This document shows positions 1-64,000 of a stretch of DNA of 64,000 bases, piece by piece (position 1 is the first letter of the stretch; the number at the start of each line of letters is the position of its first letter). Both the position numbers and the translations under genes were made by a program. Origin of the DNA: Paramacrobiotus metropolitanus. Taxonomy: Eukaryota; Tardigrada; Eutardigrada; Parachela; Macrobiotidae. The stretch is taken from the NCBI RefSeq assembly GCF_019649055.1, contig NW_026570221.1, forward strand, positions 3,968,001-4,032,000, read 5' to 3'. The notes under the pieces are model-generated. The model worked only from the letters and a program-made list of their open reading frames with translations. It had not been told where the DNA came from and ran no database searches.

Positions 1-506
1 ACGGTGTTGGTGTTGTTGTTGCAGTAGTGGTTGGTGTCCTAGTAAAAGAATAATGGCCCCAGCCTCCAATGTTGAAAAATCTCTTATAACGATGTATGAC
101 AAGGTCATCCTGTTTCTTGTCAGTTCCCACTGCACCGTCGGCCCTGTGGTGTTCTTGGCTAACCATTTTACGGGTCACCGGAACAAACGTCGCTGCTGCT
201 GTTGCTGCAGTGGTGGACCTGGTGGTCGCATAAAAATCCTCGCGGGAATAGTCAACGGGTGGGAATACATCCAACACGTTAGGATCGGGTGTGTTCCGTG
301 CTGCAGCGGCTTCTTCTTCCTTAATATTTTCTGCAGTTATGTTCGGAAATTCTGCCGGTTCGACGGTGCACTATAAAGCGTCCATACAGAATTGCTACTG
401 CTAATAATGCCGTAACAATCTTCTAGATAAATTTCCAAGAATAAATCAGTCTTACCATGAATACGATACTCCCATATAAAGCTATAATGACACTGTAAAA
501 CAACAT
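1..506 (-). CDS. secreted PDG-repeat protein, copy A (C-terminus beyond window)
   Basis: Two exons on the minus strand: 456-506 (51 nt, MLFYSVIIALYGSIVFM) and 370 down to the window edge. They are joined by an 85-nt intron with a GTAAG donor directly after the last ATG codon and a TAG acceptor. Exon 2 opens with CTVEPAEFPN, then an Ala-rich helix, one TRKMV...ADG repeat, an H-R-Y-K-R basic site and a Thr-rich linker still open at base 1. A second repeat probably lies outside the window. The hydrophobic N-terminus implies secretion. The repeat is degraded compared with other copies (AVGTDKKQDD where others have DEKPED), but the frame is intact. Function unknown. Confidence 0.8.
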
Positions 507-652
507 GGTGTTGCTCCACGATGGATGATGCAAGGGTAATAATTATGCAGTGTAACGATTGTTCAACAAGGCTGAAGACAACAAAAATTTCTGTGAGGTA
601 GTTGTACTGACAGCGATGCACTGACCATGGTGAACTACGTGGGCTGAAGCCG

Positions 653-819
653 CTTTATATGGGAAACCAGCAAAACTGTCAGTTTTGAAGTGTGTACGAG
701 GAAAACGAATGGTTCTCCAAATCTGTTACACAGAATTCGCTTAACAGAGTAAATGTGCTGATGTTGAAATTCTTGGAGGTACCCGATGTTGTACGTGACC
801 ACTTAATTTGACAAGTGGT
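653..819 (-). promoter_or_regulatory. TATA box and upstream palindrome of copy A
   Basis: The minus strand reads TATAAAG at 659-653, about 150 bp upstream of the start codon. At 798-819 lies the palindrome ACCACTT-N8-AAGTGGT, followed on the plus strand by GGTTCTGACACGATGC. Both are conserved in place in all six family members, which marks them as the likely core promoter and a distal factor-binding site. Factor identity is unknown. Confidence 0.55.
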
Positions 820-2716
820 TTAGGTTCTGACACGATGCTTGAAATTTTGCGCGATGGTCTGCAACACATATTTCGCGCAAGATGTATCTTCAGTGAAATA
901 CAAGGTAAATGTGCCGAAATGTACCCGGCATGCTAAGACGGTCGCAGCTCTGCACCATGATTGTGTCGTTACTACAAAAATTACCAGAAATTTTTCTTGA
1001 TGGAGCTGGCCATAATAACAGACTGAATGTCAATATATTATTTGGCAGCCAAACATCTGAATGGATATATGTGAGTAAATTTGATAATCAATAACTTCAA
1101 GGAAAAGATGAGGCGCAGGGATGAATATCTCGACGTTTTCTGCTTTCCGGACATTTTCACAGTACGGATTCGCGTACCGGTCACCAAGAACACCGTGTTT
1201 GCGGCGTTGTTATATACGACAAAAGTTTTTAAAAATTACTTTCATCGTAATTATTGTTTTTATGTAAATCTGCCTAAGAGTTAATAAAAGATTATGAAGG
1301 TTTTTAGTGTGGAACAGCGCCGATAAAACCGTATCTCTGATGTCCGGTACGGAGATCCATATTGTGAAAGTACCCAAATTGTGAAACAAGTGGAAGTACT
1401 GATGACTGTTAAGAACTCTATCTTCGCGAGTGACCGACAGGAAATTCCTGCTACTGATAGATACGAGTATTTTGCTTACGTATTATTATACGTATTATTA
1501 ATACACGTATTTTTATCTTTCATAATTCTCGTACGTCTTCTGGCTGTTTTCTTTGTACCTTATTCCATATTCAATTAACATGCTGTTGACCCAGGCGAGA
1601 AAACTCGAAGTCATAATATCTCGCAAAAACACAAATGTTGTGTTTCTAAAATCAATAAATTTTACAAGATTACAATGCCTGCAGTTAGCTGCTTTCGAAG
1701 AAAGTCGGACGAAGCAAAATTATAGTGGACGAACTTGATAAATAAGCACATTTGCAAAGAGAGATGCAGCGTAGCCGGCTAACGTTTCTTTGAAGTTAGT
1801 TGGAGTGCTTCCGTTCTGACACACAGCGGTTGCGATTGATAATTTCCGATAAAAACGCTCGAAACACTAATTTATTAGACGAAATCCACGACATTTGGTT
1901 GCTTATTCTTCACAAACAACAATGGCTGTAAATTGTGGAGGGTATTGAAATCGTGTTACTGTATATTACAATTTACATTCATAAGTAAACGTGCACTAAG
2001 TATTTATTATGTATTAAATACTTGTGCAAACTATACTTGATCCATAGAATATGCGAGTTGGGACAACGCGTTTTTAGAACCGCAAATACGTCGAAATACC
2101 TGCGATCGTTAGATTATCACTTTCGTAAACGAGTACGTGTTTGTATTCGTATCAACGATATAATAATCGCGCAGTTTCCAGCATGTTAATATCGATCGGT
2201 ACGTGATCTTGAGCACGTCAGCTTTTGAGACATTTCTGACAAATTTGTGGCAACTGTACACACCGACTTGGAACTGACGACCATTTCTCAATTTGTAACG
2301 AAAAACGTATGATTATTATCAGCTACAGTCAAAGAGAGTTGTGCCGCTGTTGATGCAGATAACGCCGGTTTTCTAAGCGGGCAAAAAGTGCATGCATTGT
2401 GCTCATTTTTTAACACCAGTAATAGTACGCAATGTATTACTCGCACAATCGCACTTGCGTACTGCACTACGATGGAATCTGCACCGGTAAATGTATCAGC
2501 GTAAAATCGATAGATTTCGGTCTTTTATCAACAGCAGAAAAATTCACAATAATTATGATTGTTGGTACGGATACGGTATACACACGCCGTTTCCAAACGC
2601 ACAATTTTTAAAGGGTGACTTTCCTAAACAGGTGAATAAGTATGTATATTTGCAGCCAGTACAAGCATGTTGCTAGTTGGCTTTTGATCCTGCTCACACA
2701 AGTAGCCACTATCACA
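820..2716. repeat. duplicated flank between copies A and B
   Basis: No gene is supported here. The block near 1095-1210 (GGATTCGCGTACCGGTCACC) recurs upstream of copy D (about 9350-9460) and copy E (about 12930-13040), and in an orphan block at about 23500-23640. The AAACACTAATTT block at 1860-2040 recurs near 6610, 17860, 24020 and 31045. The 2490-2640 block, ending in GGTGAATAAG, recurs just downstream of copies E and F. The stretch therefore holds the upstream flank of unit A followed by the downstream flank of unit B. Confidence 0.65.
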
Positions 2717-3365
2717 CTAGACTTCAGGTACGTAGACTTTTTCAGTTGTTTCACCTCTAGTGCTCGGATTGTCCTCTGGTGTCTCGTCGAATTCTGCTCT
2801 ACCGTCAGGCCCGGTGAGAACTCGTGTAACCATTTGACGAGTCCACGGTTCGGACGTTGCTGGTGCTGTGGTTTGTGCGGCCAAAACTTGGCAGAGTCTT
2901 TCACTTCCAGGGCACCACTCCGATCTCCGATAACGACGCCCTTCACGGTCCTCCGGTTTCTCGTCAACTCCCACTGTACCGTCGGGCTCCTCGTGAACTC
3001 GCCTAATCATTTTACGGGTCCCTGGTACAAACGTTGATGGTACTGTTGTTGCGGCAGTGGACCTAGTGGTCGCATAAAAACCCTCGAGCGAAGAGTCAGC
3101 GGGTGGAAATACCATAGTCTTGGCAGAAATCGCGACAGGATCGAACATGGTCCGTCCCGCAGCGGCTTCAGCGGTGGCAGCTGCAGTTTTGTTGGGAATT
3201 TGTGCCGGTTCGACAGTGCACTAAACACAAATCGGAATTGTCAAACAGTATTGTTACTAGTGATGATAGCGTGGCGACCAACTGAATAAATTCTCAAGAA
3301 TAAATTCATCTTACCATAAATACCATGGTCCCGTACAAAGCTGTAATGAAGCTGTAAAACAACAT
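2717..3365 (-). CDS. secreted PDG-repeat protein, copy B
   Basis: Join of 3315-3365 and 2717-3220, 184 residues. Residues 1-17 are a hydrophobic leader (MLFYSFITALYGTMVFM). The mature part begins near CTVEPAQIPN, has an Ala-rich stretch (28-38), repeat 1 (about 85-107, GTRKMIRRVHEEPDG), the basic site R-R-Y-R-R at 112-116 (a furin-like R-x-R-R consensus), a short linker with two Cys, repeat 2 (about 144-167, TRQMVTRVLTGPDG) and an acidic tail ending KVYVPEV. The start is fixed by the same ATG in every copy; the intron is 94 nt and phase 0. The 3' end is nearly identical to copy F, 25 kb away. I do not recognise the family. A secreted precursor cut at RYRR is inference. Confidence 0.85.
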
Positions 3366-3498
3366 GGTTATTCTCGAATACGGCTAATTTAAGGATAATG
3401 TTCACCGTAACGATTGTTCGGCATAGGAGACAACGAAGTATTAAGTCAGGTATTTAGTTGTACTGACAAAGATGGACAATGCAAGTGCGCTGAAGTCG

Positions 3499-3673
3499 TT
3501 TTTATAACGGAATCCAGCAAATCTTTCGGTTCTGTAGTGTGTACGAGGAAAAAGGAATTGTTTTCCAAATCTGTCAAGCAGAATTCACTTCGCTGATGAG
3601 CGTAAATGTGCTGATATGGAAATTTCTTGGAGGTATCGGACGTGGTACGTGACCACTTCATTTGACAAGTGGT
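3499..3673 (-). promoter_or_regulatory. TATA box and upstream palindrome of copy B
   Basis: TATAAAAA on the minus strand at 3506-3499, about 140 bp above the ATG. The palindrome ACCACTT-N8-AAGTGGT at 3652-3673 begins 287 bp above the ATG. Confidence 0.55.
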
Positions 3674-4138
3674 TGAGGTTCTGACACGATGCGTGGAAAT
3701 TTGCGAGATGGTCTGCAACGAAATATGTAGCGCAAGACGCACCTTTATGGAAATACAGAAGCTTGCCCAGCATGCTAAGAAGATCGCAGCTCTGCACCAT
3801 GATTTTCTGTATACCGTTATTACAAATATTGTCAAAAGTTATTTTTAATTTTCGAATTATTTCTATAAAAATACTTTATTTTTGAATTATTTATTGCAAA
3901 AGTAATTTTCGAATTATTTTATGCAGCTGGCCCAACTTGGCTTGGCTGTATATAACACGAAAATTCGGCGTCAGTTCTGACCATAAAAAGTTCTGCCGAC
4001 ATTTTGCCCAGGTAAAAACTCGTACGGCAAAAAATTCTGCCGGCGTTTGGACCTTGGTCAAACGGAACGCTTATTAATATGGGTACCCTTTGGTTAGAAG
4101 CCCCCTCTTGTGCACCCTGTTTATCATAGGCGCACTTT

Positions 4139-4453
4139 TTAAATTAATATGATACAGTATATAATGAATTCACTGTTATCAGATAATAATGCAGCTTTAT
4201 TGAGATAATAGTATAAAACTTTTTTTAGGGAGTCGATTTGAGTGCTCATACTATTCATCAGGCCTTCCATCCGATAAACAGGACGATTCGGTAAATAAGC
4301 TAACTTAGAGCAAATTAGCACCTCGTCTACTGTGACCGGACGGTCGTATTTTGCGTTAGTCAGGTCATTCATTGATTGGCTTTCGCTGGCCCCCGTTCCG
4401 GAGGCCTGCTTTAGCCCGGCATAATATGATATTTGCCGGAACTGAAAACACAC
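4139..4453 (-). CDS. possible coding fragment, unrecognised
   Basis: An open minus-strand frame of about 100 codons with no ATG at its 5' end; it is preceded by a TTTTCAG acceptor-like sequence, so it could be an exon. The translation has a protein-like look (SMNDLTNAKYDRPVTVDEVL, then a possible short coiled coil STQIDSLKKVLYYYL), unlike other frames in the region. No family is recognised. It could be part of a transposon ORF or chance. Confidence 0.2.
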   Translation of the reverse strand: MCFQFRQISYYAGLKQASGTGASESQSMNDLTNAKYDRPVTVDEVLICSKLAYLPNRPVYRMEGLMNSMSTQIDSLKKVLYYYLNKAALLSDNSEFIIYCIILI

Positions 4454-5144
4454 TTACTGTTGCATTTCTAATATAGCAGTTGTGTGACACTACTAAAATG
4501 ACTTTTTTTAAAGTAAATTTTTAAGTTCATAACAAATGTATAAAACAACGACAAATTAGAAATGTGAACCGAACACGCATGCCGGGCACTTGCGGCAGGA
4601 ATCTTAACGTTAACACCGGTGCAAGGAGCAAAGCGCTGTGCTGTCACTTGCTAACTGCAATATGCATAATTCGGTATCACAACTTTCACATGCCAAATTT
4701 TGACATGCTTACGGACAAACCTTTGTGGCAGGCGACGATGCTAACGTTACCATTTGTTTGCGGCGGAAATGCTAATAATAGAAAGCTAACTTTTGCATTT
4801 GACGTGGGCAAGGAAGTATTTTTGCAGCAAACATATCCCGTATAGTATTAGAAAGCCGAAATAGTGATCGTCAAAAAACACTCAGTAACTTGTGATTAAG
4901 AACACATAAGCACTGGCCAAAAGTTTTGTGCCACAAGTGCTGGGCATGGCAAACCAGTACTATTTGCTACATACAACAGTTATATCTACAGTAACCTGAA
5001 TTTGCGAATTTGCTATTCGGAATTTAAACTGATCCCTTCTATACCAGTAAGTCAACCAGTGCAAACTGCACAAACTCGCGATCTTTAATTCCACAACATA
5101 AAAATTCAAGGTAACGATCGCTAATTTTACAAGACTTGCAGACC

Positions 5145-5166
5145 CACACACACACACACACGCACA
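5145..5166. repeat. (CA)n microsatellite
   Basis: About eight CA dinucleotides followed by degenerate CGCACATA. Confidence 0.8.
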
Positions 5167-5242
5167 TACAGTCAGAGTTATCCAATGCATTCTGGCTGAC
5201 GGGTGACTCTCATGCACAACTTAACAGGTATGTTGCGGCTAG

Positions 5243-5703
5243 CTAGTTATAATATCTCCAATAACGATGGTCATCAAGATCCTCTGGTTTCTCGTCGATT
5301 TCCACCCTACCATCGGGCCTGTGGTGCTCATGCCTTACCATTTTACGGGTCACCGATGCGGGGGTTGTTGTTGCAGCAGTGGACCTAGTGGTGTCATAGA
5401 AATCATCACGCGAAGTGTCAACGGGTGTAAATATCGGAACCTTGGCAGCATTCATGTCCCAGTCGGGCGTGGTCAGTGCTGCAGCGGCTGCAGCCTCTTC
5501 TTCTGCCTTAATTCTTTCTGCACGTATGTTGGGAAATTCGGCCGGTTCGACGGCGCACTAAAAACAAATAGAACAGGTCAAACAGTTTTATTACTACCAA
5601 ATATCACCGAAGCGATCTGTGGGATAATTTCTGCAGATTATACTATACTTACCATGAAAACCATGCTCCCATACAAAGCTATAATGACACTGTAAAAGAA
5701 CAT
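5243..5703 (-). CDS. secreted PDG-repeat protein, copy C (single repeat)
   Basis: Join of 5653-5703 and 5243-5557, 121 residues; the shortest family member. Leader MFFYSVIIALYGSMVFM, then CAVEPAEFPN, a long Ala run (residues 38-44), and a single repeat at about 87-110 (TRKMVRHEHHRPDGRVEIDE). The protein stops soon after at DDHRYWRYYN, so the Thr-rich linker and second repeat are missing and the basic site is changed to R-Y-W-R. Its end resembles the end of repeat 2 in copy D (KPADLDDEREWRY), which suggests loss of the middle of an ancestral two-repeat gene by recombination between repeats. The reading frame and 95-nt intron are intact. Confidence 0.8.
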
Positions 5704-5835
5704 AGTTTTGCTCGAATGCGGTTGGTGCAAGGATAATCTTCAGCGTAACGTTGTCCGGTAAGGCCAAAGACTACAAAATTTAAAGTCAGGTAGACGTACT
5801 GACAAAGATGCATTTCGATATGTGCGTTACAGCCG

Positions 5836-6008
5836 TTTTTATAACGCAGTCCAGCAAAACTGTCGGTTTTGAAGTGTGTACGAGGAAAAGGAAACGGTTC
5901 TCTAAATGTTTTAAGCAGAATTCACTTCGCTAATACACATAAATGCGCTGATATGAAATTTCTTGCAATAACCGGCCGTTGTTCGTGACCACTTCATCTA
6001 CAAGTGGT
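5836..6008 (-). promoter_or_regulatory. TATA box and upstream palindrome of copy C
   Basis: TATAAAAA on the minus strand at 5843-5836. ACCACTT (5988-5994) and AAGTGGT (6002-6008) are separated by 7 nt here, one fewer than in copies A, B, D and E. Confidence 0.5.
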
Positions 6009-8081
6009 TTTGGTTCTGACACGATGCATGAAAATTTGCAGGATGGTCTGCAACACAATATTTGGCGCAAATAAAAGATTATCGAATTTTTCAATTTGGA
6101 ACAACCCGGTATCTCTCGTGCACAAATCAGTAGTGTGAAGGTGCTCAGAATACGAAAATCGCCGAAATACTGATGATCGCGAAGAACTCGATTTTAGCAG
6201 ATGACTGGCATGAAATTTCTGCTGCTGATAGATTTTCTGTTTATTGTTTCTGTCCTACATAAAATTAGTATTTGCTATAGCTTTTTTTGTGCACCTCAAC
6301 CCATAATAAATTAACACATTTTTGAATTTGATTTGATGAGAATAACGTAAAAGAAAACACAAACTTCGGTCATCGCAATACTTCACAAAACAGAAAAGGT
6401 TATGTTTTCTAATCAACACATTTTGCTTGTTTGCGATGCCTGCAGTTAGCTGCTTTCTGGGAAGTTCTGATTCAGCAGAACTGCAGTGGACGAACTTGTT
6501 AAACTGGCACATTTGAAACAAGAGAAGCAGTGTTGCCGTCCAGCGTTCTTTGAAAATTAGTTGGAGTGCTTTCATTCAGACACGCAGCGGTTGCACTGAC
6601 ACTCTCCTCCGAAAACGCTTGAAACACTAGTTTTTTTAGCTGGAATCTGTGATCTCATTGCTTGCTCTGCAATACAGGAACCATCGCGGTATATTGTTGT
6701 CAGGTTTAAAATGAGAAATCGCAGTACTGTACAATACGCTGGTAAATTTCAAATGTTTGAAAATTTGTAAAACAATTTAATTTACCATTAGTCAATATTG
6801 GTTGTGTTGGTGATTGTAACCGGTCAAAATAAAACCGAATTAGCCTTTTTTCCCTGACTACAAAGTAGTACCAGTAAATATTTACAATACGGGAAGTAAC
6901 GTAATTGCATTCATGGTGAAATATGGCTAATAACTTTAAATCTATAGAAACGGTAATAACGGTTATGAACTCTGTACGTACACCCTACCGGCTTGCTTTC
7001 TGCTTGCCACATATCGCTAATGTTTGATAAATATCACACTGACCTGATGTTGATCAATACCTAGATACAGTATTTCGGATATTCCATGTTATTGATTATA
7101 TCGGCATCGCGCAGCTGATATTTATTATTTGAATTAATCATTTTAATTTATAATTAAAATAGTTAGTTGATTGTGTAGAAGGTACGAACGTTTGCAAACA
7201 CAACAGGCGCAAGGGAACTGACAATATTCTTAAAATTAGGATATTCGACAATTGTACAAAAAACAAACAGGAAAGATTAATATGATACATCTCCAGGCAT
7301 TTGATTACCATTTGGCACAACCAATGCTGTAAACGTTTCTACGCTGCTGTAATCATTCACTAAAATGCGCGCTAGAAATGTTTTTGCTTACGCCATGCCA
7401 TCGTTCTACGTTATTCTGTAATTCTGACATTTTAATTTGTCCAAACAAATGCCGCCATTAGTCGTGGCGCTGCGGGAAATACTAAACTGCCGTTAAGCAC
7501 TTTTTAAAGATTTGATAAGAAACAATTTTGTTATGCTGAAAAGCGCTACCGAAATTTATTATTCCATATTTATAAAGCTACAAGTATGTATTTGTACATA
7601 CCACATGATATACTTGCATGATCAAGGCCGGCTGTGCCCATTTTTTTAACACGAATGTTCTGAATTTTAAATACGAGTACCAATTAATTGTTCGCAAGAT
7701 ATTACTCGTGTTTGCGTTCTGGATTACGATTGAATCCACATTGGTAAAATAATGTACTTTCCGAAGTATTCTGTAAAAACAAGAACAATAAAGTAATGAT
7801 ATACCGTAGGCGACTAATGCGCCACTGTTTTCAAAGGTTATTCCATTATATTTTGAATAAATCGGAATTTAATTTGATCCGTTCTACACCGCTATAGTGA
7901 ACCGGAGCAAATTTATAAACTCACGGTCGTTAATTCTATGGCATAAATTTTCACCAAAATGATCGCTACGGATAAATGACTTAAACATTCACATACATAC
8001 ACTTAGAGTTTTCAATGCATTATGGTTGACAGGTAGCGTTCAGGCGCAACTGAACAAGAAAACAAATACTGTACTTTGTGG
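6009..8081. repeat. duplicated flank between copies C and D
   Basis: No gene supported. Blocks at 6070-6260 and 6470-6900 align by eye with the upstream flanks of copies A, E and F (CGCTTGAAACACTAG at about 6609). The 7440-7500 block (AAACAAATGCCGCCATTAGT) recurs downstream of copy F near 27820. 6900-7440 is AT-rich with nothing recognisable. Confidence 0.55.
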
Positions 8082-8758
8082 CTAGTTCTTCTGGCCACTT
8101 CTGGCGGCTACTATATCTGAATATCTCCATTCGCGTTCGTCATCAAGGTCCGCTGGCTTCTCGCTGATTACCACGGTGCCGTCGGGCATGGTGAAAAGTC
8201 GCCTAATCATTTTACGGGTCACCGGTTCGGACGGTGCTGATGTTGTTGTTGCAGTTGTAGTTCGTGTGGTTGTTGCAGCGGGAGACACACGGGTTCTTGC
8301 GATAAACCACCAAGCTCTCCGATAACGATGCACTTCAATGACGTCCTGTTTGTCGTCAATTTCCACTGTACCGTCGGGCCTTTCGTGAACGCTCTTAACT
8401 ATTTTACGGGGCACGGGTACGAACGTTGCTGGTGCTGTTGTTGCAGTAGTGGACGTAATGTTCACAGAAAAATCCTCGCTCGAATAGTCTGCGGACGGAA
8501 ATACCGGAACCTTTGCATCCATCGGGGCGGGATCGAATATGGTCCGTGCTGCAGCGGCTTCTGCTTCCTTAATATTTGCTGCAGTGATTTTGGGATATTT
8601 TGCCGCTTCGACAGTGCACTATAAAACGATCACACAGCACTGTTGCTAGTAACAGTACCGTAACGATCTTTCGAATAATTACCCAAGAATAAAGTACCCT
8701 TACTTACCATGAATACCATGCTCCCATATAAAGCTATAATAACACTGTATGACAACAT
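8082..8758 (-). CDS. secreted PDG-repeat protein, copy D
   Basis: Join of 8708-8758 and 8082-8618, 195 residues. Leader MLSYSVIIALYGSMVFM; mature start CTVEAAKYPK; Ala-rich segment 38-41; repeat 1 at about 87-110 (PRKIVKSVHERPDGTVEIDD); R-Y-R-R at 115-118; aromatic AWWF; a Thr-rich linker (133-143); repeat 2 at about 150-175 (TRKMIRRLFTMPDG); and a basic tail ending RSGQKN that no other copy shares. The linker is encoded by CAA/ACA-type trinucleotides and is a likely O-glycosylation stretch and a likely site of length change. Phase-0 intron of 89 nt. Frame intact. Confidence 0.85.
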
Positions 8759-8882
8759 GGTGTTGCTCCACGACGGCCGGTGCAAGGATAATATTCAGTG
8801 TAACGATTGTTCAGCAAGAGAGAAGACAATAAAAATTTCTGTCAAGTAGTAAAGATGCACTGAGCTACGCGCGCTGAAGACG

Positions 8883-9050
8883 TTTTATATGGGAATTCAA
8901 CAAAACTATCAGTTCTGAAGTGTGTACGAGGAAAATGGAATGGTTCTCTGAAGCTGTTACACAGAATCCGCCGAACAGGTTAAATGTGCTGATGTTGAAA
9001 TTCTTGGAGGTACCCGATGTTTTACGTGACCACTTCATTTGACAAGTGGT
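8883..9050 (-). promoter_or_regulatory. TATA box and upstream palindrome of copy D
   Basis: TATAAAA on the minus strand at 8889-8883. ACCACTT-N8-AAGTGGT at 9029-9050, starting 271 bp above the ATG. Confidence 0.55.
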
Positions 9051-10749
9051 TTTGGTTCTGACACGATGCATGAAACTTTGCGCGATGGTCTGCAACATAA
9101 TATTTGGCGCAAAATGCACCTTCGGTGTAATACAGAGTAAATGTGCCGAGATGTACCGGCTTGCTAAGACGATCGCAGCTCTGCGCTATGATTGTTCCGT
9201 TACTACAAAAATTTCCAAAATTCCCTTTTGATGGAGCCGGTCATAATAATAGACAGAACTGTATTTGAATGTCGATATATTATTTGGCTGCCAAATATCT
9301 GTACAGATATACTGTACATATATGAGTATTTGTTATAATCAATAGCTTCAAGGAAAAGATGAGGCGCTGGGATGAATATCTCGAAGTTTTCTGCTTTCCG
9401 CACATTTTCACAGTACGGATTCGCGTACCGGTCGTCAAAAACACCGTTTCTTCGGCGTTGTGCCATACCACAAAACCTTTCCAGAAATATTTACATCGTA
9501 ATTATTGCTTTTGTGTAAATCTGCGTTAGAGTTAATGAAAGATTGTGAGTTTTGTAGTGTGGAACAGCGCCGATAAAACCGTATCTCAGATGTCTGGCAC
9601 GGGGATCCATATTGTGAAAGTACACAGAATGTGAAACACGTCGAAGTACTGATGATTGTTAAAAACTCTAACTAGTGACCGACAGGAAATTCCTGCTACT
9701 GAAAGATATTTGGCTCCATAAGAGATCAGTAACCCCTATGTCCAAGCGTACGTATTTTTGCGTAGCCACACCACTGCCACTTTAAAAACACAAAAAGGTA
9801 TACTGCTATGATTATTTAGTTGAAGTGAATAATATTCTGGAATATTATTCACTTTGAATTTCTGATGCACTGCAGCCTGCAGCTGACCCCTGTTGTACCC
9901 TTGGGGAACACTGCGAACGCTGCGAATATGGGAAAACAATGTGGGATATATTTAGCATCAATATTATATACTTGTACCTGTACTGCAGTCGGCTGAACAC
10001 TTTATTGTAATGACGTCGATGGCAAACCGCAGCATTGTAGGTCACGTACGATCTTGAGAGTTTTGGTGGTTGCTCATATTTATACCGCTCATACGCTTTG
10101 GTCGTACAAATGAATTATATTACTAATTGTTATTTACCAATAATTTATTCATACGACCACCGCATGATATTGTACTTGTACGTAACCGTACTACACATGC
10201 AATGGGGCTTCGGTTTACGCTTAGATACAGTTTGTATACTCGTTTAGTTATATATTTTTTCGCTTTTCTGGTAACAATGTTCTACTTAGATTATTTAATA
10301 AATTATTGCTGATTGGTTTAATACTTACATTTTGATATACGCTCTTAAATTATTACTTGGTGCAGCACTTGGTAGTTGTAGTCCGTAAGTTGTTATCACT
10401 TCTAATTCTATTAAGGTCCCACCTACAGTTCCAGCATTCGCGCGTACTTGCAAAATTCGCCAAGTACATGATAAGGTCATAAGATTACAACGCATCCAGG
10501 ATACAATGACATTGTTACAGTTGTGGTGCTTAAGTACGTTAAACTTGATGAAATCTGAATAACCCATAGAAGGCAGTATTACTGATGTACCGTACTCTAA
10601 TACTTTGTACTTCTATTCATTTTTCTTGTAATCATTTGTATCAGCAGCATTACTTTCACAACTTAAGTACTGTACATAGACAAAACCACTGACATACAGT
10701 GCTTCTGCTTATACGAAGATTACGTCGAACCAAACACTGAAATCAGCAA
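9051..10749. repeat. upstream flank of unit D, then unassigned sequence
   Basis: 9051-9700 matches the flank of copy A closely (for example ATGAGGCG..GGGATGAATATCTCGA near 9358). From about 9700 the similarity stops. 9893-9945 holds one isolated unit of the minisatellite seen at 10750-11135. The rest is AT-rich without a supported gene. Confidence 0.5.
9823..9854. repeat. perfect 15-bp inverted repeat (hairpin)
   Basis: Arms AAGTGAATAATATTC and GAATATTATTCACTT are separated by two bases. No terminator role is expected in a eukaryotic genome; it may be the tip of a small palindromic element. Confidence 0.7.
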
Positions 10750-11135
10750 AATGACACCGACCGCAACCGCATTTCTGGCGAACTGTGCGAATGCTTCGAA
10801 AATGCAAAAATCAGACTGGGCATCCCGTCGGTTAGCTTTACATATCGAACAATTTTGATATTATCCTTGGCGGAAACCGGGAATGCTGCGAATGTGAGAA
10901 AATCAGACCCGGCATGTCATTGGGTATGCTTACAAAGACTGACCTTTAAAATACCCTTGGCGAACGCTGCAAATGCTGCGAAAATGGAGAAGCCAATCTT
11001 GCCATGTTCTTGATTATGCTTACGACCACTCACCATTAAAGTACCCATGACGAACGCTGCTGTTGCTGCGAATATGGAAAAATAAAACCTGGCATGTCGT
11101 TGATAATGCCTACAAAGACTCACCTTTAACGATAT
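10750..11135. repeat. degenerate ~85-110-bp tandem repeat
   Basis: Three to four units share CTTGGCGAACGCTGC...GCTGCGAA(A/T)ATG followed by GGCATGTC.TTG..TATGC and ACAAAGACT.ACCTTTAA. On the minus strand the units stay open over about two repeats and translate to FSIFAA.AAF..G.L.VS blocks, but there is no convincing start or homologue, so I treat it as a minisatellite. Confidence 0.6.
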
Positions 11136-11679
11136 AATAAACACGCGTGTTTCGGCAGGTTAATATCGCTACGCCTTCTTGAGAACGTCAGCTTTTGAGA
11201 CATTTCTGACAAATTTGTGGCATCTTATGGCGACTTGAAATTGAGGCCACTTCACAATTTCTAACGAAAAACGTATAATTATTACGGGTCGCAATTAAAA
11301 GAGAGTTGGCCGCTGCTGACCCAAATAATTTTCTAAGCTGACAGCAAGCGCATGCACTATGCCATTTTTTTAACACTAGTCTACTGAATCTCACTAATAA
11401 CAGTACGCAGTGTAATACTCGCATTTGCGTGTTGCATTACGATTGAATCCGCACCGGTAAATCTACCAGCGCGAAATTGATAAATCTCGGTTTTTTTATG
11501 AACAGCATAAAAATTCACAATAGCGGTTGTCGGTTGGTGTGCATACGGTATACACACACCGTTTCCACGCACAATGTTTAAAACTTGTCTTTCACACACC
11601 AGTGAATAAGACAATAAGTACAGTATATTACGGCCAGTTTACACAGACTGATTGAAGGCTCTTGATTCTGTTCACGTAT
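11136..11679. repeat. downstream flank of unit E
   Basis: The stretch around 11190-11300 (TTTTGAGACATTTCTGACAA) matches 2222-2330, and 11440-11610 matches 2480-2640, so this is the same duplicated downstream flank as in unit B. No gene seen. Confidence 0.6.
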
Positions 11680-12368
11680 TTAGACTGATATCACGCTATA
11701 CTTCACAAGACCGATTGAATCATTTCGTTCATTTCTAGTGCTCGGATCCTCTCCTGGTGTCTCGTCAACTTCCACTGTACCGTCGGGCCGGGTGCTAACG
11801 CGCCTAACCATTTGGCGGGTCCAAGGTACGGATGGTGCCGGTGTTGTTGTTGCAGTAGTGGTTGCTGTTGTTGTTGCAGCAAAAAACACACAGCGACTTG
11901 GAAATCCCTTGCACCACCCAGATCTCCGATAACGATGCACCTCAAGGTCCTCAGGCTTTTCGTCAATCTCTGCTGTACCGTCGGGCCTTTCGTGAACTCG
12001 CCTAACCATTTTACGAGTCACCGGTACGAAGGTTGCAGGTGATGTTGTCGCAGTAGTGGGCCTAGTTGTCGCATAAAAATCCTCGTGCGAATAGCCTGCG
12101 GGTGGAAATACCGGAGTCTTCGCATCCATCGCGACGGGATCGGATATGGTCCGTGCTGCAGCGTCTTCTGCTTCCTTAATATTTTCTGCAGTTACGTTGG
12201 GAAATTGTGCCGTTTCGACAGCGCACTATAAAAAAAAACGAAAATGTCAAACAGTATTGTTACTAGTAATAGCGTAACGATCTTTTGAAAAAATTCTCAA
12301 GGATAAATCAGTCTTACCATGAATATCATGTTCCCAAAGAGAGCGAAAATGACACTGTATAACAACAT
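11680..12368 (-). CDS. secreted PDG-repeat protein, copy E
   Basis: Join of 12318-12368 and 11680-12225, 198 residues, the longest member. Leader MLLYSVIFALFGNMIFM; CAVETAQFPN; repeat 1 at about 87-110 (TRKMVRRVHERPDGTAEIDE, close to the family consensus); R-Y-R-R at 115-118; a linker with two Cys and a long Thr/Ala run (134-147); repeat 2 at about 152-174 (TRQMVRRVSTRPDGTVEVDE); and a distinctive tail ending YSVISV. The linker is encoded by an expanded GTTGTTGCAGTA-type trinucleotide tract (minus strand CAA/CAG/ACT), the longest in the family. The intron is 92 nt. The frame is intact; I see no function beyond secretion. Confidence 0.85.
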
Positions 12369-12501
12369 GGTGTTGCTCGACGACGGCTAATGCAAGCAGA
12401 GTGCCCACCGCAACGGTTGTTCAGCAGGAAAAAGGCAACGAAATTTTAAGGAAGGCAGTTGTATAGACAAAGATGCATTTCGCAAAGCGCGCTAAAGCCG
12501 A

Positions 12502-12670
12502 TTTTATAGCGGAATCCAGCCAAACTGACAGTTTTGTAGTGTGTACGAGGAAAAAGGAATCGTACTCTGAATCTGATAAACAGAGTTCGCTGGAGAGCGT
12601 AAATGTGCTGATATAGAATTTTCTTGGAGGTACCGGACGTCGTTCGTGACCACTTCAAATGGCAAGTGGT
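12502..12670 (-). promoter_or_regulatory. TATA box and upstream palindrome of copy E
   Basis: TATAAAA on the minus strand at 12508-12502. ACCACTT (12649-12655) and AAGTGGT (12664-12670), 8-nt spacer. Confidence 0.55.
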
Positions 12671-13376
12671 TGCGGCTCTGACACGATTTGTGGAAATACT
12701 AAGTATGCGCGATTGTCTGCAACTGAATATTTGGCGCAAAAGGCATTTTTATTCAAATATAGAAACTTACCCAGCAATAGTATGCTAAGAGACAGCCGCT
12801 CAGCACCATGATTGTGCCTTCCACCGTTATTTCAGATATTATTATCAAAAATTATTTTAGATCGAGCCGACCGTAACAGTAGACTGATCTGTACGGTGGT
12901 AATGTACGAGTAACTTTGGTAGTAACTGAATTAAAAACAAGTGAGATGCAGAAATGAGAGCTTTGACATCCTTGACATTCCGGACGTTTTTACAATAGGG
13001 ATTCGCGTAACCGTCGCCAGAGATAAATTATTCTGCGCGTTGTTCCACGCAAAAAAAAACTTTTCAAAAATGACTTCCCGTGATGATTATTGTTTTTCTA
13101 CGAGTATGCACATGAGAAAAATAGATATTTGCACAGTGTATTAGGTTTTCTTTTGTCCAGATTTTCAAATTCAACAAATTCCGCATAATACTATGCCTAC
13201 AATTTTTTTGCTTTCGAAGAAGTTCGGACACAGCAGAAATGTAGTGGACGAACACGAATAATAAGAGCATTCGCAAAGGGGAAGCAGCGTAGCCGTCTAT
13301 TATTCTCTGAAAATTAGTGAAAGTAACGTGCTTTCTTTCTGACACGCAGAAGTTACATGAACAGTTTCCTATGAAA
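12671..13376. repeat. upstream flank of unit E, left of the inserted transposon
   Basis: Continues the duplicated flank (GGATTCGCGTAACCGTCGCC near 13000; GAAGCAGCGTAGCCG near 13280) up to CTATGAAA. There the host sequence is interrupted by the 13377-17850 element and resumes at 17851 with AAAACGCTTGAGACACTAAT. No gene seen. Confidence 0.65.
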
Positions 13377-14209
13377 CCCAAGTCAAAAAGTCGTACTCGT
13401 ACTTGCTAAGTACACAAAAAAGCTCCGTACTAGTTCGAATGTGGTGTCACGGTTTCCGAACGAAGAAATTGGTACTAGATTAGACCCAAAGGTCTCAACA
13501 AGTTCCAAGTTCGAACCGGAAGTTGCTAAAATCACAGCATTTCTGTTTTTGAAGTACCCGTTAATTAACCACGCAAGTATAAAATAATACTGTCTTGAAG
13601 TAATTGTAGAAAAATGGAACACTTCTCTGCATATCGGATGCTCTAAGTGTAATCTTTTTTTATATTTATGCATTTTGAAAATCTGGCCATGAATAGTGCA
13701 AGGCGGCGCGCTGCGGCTAGGCGGTTCAAATTAATTGTTGGAGAAGAGCACATAAATTAAAGGAAAAGCACTTATATATAGAGAAACTTATGGATTTCAG
13801 AAAAGTTTTTAGGAAATTTGACCATAATTGTCTGTTCGTTTTTCGTCAGCTAGCCCAAAAGCACTACGTATCTTTATAACCAAAAACAAATATAAAACAA
13901 CTAACATGCAAATTTAACACTATTATACAAATGTACAAATTTTAATATACAGGTAATTTTCATATTTGTATTAAGTAATTTGTTGGCTGGATTTATTCTG
14001 GAAAACAGCACTAACTATTAGTTTCCATTTTTTCCGCTATTACAGCAGCTTGAAAACTACGTGCCTGTAGAAAGAACACTGTACAAGTTGAAGTAGCCAT
14101 GTACATAAAAATACTATATAAAATTCACTATACTGTAAAATAGGTAATAGTATAAAAAAGGAATTGCTATAAGATTCACATACGTATTAGTCTTTTACAT
14201 ATTGCGGTA

Positions 14210-14394
14210 GCGTGTCAGAAGCGCGCGCACTCTGCACTTACAGTTAGCAGCGCCACCTGATAATCTCTACAGCACACCGCATATGGGCACCTGACGCAAA
14301 CAAAGCAGCATGTCGCTCCGCTGCGACTTCATAACACGCCGCTTTCAACGGCTTTCTTACAAGTTACAACGTCTTCAACTCTTCATCCTTTTGA
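14210..14394 (+). other. possible captured non-coding leader exon
   Basis: A GC-richer stretch between AT-rich sequences ends in a consensus donor (GA|GTAAGT at 14393-14400), upstream of the exportin-1 exons and on the same strand. It could be the 5' untranslated exon and promoter of the source gene, captured with the rest. No ORF is conserved in it. Confidence 0.25.
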
Positions 14395-14751
14395 GTAAGT
14401 ACAATAAATGAGTTTGATTTTGTGAGGTATATTTTGTGAAGCGTATAATATTAGAAATCGCCTCAGACTTATCGTGATTTCCTAGTGTGATTTTTAACGG
14501 CGTCATTTTAAACTTGTCAGTAAACTGCATTTTGAGCTCATGATTGTAGACTTCGTGTAGTGTAGTCAGACTGCAGACACTGTTTTTGACGACAATAGAA
14601 CAAGGGTGAGCGACGGCCAGCCTGGGATGGCTGCATCAGCCTCGTGTCATTTGGAGGCCAGCAAGCTTCTCTAGTTCTCCCAGCGACTAGACATTGCGCT
14701 GCTTTACATATGTGGTGATTGTTGTCATATTGTTGTGCTGCACCAAGTATG

Positions 14752-17484
14752 AGCAGTCAGAGGCGCAGGTACTGATGGAGCTGAAGGAGCATCTCGAAGC
14801 GTGGACGCGTGCCCACGCTATGCTGGAATACTTGCAGAACCCCGAGACCAAGTAATGTGCCCTGCAGAACCGCTATTCCTCAAGAACGTCATCAGCATCA
14901 CGTGGAAGGAGCTGCCAGGGCCCCAGTGTGAAGGTGAGATTTTTTCTCGTGTTCCAGCTAATTTTAATGTTGATCACTTGGAGTTTGTATTAAAAATTGT
15001 TTCTCAAGTTTTCTCAGTTTCTAAATTTTCCACACATATTTAAGAATATTGTTTTGGATTATTTTTTCTCCTTCAATTTGCTCCACGGCAGTCTTCAGTT
15101 TATTGTAAATTTTTGCCATCGCCATCGGAATTCGAAGAAATAAAAAGGGCATAAATGGAAGCAGGAAGCTGAACGCGTCTTTATATAAGTTATTTTCGTA
15201 AGAATTTCCCATTTCCGTTTCCGTTAATTTTCTTCCACGCCAATCTTCAGTTGCATATTAGAAATATTTTAATCTAAATATTAATATGAAGTATGTGTTA
15301 GAATTTCTAAAGAAGCAAAAATGTAGAAACCGGCTGCCGGATTATTTATGGAAGAGCAAAATCATTCAAATTCTAAAATATTGTGATAAATATATTGAAA
15401 TAAATACAGTGTAATAAACGCATTGAAAAACGAACGAGAAAGCATCGATGAAATCAGTGAGAAATAAATTAATATGATCAAATTATTATCAGATATCTTC
15501 GTCAAATTGTTTGTTTAATGTGTGGTTTTAATGGGGTGTATAGCGAGGAGATCTTTGACTTCTCCTCGGAGAGCATGTCGCATTCCTTAACGAAACGCCT
15601 GACGGACTCGATGCGCATCAGTTCCAGCCGGCCTTCCCGTTGTGTCTCTTCGTCCTGGACAACATCAACAAAACCTCTCTGCTGGTGACGGCCACGCTGC
15701 TCTTTCCCAGCTGGATCTCTGCTACGTCTTCGCGACCAAGCTGGTGCCCAGTCTGATCCAGAAGGTGCCGGTTTCTTGCTTTTTTCTTAATCATTTTCTT
15801 ATCGGTTCGATTTTGCAGTGTCTCATCCTGCCCATGTTCATCAACGTCACACTTAAGTGCTTGACGGAGATCGCCGGCATCTTCGTCTCTCAGCATCGCT
15901 GTGCGAGGCGCCTTCAAGGACATGTTCTGCGGGACGATGGAGCATTTTAACGAGGTGATACCGCTGAATTCATTTATTTCGTTTGCTTTTTCCTTATTTT
16001 TTAGTTCATTTATTTTTTTATTCCATTTGTTTGCTAGGTTGTTTCTGATTTTCTGTGTAAATCAGTTGGCTGCATGACATTTCTGAAATAATGAAGGTGG
16101 TCAACTGAGTTATTTCGTATTTTATTTAATTTTTCGTTTTTCTAGTTTATTTTCTTTGTGAGATTTTTTTATTCATATTCTGTCATTTTTCACTTTTTAA
16201 ATTTATTCCTTTTGCAGGTGAATTATTACTGTGTACACGTTACTTTTAAAATTTTAAATTTGTTTTTATAAGGAACGATATTTTTATAATCATGCCAAAT
16301 TTATATTATACTAGTGGATTTCGTAGTGCACAGGCACGATGACTTTCATTTAGCGTGGATATTTTACTTTCGTTGTGTGAATTTAGCTTCTTCCGATCGT
16401 TCCATAATTTTTACCAGCTTTCGGATCTTGTTCTTGCACTTTTTCCATATTTCGTAGTCTTCTCATTTGCTGTGGATATAGTTAGCTTATACATTTTCGG
16501 TTTTGTTTTTTGAAATTTTTTTCTCGCACGGTTTTTATTTATGATTTTCAACAATAATTGTTTTGTTTAGTTCAAACAAATAATTGTGGTTCCAGCCATT
16601 TCTTGTAATCGAATTTTTATGTAGACACTTGCTGGTTGAGTGTTTGTGTAATTGACAATTTTAGTTAATTTTCTTTATTTTTTGGTGAATTAATTGCGGC
16701 ATTGTGAATGGGAATGGTTTAGATCCTGCCGCTTGAGACAGACATCCGCGCAGCCTATCGGCAAGGGTACGGACGACGAGCCGAAGTTCATCCAGAACCT
16801 GGCGATGTTCCTGGCAGCCTGCAGCAAGGTGCACGGCCAGCTGATCCAGAAGACGGCGGAACTCAGCCCGCAGCTGCTGGAGACGCTGCGTTGCATGCCG
16901 CTCATCTCGATGGGATGGTGGAGGAGATCGAGATTTCAACATCTGGCTGGAGTTTTGGAACATGTTGGCCTCCGAGCTCTAACGGGAGCTCCCTCCCGGC
17001 CGCCCCCAGCTGGCCGCCGGCGCCATCTTCCTGCCCTTGCAGGTGAAGAGCGGCGGCCTGGAATCTCAGGCGCAGCACGCCCGCCGCAAGTTCTTCGAAG
17101 TGGTGCTCTCGCAGGTCAGGCGTTGAATTTTTTATGTGGAAATTACGGGTGTTGTTGAATGGATACTCGTATCCTAAAAATTATTTATAAGTATTTTTCG
17201 AATATTTACACGCACTGGTTGGACTGTAATGAATATTTTCTGTAATATTTTGTGTAAGAATCGATATTGTTCCCTTACTTCGCCAGTTCGCAGCATTGTT
17301 TCCGTTTTCTATTTGAAATTTTTAATGGTATCACACGTTGTGAAGGTTTCTGTAATAATGGTGTGCCTGCAGTGAATCTAACGCATCTGGACCCCGTAGA
17401 CACGGAGCGCATCTTTGTGGAGAAGGCGAGAAGCTACACTTGCCGGCTACAGATGAACGGCGTGGAGTGGTCGTGGAAGCATGA
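14752..17484 (+). pseudogene. XPO1: exportin-1 (CRM1) fragment, decayed, introns retained
   Basis: At least five exon pieces match the N-terminal half of the nuclear export receptor, in order. 14752-14933: VLMELKEHLEAWTRA then, after a frameshift and stop, ITWKELPGPQCEG. 15544-15764: EEIFDFSSESM..LTDSM, then FVLDNINKTSLLV, then FATKLVPSLIQK, in shifting frames. 15819-15954: MFINVTLKCLTEIAG. 16723-17114: KFIQNLAMFLAACSKVHGQL and, in another frame, EEIEIFNIWLEFWNMLASEL. 17373-17484: VNLTHLDPVDTERIFVEKA to NGVEWSWK. Introns keep GT/AG ends, so this is a genomic copy, not a processed one. Several frameshifts and stops, missing exons and an abrupt end after WSWK make it non-functional. Exons are markedly GC-richer than their introns. 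Confidence 0.85.
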
Positions 17485-17850
17485 TTTTTTCGGATATTTT
17501 GCATTTCCTTGTTGTAATTTAGTATTTTATTGCATAATTATGGGTGCAGTTATGTTCTGTTACCCATAACTATTTCGCTGATGCTACCATTGCTCTGTTT
17601 TTTATGTGTTCCATTGTTATGCTTTCCTGGTTGAGGATGTTCGATGCACTGCCGCTTAAATGTTCGGAAAAGTTGCTAACAATACCTAGTTTTGTTCCTC
17701 ATTTTGTTCGTGAGAACACCCAAAAAAGTGATCGAAACGGTACGGAAAACACTCCCAATTTAGTAACTACACGAGGTGCAGACTGGAAGTTCCAAGTACC
17801 AATCAGGTCTTTAAAACAGTGTCGAAACCGGTACGACTTTTTGACTTGGG

Positions 17851-18300
17851 AAAACGCTTGAGACACTAATTTGCTAACTGAAATCCGTGATTTTTACTTG
17901 CTTATTTTGCAAACATAATAATCACAGCGGTAGATTGTTGACGGTACTACAATCTTATTACTGTATAATGCATTAGTAAACGGGAAGTGCCTGAAATTTT
18001 GTAAAACACTTTTCGGTTATCAATAATGCTTTGACGGCTGTTAAACTGGATTAGAAAACGCGAGTTTTTTTCTTTCTGAAAGCAGTGCCTAATAGACACT
18101 GCAGTGACGCCGGGCGTCAATTCCTATGGGTTTTTCACAATACGAGGAGTAACGTAATTTCAGTCATGGAGAAACTAGGCGGACTTTAAATCTCTGTTGA
18201 TCGAAAAAACCGCAAGTTTCCCGCTTTCATAAATAACAGGCAGCGCACAGTACAAAGGGCGTTCCAACAGTAACTTACCCTCTTTTGTCCTCATGTCATT
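17851..18300. repeat. upstream flank of unit E, resumed right of the transposon
   Basis: Aligns by eye with 6605-6990 and 31035-31400 (ACTAATTTGCTAACTGAAATCC, the TAGATTGTTGACG block, and a final CACAATA..G.AGTAACG block). Confidence 0.65.
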
Positions 18301-18984
18301 TGAAGGAATATGAAACTCAATTTATTTTAGTTACATACTTATTTCTTGAGCTGTTATAAAAAACAGAAATAAGAAGGTGCAATGGAGAACTACAGAAACG
18401 AAAAATTATTTAGCTTATGCTGCTTTTGGCACCCTAATCATGGTCATTTTTCAAAATTCGTTTGTCATTTCTTTCCTTCCGAACGTTTCCAAGAGTGCTT
18501 TTTAATAGTAAACGATTATGGTGTCCTTACTAATATAAGTTCCCAAACCGCTTTGAAAAGTTTACAAATAAAATACGAATTAGTTTCCGTTCGAGATGTA
18601 ATTTTTTTCAAATTTCAGCTTGCTGAAATATCGTATTTAAAGAATCTTTCCTCAATAAAACATGCATCGTTTGCCCATCACGGCACACTATAGACATAAA
18701 TTAATTTCGAATCAGATGAAAAAGCACAATTTTTTCCTTTTTTTGGCATTTTATTCGTCAGCAAACTTCCAAGTTTTCTGCTTTCGGCATTTGGTCCCGA
18801 ATAGGTTGCATTTTTTTCCAATAGTGTTAAGAACTGGACCTTTCAGTTATATTGATTGAAGTTGCAAGAGAATAGAATTCCGAACATGATGACATTTTTC
18901 GCATTTTAAAATACAGTATGAGGAGAGTCATGCCTCTTACAGATTCAGCAGAGGTACGTGATGGGCGGTCGATTTGCACGAGAT

Positions 18985-19150
18985 GCGGTCTTATTTGGTT
19001 TTCTTCCAGGTTGAGCACAAACGATCATGGATACATGAGCACTCAACCATAGAAATGGATATAGAGTACTAGTACTCGCCATCGCTCCCACTGGTAATTG
19101 TGGACATTGGAATATTTGCACAGATGTTTCCAGGCAAGCGGAAGGGCCAG
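18985..19150. repeat. dispersed repeat block R1, copy 1
   Basis: TTCCAGGTTGAGC, GGATACATGAGCACTCAA and GATATTTGCAC-like segments occur in the same order at 31775-31920, with the three-copy block R2 downstream in both places. A segment of about 0.8-1.1 kb was therefore duplicated. Confidence 0.6.
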
Positions 19151-19479
19151 ATATTTTCCATTGAGTGTTATCATTGCAGCAGTAGTTTAACATTCTGTCA
19201 TCGTTACGTTTCCATCGAGCCGCATGATGACAACTCAGAGATCATAAAGTTTGCAAAAAGTTTGTGCGATGCCGTGCGACGATGCAGTAAATTTTGTGCG
19301 ATGCCGTGCACTACTCGTACGTACTATCTGAACCGTATTTAGATGTTGGACATCACCTGTCTTATTCCTCTTCGATTGGGTTCACCAGCGTTGCGCTTCC
19401 CGGATAAACTGTTCTAAACTACCTATAGCTAAGGATGGTTGATTCGGGAAACGCAACACTGGCAAAACTAATTAAGTAA

Positions 19480-19770
19480 TTGGTTACATACATAATCACT
19501 TATATCTTTGTCGCACGATTGCCAAGCAGGTATTGTAATTGCACCCACGGTGATTTCGCCGTTACACTGCTTGCGATCACACAGTCATCTTGCTGGTGTA
19601 ATTTATTCGAGCAGATCGATCGCTTGAACAAACAGAAAAGCCAGAAATGCCATCCGGCAGTGTGAGACTGCGAGCCTCTTTGATTGAGCGGTGCGCAATG
19701 GTTCACTGTTGGATGACAGTTTTGGAACCCGAGGATTGCAGCTTCAGCGACAAGGTAAAGTACTAGCAAA
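19480..19770. repeat. dispersed repeat block R2, copy 1 of 3
   Basis: Shares GCAGATCGATCGCTTGAACA, then AAATGCCATCCG.CA, with copies at 24800-25060 and 32680-32905. Frames on either strand are not conserved among the three copies, so it is not supported as coding. Confidence 0.6.
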
Positions 19771-20832
19771 TTCTGATATCAATGCTCGGGCGTCACAACG
19801 TGCTAATGTGTTACTTAGTTAATTTTATGCATTGTCGGCAAATTCAGGCCATCAGATGCTTGTTAATGCTTATAATGTGCTTCGCTATGATACGATTTTA
19901 ATGCATTACTTTGCCCTGGTAAATTTAGAAATAATTTTATGAGGTTTTATTTAGCTTTTTTCAGCCTCTATTTCAACATGGCTCTAAGGACGACCATTTC
20001 CTTTTTTTCCGCAGCGAAATCGTCCCATAATCGTGATTAAGTATTACATAGATGCGTCATTTAACTGGCAAATAGACACCAAAATAACAACAATTACAAG
20101 CGCCGGACTTAGCGAATGACAGGCAAAATTTCAACTTTAAAAAAGTCAGTCTTCGTTTTACGTTAATTACGTTAGCACTATTAACTATTAAGTGTTATTA
20201 TATTGTGTGCTATAGTGTTACCAATGTAATTTTTAATACCGGCATTATCTGTAGACTGTATATGAGTACATTATGGTCATATGGTGTATTAGGCAAAGGC
20301 GTAACCTCAAGCTAAGTACACTACATAAAATCTACTCGTACCGGATATAATGTGCGGTAGATTTTGAACATTAACAGGTCTGGAAATGAACATTGACAGG
20401 TCTGGAAATTGACGGCACATTATTCCATCGACAAGCACAGTATATACTATACGGTATTTTGTGATTGTCTTCCTGCGCCACCGGCTTCCATTACAGATCC
20501 TGAATTTGGCTGTCAGTTGTTCAGTTTATCCTCAGAGAGCTATAGTTAGACAAACCTATACGGAACACTGCTACTGCAGTTAAAAGTTGTAATCTGAGCG
20601 CAACAAAACCTTTTTTTTCAATTGCTGACAGAGATAATATTGCGTAGAAAGATATACATTGTACGCATTACACTACCGTGGTACTTGTTACATAATTCCG
20701 TAAACAAAGTAATCGTTACAAGAATAACCAAAGACACAAGACAAACACACCGCTTTCATCCGGTTCGCGTAAATACTTCACTGCACACTATAGTGCGCAA
20801 AGTTATTCTCAAATAATAGGAACAACACAATA

Positions 20833-21877
20833 CTCGTAGAGACCTTCAAGTGGCCACCTATGTTAAGTCAATGGGCGACATACCTTCAAGTGGCCAGGCA
20901 TCAGTTATTTGGCCCCAGAATCGATTTTCTTCCCGTTTTTTGGTACAGTATGTTCAGCTCAACTTGCTCTTTACAGAGTACTTGAAAATTTCCAAATCGG
21001 TTGAACCGTTTTTTAGTTATTTACGTTGTAAAAAACCAGTGACGAAACGCTTAAGCCACGCCACGAGAGCTACAACACTACGCCAGCTTATTTCACTTAT
21101 CAACCACACATGTGCGGGTGCAGCAAGCGCACGCTTTATATGAGCGGATATGAGCACAGAGGCAACCGGGATCAAACTAAATCTTAAAAAAGTCATTAAA
21201 ATTTACAAAAAAACAGAAATCAAAACAATAGAAATCGCAGATTAGTGAGCATGCGATAAATCAGGTTAGTGGAAATAAAAATTTATAGGATAATTAAGTA
21301 TACGAGTACTTCTACCGGTTAGCAGGGATCGGTGAACTGATTTGTGGAAAACGACGAGTACAAGTATGGAAAGGGTTTTTAATCATTGTTGTCGTACTGC
21401 TAACCGGTGTCTATTAACCTGTGAATATTTATTTTCACTAACCTGTGATTTTTCACATGCTCCCTAAGTTGTGATTTTTATTGATTTGATTTCTGTTTTT
21501 TTTGAAAACTTTAATGACTTTTTTAAGACTTAGTTTGATGCCGGTTGCCTCTGTGCTCATGTCCGCTCATATAAAGCGTGCGCTTGCTGCACCCGCACAT
21601 GTGTGGTTGATAAGTGAAATAAGCTGGCGTAGTGTTGTAGCTCTCGTGGCGTGGCTTAAGCGTTTCGTCACTGGTTTTTTACAACGTAAATAACTAAAAA
21701 ACGGTTCAACCGATTTGGAAATTTTCAAGTACTCTGTAAAGAGCAAGTTGAGCTGAACATGCTGTACCAAAAAACGGGAAGAAAATCGGTTCTGGGGCCA
21801 AATAACTGATGCCTGGCCACTTGAAGGTATGTCGCCCATTGACTTAACATAGGTGGCCACTTGAAGGTCTCTACGAG
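20833..21877. mobile_element. 1.05-kb near-perfect palindromic element (long-TIR MITE)
   Basis: Left arm 20833 to about 21335 and right arm about 21395-21877 are inverse complements with a loop of about 60 bp. The outer 320 bp differ at only two or three positions; the inner arms are more diverged. Ends are CTCGTAGAGACC...GGTCTCTACGAG, flanked by TA on both sides (Tc1/mariner-type TA duplication). Each arm begins with two direct copies of ACCTTCAAGTGGCCA about 42 bp apart, resembling paired transposase-binding sites. A roughly 97-codon open frame runs inward in each arm (GTG start, identical except one residue), but it looks like a by-product of the repeat. RNA across it would fold into a long hairpin. 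Confidence 0.8.
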
Positions 21878-21956
21878 TAGGAAGAGAATGTACTGGAAAG
21901 GGGGAAGGCTTGCTCCACTAGAAAAAATATAATTGCCGCTTTCGGTTGTGACACCC

Positions 21957-22972
21957 CTACCGAACACCGTGACAGTTCCATGTTTTGACGCAGTTTGTCT
22001 CCGGAAGAGGAGATGCAGTGATAGTTATGGTGTAGCATGGTGAGCTCGCGGATGCCACTTCCAAGATCTCTTGGCTCCGCAGTGTTATGCACGTAGACAG
22101 AACGAAGCTTCCAAACGTTCCGATAACGTAATCTTGCTCCGACGGACTCGCATCAATTTGGATGACCGTTTCCGACACACAGATTGTGGAATATCGTGCA
22201 GTCCTCACCGTGATCGTTGTGGTCAGACAGGGCGCTGCAGGACACGGCGAGCTAGGCGAACAGGAGGCTTGGGGAAACTGGGTGCCGTGTCCCCTCGAAC
22301 ATGTCCGGATGGTTTCCGTGAGAACGGAGGTGGTGACGCGGCACACGGACTGCACTGTCGCTCGGCTGGGACTGATGCCCTCATGTTGACCTTTCCAGCC
22401 GACTGGACCGTAGCCGGCGCCCGGGTTTTCATCGTACGGCAGAATGTTGGGGACCTTCTGTGGAATCTTTGGTAGATTCCAGAGAAACTGGCTGTTCTGG
22501 TTGTAAGTGGGCGCGGGGCGAGCGCCGCCCAAATGCAGACTCGGTTGGATATAGTACGCATCCGTGTCGCCGCGGTATGCCTCTACCATCACCATACCCT
22601 AAAAAAGAATTACTATTATTGTCTAATTTACGCTCAAATTAAACCACCATTACCTGAACCTATAAGTACACATTACGGTTATAATTATATTATTTTAGAA
22701 ATCAAATAAATTGGTAAAGTATGCGATTAACTGGTCATCATGAACTACTGTACGTGATTAATTCTGGTTTACTTCACCGGTAAAAGAAAAAACCTGCGGA
22801 AATACACCATACTTGTGAGACGAGTGTTCTTGCGCTCGGGACCAATTTATTTCGCGTTATAGTGCTTCTTGCGGTTTCCTAGCATAAGCGAAGCCTGCGT
22901 TGGCCAGTTGACGCAAATTCTTACCAGCAGTGCTAAAAGACAGGCAATTCCAAGGCGTCCAGCGAAATCCAT
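21957..22972 (-). CDS. Cys-rich secreted protein, unrecognised
   Basis: Two exons: 22925-22972 (48 nt, MDFAGRLGIACLLALL) and 21957-22598, joined by a 326-nt phase-0 intron (donor GTAAGA, acceptor TTTTTTAG). The 229-residue product has a clear signal peptide, probably cut after VMVEA and before YRG at about residue 23. The first half is Pro/Tyr/Asn-rich (YYIQPSLHLGG, LPYDENPGAGYGP). The second half has ten Cys in a Thr/Ser-rich, beta-looking context (TTTITVRTARYSTICVSE; FGSFVLSTCITL; ETNCVKTWNCHG), which suggests five disulphides in an extracellular domain. No family recognised. It lies just beside the 20833-21877 palindrome, which occupies its 3' flank. The frame is intact. Confidence 0.75.
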
Positions 22973-23349
22973 GGCGAGTTACGTGGTACTGTAAAACTAC
23001 TAGGTGCGTTTCGATTTATTCCGTCAAAAGAAAATATGCCGCAGTTCACACTGATACGGTAATTAACTGTGATTACCAGCGGTGCATGCTTTGTACAGTT
23101 GTACCATTCGGAAGAATCGTGGCGCTCGTAATAAAAGCGTACTCGTACCAAAGGATCTTGTACCAAAGGATCTTGTACCGCTGACCACCTTAGAGAGACA
23201 GTTGGCATCGGCATTTCATCCTATTTCTGCACGTTCAAAGCAGTTTTTGCGTGACCGATGGACAAACAAGATAAGCGTCAGCTGCCGAATGGGAACGCCG
23301 TGCGCCCGCTCAACCCATCGAACAGTGTTTTGAAACCGGCTGGCGTATC

Positions 23350-24260
23350 GCCGCACATGTGCCTGTAATCGTGAGTAAGCTATCCTTTAGCACAGATATA
23401 GAGCAACGAACTACAATGGATGCCCAGAAACGTTTTAACAGAGATTATTTTTTTGGAATGTGGTCGAATCCGCCCTGCCGATGCGAAAAGTTTCCAATGC
23501 GTACTTTGATAATCAAGAACTCCAAGAATAACATGCGGCACAGAAATGAATACTTCTACGCTTTTTGCGTTCCGGACATTCGCGTACCAGTCACCAAACA
23601 CGCCGTATTTTCGGCGTTTCTCCATACGACACAACTTTCCAGAATTACTTATATCGTAATTATTGTCTTTATGAAAGCCTGCACACCAGTTCGTAAACAG
23701 TTATCGAGTTTTTTAATGTCGAACAGCGCCGATATTACCGTATCTCTGGTGTCCGGTACGGAGATCCATATTGTGAAAGTATCCAGAATGTCAAACACGT
23801 CGAAGTACTGATGATTGCAAGAAACTTTATCTTAGCGAGTCACCGGCCTGAAATTCCTGCTGCTGCTAGATTTTCAGTTTAATATTTTCATCTTATATAA
23901 ATCTCGCGTGTCCTCTGGCTGTTTTTTGTGTACCTTATTCCATAATAAATCAATATGCTGTTAAACTTGGCGAGAATTGCGTAAAAGAAACCCGAAGTTA
24001 CACAGTTACACGTTATAATTTCCATAAAAACGCTCAAAACGCTATTTTATTAGGTAAAATCCAAGACATTTGCTTGCTTATTATGCAAAACAATAATAGC
24101 CGTAACCTGTAAATTATTGAGGGCATTGCAATGCAGCAACTGTATACCTAATTAAACGTGCGTTAAGTATTTATTATGCGTTTAGTATTTGTACATACTA
24201 TACTTGATCACGTCGAACTACTTGCATTAATTTGTTAGATTTTCACTTTCGTGTACGTCT
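23350..24260. repeat. orphan flank block of the secreted-family unit
   Basis: 23500-23830 aligns with the upstream flank of copies A and D (CCGGACATTCGCGTACC..GTCACCAA; TGTCCGGTACGGAGATCCAT), and 24010-24250 with 1850-2080. No leader exon, TATA box, palindrome or exon 2 lies to its left, where the Cys-rich gene's flank begins. The coding part of this unit has been lost. Confidence 0.65.
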
Positions 24261-25607
24261 TGTACCAACGATATGAGGCGCGTCAAATAGAAACCTACAT
24301 AATCGCTACACAGCAAATTTTTCAGTAGACCGTGATACATGACCGGGGGGTGTGGGTGGGCCAAAACGGCTTTAACACGCTATCCTATAGAGAAAATTGT
24401 GCTCTACAACTTATATGGTCTGGGGGTAGACAGCGTAGTAAAGCTGAACTGACTGTGGCTGAAAATCTGAAAGCACCTATTGTTCCAGCATTGCCAGCCG
24501 TATGTAGATACACTTATCACATCAAAATTTCTTTCGTTTTTGTGCGAGTTTTGTTTTGCATTTTTATTGCTCATTAAGATTCTGAGTATAATTTTTTTAT
24601 GTCTTCCACGCGAATTTAATAGGATTGCAATTATGGGCAGACAGATGTGCGCACTGGGATTGTTTGGACGTAGAGCTCTGTGTGGGTCTTCGATGCAAAT
24701 CCAAGACATATATATTATATGTCTTGGATTCCTCTTTCATTTTCAGCACTTGCAGGATTATTTTTGCCAGCGTTGCATTTATCTGATCTGTGGTTCTAAA
24801 CCACATAATCAGTTTTTATCTTTGTCGCACGATTACACAAGCCGGTAACCGTACCAACCGTAATTTTGCCGTCACACTGTTAAAGCGATCATGCATGCAT
24901 CTTATTGGTGTGATTTATTCGCGATCGCTTGAACAAACAGGCAAGTCACGAAATGACATCCCGCAACGCGAGGCTGTGAGACCTTTTGACTGAGGGGCCC
25001 GTAGTCTTTCGTTATCGGATGGCAGTGATGCAACCCACGCATTGCACCTTAAACGGTGAGAGCGTGCTGACAGGTAGTAAGCGCCGTTATTGCTAAGAAA
25101 TTTTGCAAGAGCATAACACTCCAGCTTAATACAGTCCACGAGTAGGTGCGCACCAGGTTTCTTAGTGCTTGTCTTATCAGCGGACCCTAATCAGTTTATC
25201 ATGATACCACAACAATAGCACGCGTTCTGCGCTCAACATAACAGTAGTTCCCGTAATTTTCCATGACATGTTCGTGATTCAGGCTTGTATAAGTATGAGC
25301 ATTGCCAAACATGTTATATTTTCAGAACGAGCGATTGCAAAAATGCAAGTACGTGACCGTAAATGTGGGCAGTTGGTTGCACATGCAAAGTGTTTTATTT
25401 GCTCATGATAGCGTTATCGCTTATCTGATAATCAGTCGCTTTCTTGGTTTACAACACTGCGTAGAAGTACCAAGTTAGAGAGCCCGCTGTAGGCCTTCGC
25501 ATATAGCTGCGATACCCGGTAGTTGTCGTATGCCAACGACTCTCAGTCTGCGTGGTCTAACAAAGTCCGCTTGTTGATTTGATTATTATTGTTTTTGAGA
25601 ATTCTCG
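24261..25607. other. intergenic region upstream of the pseudokinase gene
   Basis: Contains dispersed block R2 copy 2 at about 24800-25060 and otherwise AT-rich sequence. A TCAGTC-like initiator lies at about 25544, some 65 bp above the kinase ATG; no clear TATA box. No other gene seen. Confidence 0.4.
24800..25060. repeat. dispersed repeat block R2, copy 2 of 3
   Basis: ACCGTAATTTTGCCGTCACACTG and GCTTGAACAAACAGGCAAG segments match copies 1 and 3; more diverged at its right end. Confidence 0.6.
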
Positions 25608-26745
25608 ATGGGTAATAAACCTCACAAAGCAGCCGAGGCAAAGGAGAATGTGCCCACCAGGACAAAGGAGGAGAGTAAGAATGGAGTAGATAGGAGGGAC
25701 AAGGAAGGAAATGGATGGACAAAGGAGAATGGAGATGTAGAGACAATAGAGGAGATTGGCAGTATGATTGAGTATCGCTATGAAAACGTGGACTGTATCG
25801 GCAGAGGACCATATGGCATGGTTTATAGAGCCAAAATCATTTACGACGGCACTCGTACGGGCCCCAAATTTGTAGCCGTCAAATTAGTACATATTGGGAT
25901 CCATTCCCCGAACGCTACGGATCCGGATACCTGGATGACTGCCGTGAAAAGACTGAGAGTTCTTACGAAACTGGCGCACGAAAATCTTGTAGTTTATCAC
26001 AAGGTTTCCATTTTCAAAGCGCTCGGCGGAACGGCCGTTGAACTGGCAATGGAATACCATAACGGTGACACGGACTATCAGCACCTTTTGCTGTGATTTT
26101 ATTAAAATTGTCGTTTTAGGTGATCTGACTTCCTTTTTGACGGGGACCAGGAAGCACCTCTTGAACAGCTGGGGAAATGTGTTTCGGTTCGCAATAGATA
26201 TTACCAGGGGAGTGGAGTTCTTGCATCGGAATGGCATAACTCACGGGAATTTGAAGCCTGAAAATGTACTGCTAAGCATTTCGCAAAGTGGTAGCGAAAA
26301 GCTGGTCATCGGTGATTCAGACGATCTACTGCAAATGGTGCACAGCACCAATTCCTCTCGGTGCAATCTCCGGGTGCACGGCACAACGCGCTACATGTCA
26401 CCCGAAATGCTACGAAAGTACTTCCAATGGGATGAACAGCCTCCAGGACGGGAAACGGATGTGTGGAGTTTGGGTTGCATAATTCTGGAGATAGCTGAAA
26501 CGATGAAGCGTGAACCGACCAAGCGACTGGTTATAAACGGGGTCATTAAAGATGTCACAAGCGGTCTGGACAATTCTATGTTCGCATTCCTGATTATCGA
26601 GGGATACGTTCCGTTTGTGAGCGGGAACATCACCCAGAACTTGGCGGGCATCATCCGGCAGTGTTTGGATAGAAATAGTGAAAAGCGCTTGTCTGCTGTG
26701 AAAATACTGCATTGGCTGCAGACAAAAGAAGACTATTACTTCTAG
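25608..26745 (+). CDS. protein kinase-fold protein, predicted pseudokinase
   Basis: Exons 25608-26064 and 26120-26745 with a 55-nt intron (AACG|GTGACA...TTTTAG|GTGATC) give 360 residues. The first 53 residues are a charged, disordered tail starting MGNKPHK. Kinase landmarks: Gly-rich loop GRGPYGMV (65-72), VAVK lysine K92, hinge region MEYHNGDLTSFL, catalytic loop HGNLKPEN (194-201) where HRD would be expected, DSD (218-220) in place of DFG, MSPE (245-248), TDVWSLG (265-271) and a final Arg in EKRLSA. The catalytic Asp is Asn and the helix-C Glu is not evident. HGN-type catalytic loops occur in plant receptor-like pseudokinases. Binding or scaffold function is likelier than phosphotransfer, though the ATP lysine and metal Asp remain. 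Confidence 0.8.
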
Positions 26746-28041
26746 CGTCATCGAAAGGTAATTTTTCATCCATAAGGATTCTCGCGAATGCTTGATATTC
26801 GATCCTTCAATTAGCCCGGTAAACGTGAAGGGCTAGAAGGCACATAAGGTACAGAAGGCTATTCTAAGAACGTCATCGGGTTACTTCCCTACAAGGCAGA
26901 CAGACGGACAGAAATTTTTCATATTTTGGCTGAATAAGAAGACCGTTGCTTCGATCCGGTCAGAAATAATTCAAACGCTTACCTTAATTAATTGTGCTCC
27001 GACTAGTAATTAGCGATATGGGTGGCAGTGCGGTTACTTTAACGAACTCAGTATAATTACAAACGCTTTGAGAGTATTTTCAACGTTGAAACTTGCAGAA
27101 ACACACGTGGAACCTGGAGACGCGAACGGCTTGCCGCTTGCGGAAGCAGAATCTTCTGCTGACGCAGAACTGCCATCTCCAAGCAGCTTTGCAAATGATG
27201 GAGATGAAGCTTCTGTCCGCGAAGGAGGCACGCTGTTCGTGGACGTTGAACCTGGCATCGATGCAAGCAACAGTGCAAATCTAGAGCAGGCATCGAAGAA
27301 TTCGAGCAACAACATCTTTCCAACAGTTGAACTGACATAAGGCTGCTATTTTTGCGATGACGAAAGCAAAGACGATTTTTTTGTTTACTGGTCAACATGA
27401 GATCTCGAAACCCGTTCAAGATAGGCACAGCCCTGAACTGCGATGGGGTCAGCTATATTTCGGTCAACCGCTTTTATTAACAGATGGTGGTCCATCTGGA
27501 GTTTTAATGATGTACACATTACGTTTATGTATACTGAAAACTTAATACGCAAGTGTTTAAATTTCCCTATTTCGAATGTTCCATGTGTTTTTGGGAACAA
27601 AAACGATTGACCGAAACGAATAACGAACAGTTGTAATTGTCGCCTGCCAGAAAGCGCACAAGTCGCAACTTCCAGTTGCATGTGTTGATGGCTTATCGCA
27701 GATTTATACAGTATACTTCCACTCCCAATCGAACTCTAAGTCTTATACAGTTTGACGGTATCATCCCTCCAAATTACGGGACATAACTCGCAGAATATGT
27801 TTAATTTCGTAATAACTAAAACAAATGCCGCCATCATCCGTGGCGAAAACAGCATAACAGCATCATGAACAGCATAAAACTGCCCGATAACCGTTGGTAC
27901 CGGGATACACACAACCTTTCCAAACGCATAATGGTTAAAGGTTGTCGTTCATACACAAGTGAATAAGAATATTTACGGCCAGTTCACTCAGGTTGCTGGT
28001 TGATTTTTGATTCACACAAGTGGCCTTAATCATACTAGACT
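26746..28041. other. intergenic region between the pseudokinase gene and copy F
   Basis: Holds one possible coding stretch (27068-27340). 27775-27975 is the duplicated downstream flank of unit F (AAACAAATGCCGCCATCATC; ACACAAGTGAATAAG), also seen at 7450 and 11600. Nothing else recognised. Confidence 0.45.
27068..27340 (+). CDS. possible exon, acidic Ser-rich, unrecognised
   Basis: Open for about 90 codons up to TAA with a biased composition (HVEPGDANGLPLAEAESSAD; LFVDVEPGIDASNSANLEQA), GC-richer than its surroundings. There is no ATG at its 5' end, so if real it is a downstream exon, perhaps of a transcript starting near the pseudokinase gene, which is on the same strand. Other frames here are also open, so this is weak. 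Confidence 0.25.
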   Translation: MRVFSTLKLAETHVEPGDANGLPLAEAESSADAELPSPSSFANDGDEASVREGGTLFVDVEPGIDASNSANLEQASKNSSNNIFPTVELT

Positions 28042-28670
28042 TCAAGGTACGTAGACTTTTTCGGTTGTTTCACCTCTAGTGCTCGGATTGTCCTCTGGTG
28101 TCTCGTCGAATTCTGCTTCACCGTGGGGCCCGGTGAGAACTCGTCTAACCATTTTATAGGTCCAAGGTATCACCGGTGCTGGTGTTGTTGGTTCAGTATA
28201 AAACCTACATCCAAACATTCGAAAGCAGAAAAAAGATCTCCGATAGCGATGCACGTCAAGCTCCTCTGGTTTCTCGTCCATTTCTGATGTACCGTCGGGC
28301 CTTTCGTGAACTCGCCTAACCACAGTTACGGACGTTGTTGGTACTGTGTTTGCAGTAGTGGGCCTAGTGGTCGCAGAAAAATCCTCGCGCGAATAATCAG
28401 CGGGTGGAAATACCGGAGTCATTGCAGCCATTGCGCCAGGATCGGGCGTGATGTGTGCTGCAGCAGCTTGTGCTTCCTTATTATTTTCTGCAGTGATGAT
28501 GGGAATTTCTGCCGGTTCGATAGTGCACTATAAAAAATCTAAATGTTCAAACAGTATTGCTGTTAATTACAATACGTATCGATCTTTCAAATGGTTTCTC
28601 AAGATTAAGTTGCGCTTACCATGAATACCATGCTCCCATAAAAAGCTGTAATGACACTGTGTAACAACAT
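28042..28670 (-). CDS. secreted PDG-repeat protein, copy F
   Basis: Join of 28620-28670 and 28042-28527, 178 residues. It is separated from copy E by about 15.7 kb, so it is an outlying member of the array. Leader MLLHSVITAFYGSMVFM; CTIEPAEIPI; repeat 1 has lost its TRKM start (VTVVRRVHERPDGTSEMDE); R-Y-R-R at 111-114; a linker with two Cys (FFCFRMFGCRF) but a short Thr run; repeat 2 YKMVRRVLTGPHGEAEFDE has His for Asp in the PDG core; the tail TRGETTEKVYVP is shared with copy B. Near-identity to copy B over the final ~100 bp suggests gene conversion. Intron 92 nt, frame intact. Confidence 0.83.
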
Positions 28671-28800
28671 GGTGTTGTTCAACGACGGCTGATGCAAGGA
28701 GAGTCTTCTGCGTAGCGGTTGTTCAGCCGGAGAGAAGAAAACGAAAATTCAAGTAACTGTACTGACAAAAATTCACTTCTCTAGAGTGTAATAAAGCCGT

Positions 28801-28979
28801 TTTTATAACAGAATTCAGCAGACAAGTGCCAGTTTTGAAGTGTGTACAAGGAAAAAGGAATGGTTCTCTAAATGTGATTAGCAGAATTCGCTGAAGAGCG
28901 TAAATGTGCTGATACAGACTTTTCTTAGAGGCACCGGACGTCGTTCGTGACCACTTCACCTGACGTCCTGACAAGTGGT
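28801..28979 (-). promoter_or_regulatory. TATA box and expanded palindrome of copy F
   Basis: TATAAAA on the minus strand at 28807-28801. ACCACTT (28950-28956) and AAGTGGT (28973-28979) are separated by 16 nt instead of 7-8; a short duplication (TGACGTCCTGACA) widened the spacer. This copy may bind the factor differently. Confidence 0.5.
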
Positions 28980-29420
28980 TTAGGTTCTGACACAATGCGT
29001 GTGAGTATGCGAGATGGCTGGCATTAGAATAATTATTATTTAGCGTTAGATTATTTAGAGCACCTTTGTTGGATTATAGAGACTGGCCCAGCATGCTAAT
29101 TGTGACGCTACTAAAAATATTATGAAAAACTGCTTTGATCGAGCCGACCATAACAACGGTTTAAAATGTTTTTAAAAGTCGAATAATATGTTGTTTGGCA
29201 GCAAAGTGTTTTTATGGATAATAAATATCGAGTAGTTTTTTTAATTTATTTGAAGGATATCGTAGATGCAGAACTCAGTAGGGATGATCACGAAAAACCG
29301 TATCTTTGCGAGTGACCGGTATGGAATCACTGCTGTCGGTAGATTTCTAACCGGCTTATTTGCAAGTGGGCTTACATACATATGTCGAACTCGTATATGG
29401 TCAAGCTGTTTTTTGTATAG

Positions 29421-30006
29421 CCGTGGCAGTACTATACTATTAAGGCAGCAAAGCGAATTCGATTGCGCAATACTAAGGCAAGCCGTTGTGTGTACGCCAT
29501 ATATTTCTAATTGTGGTATGGTAAATGTATTTCGCTTTATCGTGCAACAAAATCATCGTGGTGTAGTTCAAAAGAAAGCCCAAAAAATTCTACGTTTTCT
29601 GGTGCAAATGTTTTCAGTAAAAAAGGCCAACTGAGGTTTTAAAAACGTTTTAAAAGCAAATCGAGTTGAAGTCCATACATACAAAGTCAATGCAACGGTC
29701 GGTCCAGACCGCACGACCGTTGTAAGCAAACTGCATACACTTCGGAACCTTTCTCAAACCTCCAGGCTCCAATCAGCCCAAACTCCACGCAAACTATACA
29801 TCAGAAATCTTAAACTTTTTTTCTGTCTCTTCTAAGCTGTTGGTCACTCGTTTTGAACTTGAACAAACCTTAAAGCGCTTATCATAGCAACCTATGGAGC
29901 ATACGAGCCGTAAAGCATAGCGCTGGTGGATGGCTTGCCTTATCGTGACGTAGCACCGGAAGTAGGCGTGTCGCTTTTTTGCCTTAATAGTATAGTACTG
30001 CCATGG
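29421..30006. mobile_element. MITE-like TIR element with TATAG target duplication
   Basis: Inverted ends CC(G/A)TGGCAGTACTATACTA...: the left starts at 29421 and the right ends at 30006, with TATTAAGGCA continuing in both. TATAG flanks both sides (29416-29420 and 30007-30011). The host sequence on each side joins into the duplicated flank (TGTTTTTTGTA + TAGCCTATTCC, compare 23920-23945). The 586-bp interior has no transposase. Confidence 0.65.
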
Positions 30007-30607
30007 TATAGCCTATTCCGCAGTAAAATTAACATGCTTTGAATTTAGCGGAATGTTTTTTCAGTTGCTGGAGACCCGTGTCCACAGTTCAGTAAAGCGA
30101 TGAATTAACGCCTTGATATTTGACGGATGTACAGTCTGTATGTTGACTGTAACAATACGCAAGTCAATAAATAACTGTAATGATAATGATCAATAAATGA
30201 CTGTAACTGGTTAAGTACCCCCCAAAACCGGCAAACGACGCAAACCGCCATGAAATTATGGAAAAGAAAACACAAACTCTCCGAACTCGTAATACGTAGT
30301 TCACAGGAAGGTAAATACTGCGCGTCAAAAATAAAATTAATTCGCATTAATCGCGATTCCAACTGTCAGCTGATTTCAAAGAAATTCAGACTCAGCAAAA
30401 CTGTACGAGTATTAAGTAGTCGTAGCGGACGAACTTGATAAATAAGCACATTTGCAATGTAGAGGAGCAGCGTAGAACAGCGGAGCAGCAGGAGGTTTAT
30501 GGGATACCTGCTACCGAGATGACACTATTAAACTATAAAAGCGTAGCCGCCCAGCGTTCGTCGAAAATTAATGAAAGTGTTATTGTTCTGACACGCAGCG
30601 GTTAAAT

Positions 30608-31007
30608 TTAGAGTTGTCTTCCCACCTGGATTTTGGAAGTGACGGGACTGGTGGGATTGGTGGAACGGAAGGGCAAACTCGTTTTGCTTAATTACGGTTG
30701 CGGTGCTTTACATTATTCTGCGTACGCGTAATAAATGCGCATCGTAATTTAATGAACACGGTTGTCTCAAGACTCACAACTGAAGGCGGACTTTAGAAGA
30801 CGAGTTTGTGCGTGCTTAGGTTATGCGGCAAAGCCGAAACCAAGTAAATTTTGCCTCTCAAACACATATTTCTGAGCAGCCTATCACTTCCCAATTCCAT
30901 CATTCATCCCATTACATTATCGCGGCCACAGTTCTTCGGCACGATGGGACTGGGACATGAAATCAATGTGATTGGGATCGCGTGTTATGACGTTATAACA
31001 ACTCTAA
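30608..31007. mobile_element. short TIR element in the unit F flank
   Basis: A 10-bp inverted end TTAGAGTTGT (30608-30617) with ACAACTCTAA (30998-31007), about 400 bp. The insertion is visible because other copies of the flank lack it (GACACGCAGCGGTT then AAACACTTGAAACACTAAT). TTA/TAA at the ends hints at a PIF/Harbinger relative; weak. Confidence 0.4.
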
Positions 31008-31400
31008 CCACATAACAGTTTCATATTATGGAAACACTTGAAACACTAATTTCTCAGCCGAAATCTACGATTTTTGATTGCTTATTCTGCAAAAAGAACA
31101 ATCCTAGCGGTGTATTGTTGACAATGTTGAAGTCTCATTATTGTATAGTACGTTAATAAATGGAAAGCATTTGAAAATTTGTAAATGGTTTTTATTTGCC
31201 ATTAGTCGTTATTGCCTGTTGACGCCTGTCACTGGCTAAATAAACTGAAGGGATTATAGAAGCTCTACTTTTCTCCTTTGTAAAAAGGAGTGCCAATAGC
31301 TTTTCACAATAGGGTAAATAACGATTTGCAGTAATGAGAATCATGGCGGATTTTTAATCACTATGGAACCGCAAAAAAATAAAATTTGTTGGTTTTTGAG

Positions 31401-32448
31401 CTAATTTTCCGGTAGATCGCTATCAGCAGCTGTTGTTACAAAAGGGAACGTTTCAGCAAATTGCCGTTTTGCGGTTGAACTGCGCAACGTTGACGGCTGT
31501 TGTGTACAGGAAACCGGCACCGTACCTGTCAACATGTTTGCGGTTGATACAAAACGTCAGCCTAAAGTATTATACACTATACGCTGATCGATGATACCCA
31601 TGTACGAGAATAGTCGTCTGTTCTTGGGCACAGCGCGATATTGATTACTACCGTACATCGGCATCACAGAGCTTCCGCTCGCGTAATGTACGCTGGGTTA
31701 CGGGATTATTCATATAGCTCACACAAATTTAGCAGCGCAGTAGCACTGTATTATATATTTGGTTTAAGCTCAACCTGGTTCTTTCCAGGTTGAGCTTGAA
31801 CGCGGCGTGGATACATGAGCACTCAAGCGTAGAATTGGGTATACCGTACCCAACATCGCATACACTGGTAATGATGGGATATTTGCACTGATGTTGCTTG
31901 GCGAGCGGATATGCCCGCAGAAAGAGGATCAACAGAAAATAGTGTCGATAGGATTGTGATACCTAATCCCCGCACTGAGGGCATATATCATTCTGTAGCT
32001 GAGGGACTGCTTACTTGCATTTCCCACTTTTCCGTGTGCGGTCTGTTGCTGTTGGGCGTCCGTTTCTTCATTATGTACTCGTACTGTCATGCAGTATTCT
32101 TGGTGGGAAAGAGATGGTAGAGAAATGTTCAGCTACTGCGCCGTATCTAAACATTTCTTGGCCCTGACGTTCCCATTGCCCGATAACACTGCTTGATGGA
32201 TTAATGAATGTTTATATGATCAGCGCGCGATGATTAGTTCCCCATACTTACCGGAAACAGTCCCATGTTGGTTGCGCAACCAGTGATCTGTAAATTTACA
32301 CCAATAATTGCGCATGAACAAGCATTTGTCACTTGGTTAACCTACGCATCATTAATTACTGTTCATTTGATTCAAATGATTACGAAACGCTCATAGTTTC
32401 ATACGGACGTGTACACGTGGTTCGACCGACGCACTCGTCCTGACAAAC
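31401..32448. other. intergenic, contains dispersed block R1 copy 2
   Basis: 31775-31920 repeats the 18985-19150 block (TTCCAGGTTGAGC, GGATACATGAGCACTCAA). The remainder shows no supported gene. Confidence 0.45.
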
Positions 32449-32685
32449 ATGGACAGAACAGTCAACTGGTTCTACTCATCTTCTTTCAGCACGAAGTTGG
32501 TTGTGCTTATGGCCGTTATTTTCCGCATAATCTACGCCGCAGATACCAAGAAAGATTTGTCGAACATGACCGGCAAAAGCCGCTCTAATACCGAAGGCGT
32601 GTGTGATCCTACTGAGAGATACTCTGTAGTACAGTTCGGCATTGATTTTGTGCGAAGCCTTCGCATTGAACCTGCTTACGCTTAA
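32449..32685 (+). CDS. possible small secreted protein, unrecognised
   Basis: 78 codons from an ATG in good context (AACATGG) to TAA. A hydrophobic segment at about residues 16-30 (KLVVLMAVIFRIIYA) followed by A-D-T looks like a signal peptide with a long n-region. The rest is polar (SNMTGKSRSNTEGVCDPTER) with one Cys. It sits directly upstream of dispersed block R2 copy 3. It may be a truncated gene; no homologue recognised. Confidence 0.35.
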   Translation: MDRTVNWFYSSSFSTKLVVLMAVIFRIIYAADTKKDLSNMTGKSRSNTEGVCDPTERYSVVQFGIDFVRSLRIEPAYA

Positions 32686-32905
32686 GCAGGTAACTGCAAC
32701 GACCGTAATTTTACCGTTGAACTGTTAAAGCAATTATGCATTCATCTTGTGTAATTTATCCAAGCAGATCGATCGCTTGAACAAACAGACAAGCTAGCAA
32801 ATGCCATCCGACAACGCGATACTGCAAGCCTTTTTGACTGAGCGGGTTGCAATCTCTCGCTGCCGAATGACAGTAACTGTTATGGTACCCGCGGATTGCA
32901 GTTAA
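32680..32905. repeat. dispersed repeat block R2, copy 3 of 3
   Basis: GCAGATCGATCGCTTGAACA and AAATGCCATCCGACAACGCG match copies at 19480 and 24800. The order R1 then R2 is the same as at 18985-19770. Confidence 0.6.
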
Positions 32906-33536
32906 TGCACGACTGCTCAATGAGCGAATGGAACGATGCGGATGTGGAAGTGGGTGGACTGTTGCGGCACACCCACGCAAATGACATACAGGAAACCGTT
33001 CCACCACGTTTGATCGTGCATTTCGATTATCCGACCGAACAGACGGTGTAATTTACTGCAAAGCATTCGACTGCTACAGCAGTCCGACAGATGAGGGACG
33101 ACAAGGCTGGATAAACAGCGCGCTTTATATTTGACAGACTACCCGGACACTTAGAGTCTGCTACTCGCCTGTCCGGATATTTTATGGTTTCCGGCTGGAA
33201 GATTTAACAATTTTGCGGTGGAGATAACGCTACTATAAACTGCTACCTTGCGTCCAAATTCGTTGACCGGCATGCAAGTTGCAGGGCTTCGGAACGGATC
33301 ATCTAGCTTGGGCGACCGGTTTCTGCATTCATTTTTATCGTACTATCTTTCCAACCGCATGCTGCGCAAGTAATCAGTTTCCAGGCCAAATTTCAGGTGT
33401 TCAAATATCTGGCGGTAGAATGTGATTGTACATACCAGCATATTGTTGCATACGAGTCGTTGTGGCCAAGCTTACTAGTGCTTTTTTTTTTTACGTTTGG
33501 TACCATAAAAATATGAAATTGTCTTTAAACTCGTTA
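32906..33536. other. intergenic
   Basis: No gene, repeat or signal recognised. Confidence 0.4.
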
Positions 33537-34143
33537 CAGTGAAACTCCTTTTAACATTCACCTTCGTATAACATTCATCCCTTTACTGCATGCGCGAGGC
33601 TGGGAACGGATTGTCCGGTAGGCTATAACACAGGGGCAGTTCTCTCAGCACTTGACGACAACAACATTCAGCACTTGACAGCTATAACATACACCCTTTA
33701 TGGAACCGATAACAGTTTTACCGGCTTATTCACCCCCAACATAACATACAGCTGGCCTGACCAGCAGAGTTTTTACGGTATTTTTTCAAATAAAGTTCCG
33801 GCTTCTCTTTTCAGCCTGGTCAGTACCGAATCTTTCGGCTTCAAGCATGTAAAACTGCATACAAATCAACGCTCACAATGTATAATTTGTGTTATATGGT
33901 GTTATGTAGAATTTTCTTAACCATGAACTAGTAAAAAGAGGCTGCGGTTTTACGGTTTAGCGATTTATGGCTGTCTTGGTACCGTGCTTGTTCCTATGGA
34001 CAAATTACAATCATGGCTTACCCCCGGGGACCCTATCCCTAAGGACAGCGTCCTTAGGGGCAGTTCCCCTCTTTAACATACACCCCTCTGTAACATTCGC
34101 GCAGGCAAGAACGGAGGGTGTATGTTGTAGAGAAGTTTCACTG
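33537..34143. mobile_element. pogo/Tigger-like MITE
   Basis: The left end CAGTGAAACTCCTTTTAACA and the inverse of the right end, CAGTGAAACTTCTCTACAAC, are imperfect TIRs of the type seen in pogo/Tigger elements, with TA on the left. Internal ACATTCACC/ACATACACCC motifs repeat several times. There is a perfect 10-bp hairpin CCCTAAGGAC-AGC-GTCCTTAGGG at 34037-34059. No transposase ORF. The right-hand TA is not exact. Confidence 0.5.
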
Positions 34144-34839
34144 AATATAGTTGGTGCAATTGGTTTCACATTACCTGTTTAGCAGCCGAAATCGGCGTAA
34201 ACCGGCCCCGGATGCTAAAAAAATGCAGCTTGTTTTCGTATTCCAGAGCAAAGGTTTTCGTATTCCAAGGCGTGTATCTGTACGCAAAGCAAATACAAAG
34301 CGGTAACAATTCGCGAGACAAAGATTTCTGGAAATGTGGTTTTGTAAATAATAGGACTGGCTACGAACTACACCATTAACGTCTGGTTGTAGTACTGGGA
34401 CGAAACTCCGAGATCGCCCGATTGTGGTTTAACTGTTGCGCTGGAGCTGGTCTCATAGCCATACGGTAATAAATATTAAACTGATATGCACCGCAACGAC
34501 CCACGAACTGGAAAATACTTTCGAAATAATAATTATGTAACCATACCCGATGGCGCCAAAAAGCTCACGCGCTAAGTCAAAACTCATCGCGCGTAGAGAT
34601 GACGGTAAATAAATTAGTACACAGTGTAACGCACGCGTACGTAAGGACCACCTCATTTTGCCGCATGGGTACCAGTGACGTACCACTAACTTATGGCGTT
34701 GACCTTAATTCCTGTATTATTTTCACCATTTTTGGACAGTATGCCGTGCAATTTGCATCGATTGAGTCGTGGCGTTGCTACCAATTGCGGGACACGAGGA
34801 AATACATGCAGTTAGGCACTTTAACGATTTGATAGTCCA
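34144..34839. other. intergenic
   Basis: No supported gene or repeat. Confidence 0.4.
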
Positions 34840-34949
34840 CGTTTTTGTTGTTATGAAAGCCCTCCTGAGATTACCGTTTCATATTTATTATGATTAAGTA
34901 TTTGTACTTATTATACTTGATCACCCGAAGTCATATACGTGTTTGTACC

Positions 34950-35865
34950 CGCACCCGGACAATTGGGAGTGTGACATTTCGCCGCACTCAAACTCGACGC
35001 GCGACTTTTCGCCGCGAAGACATTTCGCCGCCGAACATTCGGACGCTGAGACACTTCGGTTTGGAACATTATGCTTTGAGACATTAATTTTTACCTTTGC
35101 GACATTTCAACGCAAGACGTCTGGTCGCGGACAATTCGTCTTGGGACATTCGAACGATGCGACTTGTTGCCGCAACGTAATTCACCGCGCTTAATTCTCA
35201 CTAATTTTTCAGGTTTTTTTCAAGCTTGTTCTAAGTTTTCTTAGGCTTTCTTGGTCTTTCTTATACTTTCATTGGTCTTCTTATGCTTTTTTAGATTTAC
35301 TTAAATTTCTTGGGTCTCTTAGGTTTTCTAGGTTTCTTAGGTTTCTTAGGTTTCGTAGGGTTCTTAGGTTCCGTAGGTTTCTTAAGCTTCTTAGGTTTCG
35401 TAGGTTTCGTAGTTTTCGTAAGTTTCTTAAGTTTCTTAGGTTTCTTTGGTTTCTTAGGTTTGGTTTCTTAAGCTTCTTAGGTTTCGTAAGTTTCTTAGGT
35501 TTCGTAGGTTTCGTAGGTTTGTAAGTTTCTTAGGTTTATTGGGCTTCTTAGGTTTTTTAGGTTTCTTAGGTTTCCTAGGTTTCTCACGTTGTTCGCTTGA
35601 TTTTTTTTTATTTTTCCGTATTCTGACTTTTGGGGTTAGCTTAGTAAATTATTTATCGGATAGTCGAAATGTCGCTTCGTCGAGATATCCTTGCGGCGAG
35701 ATTTCCTTGCGTCGAAACGGCCATGCGACGGAAAGTCTCGCGGCGTAAAGTCCTACCGACGAAATGTCCTGCGACGAAACGTCGCGAGGCGAATTGGCCT
35801 TGCGGCGAAATGTCTGCGACCGAAAGTCCTGCGGCTAGTTGTCCGCGGCGAAATGTCGCAGTGCC
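34950..35865. mobile_element. foldback (MULE-like) element with 9-bp target duplication
   Basis: Flanked by GTTTGTACC at 34941-34949 and 35866-35874, a 9-bp target duplication. The left arm (to about 35180) is made of degenerate short repeats of GACATTTCGCCGC; the right arm (from about 35665) has the inverse complement GCGGCGAAATGTC repeats. Between them is a pyrimidine-rich tract of TTCTTAGGTTTC-type repeats. Large inverted arms built from short tandem repeats plus 9-bp duplications are typical of Foldback/Galileo and Mutator-like elements. No transposase. Confidence 0.75.
35210..35600 (+). repeat. pyrimidine-rich (TTAGGTTTC)n-type tract
   Basis: Almost purine-poor on the plus strand, with many TTAGGTTTCTTAGG and TAGGTTTCGTAGG units. 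It lies in the middle of the foldback element. The TTAGG motif also resembles the arthropod telomere unit, but the spacing here is 9-12 bp and irregular. Confidence 0.75.
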
Positions 35866-35940
35866 GTTTGTACCGACGATATATCTGTACGCTATAGCCA
35901 CGCGATTACATTTGAAGCTGCACAGTAAATCCATCAGCGC

Positions 35941-36014
35941 GAAACTGATAAATTTCAGGTTGTTTACTCGTATGAACGAAACTGATAAATTTCAGGTTGT
36001 TTACTCGTATGAAC
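35941..36014. repeat. 37-bp perfect tandem duplication
   Basis: Two identical 37-bp units, each beginning GAAACTGATAAATTTCAGG. Confidence 0.9.
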
Positions 36015-36050
36015 GGCATAAGAATTGACGATAACGGTTGGTTAACATGT

Positions 36051-36789
36051 GTAGCCGGCAAGAATGTTGACGTGTTCACGGTTCACGCTGTGAGCATTTT
36101 TGACGGGCGAAAATGCTCACGAATGATATCATGCAGTCGGAATGCAGATTTTTATTGCAGAGCGACTGAAACACCATATTTCGAAACGGATTGTAAATAT
36201 GAGTTTCCGCTGATAAAAATACATTTTCGCTAAAAAAAGCAGTCGTGGTAAATGTCCGGAATGGAATTTAGTGCGCGCACATCTGCTGACATTTGATCCT
36301 TTCGCCCAAGGCGAAACAGTGTCTTGCACTGCTTTTAGTCAGGCTTTACCCAGCAATGCCTACATTAGGTCAATAACCAGGTCCATAACATTTTGCCGTT
36401 TAAAAAAATTAAAAAATGTCAGTAAAAAGTTTGAGGAAGAACGACGAAACAGGTTTTCATTCAAAATCATCCCTTTACATATTTATCACTCGCAATAAAA
36501 TCACCAGAAGACAAAGTAAAATTCTATTTTCAGCACACAACTAGCCGTTTAAATTAAGTTTTTTTATATGGTAATTTACATTTCCTTTATTTTAGCAAGC
36601 GGATGTTGCGCCCACGGAGGGTTTCGAGAGACCAGTATCTAAATGTCATTTTGGTTGTAGAATAGTTTCATCACATCATTTGGTTGCAAAATAGTTTTGC
36701 GACAGTGCAGGTAACCCGTATACCGGCCATTTTTATTCATACAGTGTACTAGTTTCTTTCTGTTCTTCATGTTCTTCTGTACCTACTTC
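36051..36789. other. intergenic
   Basis: No supported gene; a small inverted pair GAGCATTTT / AAAATGCTC near 36091-36118. Confidence 0.4.
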
Positions 36790-37262
36790 GAATACTGTCT
36801 TATATGGGCTCCCCTTATATTACTCTCCCTTATCTGGCCTCCCGGCTAGTTACCAATACCCGTCAAATTATATTCATCGGATTTGTAGCAGAACCCTTTT
36901 CTACTTCTCTCAACCGGATTTACCAGTGAGCACACCAAAGAATTCCGAAATTTCACATCCGAATTATATTTATATAAGTATATTATTTATATATTTTTCT
37001 TTAATTTCAACCGAATTCGCCAATGAACAAACTGAAAAATGCCGAAATTTCATATCAGATTATTTTTTTTATTATCAAATAAGTATTTTAAACAAACCAA
37101 AATTTTCAGTCAGTCATAACACTGATAACAGCTGCGAAAGTGTGAGTAATAACGTAACCGCCCATGTAGAGGGTTGCTCATATTGCTCGGGAGCCCGGAT
37201 AAGGGAGAGTAATATAAGGGGAGCCCATATAAGGCAGTAATCGAAGTATAAATAACGCGGTG
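36790..37262. mobile_element. inverted-repeat element (MITE-like)
   Basis: A segment of about 50 bp at 36790-36845 (CTTATATGGGCTCCCCTTAT..) is repeated in inverse at about 37190-37262 (..ATAAGGGGAGCCCATATAAG). Between them are two imperfect direct repeats of about 95 bp (AACCGGATTTACCAGTGAGC and AACCGAATTCGCCAATGAAC). No ORF and no clear target duplication. Confidence 0.5.
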
Positions 37263-38894
37263 CGCTCTAATCTCTGCAGTGTGCACTTTTGTACAACACA
37301 GAAAACAGATGTTACTTGCATTTACCTTGGATAACCGACGAATAAGGTACATATTTTCTGATAATATATGACTGTATTGTGTAAAGATTGCCCACTTTTG
37401 TATTTTGTACATCATATTATTTTGTGAGTATGGCCGCCGGGCAGGGATGCTCATATTGCAAGATCTACGCGGTAATCGGATACCGCTAACATTTTCCGCT
37501 CTCATAAGCAGATCAGACGCACTTTTACTCTTCATGGCCACATGCAGGCGGTTCATATTACACTCGTGAACATGGGAGCCGGGCAGGGATCTTCACGTTT
37601 GTGAGCACGCGTGCCGGGCCGGGATGTTCACGGCTCCACGCTTATTATTGTACCTATTACCGTACTTATTACTCTAGTGTACGGTAATAGCAGAGTCGTA
37701 ATTAGCAAGGCGCAGCTGCTTCGTTGCAGTGAATTTTGCTAGATGACTGTAGCGCCCCCATATCACGTCGTAGGAACATGCAGCAGTGGCCACTGGCTAG
37801 CCCGCATAGACATGTGTGGCACAATACATTATGGTGCAACCGGCATTCGCAACATGAATTGTATTGTACATGGCAGTAAACAACGTATGAGAAAAACAAC
37901 GTGATAGTTAGTGATAATATACATAATTTGATAAGGTATTCTGTAATCGCTTACTATTGTACTTTATAAAACAATAATTGTAGCATCTAAGCATACCTAC
38001 TATTACACCACCACTTGAGCGCAATAAAACGGGCGCTTTTTAAGTTACGTCTGCTTGAAAACTGAAGGTCCAAGAATCCAGTCGTCCCAAAATGGAAATA
38101 GTACTTATTATGGTAAATGCCAATAATTGATAATTTCATAGTGACAGTATGTATTGTACTATGTAGTGTTATGTACTCATTTACCTTGTTAAATATTTGT
38201 TTAGCCACGCCGGGCGATTAACCTTTAGTCTCACTTCCATCGAATAAATTTCAAATAAAGTAATTTATAAAAACTTGCACCGCGGTAAAAAAGCAATTAA
38301 TTACGGCAAAACACTGCACATCCGCTTCTGCTTTCGCGAAGATACGTTCAGTGAGTAAGCACTGGTTACTATGTACTGCGAGCACTAAGATATTACAGAA
38401 CGTTCAGTACAAATGATTTATCGATTTTGATAACTCATTTATAATTTAATCGAAAATATAATAGTATATCAAGTAAAGTAAGTTTTGGCGAAAAACTAGA
38501 ATGATGATCTTTTCATTTGCATATGTGATGCGTGATACGATCATACGCAGTGTGCAAGAAGATCTTTCGAAAATTTAATAATACGACACACTCCACTCTT
38601 ATGCAGTGGTTAACAGATGCGCGGACGTAAAGATGTCTGTATCCGCAGAAACAAGAAATGGGTGCCATACCTGCGCCTACGAGTGTTGCGCAGTGTATTT
38701 ATGATGCAAACAGGCATAGCGCTTAATGTGGGACAAGCTGAACCGGCAATCTTGCCGATAAAATAATTCGCCAAAATTCAATATTATGTTTTAAAATAAT
38801 GCTTAACCCACCATCTTGTAGAGAATTTAGCGTAGAGTAAACATTTTCTCTGTAGTTTTAAGAAAAACTTATTCCTTTGGTGACGAAACTTTCT
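37263..38894. other. intergenic, left of the giant retrotransposon
   Basis: GGGCAGGGAT..TCA motifs repeat at about 37440, 37572 and 37618. The rest is AT-rich and unrecognised. Confidence 0.4.
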
Positions 38895-39173
38895 TGTGAC
38901 GCTAGCGCTTCTCTGATTGGTCGGCTACTGCCGTTCATTGTGTTCACTGCTGCGCAGTGTATTAGTGTTGTCGAGAGCAGATGGAATTTGGCTCTCTGAG
39001 TGTGATGAACGTCAGTGTGTTTTGATCCTTGATCGAGAACGCTAATAAAGTGTATAACGTAGACTGGATATCGTGCGTTGTGCATTTATTCCCCAAAACG
39101 TCACGTTCTACACTACACGGAGTCCTGTCAGTCTGGGCTTCCGTCCTGGACTCTTTCACAGTCCACGGTTATA
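38895..39173 (+). repeat. 5' LTR
   Basis: Starts TGTGACGC and ends GGTTATA, without the usual CA end. Contains AATAAA at 39044-39049. Identical to the 3' LTR except for one extra T in GCTAGCGC near its start, so insertion was recent. Confidence 0.92.
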
Positions 39174-39185
39174 TGGTAGCAGAGC
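39174..39185 (+). promoter_or_regulatory. primer-binding site, initiator-Met tRNA
   Basis: TGGTAGCAGAGC directly follows the LTR and matches 11 of 12 bases of the complement of the 3' end of animal initiator-Met tRNA. It primes minus-strand DNA synthesis. Confidence 0.8.
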
Positions 39186-40418
39186 CGTGAACAGACGGTT
39201 TCTGAGTTTTTCATCTGTTTGGCGAACGGCCACGATCATCTGTTTGGCGAACGGCCATATTGATCTGGATCACATCGATCTCATTCTACCAGTAAGGCAC
39301 TGGTTTCCTCATCTGAAGCAAGGCGCGCTCATCTATCGGATTGCCAGCACCAAAGGCAGCACTGACTAGAGAGTCTCCTGTAGGAGAACTCGTCGTGCAC
39401 ATCGAAGTCAGACGGTAGACGGCTGCGGTGCAAGACCTCTCCTGTTGGAGAACTTGTACTGTTTCCTTTGCTAGGCAGCGGGCACCTCTTGTTTGGGTCA
39501 AGGCTGTCGGGCACAAGAGCCGAAATGCCACGAGTTGGCAGCACCGAATGAGGTGCCAAGAGATCAGTTTTGCGCTCCACCAAATTGGCTGTAGAGCGAC
39601 CTGCTGGTAGGCTTGACAAGCCCAGCAGAAGGCAGATAAGGTCGGACAGGAAGGCGCCATAACCGTGCGGAATACGGCTGCGCGGGATCGGAGCTGGAGA
39701 AGTAGATCATCTGGATCATCTTTTTGTGGAATCGGACCGGTAGACGGGTAAAATACGTTATTAATTATTGGATTGGTTGAGGCGTAAAAAGCGAAATTCG
39801 TATTGGTCCGTATTGAGCTGAGCTAGACGTAGGCGTAGCTTTTGCACACGACGCGCAAGTCTGGCCGTCGACCTGTGACGTCAGGCAGGTCAGAAAATTT
39901 TAACGGGCACACGTGATTGGTCAGTTAAACGAACTCCGATTGGTCGAAATTTTTAATGGTAAAATCGATCTCCAACGATCTCATAACGATCTCCACAGCA
40001 GTTAAATCGAACTTTTCTTATTGTTAATGATCTTAATTCAGTTAAAGGAAGCCGTTTTTAATTGAATTGAGTTGACCGAAAAGTGACCATCTCCGAGATT
40101 GATCAGATCGAGATCATCAGTGACCTTTGAGATCAGATCAGATCAGATCAGATAGTGACCTTTGTCGATGAGCTGAGATCATCTAATTGAACGGGATATG
40201 AACCCCAAACGATCTTTTCAACAGTTTTATTGATATTAGCAGCTGAACGAGATCATTTTTGAGGCAAACCTCTCGATCTTCTTGTTGAAAAAGTGACCTT
40301 TAAAACCGAACTTGATCGAATCTGAGCAGCTGAAAAGTGATCACAGGGACTTAAAACGATCTCATTATAACGTGTGTGTGAGCAAAATCAACAGGTGCGT
40401 CACAGTTATCCGAACACA
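39186..40418 (+). other. untranslated leader with duplicated hairpins
   Basis: A 22-bp segment (TCATCTGTTTGGCGAACGGC..) is repeated at 39211 and 39236. Two short hairpins of one design, TCTCCTGTAGGAGA (39374-39387) and TCTCCTGTTGGAGA (39438-39451), each followed by ACT(C/T)GT, are candidates for packaging or dimerisation signals. A GATCA pentamer run lies at about 40135-40152. GAGCTAGACGTAGGCGTAG (39821-39839) resembles motifs before ORF3 and ORF4. CAACAG|GTGCGT at 40394/40395 is a possible splice donor just above the gag ATG. Confidence 0.5.
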
Positions 40419-43400
40419 ATGGACAAAGAAGCCATTGAACCGACATCTAACAGTAGTCAGGGGAGCCGTAGCTCTTACGGATCACAGCAAGGCGCACATA
40501 ATCCGTATAAGAAAGATCTGTACCCGTACTCACGTCCAGTTGAGCATGAGAGGAATACCCGAGCACCAAAAGTCCCCGTGAAGAAGGATTCACGTGGGTC
40601 GGAAGCGACATACCAGAAGGCACTCGAAGCAGTGTCCGCTCAGGAAAGCTCCAGCGATGATCTGAAACGATCTTCCGCATCTGCGACGGGAAGCAGTGAG
40701 GTGAACCGGGAGGTCGCCAAAAAGGGGACGAGCTCGGAACGAGCAACGGAAATGGATCCGACATCACAAGAGCACGTAACAGTCCAGGATAAGAAGGAAA
40801 ACCTGGCTGAAACCGATCTTAACGAGCACTCAAAGATCGCATCTGACGATCTTGATGAACTCAAACTGGATGAGCTCACATTGGGAGATGAAACTGGAAC
40901 CGAGGATCTCTTCGAGAGCCCAATGGCATCTGATGAGATAATGTCCAATCGCGGGAACGAAGAATCGTACTTCACAGATGATGAGATGACATTGAATATG
41001 TCGTTTAAAACCGCGATGAAGGAAGCTGATCGAGCTCAGGGAATGACACCCTACGAGGACATCCCCGAAAGTCTGATTGAACGGAATCAGACAGGGAAGA
41101 TCGTCAATGTACGATCTCCGTCTCCGAACAGTCCCACCTTTAATCTGAGAAGACGTGTCAAAGAGTTGGAAATCTCACTGGAGGAAAAGGGAGGCCAAGC
41201 CCTCCAAAAGAAACAGGAATATCAAAATCGATTGGGATCTCTCGCAGCTCGTATCTACGAGTTGGAACAACAGCAGGGCTATTGGAGAACATGGCAACGG
41301 AATGGAAAGTCAGATACGAACGCCAAAAAGAGATCGCGGAAGACAACTTGAAAGTCGCCGATGACAGAGAGATGGAAGGATACATAGCTGTGAACGAACT
41401 TAATGAGAGCATGTCCGAAGAGACAGCCGAAAGGTCACGGCTTATAGCTGAATTGAAGGATCAATGTGATGAACTCCGTAAAACGGCAGATGAAGCTGAA
41501 GCGAAACGAAACGAATACGCGAATAATATGGCCGAAATGACTAAACGGCTATCAGTGGTGAACAAGGACATGTTTAAGCTCAGAAATGATCTGAAAGTAC
41601 GTGATGAGAACATCGAAACCCTTCAAAAAGAGTCAGCAGATCATCAGAAACGAGCTGATGATGCTCTTAGAGTGGCACAAGATCTGAGAGATCTTTTAGC
41701 CACCGAAGGCAAGCGACTCAATGATAACATCAAAAAGGTCACAGAAGAGAATAAGCAGCTTAAAGAAGCTGGTAAAAAAGCGGCCGAAGGGGGCCAAAGA
41801 TGGGAAGATGAAGCACGACGATTAGACACGAAGGTGACAAAAGTCGAACTGGAGAGCAAAGAACATCAGAAAAAGATCCTTCAGTTGACAGATGAGAATA
41901 TAAAACTCAACACGGATATGATCGGTATGACACAGACAGCAATGACCAGGGAGGATGAAGTTACCCAATCGAGGAATCAACTGAAATCTGCAGCTGATGC
42001 ATATGCGCAACTCGAACAGCAAATGAACCAGCTGATTGAACAGATCCAACAGAGGGAAACAGATGAAAAGGAGTTGAACGAGGAAACGATTCAGCGGCAG
42101 AACTTTGCGCACAAGCTCAAACAGGAGCGAGACCAGCTGAAAAAGGAGAATGAGCAGCTCAACCTTCGAATCAGACGTCTCGAAGATGAGAATAAAGGCT
42201 TACAAGTAACGAATAAACACAGGGAAGAACTACTCATGCAAAAAGGAAGTGCAAAGAGAGATACTGCCGATACGCCCCCGCCCAGCTACAGTAAAGCACA
42301 AGAAGCGGGTGGGAGCTTCCACTTCGAGATGCCGCTACGAACGGGTGGCGGCACAGGAAGCTTCAAAGTGGACAAAGATGGGGAAACCTCGGATAACAGA
42401 AATCCGTCGGGTAGTCGCCAACCTCATATGAGCTCAGACGACCCGTCACAGTTCCAACAGCCGATCGAAACCGTGGTCAAAGATGACGCAAATCGCGATG
42501 CACGATCTCCCCGACACGAACATGACGGCAGATATTTCGGGGATTATCGAAATGAACGAAATGACAGAAACGAACGCGATCAACGAAACGATCGAAACGA
42601 AGACCGCAATACAAGAGAGTTCAACAGGTCCATCAGAAATATGGGCCGCAAAACCGATCTTGCGACCTTCGACGGCAACCGCGACGCGGTAAACGGATGG
42701 ATCAGGCTGGTGAAAGAAACGCAACGGACATATGATCTGACAGATGATCAGATGCTGATCGATATCGCCAGTGCCGTCAGAGGACCAGCGAAGATCTGGT
42801 TCGACGGAGAAAGAGATATTGAGGAGGCCGAAGAAGAAGTATATACAGTTACAGAATGGCTGAACAAGTTCAAAGATGAGTTCGGAGATCGTAATGAGGA
42901 AGTCCTCGGCTTACGCGAAGCCATGAATAGGAAATTCAGACCCGGAAAAGAAACACTTGATCAATTTTATCAAGCGATGATGAAATTTAAGGCGAAGAAG
43001 GCCATCAGTGAATTACAGGCAGTTGCGTTCCTGATTGACGGATGTAGAAGTGACAACGATCTCTATAAGGCGCTGAAAACGAAGGGGTTCAAGACGCCTA
43101 CAGAGATCAAGGACTTCTTCCGATCTTGGGCAGCTGGCGAAGACAAATATAAGGTTGTCGAAGGCCAACGCAATCAACCGAATTACGTGACCGTCCGCTC
43201 GGGCCAAGTTGAGATGACACAGAGACAATATGCGGCCTCACCTTCCCAAGTGGAATATCAAACGAGATCGTCAACTCCGACTCACAAGGAGATGACTTTC
43301 ATCGACAGCCAGACTGGGCAGCCGATCTCGTACGCCATGGTCGCCGCGATACAAGCGCAGGCACAGGCAAGACCAGCGGCTCCGGCTAATGTGATGCCGT

Positions 43401-44098
43401 GTCCCCTGAAGGGAGGGGTGCCCCAACAACAAGGAAGGCCCAACTATGGAAACGGAAACGGAAACTGGAACGGTGGCCAACGAAATGGCAACTTCAACCG
43501 AAATCAGGGGCAGGGCAACTTCCAACAGAACAACCGACAAGGGAACTACCAGCAGAATCGAGGCAATTATCAGCCGCAGCAGGGTTCCCGTACAGAATGG
43601 AAGTTCGGCCAAATTGACGGATGGGTCGCCCAGGGCGTGCAGCTGTGTCAAAATTGTGGATTTGGAAACCACGATGCACGGAACTGCATGTTCGCTGGTA
43701 TGCCGCCACACCGGAACCCAAACTTGTTCGCCACAAGGGAATGGCGACGGTTGCGAGATGCGGGCGGCTGGCGACAAGCTGTAGCGAACGGCTACGACCT
43801 GGTTGCCCGATGGGCCCAGTTTAAACAGCAGAACGGTGGCGGCGCCGACCAAGGAAACGGACAAGGCGGCGGCGGCTACAACGGCGGAGGAAGAGGTGGC
43901 TTACGCGGACGAGGTCGCGGCAATGGGCGCGGCAACTTCGGTAACCGGTATGGAGGCAGCTGGCGCGCCAACAGGAATGATGGTGGCGGCGACCAGAACG
44001 CTGGCGGCGCGAACGGCGCTGCCCAAGGAAACGAAAAGTCCAGCAGCAACAGCAGGTGCTGGATCAGGGAAACGGCCAAGATCAGTAGGCGCCGGTGA
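40419..44098 (+). CDS. Gag: coiled coil, PPxY, capsid, CCHC knuckle, RGG tail (one frameshift)
   Basis: The start ATG at 40419 is in good context (MDKEAIEPTSNSSQG). About 310 codons run to 41351 in one frame; the sequence continues in another frame from about 41278 to 44098, giving some 1,200 residues, two to three times a usual Ty3/gypsy Gag. Order: Ser-rich acidic N-terminus; a long coiled coil (41150-42230; heptad-rich, for example LRKTADEAEAKRNEYANNMA); PPPSY (42275-42289), a late-domain type motif; Arg/Asp/Asn-rich repeats; a Retrotrans_gag capsid-like domain (DGNRDAVNGWIRLVK...KIWFDGERD...FRPGKETLDQF); Gln/Asn-rich linker; a CX2CX4HX4C zinc knuckle (43646-43687); and a Gly/Arg-rich RGG tail. 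The break near 41278 is a single-base shift with no obvious slippery site. Confidence 0.85.
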
Positions 44099-46662
44099 GC
44101 CTGCTGATCTCCCTGAACCGAAACCACCGGATAAAGGAGGAACGCAGAATAGTACTGCGCGATCTCCGCAGAATGGTACTGCGAGAGACATGGCTTATAA
44201 GATGCCATTACATCAGTCAAGGGAGATGGCTCAAAAGATGCCACCACATCAACGAAACGAACTGGTTATCGGGAAACCAGTGCAAGTGGACAAAAGGCCA
44301 CTTCCGCAGAATAGTACTGCGAAGTCACCACAGAATGGTACTGTGAGTGAGATGGCTCAAAAGATGCCACCACAGGTGAGGAAAGGACCACCTGCGCAGA
44401 ATGGAACTGCGAAAACACAGCAGAATGGTACTGCTGGGGATCAGCTGGACAATAAGGGGAGATGCAGCGCCGAAAAGTTAAAAGAACGGCGTGCTCAACG
44501 TAATGAGATCATCCGAAAAGCGAACTTGAAGAAGAAGATGGAACAAAAAGAAGCTGAGGAGCAGCATGCCAAGTTCCGAGAGCATCCGCGTAAACAGGGA
44601 AATGACCTGTCACCATCTTCTGTACCAGTGAGAGATCGTGGAGCAAGTGCTAACGCTAAAAGCGATGACGAAAAGATCGTTGCAAAAGGTCAGGAAAAGG
44701 AACTGACACTGCGAAAAGCGCAGCTTACAGAGAGTGGACGAGCACTACGGACCTCCGATGACTCATTGGATGATTGGATGATGCAGTTACGTTACAACGG
44801 AAGCAAATCTGGGGAAACCTCGTCCCAGTGTTCAACGAGATGGAGTATAAGAAGACACTCGTTGACCAGAAGCGAAATGCTCCTCCAACCGATAAACCGC
44901 CGAATTACGGAGAAAAAGTTCCGTTACAAAAGCTACCAAGTGGAGGATTTTCCATGAAACCAACTGAAAGGTCACGGGACTTAACAGAAGCCCTGCAAAA
45001 AGATCCGAATGACAAGTCACCAACTCGGACAGATGGAATGTCGTCGCAGATCGACCCAACGAAAACTAACAATGAGGTATCTGCGAAGGTGTTAGACTGG
45101 ATGACTCAAAATGGATATGAGATGGTCACATATGAGAGATCACCAGATCGGCTGAAAGACAGCGAGAAAGATGAGCTGGAACGAGCTGACCAGATCACAG
45201 ATGAGGTTATTGAGCATCTGCGTGACAAACCAGATGATGTGACATTGCATCAGACCATCTCCGAGGTGATCAAAGATCATACGGAAGTTGCGAAGGGGCA
45301 ACTAAACGAGGTCGAAAAGATCGTCAACGATGAAAAAGCTGCAAAGGAAAAGGGGTGTGAGATGATGAAAAGCTCAAAGGAAAATGAGAAGAGACAATTT
45401 TATGATATCCGAACTGACGTCCCAAGAGGATCGATCATCTGAGCTCGATACTGAAGAAGAACAACACCTTAACGAACGGGCAGGTGCCTTCTTCAGTAGT
45501 TGATATAGATCCGGGACCTGTATCGCTCATCCCAGTTAAATGTACTGTTCGTACGCTCAAAGTACAAAATGGATCGAAGCACAACTTGCCGAAAAGGATT
45601 GAAGCGTACACACATGAGGTCAAAATTGGCGACATAAAGGTTTTGGCGATGTTAGACACTGGTGCAGAAACATCACTGATCAGCCGACCGTTTTGTGAAA
45701 AGAACGGACTTCATGTTTTACCGCTGCCACCAGATCGATTGGTGAGAATTAACGGAATCAGCGGGGCATCAGGCTTCAACGTGACACATTATTGCGTAGC
45801 ACCGGTGACATTGCGGAAACGGACCAGTCAACACTCCTTCTACGTACGACCGAAAACAGATGATGTACAAGTTTTATTGGGACATGATTTCTTGGCGACG
45901 AAGTTCGTCCTGATCGATAATCATGGGGAGGAGGAAGTTGAAGATGAGCCAAAATCAGCTGTTAAAGTTCAAGCCGGAAAGGTCACCGGACTTGTAAAAG
46001 CAGCTAAAATGGATCAAAAGGCTATCCCAGTACCAGAGGCACCGGGAAAGCAGATAATGAACCAACCAAGGGGAGGTTCACCTGCTCAGCTGTCAATAAT
46101 TGAACAGATGGCAGCCATCCAAAAAGAGATCACCATCCGCCTGGGAAGATCATCAGTTAAACCGAAAGAACGGGCAAACGTCGTTCTCCCAGTACCAGAG
46201 GCACCGGGAACGACGAAAGATGATCAAAAGGGAACGGATAAAGATGTCATCCCAGTACCAGAGGCACCGGGAATGATAGATGAAACTCCGTTAACGATGG
46301 AACAGATCGCAGCCATACAAAAGGAGGCAGCTACTGAAGCGAAACGAGCTCTTGTACCTGGAATGGAGTGGGCAAAGTTAATCCCTGTACCAGAGGCACT
46401 GGGAATAAAAGTTGCCAAAGTTTGGAACGATAAGAAGTTCGAAACGGAACTTGAAGCTCCGAAAACGATGACGGAAGACGAACAGGTACTCCTAAGTGAC
46501 ATACGAGATGGAGCAGTTAAACAGTTGAGAGATCAACGAAATGAAAAACAACCGGAGATCATCGAAATCTCATCTGACAAGACTAAGGGACACCGAATCA
46601 CGGTTTTTGGAACACGGAAATTGACGATAGCAATAACCCGTTCGCTTGTCTCGATAAAATGA
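44030..46662 (+). CDS. protease region: repeat-rich linker and aspartic protease (frameshifted)
   Basis: Coding continues past the gag stop in other frames: about 44035-44800, 44800-45430, 45430-45475, then 45475-46600. The first part has tandem QN[SG]TA..PQNGT and MAQKMPP repeats (44150-44440), then a Lys/Glu-rich stretch. The protease has its active site DTGAETSLIS at 45655 and the flap-side partner LLGHDFL at about 45873, as in retroviral-type pepsin-fold dimers that cut Gag-Pol. Downstream are four copies of [IL]PVPEA[PL]G (46024, 46189, 46249, 46384) separated by alternating Lys/Glu segments. The change of frame at about 44035 falls where a gag/pro frameshift would be expected, but the others do not. 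Confidence 0.8.
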
Positions 46663-48000
46663 CACTGGAAGAACGTATTAGCAGTTGTCATCACGGTTAC
46701 AACGAGAATCCGTGTCGAGTGCAACCTCAATGGAAATGCGAAGAATGTTGTCGAGATGCTCACCAAGATGATCTCACAGACTGGCCAAGGTGCAACGCAG
46801 CAATCGAGGACATGAAAAATCATGTCCAGAAGGAAGTCAAGAGTATTAGCAGGACAAACTCAATGTGGAACCAGCACATCGAGCGCTACCATTGGCAGCG
46901 ATATAAGGAATGGTTATCCTGCGTCCGAAACTTCATCATAACAAGGGGGAGATCATTACTTCATTGGGATAACAGCGTCGACAGCATGATTGCGAACCTA
47001 GGGAGATCAGACCCGAAGGTCAAGCATCTCCGATCGAAACTTGATCGAGAAATAAACGAAGTATTTGATGAAGGAATCATGTGGGAAAATGCTAGGACAG
47101 ACCTATTCTGGGACTTTCGTGTTAATCACCTCTATAAGGGAGAAGGAACAACGATCATTTTCCCGACAGGACTTGGCAAACCAGTATATGAGCTGTTCGA
47201 AATGTTCTATAAGGCGCTAGAGAAGGGAGATGGAAAATCCTTTGAAAAGTATTGGAAAAAGTTGGAAACGGAATTCCCTCCACTGCCAGAGAACGATATA
47301 CTCGAGTTGAAAGTATACCGAAAACGAAGAGAAGCTGGACCAGCTGGATACCCGGTCAAGAAGAAAGTGACTTTTGCACCGGTTCCAGACGGAGCTGAAT
47401 ACCCTCAACGAGGAGATGATAAATGGTGCATGCATGAGATGACTCCTAACAATGAACTCCTCACTGAAGATTTAAATGCAAATTGCGTCTTCATCGGAAC
47501 TAAAAGACCATCGGATATGAAGAAGTTGCAGATGAGGAGACGATCGAAGCAGACGACGAAAGGTCACCAAGAGCTCATGAGATAGCACAGATGCTAACGA
47601 ATCGAGGCGAAATATTGGAAAAGTTCAAAGAGGAGCTCAAAAGGATCTCAGCGGGACAAAAATACCCAGTAACAGAAGCAAAGAAAGACGGAAACGCACC
47701 CGACACTGGTGAGGAAGGTCCACCGGTCGAGAATAGCAGATTGATGAGCTTGGAAGAGATCGATCAACTGGAAGGAACAGCTCCAGATGATCAGAGATCG
47801 AACTCTGATAAACAAAGGTCATCACCGAAAGTGCGAGTAACGCGCAGCCATCCGAGAATCGCAGTAAAATATGGAATAAAAGCAAGAGAAATGGGCAAAC
47901 CTCTGCTCAAAAACCTTAAAGCGAAAAAACTTAGCGATTCTATGGTGACGAAGGTGACCTTTCATCTGAGGAAGATGGAGTTGATGAACGACCGCTTGAT
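46600..48000 (+). CDS. unrecognised Cys/His-containing segment between protease and RT (frameshifted)
   Basis: Frames change at about 46600, 47510 and 47940. The N-terminal part has CHHGYNENPC...KCEECCRDAH...C, a cluster of seven Cys and three His that could bind zinc. Next comes a helical, Trp/Tyr-rich block (MWNQHIERYHWQRYKEWLSC; YKGEGTTIIFPTGLGKPVYE), then acidic, Ser-rich sequence leading into the RT (SDSDSDWTSSSDNSTTSEDS). I know of no domain of this size between protease and RT in ordinary Ty3/gypsy elements. Function unknown; by position it would be released from the Pol polyprotein. Confidence 0.65.
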
Positions 48001-50592
48001 AAGAGCGCTGCAGTTAATGACGAGATTAGCGACTCAGATTCAGATTGGACGAGCTCAAGTGACAACTCAACGACTTCAGAGGACTCAGGTGTAAACGACC
48101 TCTCAGATCAAGAGGATCTGCTCGATCTCGATGAAGATGATGAAGTAGATGAAGAAAAGGAACAGGACATCAAAGTGAGAAGAACGAAGGTGCAAAGGAT
48201 GAAACTGAACAGAGAGACCATTAGAGTCTATAGTGATCAACGGATCCTTTTGAAACCATCCGTCTGCACGCGTGTAAAAGTCGGAATGGGAAGATTCGTA
48301 CCAGCTAAAGAGAAACTGATGTTCGCACCCGTCTTTCAAGTGGAAACTGATGTTCAGCCGTTAGCGGGAGTGACCGATCATAGAGGAAAGCACTTTGATC
48401 TGGTCATTGCTAACCACAGTATTAAACGGCAAGTTGTTAAGAAAGGTCAGTTTCTCGGCTATGTTGAGCCATACGATCATATGGAGAACGTCCAGATTAA
48501 TAGTGGTACAGTAAAAAACGTGCTTTTTGATCCCGAAGTGGACGATCTAACGAAAACCGAGCTGACAAAGATCATCGGGAACTTGAAACTCGGGCCTGAT
48601 CTCACGCAAGAGCAGAAGAACGATGTCTATAATGCATTTTGGGAGTTCTGGAAGGTGCTTCCCACATCAAACAAACCGTATGGAGATGTCAAAGGGATCA
48701 CCCATGTGATCGACACGGGAGATGCGAAACCGGTGAAATGCAATCCCGCCAGAACCAGTTGGACAGGTCGCGAGTTCATAACAAAACATATCGAAGAGAT
48801 GCTGGCGCAGGACGTCATCGAGCCATCAGATGCCGATTGGAGTTTCCCAGTCGTGCTGGCTGCGAAAAAGAACGGTGACGGGACAATGGGCACAAGATTC
48901 TGCGTCAACTACATCATGCTGAATAAGTTAACGAAGAAAAACAATTATCCGCTACCGAGCCCGGATGAGTTACTAGATGCATGTGCAGGCAACAAATATT
49001 ATGGAAAGATGGATCTGCAAAGTGGATTTTGGCAGATACCGATGGCTCCGGAATCGATTAATAAAACGACCTTTGTAACGCAAGATGGCATGTATCGGTT
49101 TAAAAGGATGCCATTTGGAGTCTATAATGGACCTGCAACATTTCAACTGTGTATGGACAGAGTACTATCCAAGGCAAAGCGAAAGGGCTGCGTCTTCGGA
49201 TACATCGATGATGTCATTTTTGCTGGAAAGACTTGCGAAATTTTCATGCAAAATATGAGGAATGTCCTTCAGAGTTTGGTTGAAGCAGGTTTCACCATTA
49301 AACCGACGAAATGTGAATTTGGAATGCGGGAGATGGGATTCCTGGGTCACATACTCAGCGAAAATAAAGTTCGAATGGACCCCGAAAAGATCACCGGAGT
49401 ATCAGAGTTCAAACGACCTCAGACTGAGCGACAGTTGAGATCATTTCTAGGACTGGCGAACTACTATCGGAGGTTCATAGCTGGATACGCACAGCAGACC
49501 TGCCATCTATATGAGCTGCTATGAAACGATAAACATGTGAGAAAAGATTGGACAGAAGTTCACACGAAAGAGTTCGATAACTTGAAAAAGTTGCTGTGTG
49601 AAGGTCCCGTCTTAGCAAAATTTGATCCAGCTAAGCCAACAGTAATCGAATGTGACGCAAGCAAAGAAGGAATTGGAGCAGTACTATCACAAGAAGGTCA
49701 TCCAATTGCCTATGCGAGCCGCGTCCTACATGGAGCTGAACGGAATTACGGTGTAACTGAATGGGAGTGTCTGGCGGTCGTGTTTGCCGTCAGGAAGTTC
49801 AAATCGTATATTGATTACTCCGAGTTCACCGTACGAACAGATGATCAAGCACTGACGAACTTGCTGAGATCAGAAACGAACAAAGTTGGCATGAATCCGC
49901 GACTTACGAGATGGGCGATGGCATTACAAGGTCATCAGTTCAAGATCGAGTACAAACCCGGAAAGTACTGCGATAATGCGGATGCACTATCGAGGGCACC
50001 AATTGAAGGTCCGACATGCCACAATGAAGAATTTTATGAGATCCCAAATTTCGAGGACATTAAAAAAGAGTATGACATAAAAGAACCGGCAGTTGAAGTG
50101 TGGCAACTGTTCGTACAGATGGCCGAAGAGCGAGAAAAGCGAGTAAAAGATGATCCAGCTACGGCGAACGAGCCGGCTGAATCAGCGATCAACGTTAACT
50201 GCGTACGAGCTTTAAACGAATGCCCAATTAAGCTGCTGAGATTTCCTAAAAAGGTGAATAGTCGACATAAACCGCTGCCGCGATGCAAAGTCATCACGGA
50301 CTGGAACGATCTCAGCACCGCAACTATCCGAATCGTCAACATGCAAGGAGATGAAGAAGAGGAAGACGACTCGAACTTACAGCTCCGGAATAAGCAGCTG
50401 AAAGATCCTCACCTTGCAATGATCATCGATGAACTCGAACACTTACCAGATGCTCAAACGAGATCGAAGTTCGAAGTTCATTAGCAGCTGTGGAATGGAA
50501 TCTTGTACAGAATAAAAGACAATAAAGGGAGATTAGAAAGGTCATACGTCGTACCACTGACGATGAGACGAGCGATCATACATGCGCTGCAA
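48000..50592 (+). CDS. reverse transcriptase and RNase H (two in-frame stops)
   Basis: RT copies the element's RNA into DNA; RNase H removes the RNA strand. RT signatures: MDLQSGFWQIPM with the first catalytic Asp near 49011; MPFGVYNGPATFQ; YIDD at 49201-49212; GFLGHIL; and a thumb ending LRSFLGLANYYRRFI. RNase H: CDASKEGIGAVLSQ, WECLAVVFAVRKF, RTDDQALTNLL, NADALSR, the usual D-E-D-D set. A TGA at 49522-49524 separates RT from RNase H in the same frame, and a TAG at 50482-50484 follows an acidic connector of about 150 residues. Coding then continues to a frameshift at about 50592. The YIDD box and domain order are typical Ty3/gypsy. Confidence 0.9.
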
Positions 50593-52338
50593 TGATGAGA
50601 AAGCAGCAGGTCATCTTGGGTATGAAAAGACGTTAGCAGCGATAAGACTGCGATATTACTGGGACAGAATGAGTACGGACGTGAAGAATTATCTACTTGC
50701 ATGTCAGGGATGTCAGTTCACCAAGACACCAAGGAAATGTCCACCCGGAAAGTTGCAAGACATCAAAGTGGGACATCCTTTCTTCCGAGTATATGCTGAT
50801 CTAAAAGGACCTTTATTACCGACAAAGAAACGGGGATACAAATACATAGCGGTGTTCATTGACCAGCTGACGAAATATGTGATAGCAGTACCGATGAAGA
50901 CGGCGAAGGAGTTTGCCAAAGTCTTCGTAAAACATGTGATATTGGTACATGGAGCACCGCACATCCTACATACGGATCGCGGAAGGCACTTCATAGCGGA
51001 AGTCCTATCGAAAGTCACCAACGTGTTTAAAATTAAACACACCTTCGGAACGACGTACCACCCTGAAGGCCAGGGCCAAGTCGAAAGACAGATGCAGATC
51101 ATCGGAGATGGTCTCGCACAATATATGAAAGCGGGAAATGAAGGAAATTCAACAAATATCTTCCGTATGTGGTCTCAGGGATGAACAGAGTGGTACATGC
51201 CACAACCGGCTACTCGGCATATTATATGCTACACGGAAGAGAGATGACTATGCCGGAGGATGTAGTGACAAAAACGAACTTACCAGATGACTATGGTACT
51301 CCAGACGAATGGGTGGAGACCATGAAAAAGAATCTGACATTCGCTGAGGAAGTTGCCAGATGCAACATAAAAGATGCATACGAGAAGAATGCCGAGGTTT
51401 ATAATAAGAAGAAATCGGAACAGAACTTTAAAATCGGTGACTTCGTACTTATTCGACTTCCTAAAGATACGAAGCAAGGGAAAAAGAAAGTTCAATCGGA
51501 TTTTAAGAGAAAGTACGATAAAGGTTGGAAAATTCTCAGCTTCCCACGACCAAATGAGGTCGAAGTCATCGAAATGGACCCGATAAAAAAAGAAGCCGAC
51601 TTGAAAGTCGTTTCCATCGATCGATTAAAGCCATGGCACCCACCTTTAACAGAAGAACGAGAGGATATAGAAGAAATATCAGAGCGTGAACCACGATCTG
51701 CTACCGGAATAGACGAGATGCAGGCCGAAGCAGAGCGCGGCCCAAAAGATGCTTTTGAACCACGACCTGCTACCGATGGTGCTGACATAGCAGAGCGCCC
51801 TCCGCAAAATGGAGCAACTCCATTTCCCGAACCACGCTCAATGCTACCCGAGAGAATAGAAGATGTGACGGAGACCAAGAAAAAGAAAAGAGGAAGATCG
51901 AAGAAACAAGACAAGGACTTCGAAACAGCAGTAACTATTAAGTTGAGCGAACAGGCCGGAGATCTAACAGAAGCAGATCGTGCCCCTCCAGGAGACTTGA
52001 ATCAGCAGTCTCCTTTCAAACCACGCACTGCTACTGAAAACGATGATGATCTTTCAAAAGATCAGCCGAAGGGGGTGAACCAACAGAGCGTGATTTGAAA
52101 AGCTCTTTCAAACCATGCTCTGCTGCCACTGACAGGCAACAGCAGTACGAAGCAGCGAAAGCAACAGCTGCACAGCTGGCAAGCGATATTGCTGCTGCTA
52201 TCGAGCAAAGGAAAGTTAAAAAGGGGGGGGTCGAAACCCACTCCCACGGATTTCCTAACACGGAAAGGAGGTGATGAAGACGCCGCCGAAAAGAGACTTC
52301 TTGATCGGATAACTAAAGGACGCAAATACACAAAATAA
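50582..52338 (+). CDS. integrase with long C-terminal extension (frameshifted)
   Basis: Inserts the DNA copy into the host genome. The N-terminal zinc-binding part (GHLGYEKT...CQGCQ) straddles the frameshift at about 50592. The catalytic core has YADLKGPL, HTDRGRHF and the Glu in GQGQVERQ (D-D-E). Another frameshift lies at about 51155. The C-terminal part has a GPY/F-type region (FKIGDFVLIRLP...SIDRLKPWHPP) and then about 200 residues of charged, disordered tail. A TGA at 52096-52098 ends one frame, but coding-like sequence continues in another frame and across a run of eight G at about 52223 to a TAA at 52336-52338. No chromodomain is visible. Confidence 0.85.
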
Positions 52339-52368
52339 AATTAATGGGCGTTATGACATTACGAACGG

Positions 52369-52436
52369 GAGCTAGGAAGGCGTAAAAGTTAACCGTTGTA
52401 AACTGGCTAACAGATATCGTTTCATTGTTATAGCAG
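52369..52436 (+). promoter_or_regulatory. shared motif and splice-acceptor-like site before ORF3
   Basis: GAGCTAGGAAGGCGTAAAAG at 52369-52388 reappears (split in two) before ORF4. At 52416-52436 a pyrimidine-rich stretch ends in TATAGCAG, ten bases above the ORF3 ATG, as expected for a 3' splice site of a subgenomic mRNA. Splicing is inferred, not shown. Confidence 0.4.
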
Positions 52437-52446
52437 GTAAAAGTTA

Positions 52447-55400
52447 ATGGAAAGACTGGAAAGGCAGAATTCAGAGAATTCTGACACGGAGAGTATCGGA
52501 AATCCGTTAAAAACACCTACGCCGATAAGAATGGAAGGCGATCACGGTCAAGGCACTTATTACCCGGATGAGTCCACATCGTCTGCAGGAACGGCGCAGA
52601 ACGAACCGGGACCGGGCAACCAACCGATCTATGTAGCTGGTGTTCAGGCATACGTACCGTACCAGGATCCAACAAGTTATTACAATACAAAGAATTGGGT
52701 GACCCACGGCCATCTGGCCGGACCAATATCCGATACAAAACGATCCTTTCCAACCGTTTCCTGGAACGCAGAATCCAACAATGTATGGATCAGTACAGGT
52801 GCCTATGGGACCACCACCACCCCCACGACAAAACGCACCGAATTTTCCGACAGGACATGGTGGATTTGGCGGGATGTCATCTGCACCCGTCCGACATGGT
52901 GGATTCGGCGGAAGACCATCGACACCCGTCAGACATCACGGATTCGGAGGTCTGATGTCGACACCAGTTCGACATAGTGGGATAATCGCCGGATCACCGC
53001 CGGGATCAGTGCGCGGCGGAAGGGCGCCAGCACCAGAGTCGTTATCTTTTCCGTCATTATTCCCAGGCGACTGGACTGAGACAGCGTCTACGGGGTCATT
53101 CGGCGTCCTTAGGGCACCTCGTCCACCTCACCGATTTGAGCGACGATCTCCGAACAAAAGAGGCGGAAGATCGCAACATGGAAATCTCGGTTCACCTCGA
53201 CCACCAGGGATGTTGCCCCCACTAGGTCCTCAGTTGGAAACGATGAAAATAAGTCCCCCAGGTTCACCCTCCAGATACGTACCGAGATTGGCGGTGAATG
53301 TAAGCGAGGATGATGAACAGCTTAATATGATCGTGGGAGACTCTGAGGAGATCACAGAAGATGATCGGAAGGCGATCCACAACTTCAACCGGTTGTGCCG
53401 AGACTACTACAGAATACACGAGAGGGTTAACGACGAACAGCTCTTCTATGGGTATATGATAGAGCAGATGGCTGTAACCGATCCGGGGCACTTAGCGCTG
53501 AAAGAGCGAAAGGAAAAGGTGCAGGAAGCACGAAAAGAGATCGGTATCAAAGTTGCGACAATGAAAACGTACCATCAGGCGCTGATAAATAGACCATGGC
53601 CAAAGATGATCGAACGGATCTTGAGATGGATTGATAAGTTCCCAGAAGAAGCTGTACAATCTGAAGCCGTTGTAGCTGGTTCATCACAGATGCAACCTAC
53701 AGCGAGCAGCACATCGAAACCCGGTACACCCACCATGAAATCAGTAGAGGAGATGACCGATGCGGACTTAAAAGAACAGAAAAGACGAATCGAAGAAGCG
53801 ATTGAGCAACGAGCGAGATCACGGGAGAGCTCGACAGCGGACTCATCTCGCGGTAGTACTAAACGAAACAGATCACAGACGACAAGCCCCAAATCGGCAG
53901 AAACGGGTCATCAGGCTAAAAAGCCTTCGGCGAGTAAGGAACCGCCGAAAGCACAAGAGCAGCCGATACCAGTGAAGCCTACGGCGAGTAAGGAACCGCC
54001 GAAAGTACAAGAGAAACCGGTACCAGCGAAAACCACGGTGAGCAAGGAATCGCCGAAGACGCAAGAGACATCGGTAATACCAGTGAAACCCTCGGTGAGT
54101 AAGGAACCACCGAAGGAGCAGATACCTGCAAGAACTCACCCGTTAACTCCGATGATCGCACCGAGAGTTCGCGCATATACAGTGACATACTCAAAATCGG
54201 AAGGACCCCCGCACAAAGTTACGGCCCAGATTGTCGATAAAGTCACGAACGAGGAGATTCCCTCATATCAACGAACAGCACCGGCGGAAATAAGAAACCA
54301 GATCTCTAAACAGTCGAGAGATGAAGTGCTGGAGGCGTTGACCAAGATCGAACGAGAGGAAGACCGTACAAACCCGCGAATCCTCATTCAGATGCTAAGA
54401 CAACTGATCACGCCAATAGCGGTGAAAGAGAAAGCATGGATCTGTATACGAGTGGGAACGTACGAGGTCCACTTTGTGTACATGTACGCAACCGACGGGG
54501 AGATGCTGTCAGTTGATAGAAATCAGCTGAAAGAGGGGATCGAACCAGATGGTCAAAGTAAGCCGAAGGAGGCATACGATACGACCTACCTGTACCAGGA
54601 TATGACCTGCAGGATATTTAAATTGGGACTTCATTTTGCGATTGGACCACCAAGGGTGATGATCACAGAAATCGTCGACCTTATATCGGGAGATCCCGTT
54701 CCATTCGCACGCTGGTTCACATCGAAAGAAGAGAAGGAATTTGTCAATATGGAGAACGAGAAAGCATTGGCGGAACTGTATAACATGATGCCGCCCGAGC
54801 TGAAAAAAAATGTCAAAGCCAACAGAGAGGGAGTTTTGAACATCATGAGTCACCGAGCTGTCGCAGATGGAGCTTACATCAGGGTGACAACCACTTCAAC
54901 TGAGGAGGGCCATCTCCGTACACTGGTTTACACACCGCAATATCATCTGGTTTATGAGATGGATCCACCAGCGAAACATTTTTCAGCGGCGGCCGAAATC
55001 CACGAGATTTATTGCAAACTTAAGCAGGCAGAAGAAGAGGAAGGTCATGCCGGCGAAGTCGAAGAGCAGATGGAAGCTGAAGATGCTCCATCGGGAGATG
55101 ATGCTCCACAAGGAGAAAATGCTCCTCAGGTCGAACCAGTTGATGCAAATAACCCAAGACGATCGTTGCAACGGGCGATTGCGATTATTCAAGGAGCCGA
55201 TCACAAGGAATGCAACGATGTGAACTGTGATCGATGTTACCCACCGGGGGAATCTGAAGAAGAAGATGACGAAGAGACGGTTCAAGAAGACTCGGAGGAG
55301 GACAAACCAGCACCGAGATCATCTAAAGATGAATCCAGAACGAAATCATCCAAAGAAGAACCGAAACCGAGGTCATCTAAAGCAGATACAAAGTCAAAGG

Positions 55401-57540
55401 AATCGGAAAAGCCAGAGAAGACGGTCGTTAAACCTGAGAAAACGGAAACAAAGAAGTCAAAAGGGAAATCTCAGAGAAATCAGAAACAGAAAGGGGGAAA
55501 AAGGAAGGACCAATCCCCATCTGATGACGAAGAGATCGTTAGCGAGCAATCAGATGAGGACGATGTCGCCGAGATCGACAAAAGTCTGAGATCTTCAATG
55601 ACAACGCCGAAAAAGCATGTGATACAGTCAGCAACATCGACACCGGAAGATAAACCGAAGCCACCGACTATCGCGATAAAGAGAGCGATTAAAGTGGGGC
55701 AGATCATGTCGGCGTCAACTCAAAAAGAACGCAGAGAGAAATTACAACAAAAAAAAGGGAAACGTGAGACATCCCGCGAGTCGACGACAGCATCAGAGTC
55801 GAGTCGTCCAAGCACATCGACGATCGCTTCGAAGCTTAACATCTCAGCTCGAGCTACGCGAAGTCAGACGGGAGAGCCGAAAGTGGCACCCAATAGCTTG
55901 GAAGCGACTCTAGAAAAACAGAAACAAATGGCGTTGGAGAAACAGAAGAAGAGCGCAAAGAAGAAAAGTGTTAAGAAGAAGTCTAAACCTGAAGCGGTCC
56001 AACGCATTGATGCTGTCGGGTTGGCACAGTATACCAGGAGACAGGGCGATAGCGATCTGGAATACTCTGAACCGGAGGACGATAAGCCATTTCCTGATTT
56101 TGAAGAATTGGGAGATGATGATGACACGTTGACACCGGATGACCTTATCGCAGCTACAAATTATATTATGTCTACGTTCCGCACACGAGGTGACACCTCG
56201 GTGACGCTGAGATTTCGTCAACGCGCAAAAACTTGGCTAAATGATAACAATCGTCGCCTTACTCCTTCAAAGTTGGATACGATAATTGATTTCGCCCTGA
56301 ATACGGGTAGAGTGGTTAAGAAACACCTCGACTGGCGTTGCAAAACGAAACTGATTAGAACAGGCGGAATCGATAAAACGCTGTTCGAGGAACATGCTAA
56401 CAAGAGAAGACAGATCGAGGTGGCTATAACAGGCTTGCGGAGCCCGGTTGGATCTACTCGACACCGTATTAGCCAATATATGAATGGATTACGGCAAGGT
56501 GGAATGGGCATGATCGCCGAGATAGAGGCGGGAAATGAGACAGCGTTGACAAACATGGTCCAAGAAGGTAAAGTCCTCACCACCTACGCGTACGAGGGGT
56601 CTCCAATTCGATACACCTTGTTGGGGTTCATTCCGGAGGATTTACATGATTACTTCAATTTCTCCGGCAGCGAAGTGATGGAAAAACTTCCAATTCCTCA
56701 GCGGAATGATCCGGAAACTCCCCTGTTAAACGTGATGCTTCAAAAGGGAGATCAGAAGAGAGCTGCCAGAGAAAAGATCGAGGCAGATAAGTTGAAGAAA
56801 TCGTTAACACCGAAAGGTATTATGGAATTAGACTACGAGTCAGATAATGAACCGGATGAGACTTCAACGTCAGGACAGGCGGCTACAACGAACTTAAGAA
56901 CATCTTGGCGAGACAGCCATTCCAGACGATGACTCAAAGAGACCTCAGATCGACAATATGTGCCAACCGAGTCCTGAAATTATCTGGCGTGAGCTTCGAC
57001 AGGATGACCAAGAGAGCCTACAAAGAAGGAAAATTGGGCCTTTGTTACTCGGATACCAACCGATGGTCTTATTACCTGCCGCAGCCAATGCTACCTCCAC
57101 GACTGAAGATGGAATTGAAGTTTTGGAAAATCGCCATTACCGACGCGGCGATGCCGAGACTTGGCGGATCGATGGGAGTCACATGAGACGATCTATCAAA
57201 CTTTTTCGCCGTGAATTATGAGCTGGGAATTTACAATATTGAAAGTGATCGGGAGGTGATTAAATTGGCAGTCGAAAGCCTAATCGTTGATAAACTGTTG
57301 GAAATCAAAAATGGTCGCATCTTCTCAAAATCCGAGGAGCTTCCGGAAGATACTCCAGAGAAGGAGATCGTGGATTCAGCGAAGATTCCGGCATCTCAGG
57401 AAGTTGCCTTGGAATCGCAACAGCCGGCACCGGCCGAGCTCAAAACCAGCGATACCGAAACAAAATCGGCAGAAATTGAAGATACTGTGCCAGCGGCGAC
57501 TGAAACAGCAGAGTCGGTTGACACATCAGTTCAAGAGTGA
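52447..57540 (+). CDS. ORF3: ~1,700-codon accessory protein, unrecognised
   Basis: ATG at 52447 (MERLERQNSENSD); frameshifts at about 52810 and 56885 and an in-frame TGA at 57184-57186; end at 57540. It follows integrase, where some elements carry env, but I see no signal peptide or membrane segment, so it does not look like an envelope. Order: Pro/Gly-rich N-terminus with tandem HGGFGG..S[TA]PVR units (52850-52975); helical segment (LCRDYYRIHERVNDEQLFYG); four KEPPK.QE.P.PVKP repeats (53930-54120); two related ~125-residue domains (about 54160-54530 and 54600-54960); HKECNDVNCDRC; a long Lys/Ser/Glu-rich region with KKKSVKKKSK (nuclear-signal-like); and a folded-looking C-terminal domain (from about 56100, TFRTRGDTSVTLRFRQRAKTW). 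Possibly a nucleic-acid-binding or particle protein; that is inference. Confidence 0.7.
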
Positions 57541-57928
57541 ATAAGAGATGCGTGATGTGCGGTCAGGAAGGTCCACCGCATATCACAGATGAACGGCATC
57601 ATATCAGTTTAACGAAGGCGAAAAAGTCGAAATAACCGAGATGAAAAACGTTAAAATAGATGGTCAACGCAACTCAGCGAATACGCTAAATGAGATGAGA
57701 AGATGAGATAACCACATCAGTCAAATAGGCGAATGAGCTTAGAACTGACAACATGGAAAGGTCACCATGTTACAGTGTTAAAAATGTCATCATGAGCTAG
57801 GAAGGTCTCAGCTCAGTACGGAAATAGCCTAACTTAGGCGTAAAAGATGATAAGAATGATCGTGAGATGGTTATGAGATGATGAGATGATATTGTGATAC
57901 TTTTTGACATTGCAGACTTCGACAAGAG
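57541..57928 (+). promoter_or_regulatory. ORF3-ORF4 spacer with shared motif and acceptor-like site
   Basis: No ORF. GAGCTAGGAAGG at 57794-57805 and GGCGTAAAAG at 57837-57846 repeat the motif found before ORF3. A GATGAGAT-rich stretch (57860-57890) leads to TACTTTTTGACATTGCAG ending at 57915, thirteen bases before the ORF4 ATG: a strong 3' splice-site look. Confidence 0.45.
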
Positions 57929-59696
57929 ATGGCTCAAAAAGGTCCAGCCAAACCGAACAGTCAAGCGGCACCATTGGCAGTGAGAAGTCAAGCAACACCG
58001 GCAGCCGCGAGAAACCAGGCAGCACCTGCGCCTGTAAGGAACCAAGCTGGATCTGCAAATGCGCGAAGTCAAGCTGCACCTCCGAAAAGTCAAGCAGCTG
58101 TACCTGCGAAACGTCCTGTGGACTCCCAAGTTGATCCGTTTACGGGCTATGATCCTAAATGTCCGGACTGTATCAGAAATAATAAGGTCGAGAAAGGAGA
58201 TTGCTTGCTGGTACTGCATATTCAAAGAACCAAATCGAACTTTGGTGGCATATACTGAAGCCACCCGGGGAAATAAGGACGTTTTCCGAACCATTACATC
58301 TGCAGGTGCATGGAAGACGATTCCTCCAGGACAAAAGATGCTCATTGAAGATCGCTACCGTCAAGCGATCCAGAATGGCGAAATCGGTTGGGATGCCACT
58401 TACGAACCTCCACAAGATGATCAGTGCGATGCTTACCGTAAAAAGTTTGAGGCAGATCAAGCACGAATGATGGAGGAGAAACGACAGAAGGATCTGGCAG
58501 ATGAGATGACAGCCAGTAGGAAACGTGCTGAACAACGGGCAGCCCAGGAGCACCGAGAAGGGTCGGTGCAGGGCGAAGCCCCTATTCCTGTGGCCCAACT
58601 GAACGCAGATGAAGCGGTGGCTAGGATAAAGGTCACCCTCCTCCAGATCGACGAGCTGATTAAAGAACCGTCGAAGATTCGGGCCAGCTTACTCGAGGTC
58701 CTAGTACGTGAAAAGATGAGGTTGGAGAAAGGCGAACCACCTAAACCGGATACCAAATTGTTGATTGAAAAGATGACTGAAGAAGCTCGAAAGACACATG
58801 AGATGGAGCGCGATGTTATGAAAGCATTTCAAAATTGCAGACGAGATGAAGGTTTCCAACGACCTCGATCACCAGCGAGGAGTGAACATCAGCGATCACG
58901 GGAATATTCACGCGAACGGAACTACGACTCTCGAAACGAACGGTCGAGAGAGTATTCTCGAGAACAAACTCGTGACTATCATAACGAAAGAGATGATAGA
59001 TCACGCTCGCGCGACTACGACTACCGCGGCGGCAGATCATGGGTGCGACATGGAGATCAGGTAATCGAGACCAGCGCACATCGTTGCCATGAACCAGTCG
59101 ACACACGACGAGATGAACCTCGTCAAGACGAAATGCGTCGAGATGGACCACGTCAACAGATACCGATGGGAGTTGGTTTCTGTCATCCAAAAGTCAGGGG
59201 GTTCACACCAGAACGACGAGAAGGAACCTTAAAGGGACCCGTCAGAAGTCGCAGCCCATACGATAAGGGATGGCAGGATGACATGAATTACTTCGCGGGT
59301 TTCCCGATCAATCATAAAAGGACTTCGAGTGGAGAACGCGACGATACTCCGCCGAAACAGCCAAAGGTGAAATCAGTGGTTCACATGGTAGAACCATTAG
59401 TCATTACGATGGACGATGATGAACCAATGGAACTATCATCTGAAAGCATCGTCCACAAACGGAATGTTGTATTGGACCGTGATCTCGAACCGTCGACATC
59501 AGCCAGTACGGCACAACGTGAGCAGGAAGGCCCTCACGAATCAGATAACTGCCATCAACGACGAAATCAACCGGAGCCTGATCGACGACGTGAACCAGAT
59601 GGTCGTCAGAGGGGTAATACCACCTCCAGGTTCGATAACGCTCAAAGACGCTTGATCAGTAAAACTTATGATATGGACGACGTTGAAACTCAATGA
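57929..59696 (+). CDS. ORF4: Cys-box and Arg/Ser-rich protein, unrecognised (one frameshift)
   Basis: ATG at 57929 (MAQKGPAKPNSQAAP). The first part has tandem A[AR][RP][NS]QA repeats, then CPDCIRNNK...C near 58160-58210. A frameshift at about 58205 moves the rest into another frame, where a further Cys pair (CWYC) completes a possible four-Cys zinc site. Next comes IFKEPNRTLVAYTEATRGNK, a helical Lys/Glu/Arg region (58440-58800), an RS/RD-rich block (SREYSRERNYDSRNERSREY; 58880-59040) like those of RNA-binding splicing factors, and a disordered tail. It ends with TGA at 59694-59696, overlapping the ORF5 ATG. An RNA-binding role is plausible but not shown. Confidence 0.6.
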
Positions 59697-60800
59697 GCAG
59701 AGATTTGTCGATACCTCGGATTGGAGATCGAGTCGGAGCAGTCAGTAATGATACATACGCAGCTCCACCATCTCCGCGAATTTCTGAGGGATTCTGGATA
59801 TGAAGATGAGCTCAGAGAGAGGAGACTCGGCAGTCTAGAGATCACTACCGAATCGGCGAAAACGTGTTATGCACCGATCCGGCAGTGCGGTCTACCAAGT
59901 TTGTTGGACCTGAGTCTACTGGAAGTCCCATTGGACACGATCGATAAAACGGAGTGGACACAGTTCCACTACCAAGAGATCAAGGAGCGGCGTGAATATG
60001 TAGCACAATTTGTGCTACGCAACGTGAATCCGGCATTCAAAGTACTAGCAGCGCGAGCAGGCATTGGATTGACAGTGGACCCTACCGACTACAAGTCGAG
60101 AACGTTTGGTCAGAAGGTCTTCGCCGCAAGATTGGGACACTACCCGACACAGAATCAGTTGTTTTCGGACTTTACGAAAGGGAAAGTTCCGCCTGTGTTC
60201 CGAGAAAAGGCTGCTAACTTAGGCATGCCATCGAAACATCAGGAGATCCTGCGCAAAGCGAATGAAGGACTGGCGATCTGCAAAAAACGATTCGATGATT
60301 GTAATCTTCACGAAACGCACGAAGCATAATACCAGGAATGGATCAACCGTATTCGCGACACCATGGAAACGCCGTATATCGATCCGAAAGATCGAGTCCA
60401 TGAGTATATAGAGGATCACCTGGTATGGAAAGGACCTCAGCAGTCGACATCGGCAAAAGTTCCGAATACACCGGGCAGACGAGCTGCTCGAAACCAGAAC
60501 ATCCGGAATCAGTACGAAGATGTCAGACAACAATTAGCTGAAGATCCTCAGAATCGGAATTTGCAACGTGAGGAAGATGACGCACGACATCGATTGAACG
60601 CGATCAAACGTTCGCGACAAGGAAAAGGTCGTGGTCCACGTCACATCGTCTTACGAGTTCAAGCGGATGAGGACGTGCCAGCTGGATCAGCAGAACCGGT
60701 TGATCGGACATCTGATAAAAACCAGCCGGGCCCAACTCGAAAACGTCCACCGCGAGACAGAGGCGACGGAGATGGGTCGAATGAGATGATGGATCAGTAA
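59693..60800 (+). CDS. ORF5: basic accessory protein, unrecognised (frameshift and stop)
   Basis: The ATG at 59693 overlaps the ORF4 stop as ATGA. The opening MSRDLSIPRIGDRVGAVSND reads well, then a frameshift at about 59800 is needed. The conserved-looking core (LSLLEVPLDTIDKTEWTQFH; RTFGQKVFAARLGHYPTQNQ) runs to a TAA at 60327-60329, after which the same frame continues (YQEWINRIRDTMETPYIDPK) to 60800. The C-terminus is very basic (RRAARNQNIRNQ; RSRQGKGRGPRHIV), as in nucleic-acid-binding proteins. An alternative reading extends the core frame upstream through the ORF4 stop. No homologue recognised. Confidence 0.5.
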
Positions 60801-61028
60801 AACTGATTTAATAGGAGTTGCTACGGCTTATGTCGGCATCCCAATGTATCGACTCATCTAGTTAAAGAGTAGCTACGGTACACTTGGCCGGCTCTCTGAA
60901 TAAGGTTGAAGAGATGGATTGTGCGACGAGATGAACTTTATCAGGGAGGCAAGCTGAGAGGAGCTTGAAAGCCGACGAAAAATGGCTACGTTCCTCCATG
61001 ACCTTTGCTGAACGCAGTTTGACAGACG
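60801..61028 (+). other. spacer with a partial repeat of the ORF6 start region
   Basis: GATGAACTTTATCAGGGAGG and CTCCATGACCTT (60933-61005) resemble GATGATCTTACCAGGGAGG and CTCCATGACTTA (61050-61113), so the beginning of ORF6 appears to be duplicated here in broken form. Confidence 0.4.
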
Positions 61029-61371
61029 ATGTCGCACATCCATGATCAGAAAGATGATCTTACCAGGGAGGAAGCGAACTTTACTTGTCTATATGACGTC
61101 CCTCCATGACTTAACCGGATCTCATTATGAAGTCCTACAATTGATACGCACCTATTCCAAAGATGAAGAAGCAGTATTCCTAAGACGTACATTCGATACG
61201 CACTTTATTCCTAAAAAAGCGGATGTGATGAAAGTCGCACAAAGATGCGCAAGATGCTCAAGCGGAGCGAAGTTGCTCAAGATGGAGCGGAATGGGCCAA
61301 AGATGCGGAAAACGGTGGACAGGACCTGTGACCTATGCCAGTCAATGGAGGATCCTAGTCTACATGTTTGA
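61029..61371 (+). CDS. ORF6: small double-CxxC protein, unrecognised
   Basis: Opening frame MSHIHDQKDDLTREEANFTC from an ATG at 61029, then a single-base shift at about 61105 into the frame of TGSHYEVLQLIRTYSKDEEA, ending with TGA at 61371. The C-terminal third has CARC and CDLC about 30 residues apart, with Lys/Arg between, a likely four-Cys zinc site. About 110 residues. Last ORF before the 3' LTR, where small regulatory proteins sit in some retroviruses; role unknown. Confidence 0.45.
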
Positions 61372-61688
61372 TTAACTGCTTTTGTTGATCTGTTTTTACT
61401 GTTGATCTGTTTATGTTGATATGGAATAGTATTTTTCTACAGATCTCTTTATTTTCACATTGTGCATTTGGAATCATGTGATAAAATGGATTAAGAGAGT
61501 CTGATGTTTTTTTTTACGAGAGCGCGCACAGACCACCGATTGGAGCGGAACGGAATGGATTTAGCTTCGACGGAGCTCAGCCTCCCACCCAGAGGCATGT
61601 GAGGCGATGGCTCCCTTGCGTCCACCTTCGTGACGCTACTGGAATGACGGGAGTGCTTCGTTGCACTACCCCGTGGGGAATTGCCGTC
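61372..61688 (+). other. 3' untranslated region of the retrotransposon
   Basis: T-rich and then GC-rich; no ORF. The base run before the 3' LTR (CCCCGTGGGGAATTGCCGTC) is not a clean polypurine tract, which is unusual for an LTR element. Confidence 0.5.
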
Positions 61689-61966
61689 TGTGACGCAGCG
61701 CTTCTCTGATTGGTCGGCTACTGCCGTTCATTGTGTTCACTGCTGCGCAGTGTATTAGTGTTGTCGAGAGCAGATGGAATTTGGCTCTCTGAGTGTGATG
61801 AACGTCAGTGTGTTTTGATCCTTGATCGAGAACGCTAATAAAGTGTATAACGTAGACTGGATATCGTGCGTTGTGCATTTATTCCCCAAAACGTCACGTT
61901 CTACACTACACGGAGTCCTGTCAGTCTGGGCTTCCGTCCTGGACTCTTTCACAGTCCACGGTTATA
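61689..61966 (+). repeat. 3' LTR
   Basis: 278 bp, from TGTGACGCAGCGC to GGTTATA; one base shorter than the 5' LTR and otherwise identical. AATAAA lies at about 61837. Confidence 0.92.
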
Positions 61967-62551
61967 ATGCGTTATTTCTCTGTTAAGGCTGGTGCTCGTG
62001 CTTTGCGTGTCCGTATAATAATACTATAGCCATTAAATTTGCATTTAGTTTGGGAGCAAAGGTGCGCCGGGCGAGGATGTTAACGTTTGTAAATAAAAAG
62101 ACCTGGATGTCGAATTGTCGGGTATGGATGCGCAAGGGTGTAACTGCGCGGTAATCCCGTTGACTGAAATCACTCTTTTATTCGCGTGAGAGATGACATA
62201 GAGTTCCAATGATTGTATACCGAGTTCCAAAAAAATGACAAAAAGCGAAAACATCAAAACGTAGTTACAATTTTTTCCAAATATGATAGTACATATTGCA
62301 GTCAATCCATAGAAAAACGTATACGTATGATATTGAATTACACTCGCGAGATTTTCGCTCTTCATAATACCGACGACTTTTTATTTTCGAAGGTATGCCA
62401 GAACTAAAAGTAATTCAAATTAACCATTAGTTTGCTGGTCGAGTTTACTCACGAACCCTTGTCTTCTTCAGCGCCTGCTATAGTATACAACAGCCGTCGC
62501 GCACTGGTACATATTAGATTTTTCCAGCTTCTATGTCTATGCTTTGCTTTA
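61967..62551. other. intergenic, right of the retrotransposon
   Basis: AT-rich; no gene seen. Confidence 0.4.
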
Positions 62552-62860
62552 TCAATTGTTTTCAGACTTGAGTAATTTTAAAGACCACTTAATGTTACCG
62601 CTTCCGGACTCCACTGGGGGCACTGGAGCCCCGGCTGCTGGGAGGCTGGTGCTCTCGGTGATCGGCTGTGTGCGGTGACCGTGGGTCAGCGAAAGCCGGC
62701 CGACCGGAGTCGGCGGAAGAGAGCGACCAGTGCCCTGCGCAACCGAAGGCCCCAAACAAAACCCCAAACAACCCAGTATAAGGATTAATGCAGCTGTTGG
62801 CACGGTTCCGCGGATGTATTGGTAAAGCTTTCGAGTTACGTTGGAAGTGCGTAAGATTCA
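62552..62860 (-). CDS. possible signal-peptide exon, unrecognised
   Basis: An open minus-strand frame ending in TAA with a strongly hydrophobic segment (ALILILGCLGFCLGPSVAQ) followed by Pro/Ser/Thr-rich sequence (TGRSLPPTPVGRLSL). No ATG in frame; only a GTG precedes the hydrophobic stretch, so if real it is an internal exon or the start lies upstream past an intron. GC-rich, unlike the left flank. Weak. Confidence 0.25.
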
Positions 62861-63149
62861 GCTATCCATATCTCGCCAGGGCCGGCGTCGTTGCGTCGCC
62901 GAAGCGGTGCTTGCTTGATCCTATCGTGGTATGGCAGCGCAGTTTGGTCTTTCCATCGTGAAATTTGCTGTTGTGCAGGCTAGTTAAACAGACGCTAACC
63001 CAGTGTAATCCGGTACCGTCTCGAAATGGTTCGTCTTTGTGGTTCCCAGGTACGGGTCAGCAAACTTCGCCTTTGCAGTAACACTGTCCGCGAGTGGAGG
63101 TTAGCTGTAGATGCCGGAACGGAACCGGTCCCGCTTGCCGTCAGACATA

Positions 63150-64000
63150 GCGCAGTTGTCACTGGAGAGCCGCCTTTTTATCGGTGCGGCTATAGTTGAC
63201 GACCTGCCGTGCTGATCGAACGGAGTGTCGCCGTCGTAGTCGCGCTGCTTTGCCAGCCCGAGGTAGTTGCAGCTGTTGGTGGAGCCGTTGCTGGAGGCTG
63301 CTTTGCTGTCTCAGATAGATGCAGCCGTTAGATAGCGGGATGTGAATGCCCGTCAAGTGCAGTCGTTGCTGGTGGCCACCTTCGTCGGAGAAAGGTGCGG
63401 CCCTAGTCAGAGAGCTGCCTTGCCGTCCGTGGAAGGTGTGGCCCTCGCTGTTGGCTTGCCTTGCCATTCGAAATAGGTGCGGTCGTAGTTAGGAACACGC
63501 GTTTTCGCCATATGTAGGTGCAGTTGTGGCTGGAGGCCTAACTTCCTTGCAGTCCGCGGTAGGTGCAGCCGTCGCTGTCGGCTTGCCTTGCCGCCGGAGG
63601 TGGGTGCGGCCTTAGTTATAGCCTGCCCTGCCGTCCGAGGTGGTGCACCCGTTAAGGTGGCTTACATGTCGCCGGTGGGAGGAGAAGCCGTTGCTGGATC
63701 AAGTCAGCTTTGCCGTTAGAACTGGGGGAGCCATCGCTGCTGGCTTTATGTCTGCTACAGCTGATGCGGGCATAATTGTTGGCTTTTTGCCCTTCCGTTC
63801 GAGGAGGGTGCAGCAGTCGTTGGGAGGCCTGCTTGCCGTCAGAGAAGGGCGCTGCCGTTCTTAGGGGGGCCTGACGTTCGTCCGAGGAAGGTACGGCCGA
63901 TGTTGGTGGGCCTGCTTGCCGTCCGTGGAGAACGCCGTCGTTACTAAAGAGCCTGACTCCCGTCCGAGGAAAGTGAAACCGCCGCTGGGGGTGTGCTTGC
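63150..64000. repeat. GC-rich degenerate minisatellite
   Basis: Repeated, imperfect units of about 45-60 bp containing GCTTGCC(T)TGCCGTCCG(A)GG and GGTGCGGCCGT.GTTGG continue past the window edge. Open frames on both strands here follow from the lack of AT and are not called. Confidence 0.6.

What the first reader, a model, noticed from the sequence alone, without database searches (positions are those of the whole stretch)
38895..61966. A 23-kb Ty3/gypsy-like retrotransposon with about 9 kb of unrecognised accessory ORFs
Seen: near-identical LTRs 23 kb apart with PBS, gag, protease, RT, RNase H and integrase between them, then ORF3-ORF6 on the same strand. Known: most Ty3/gypsy elements are 5-10 kb; a few giants exist (Ogre in plants, Burro in planarians). 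Inference: ORF3 to ORF6 are element genes rather than nested insertions, since they share strand, GATC-rich composition and motif-marked spacers with gag-pol.
Basis: partly seen in the sequence, partly recalled or inferred. Interest (0 to 1): 0.88.

Follow-up and report, generated by a model that had tools for sequence, protein, structure and literature searches.

The report
Giant four-gene tardigrade retrotransposon
A tardigrade genome carries many copies of an unusually long (about 23-24 kb) retrovirus-like jumping element with two large extra genes of unknown kind that evolution has kept intact, which makes it one of the bigger known elements of its type and raises the question of what the extra genes do.

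Summary
The finding holds. The window lies in the tardigrade Paramacrobiotus metropolitanus (inferred: named proteins on a contig of the same length). The element is a Ty3/gypsy-type LTR retrotransposon; eight other loci have LTR pairs spanning 23.4-24.0 kb, and 4-bp target duplications flank 8 of 11 other pairs. Corrections: the true LTR is ~369 bp; this copy's 5' LTR lacks 91 bp; "ORF4-ORF6" are pieces of one broken gene. The plan is gag (~1,250 aa), pol (~3,000 aa), ORF3 (~1,630-1,850 aa), ORF4 (~910-1,010 aa). ORF3 and ORF4 are element genes: they sit at near-fixed distances behind RT in many copies and are under purifying selection (dN/dS 0.03-0.23 within the close family; other frames mostly >1). 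Searches found no relative outside this species. One copy of a sister family has a homologue of ORF4's C-terminal domain and no ORF3 behind pol, so ORF4 may be older. Short copies lacking both genes and both splice-acceptor motifs, with gag-pol kept, exist in two families; in family 1 they are recent. Best mechanism (inferred): ORF4 is a nuclear RNA-binding regulator working like Cer1 CERV; ORF3 a partner with a winged-helix-like region.

The parts
38895..39173 (+). 5' LTR, lacking the first 91 bp of the ~369-bp LTR
39174..39189 (+). primer binding site, TGGTAGCAGAG (initiator tRNA-Met type, recalled)
   Evidence: TGGTAGCAGAG stands behind the LTR in all 13 5' LTR loci
39174..40418 (+). 5' leader, rich in GATC (26 seen, 7.4 expected)
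   Evidence: counted over 39174-40419
40392..40400 (+). candidate splice donor CAG^GTGCGT (cut after 40394), 24 nt before the gag ATG
   Evidence: 12 of 13 leaders; the 13th, L032, has other sequence there
40419..44098 (+). gag: coiled coil and one CCHC knuckle (43646); frameshifted in this copy; about 1,230-1,280 aa open in other copies
44099..52098 (+). pol: protease 45616-45897, RT 48874-49356, RNase H 49549-49929, integrase zinc domain 50588-50728 and core 50822-51064; several stops and frameshifts in this copy; open frames up to 3,124 aa elsewhere. About 1,000 aa between protease and RT are unassigned. The gag-pol border is approximate
52372..52393 (+). spacer motif CTAGGAAGGCGTAAAAG
52420..52436 (+). 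candidate 3' splice site before ORF3, TTTCATTGTTATAGCAG
52447..57537 (+). ORF3: open to 56929 in the first frame, then another frame with one stop; 1,633-1,848 aa open elsewhere; winged-helix-like C-terminal region
57797..57846 (+). spacer motif CTAGGAAGG ... GGCGTAAAAG
57902..57915 (+). candidate 3' splice site before ORF4 (...TTGACATTGCAG)
   Evidence: one base after the AG differs from the pattern used
57929..60800 (+).
60801..61597 (+). 3' untranslated region
61598..61966 (+). 3' LTR, full length (369 bp)

Best explanation
It is a giant, recently active Ty3/gypsy-type LTR retrotransposon lineage of P. metropolitanus with four genes: gag, pol, ORF3, ORF4. Shown: the structure, other copies, ORF3 and ORF4 as conserved element genes, and derivatives that keep gag-pol alone. 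Inferred: one genomic RNA from the LTR serves gag and pol; ORF3 and ORF4 are made from spliced RNAs joining the leader donor at 40394 to the acceptors at 52436 and 57915. ORF4 (C4 motif, Arg/Ser/Glu-rich tract, no membrane segment) most likely binds the element's unspliced RNA in the nucleus and secures its export or packaging, working like CERV of Cer1 or retroviral Rev. ORF3 is probably a nucleic-acid- or protein-binding partner (winged-helix-like region near its C terminus); it is absent behind pol in the one sister-family copy read. Because such proteins act in trans, and because the short copies also lose both acceptor motifs so that their RNA may need no export factor, gag-pol-only derivatives can spread beside the long form. 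I put 0.95 on ORF3 and ORF4 being element genes and about 0.4 on the RNA-export reading of ORF4.
Confidence: 0.6

Rival explanations
1. ORF3 and ORF4 are structural or assembly proteins: the 24-kb RNA is two to three times a usual cargo, and the element solved packaging with a second nucleoprotein (ORF4) and a large scaffold (ORF3). Short, gag-pol-only copies fit a particle without them.
For: Both are large and charged, with conserved domains; short copies lacking both also move, as expected if only the long RNA needs help.
Against: No capsid or nucleoprotein match above cut-off; separate acceptor motifs before each ORF suggest regulated expression rather than a polyprotein. The one sister-family copy read keeps an ORF4-type gene without an ORF3 behind pol.
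Confidence: 0.25
2. ORF3 and ORF4 stand in for env: genes for spread between cells or animals, with gag-pol-only copies as purely intracellular descendants, as with env-less endogenous retroviruses (recalled).
For: [quoted passage not shown]
Against: No membrane segment by hydropathy (maximum 1.56) and no Pfam envelope or fusion family.
Confidence: 0.15
3. ORF3 and ORF4 are captured host genes or a second transposon nested in one copy.
For: The one sister-family copy read lacks ORF3 behind pol, so ORF3 may have been acquired.
Against: Present in many loci at near-fixed distance on one strand, under purifying selection, no match to another element or a protein of another species in the searches made.
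Confidence: 0.03
4. Assembly artefact joining two elements.
For: The window copy has no target duplication and a shortened 5' LTR.
Against: Other contigs show the same 23-24 kb unit, several with flanking 4-bp duplications.
Confidence: 0.01

Closest known systems
Burro, giant gypsy-like elements of planarians (described in PMC6431247; passages seen)
   Same: Animal Ty3/gypsy-like element with more than 20 kb internal region and excess coding capacity
   Different: Burro carries its extra domains (MATH, BIR, ankyrin, BCL2, Env-like) mostly inside a ~4,900-aa polyprotein and exceeds 30 kb with LTRs around an interior of up to 25 kb; here two separate genes follow pol, none of those domains was found, and the LTR is 369 bp
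Ogre and Retand of plants (PMC6431247 and PMC11963269, passages seen)
   Same: Very long Ty3/gypsy elements with extra ORFs of unknown function
   Different: Ogre's size is mostly its 1.9-6.5 kb LTRs around an 11-13 kb interior; Retand's pol-LTR region is 2.9-6.6 kb with antisense ORFs; here it is ~9.5 kb with sense ORFs
Cer1 of C. elegans with CERV (PMC10309623, passages seen)
   Same: LTR retrotransposon with a lineage-specific, non-Env ORF between pol and 3' LTR, spliced, with a possible C4-type cysteine cluster
   Different: CERV is 517 aa and its first three exons share the gag frame; ORF4 is ~910-1,010 aa with its own ATG behind the acceptor. No sequence comparison made; no ORF3 counterpart in the passages seen

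Membership tests
Ty3/gypsy LTR retrotransposons (Metaviridae) | PR-RT-RNase H-IN order | tested here: met
   best solved RT by sequence is Ty3 4ol8, E 6.3e-42
Ty3/gypsy LTR retrotransposons (Metaviridae) | paired LTRs, PBS, short target duplication | tested here: met
   4-bp duplication in 8 of 11 other pairs, not in the window copy
Ty3/gypsy LTR retrotransposons (Metaviridae) | Gag with CCHC knuckle | tested here: met
   CQNCGFGNHDARNC at 43646; no Pfam gag hit
Burro | MATH, BIR, ankyrin or BCL2 domains | tested here: not met
   no such Pfam hit in the ORFs scanned
Burro | placement in one RT clade with Burro | not tested
   no Burro sequence was at hand
Ogre | LTRs of 1.9-6.5 kb | tested here: not met
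   369-371 bp
Errantivirus-type env elements | membrane-anchored Env behind pol | tested here: not met
   maximum 19-residue hydropathy 1.56 in four ORF3/ORF4 proteins, no Env family
CERV/Rev-like export regulators (works-like) | spliced mRNA | tested here: inconclusive
   conserved donor and acceptor motifs; no RNA data
CERV/Rev-like export regulators (works-like) | C4 cysteine cluster | tested here: met
   CxxC...CxxC invariant in 5 of 5 rows; zinc binding not shown
CERV/Rev-like export regulators (works-like) | nuclear location and need for genomic RNA export | not testable with these tools
   needs experiment
Winged-helix domains (ORF3 C-terminal region) | fold: helix, strand, two helices, two strands | tested here: inconclusive

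The most novel reading that the evidence does not exclude
A separate animal lineage of Ty3/gypsy elements with ~21 kb of coding sequence evolved its own RNA regulatory system: an old ORF4 protein family that manages unspliced RNA, a later ORF3 inserted between pol and ORF4, and, repeatedly, gag-pol-only offshoots that shed the two genes together with the splice acceptors that made them necessary.
Probability: 0.3. Interest if true: 0.8.

Novelty: new variant of a known kind. Interest (0 to 1): 0.6.

Why it matters
Limits on retrotransposon length from transcription, reverse transcription and packaging were traditionally put near 10 kb (PMC6431247, passage). Here a ~24-kb unit with short LTRs spreads in a compact 170-Mb genome. 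Long and short forms of the same element side by side, in two families, give a natural test of what the extra genes do and of what limits element size. The ORF3 and ORF4 protein families are undescribed as far as the searches show.

Tried and rejected
Nested transposon, host cargo and assembly artefact: see rivals. Env-like function: no membrane segment. Deletion by retrotransposition of spliced RNA as the origin of the short forms: the left break in C17 and C35 lies inside the intron upstream of the acceptor, without splice consensus (read). Fold of ORF4: model too poor to search. Profiles of four ORF3/ORF4 domains against PDB: nothing significant, best E 0.22. ORF4 C-terminal domain in IMG/VR: none confirmed. 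GATC richness as a lineage mark: not in the family-2 stretch. The GGYGTAAAA motif as a constant of the leader: strict match in only 3 of 12 other leaders.

Rows dropped or wrong: the ORF4 rows for L059 used the wrong frame (its ORF3) and are not counted; one search replaces them with domain alignments. In one search the window ORF4 row ends at the first stop. One search left out second pieces of genes: 2 of 81 rows, 9 of 39, 9 of 39, 5 of 55; its 60 ORF3 rows still hold some genes in two pieces or from both queries. In one search, 113 of 120 listed proteins entered the RT tree. One search was superseded. One search read no loci because of a file-naming slip.

Literature: no description found in the open PMC subset (searches, listings seen; passages of PMC11071193 and PMC11191345); subscription journals, preprints and Repbase were not searched.

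Full report
WHERE IT IS. The window is contig C1:3968001-4032000 of a 169.8-Mb genome. The five relatives of ORF4 found are all named Paramacrobiotus metropolitanus, one on a contig of 4,484,719 bases, the length of C1; a 170-Mb genome is reported for that tardigrade (PMC11191345, passage). The host name is thus inferred, firmly.

THE ELEMENT. The repeats are as described, but other copies show that the LTR is longer. In 12 of the 13 loci in which the LTR is followed by the PBS, the 14 nt before the repeat are (with little variation) those that precede the window's 3' repeat; the exception is the window. Ten of the 11 other pairs align over 369-371 bp, from TGTGAGGCG to GGTKATA; in the eleventh, C24, the 3' LTR is cut. 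The window copy lacks the first 91 bp of its 5' LTR and has no target duplication. Among the 11 other pairs, 8 carry a perfect 4-bp duplication (GTAA, CTGG, GTGC, TGCT, CGTC, GACC, AGAG, CTAA), one has 3 of 4, one has none, and C24 could not be judged (read). Eight loci on C1, C6, C24, C46, C76, C115, C167 and C196 have LTR pairs spanning 23.4-24.0 kb, and all eight also have ORF3 and ORF4 hits between the LTRs. So this is one mobile unit of about 24 kb.

GENES. Gag is open for about 1,230-1,280 aa in many copies, with a long coiled coil and one CCHC knuckle. Pol is open up to 3,124 aa, with about 1,000 aa of unassigned sequence between protease and RT. ORF3 is open for 1,633-1,848 aa and ORF4 for about 910-1,010 aa in other loci. 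That is roughly 7,000 aa, or 21 kb of coding sequence. The window copy is broken: frameshifts and stops in gag and pol, one frameshift and a stop in ORF3, one frameshift and two stops in ORF4. In family 1 most ORF3 copies are broken too: of 39 matches, only the window, C167, C44 and C97 cover nearly the whole query without a stop. In family 2, 11 of 39 ORF3 matches and 23 of 55 ORF4 matches are full length and free of stops.

ORF3 AND ORF4 ARE ELEMENT GENES. Of 82 RT hits, 35 have an ORF3 hit and 38 an ORF4 hit downstream on the same strand, 49 have either, and none has an ORF4 hit on the other strand within 14 kb. Distances are 2.97-3.43 kb in 28 of 35 and 8.2-9.8 kb in 34 of 38. Of 60 ORF3 rows, 46 have ORF4 within 6 kb downstream. 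The underlying lists are capped by the tool. Pairwise dN/dS within the close family was 0.09-0.16 for ORF4 and 0.15-0.23 for ORF3, against 0.04-0.21 for the RT region. On conserved domains it was 0.03-0.20 within the close family and up to 0.44 for a distant ORF3 pair, while the two other reading frames of the same alignments gave 0.85-4.5. dS was saturated in many distant pairs, so those give no ratio. Selection of this kind must have acted through many rounds of transposition.

FAMILIES. Family 1 (window) and family 2 have RT about 85% and ORF4 about 45% identical, with an ORF4 60% subfamily between. A third family has pol 48-51% identical (P0011, P0012). In an RT-RNase H tree of 115 rows the five P. 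metropolitanus rows form one group (SH-aLRT 100) on a stem of 1.6 changes per site; Burro, Cer1 and Ogre were not knowingly in that tree. I read 2.5 kb behind pol in one copy on C37 whose pol is 71% identical to P0011 (L074). It shows no ORF3 but an ORF whose product matches the C-terminal part of ORF4 (29% over 252 aa, E 6.7e-18 for that stretch alone; hhalign 98.8%, E 5.6e-17), with an acceptor-like CCTTGACAG before its ATG (read). It is split between overlapping frames in that copy. I infer that ORF4 is the older accessory gene and ORF3 the newcomer; one copy is thin evidence.

SHORT FORMS. C17, C35 and C6:366k have LTR pairs spanning 11.9-15.3 kb, LTRs 369/370 to 370/370 identical, gag hits in all three and RT hits in C35 and C6. 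Some gag frames there have stops (C35). Behind pol they jump from about window 52393 (earlier in C6) to a ~217-bp piece of ORF3 and then to 60838, just behind the ORF4 stop. In family 2, C9 and C143 show the same plan: pol up to just before ORF3, a diverged ORF3 C-terminal piece (54% over 161 aa in C9; 43% over 89 aa in C143), then the region behind ORF4; C9 has gag and pol frames of 1,277 and 3,059 aa without stops in the match. A third sampled locus, C54, shows only a weak match to the same ORF3 piece (E 0.004). These three are all that I sampled of the 33 RT hits without a listed ORF3 or ORF4, so how common the short form is remains open. The family-1 remnant is 88% identical to family-1 ORF3 of C167, so the two families appear to have lost the genes independently, at closely similar places. 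Why the places agree is unexplained.

EXPRESSION. A CAG^GTGCGT donor stands 24 nt before the gag ATG in 12 of 13 leaders, L032 having other sequence there. TTTCATTNTTAYAG stands just before the ORF3 ATG at 10 sites, and ATTGCAGATT before the ORF4 ATG at 10 sites, both including family 2. Misses: the window's ORF4 site differs by one base, C167's ORF4 site is lost, and L060 (60% subfamily) matches neither strictly. Neither pattern occurs in the short-form stretches read, though a weaker TTAG remains in one family-2 copy. GGYGTAAAA marks the leader and both spacers and occurs nowhere else in the window, but a strict match was found in only 3 of 12 other leaders, so its role in the leader is doubtful.

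NOVELTY. Giant Ty3/gypsy elements with extra genes are known (Burro, Ogre), so this is a new variant of a known kind. New as far as my searches reach (listed in Tried and rejected): a tardigrade lineage with short LTRs, two separate large accessory genes under selection, and paired long and short forms.

Noticed in passing
window 20831-21879: Inverted repeat with 383-nt arms, 98% complementary, 283 nt apart; foldback or MITE-like.
   Followed up: no
window 35283-35617; L011 flank; L071 1033-1302: A 9-bp minisatellite (TTAGGTTTC type); similar sequence lies next to an LTR on C1 and behind a family-2 short copy.
   Followed up: partly
window 79-12763 and 28042-29042: A repeated family of ~170-aa ORFs with conserved flanks in several copies, no Pfam match in those scanned.
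   Followed up: partly
window 25599-26745: Protein kinase exons.
   Followed up: no
window 39174-40419: GATC is 3.5 times the expected number in the leader (26 against 7.4); could be a repeated cis motif.
   Followed up: partly
window 45900-48870: About 1,000 aa of pol between protease and RT without a recognised domain, with a Cys-rich stretch in another copy.
   Followed up: no
short forms C17, C35, C6:366k, C9, C143: Two families appear to have lost ORF3 and ORF4 independently at nearly the same break points and kept the same part of ORF3.
   Followed up: partly
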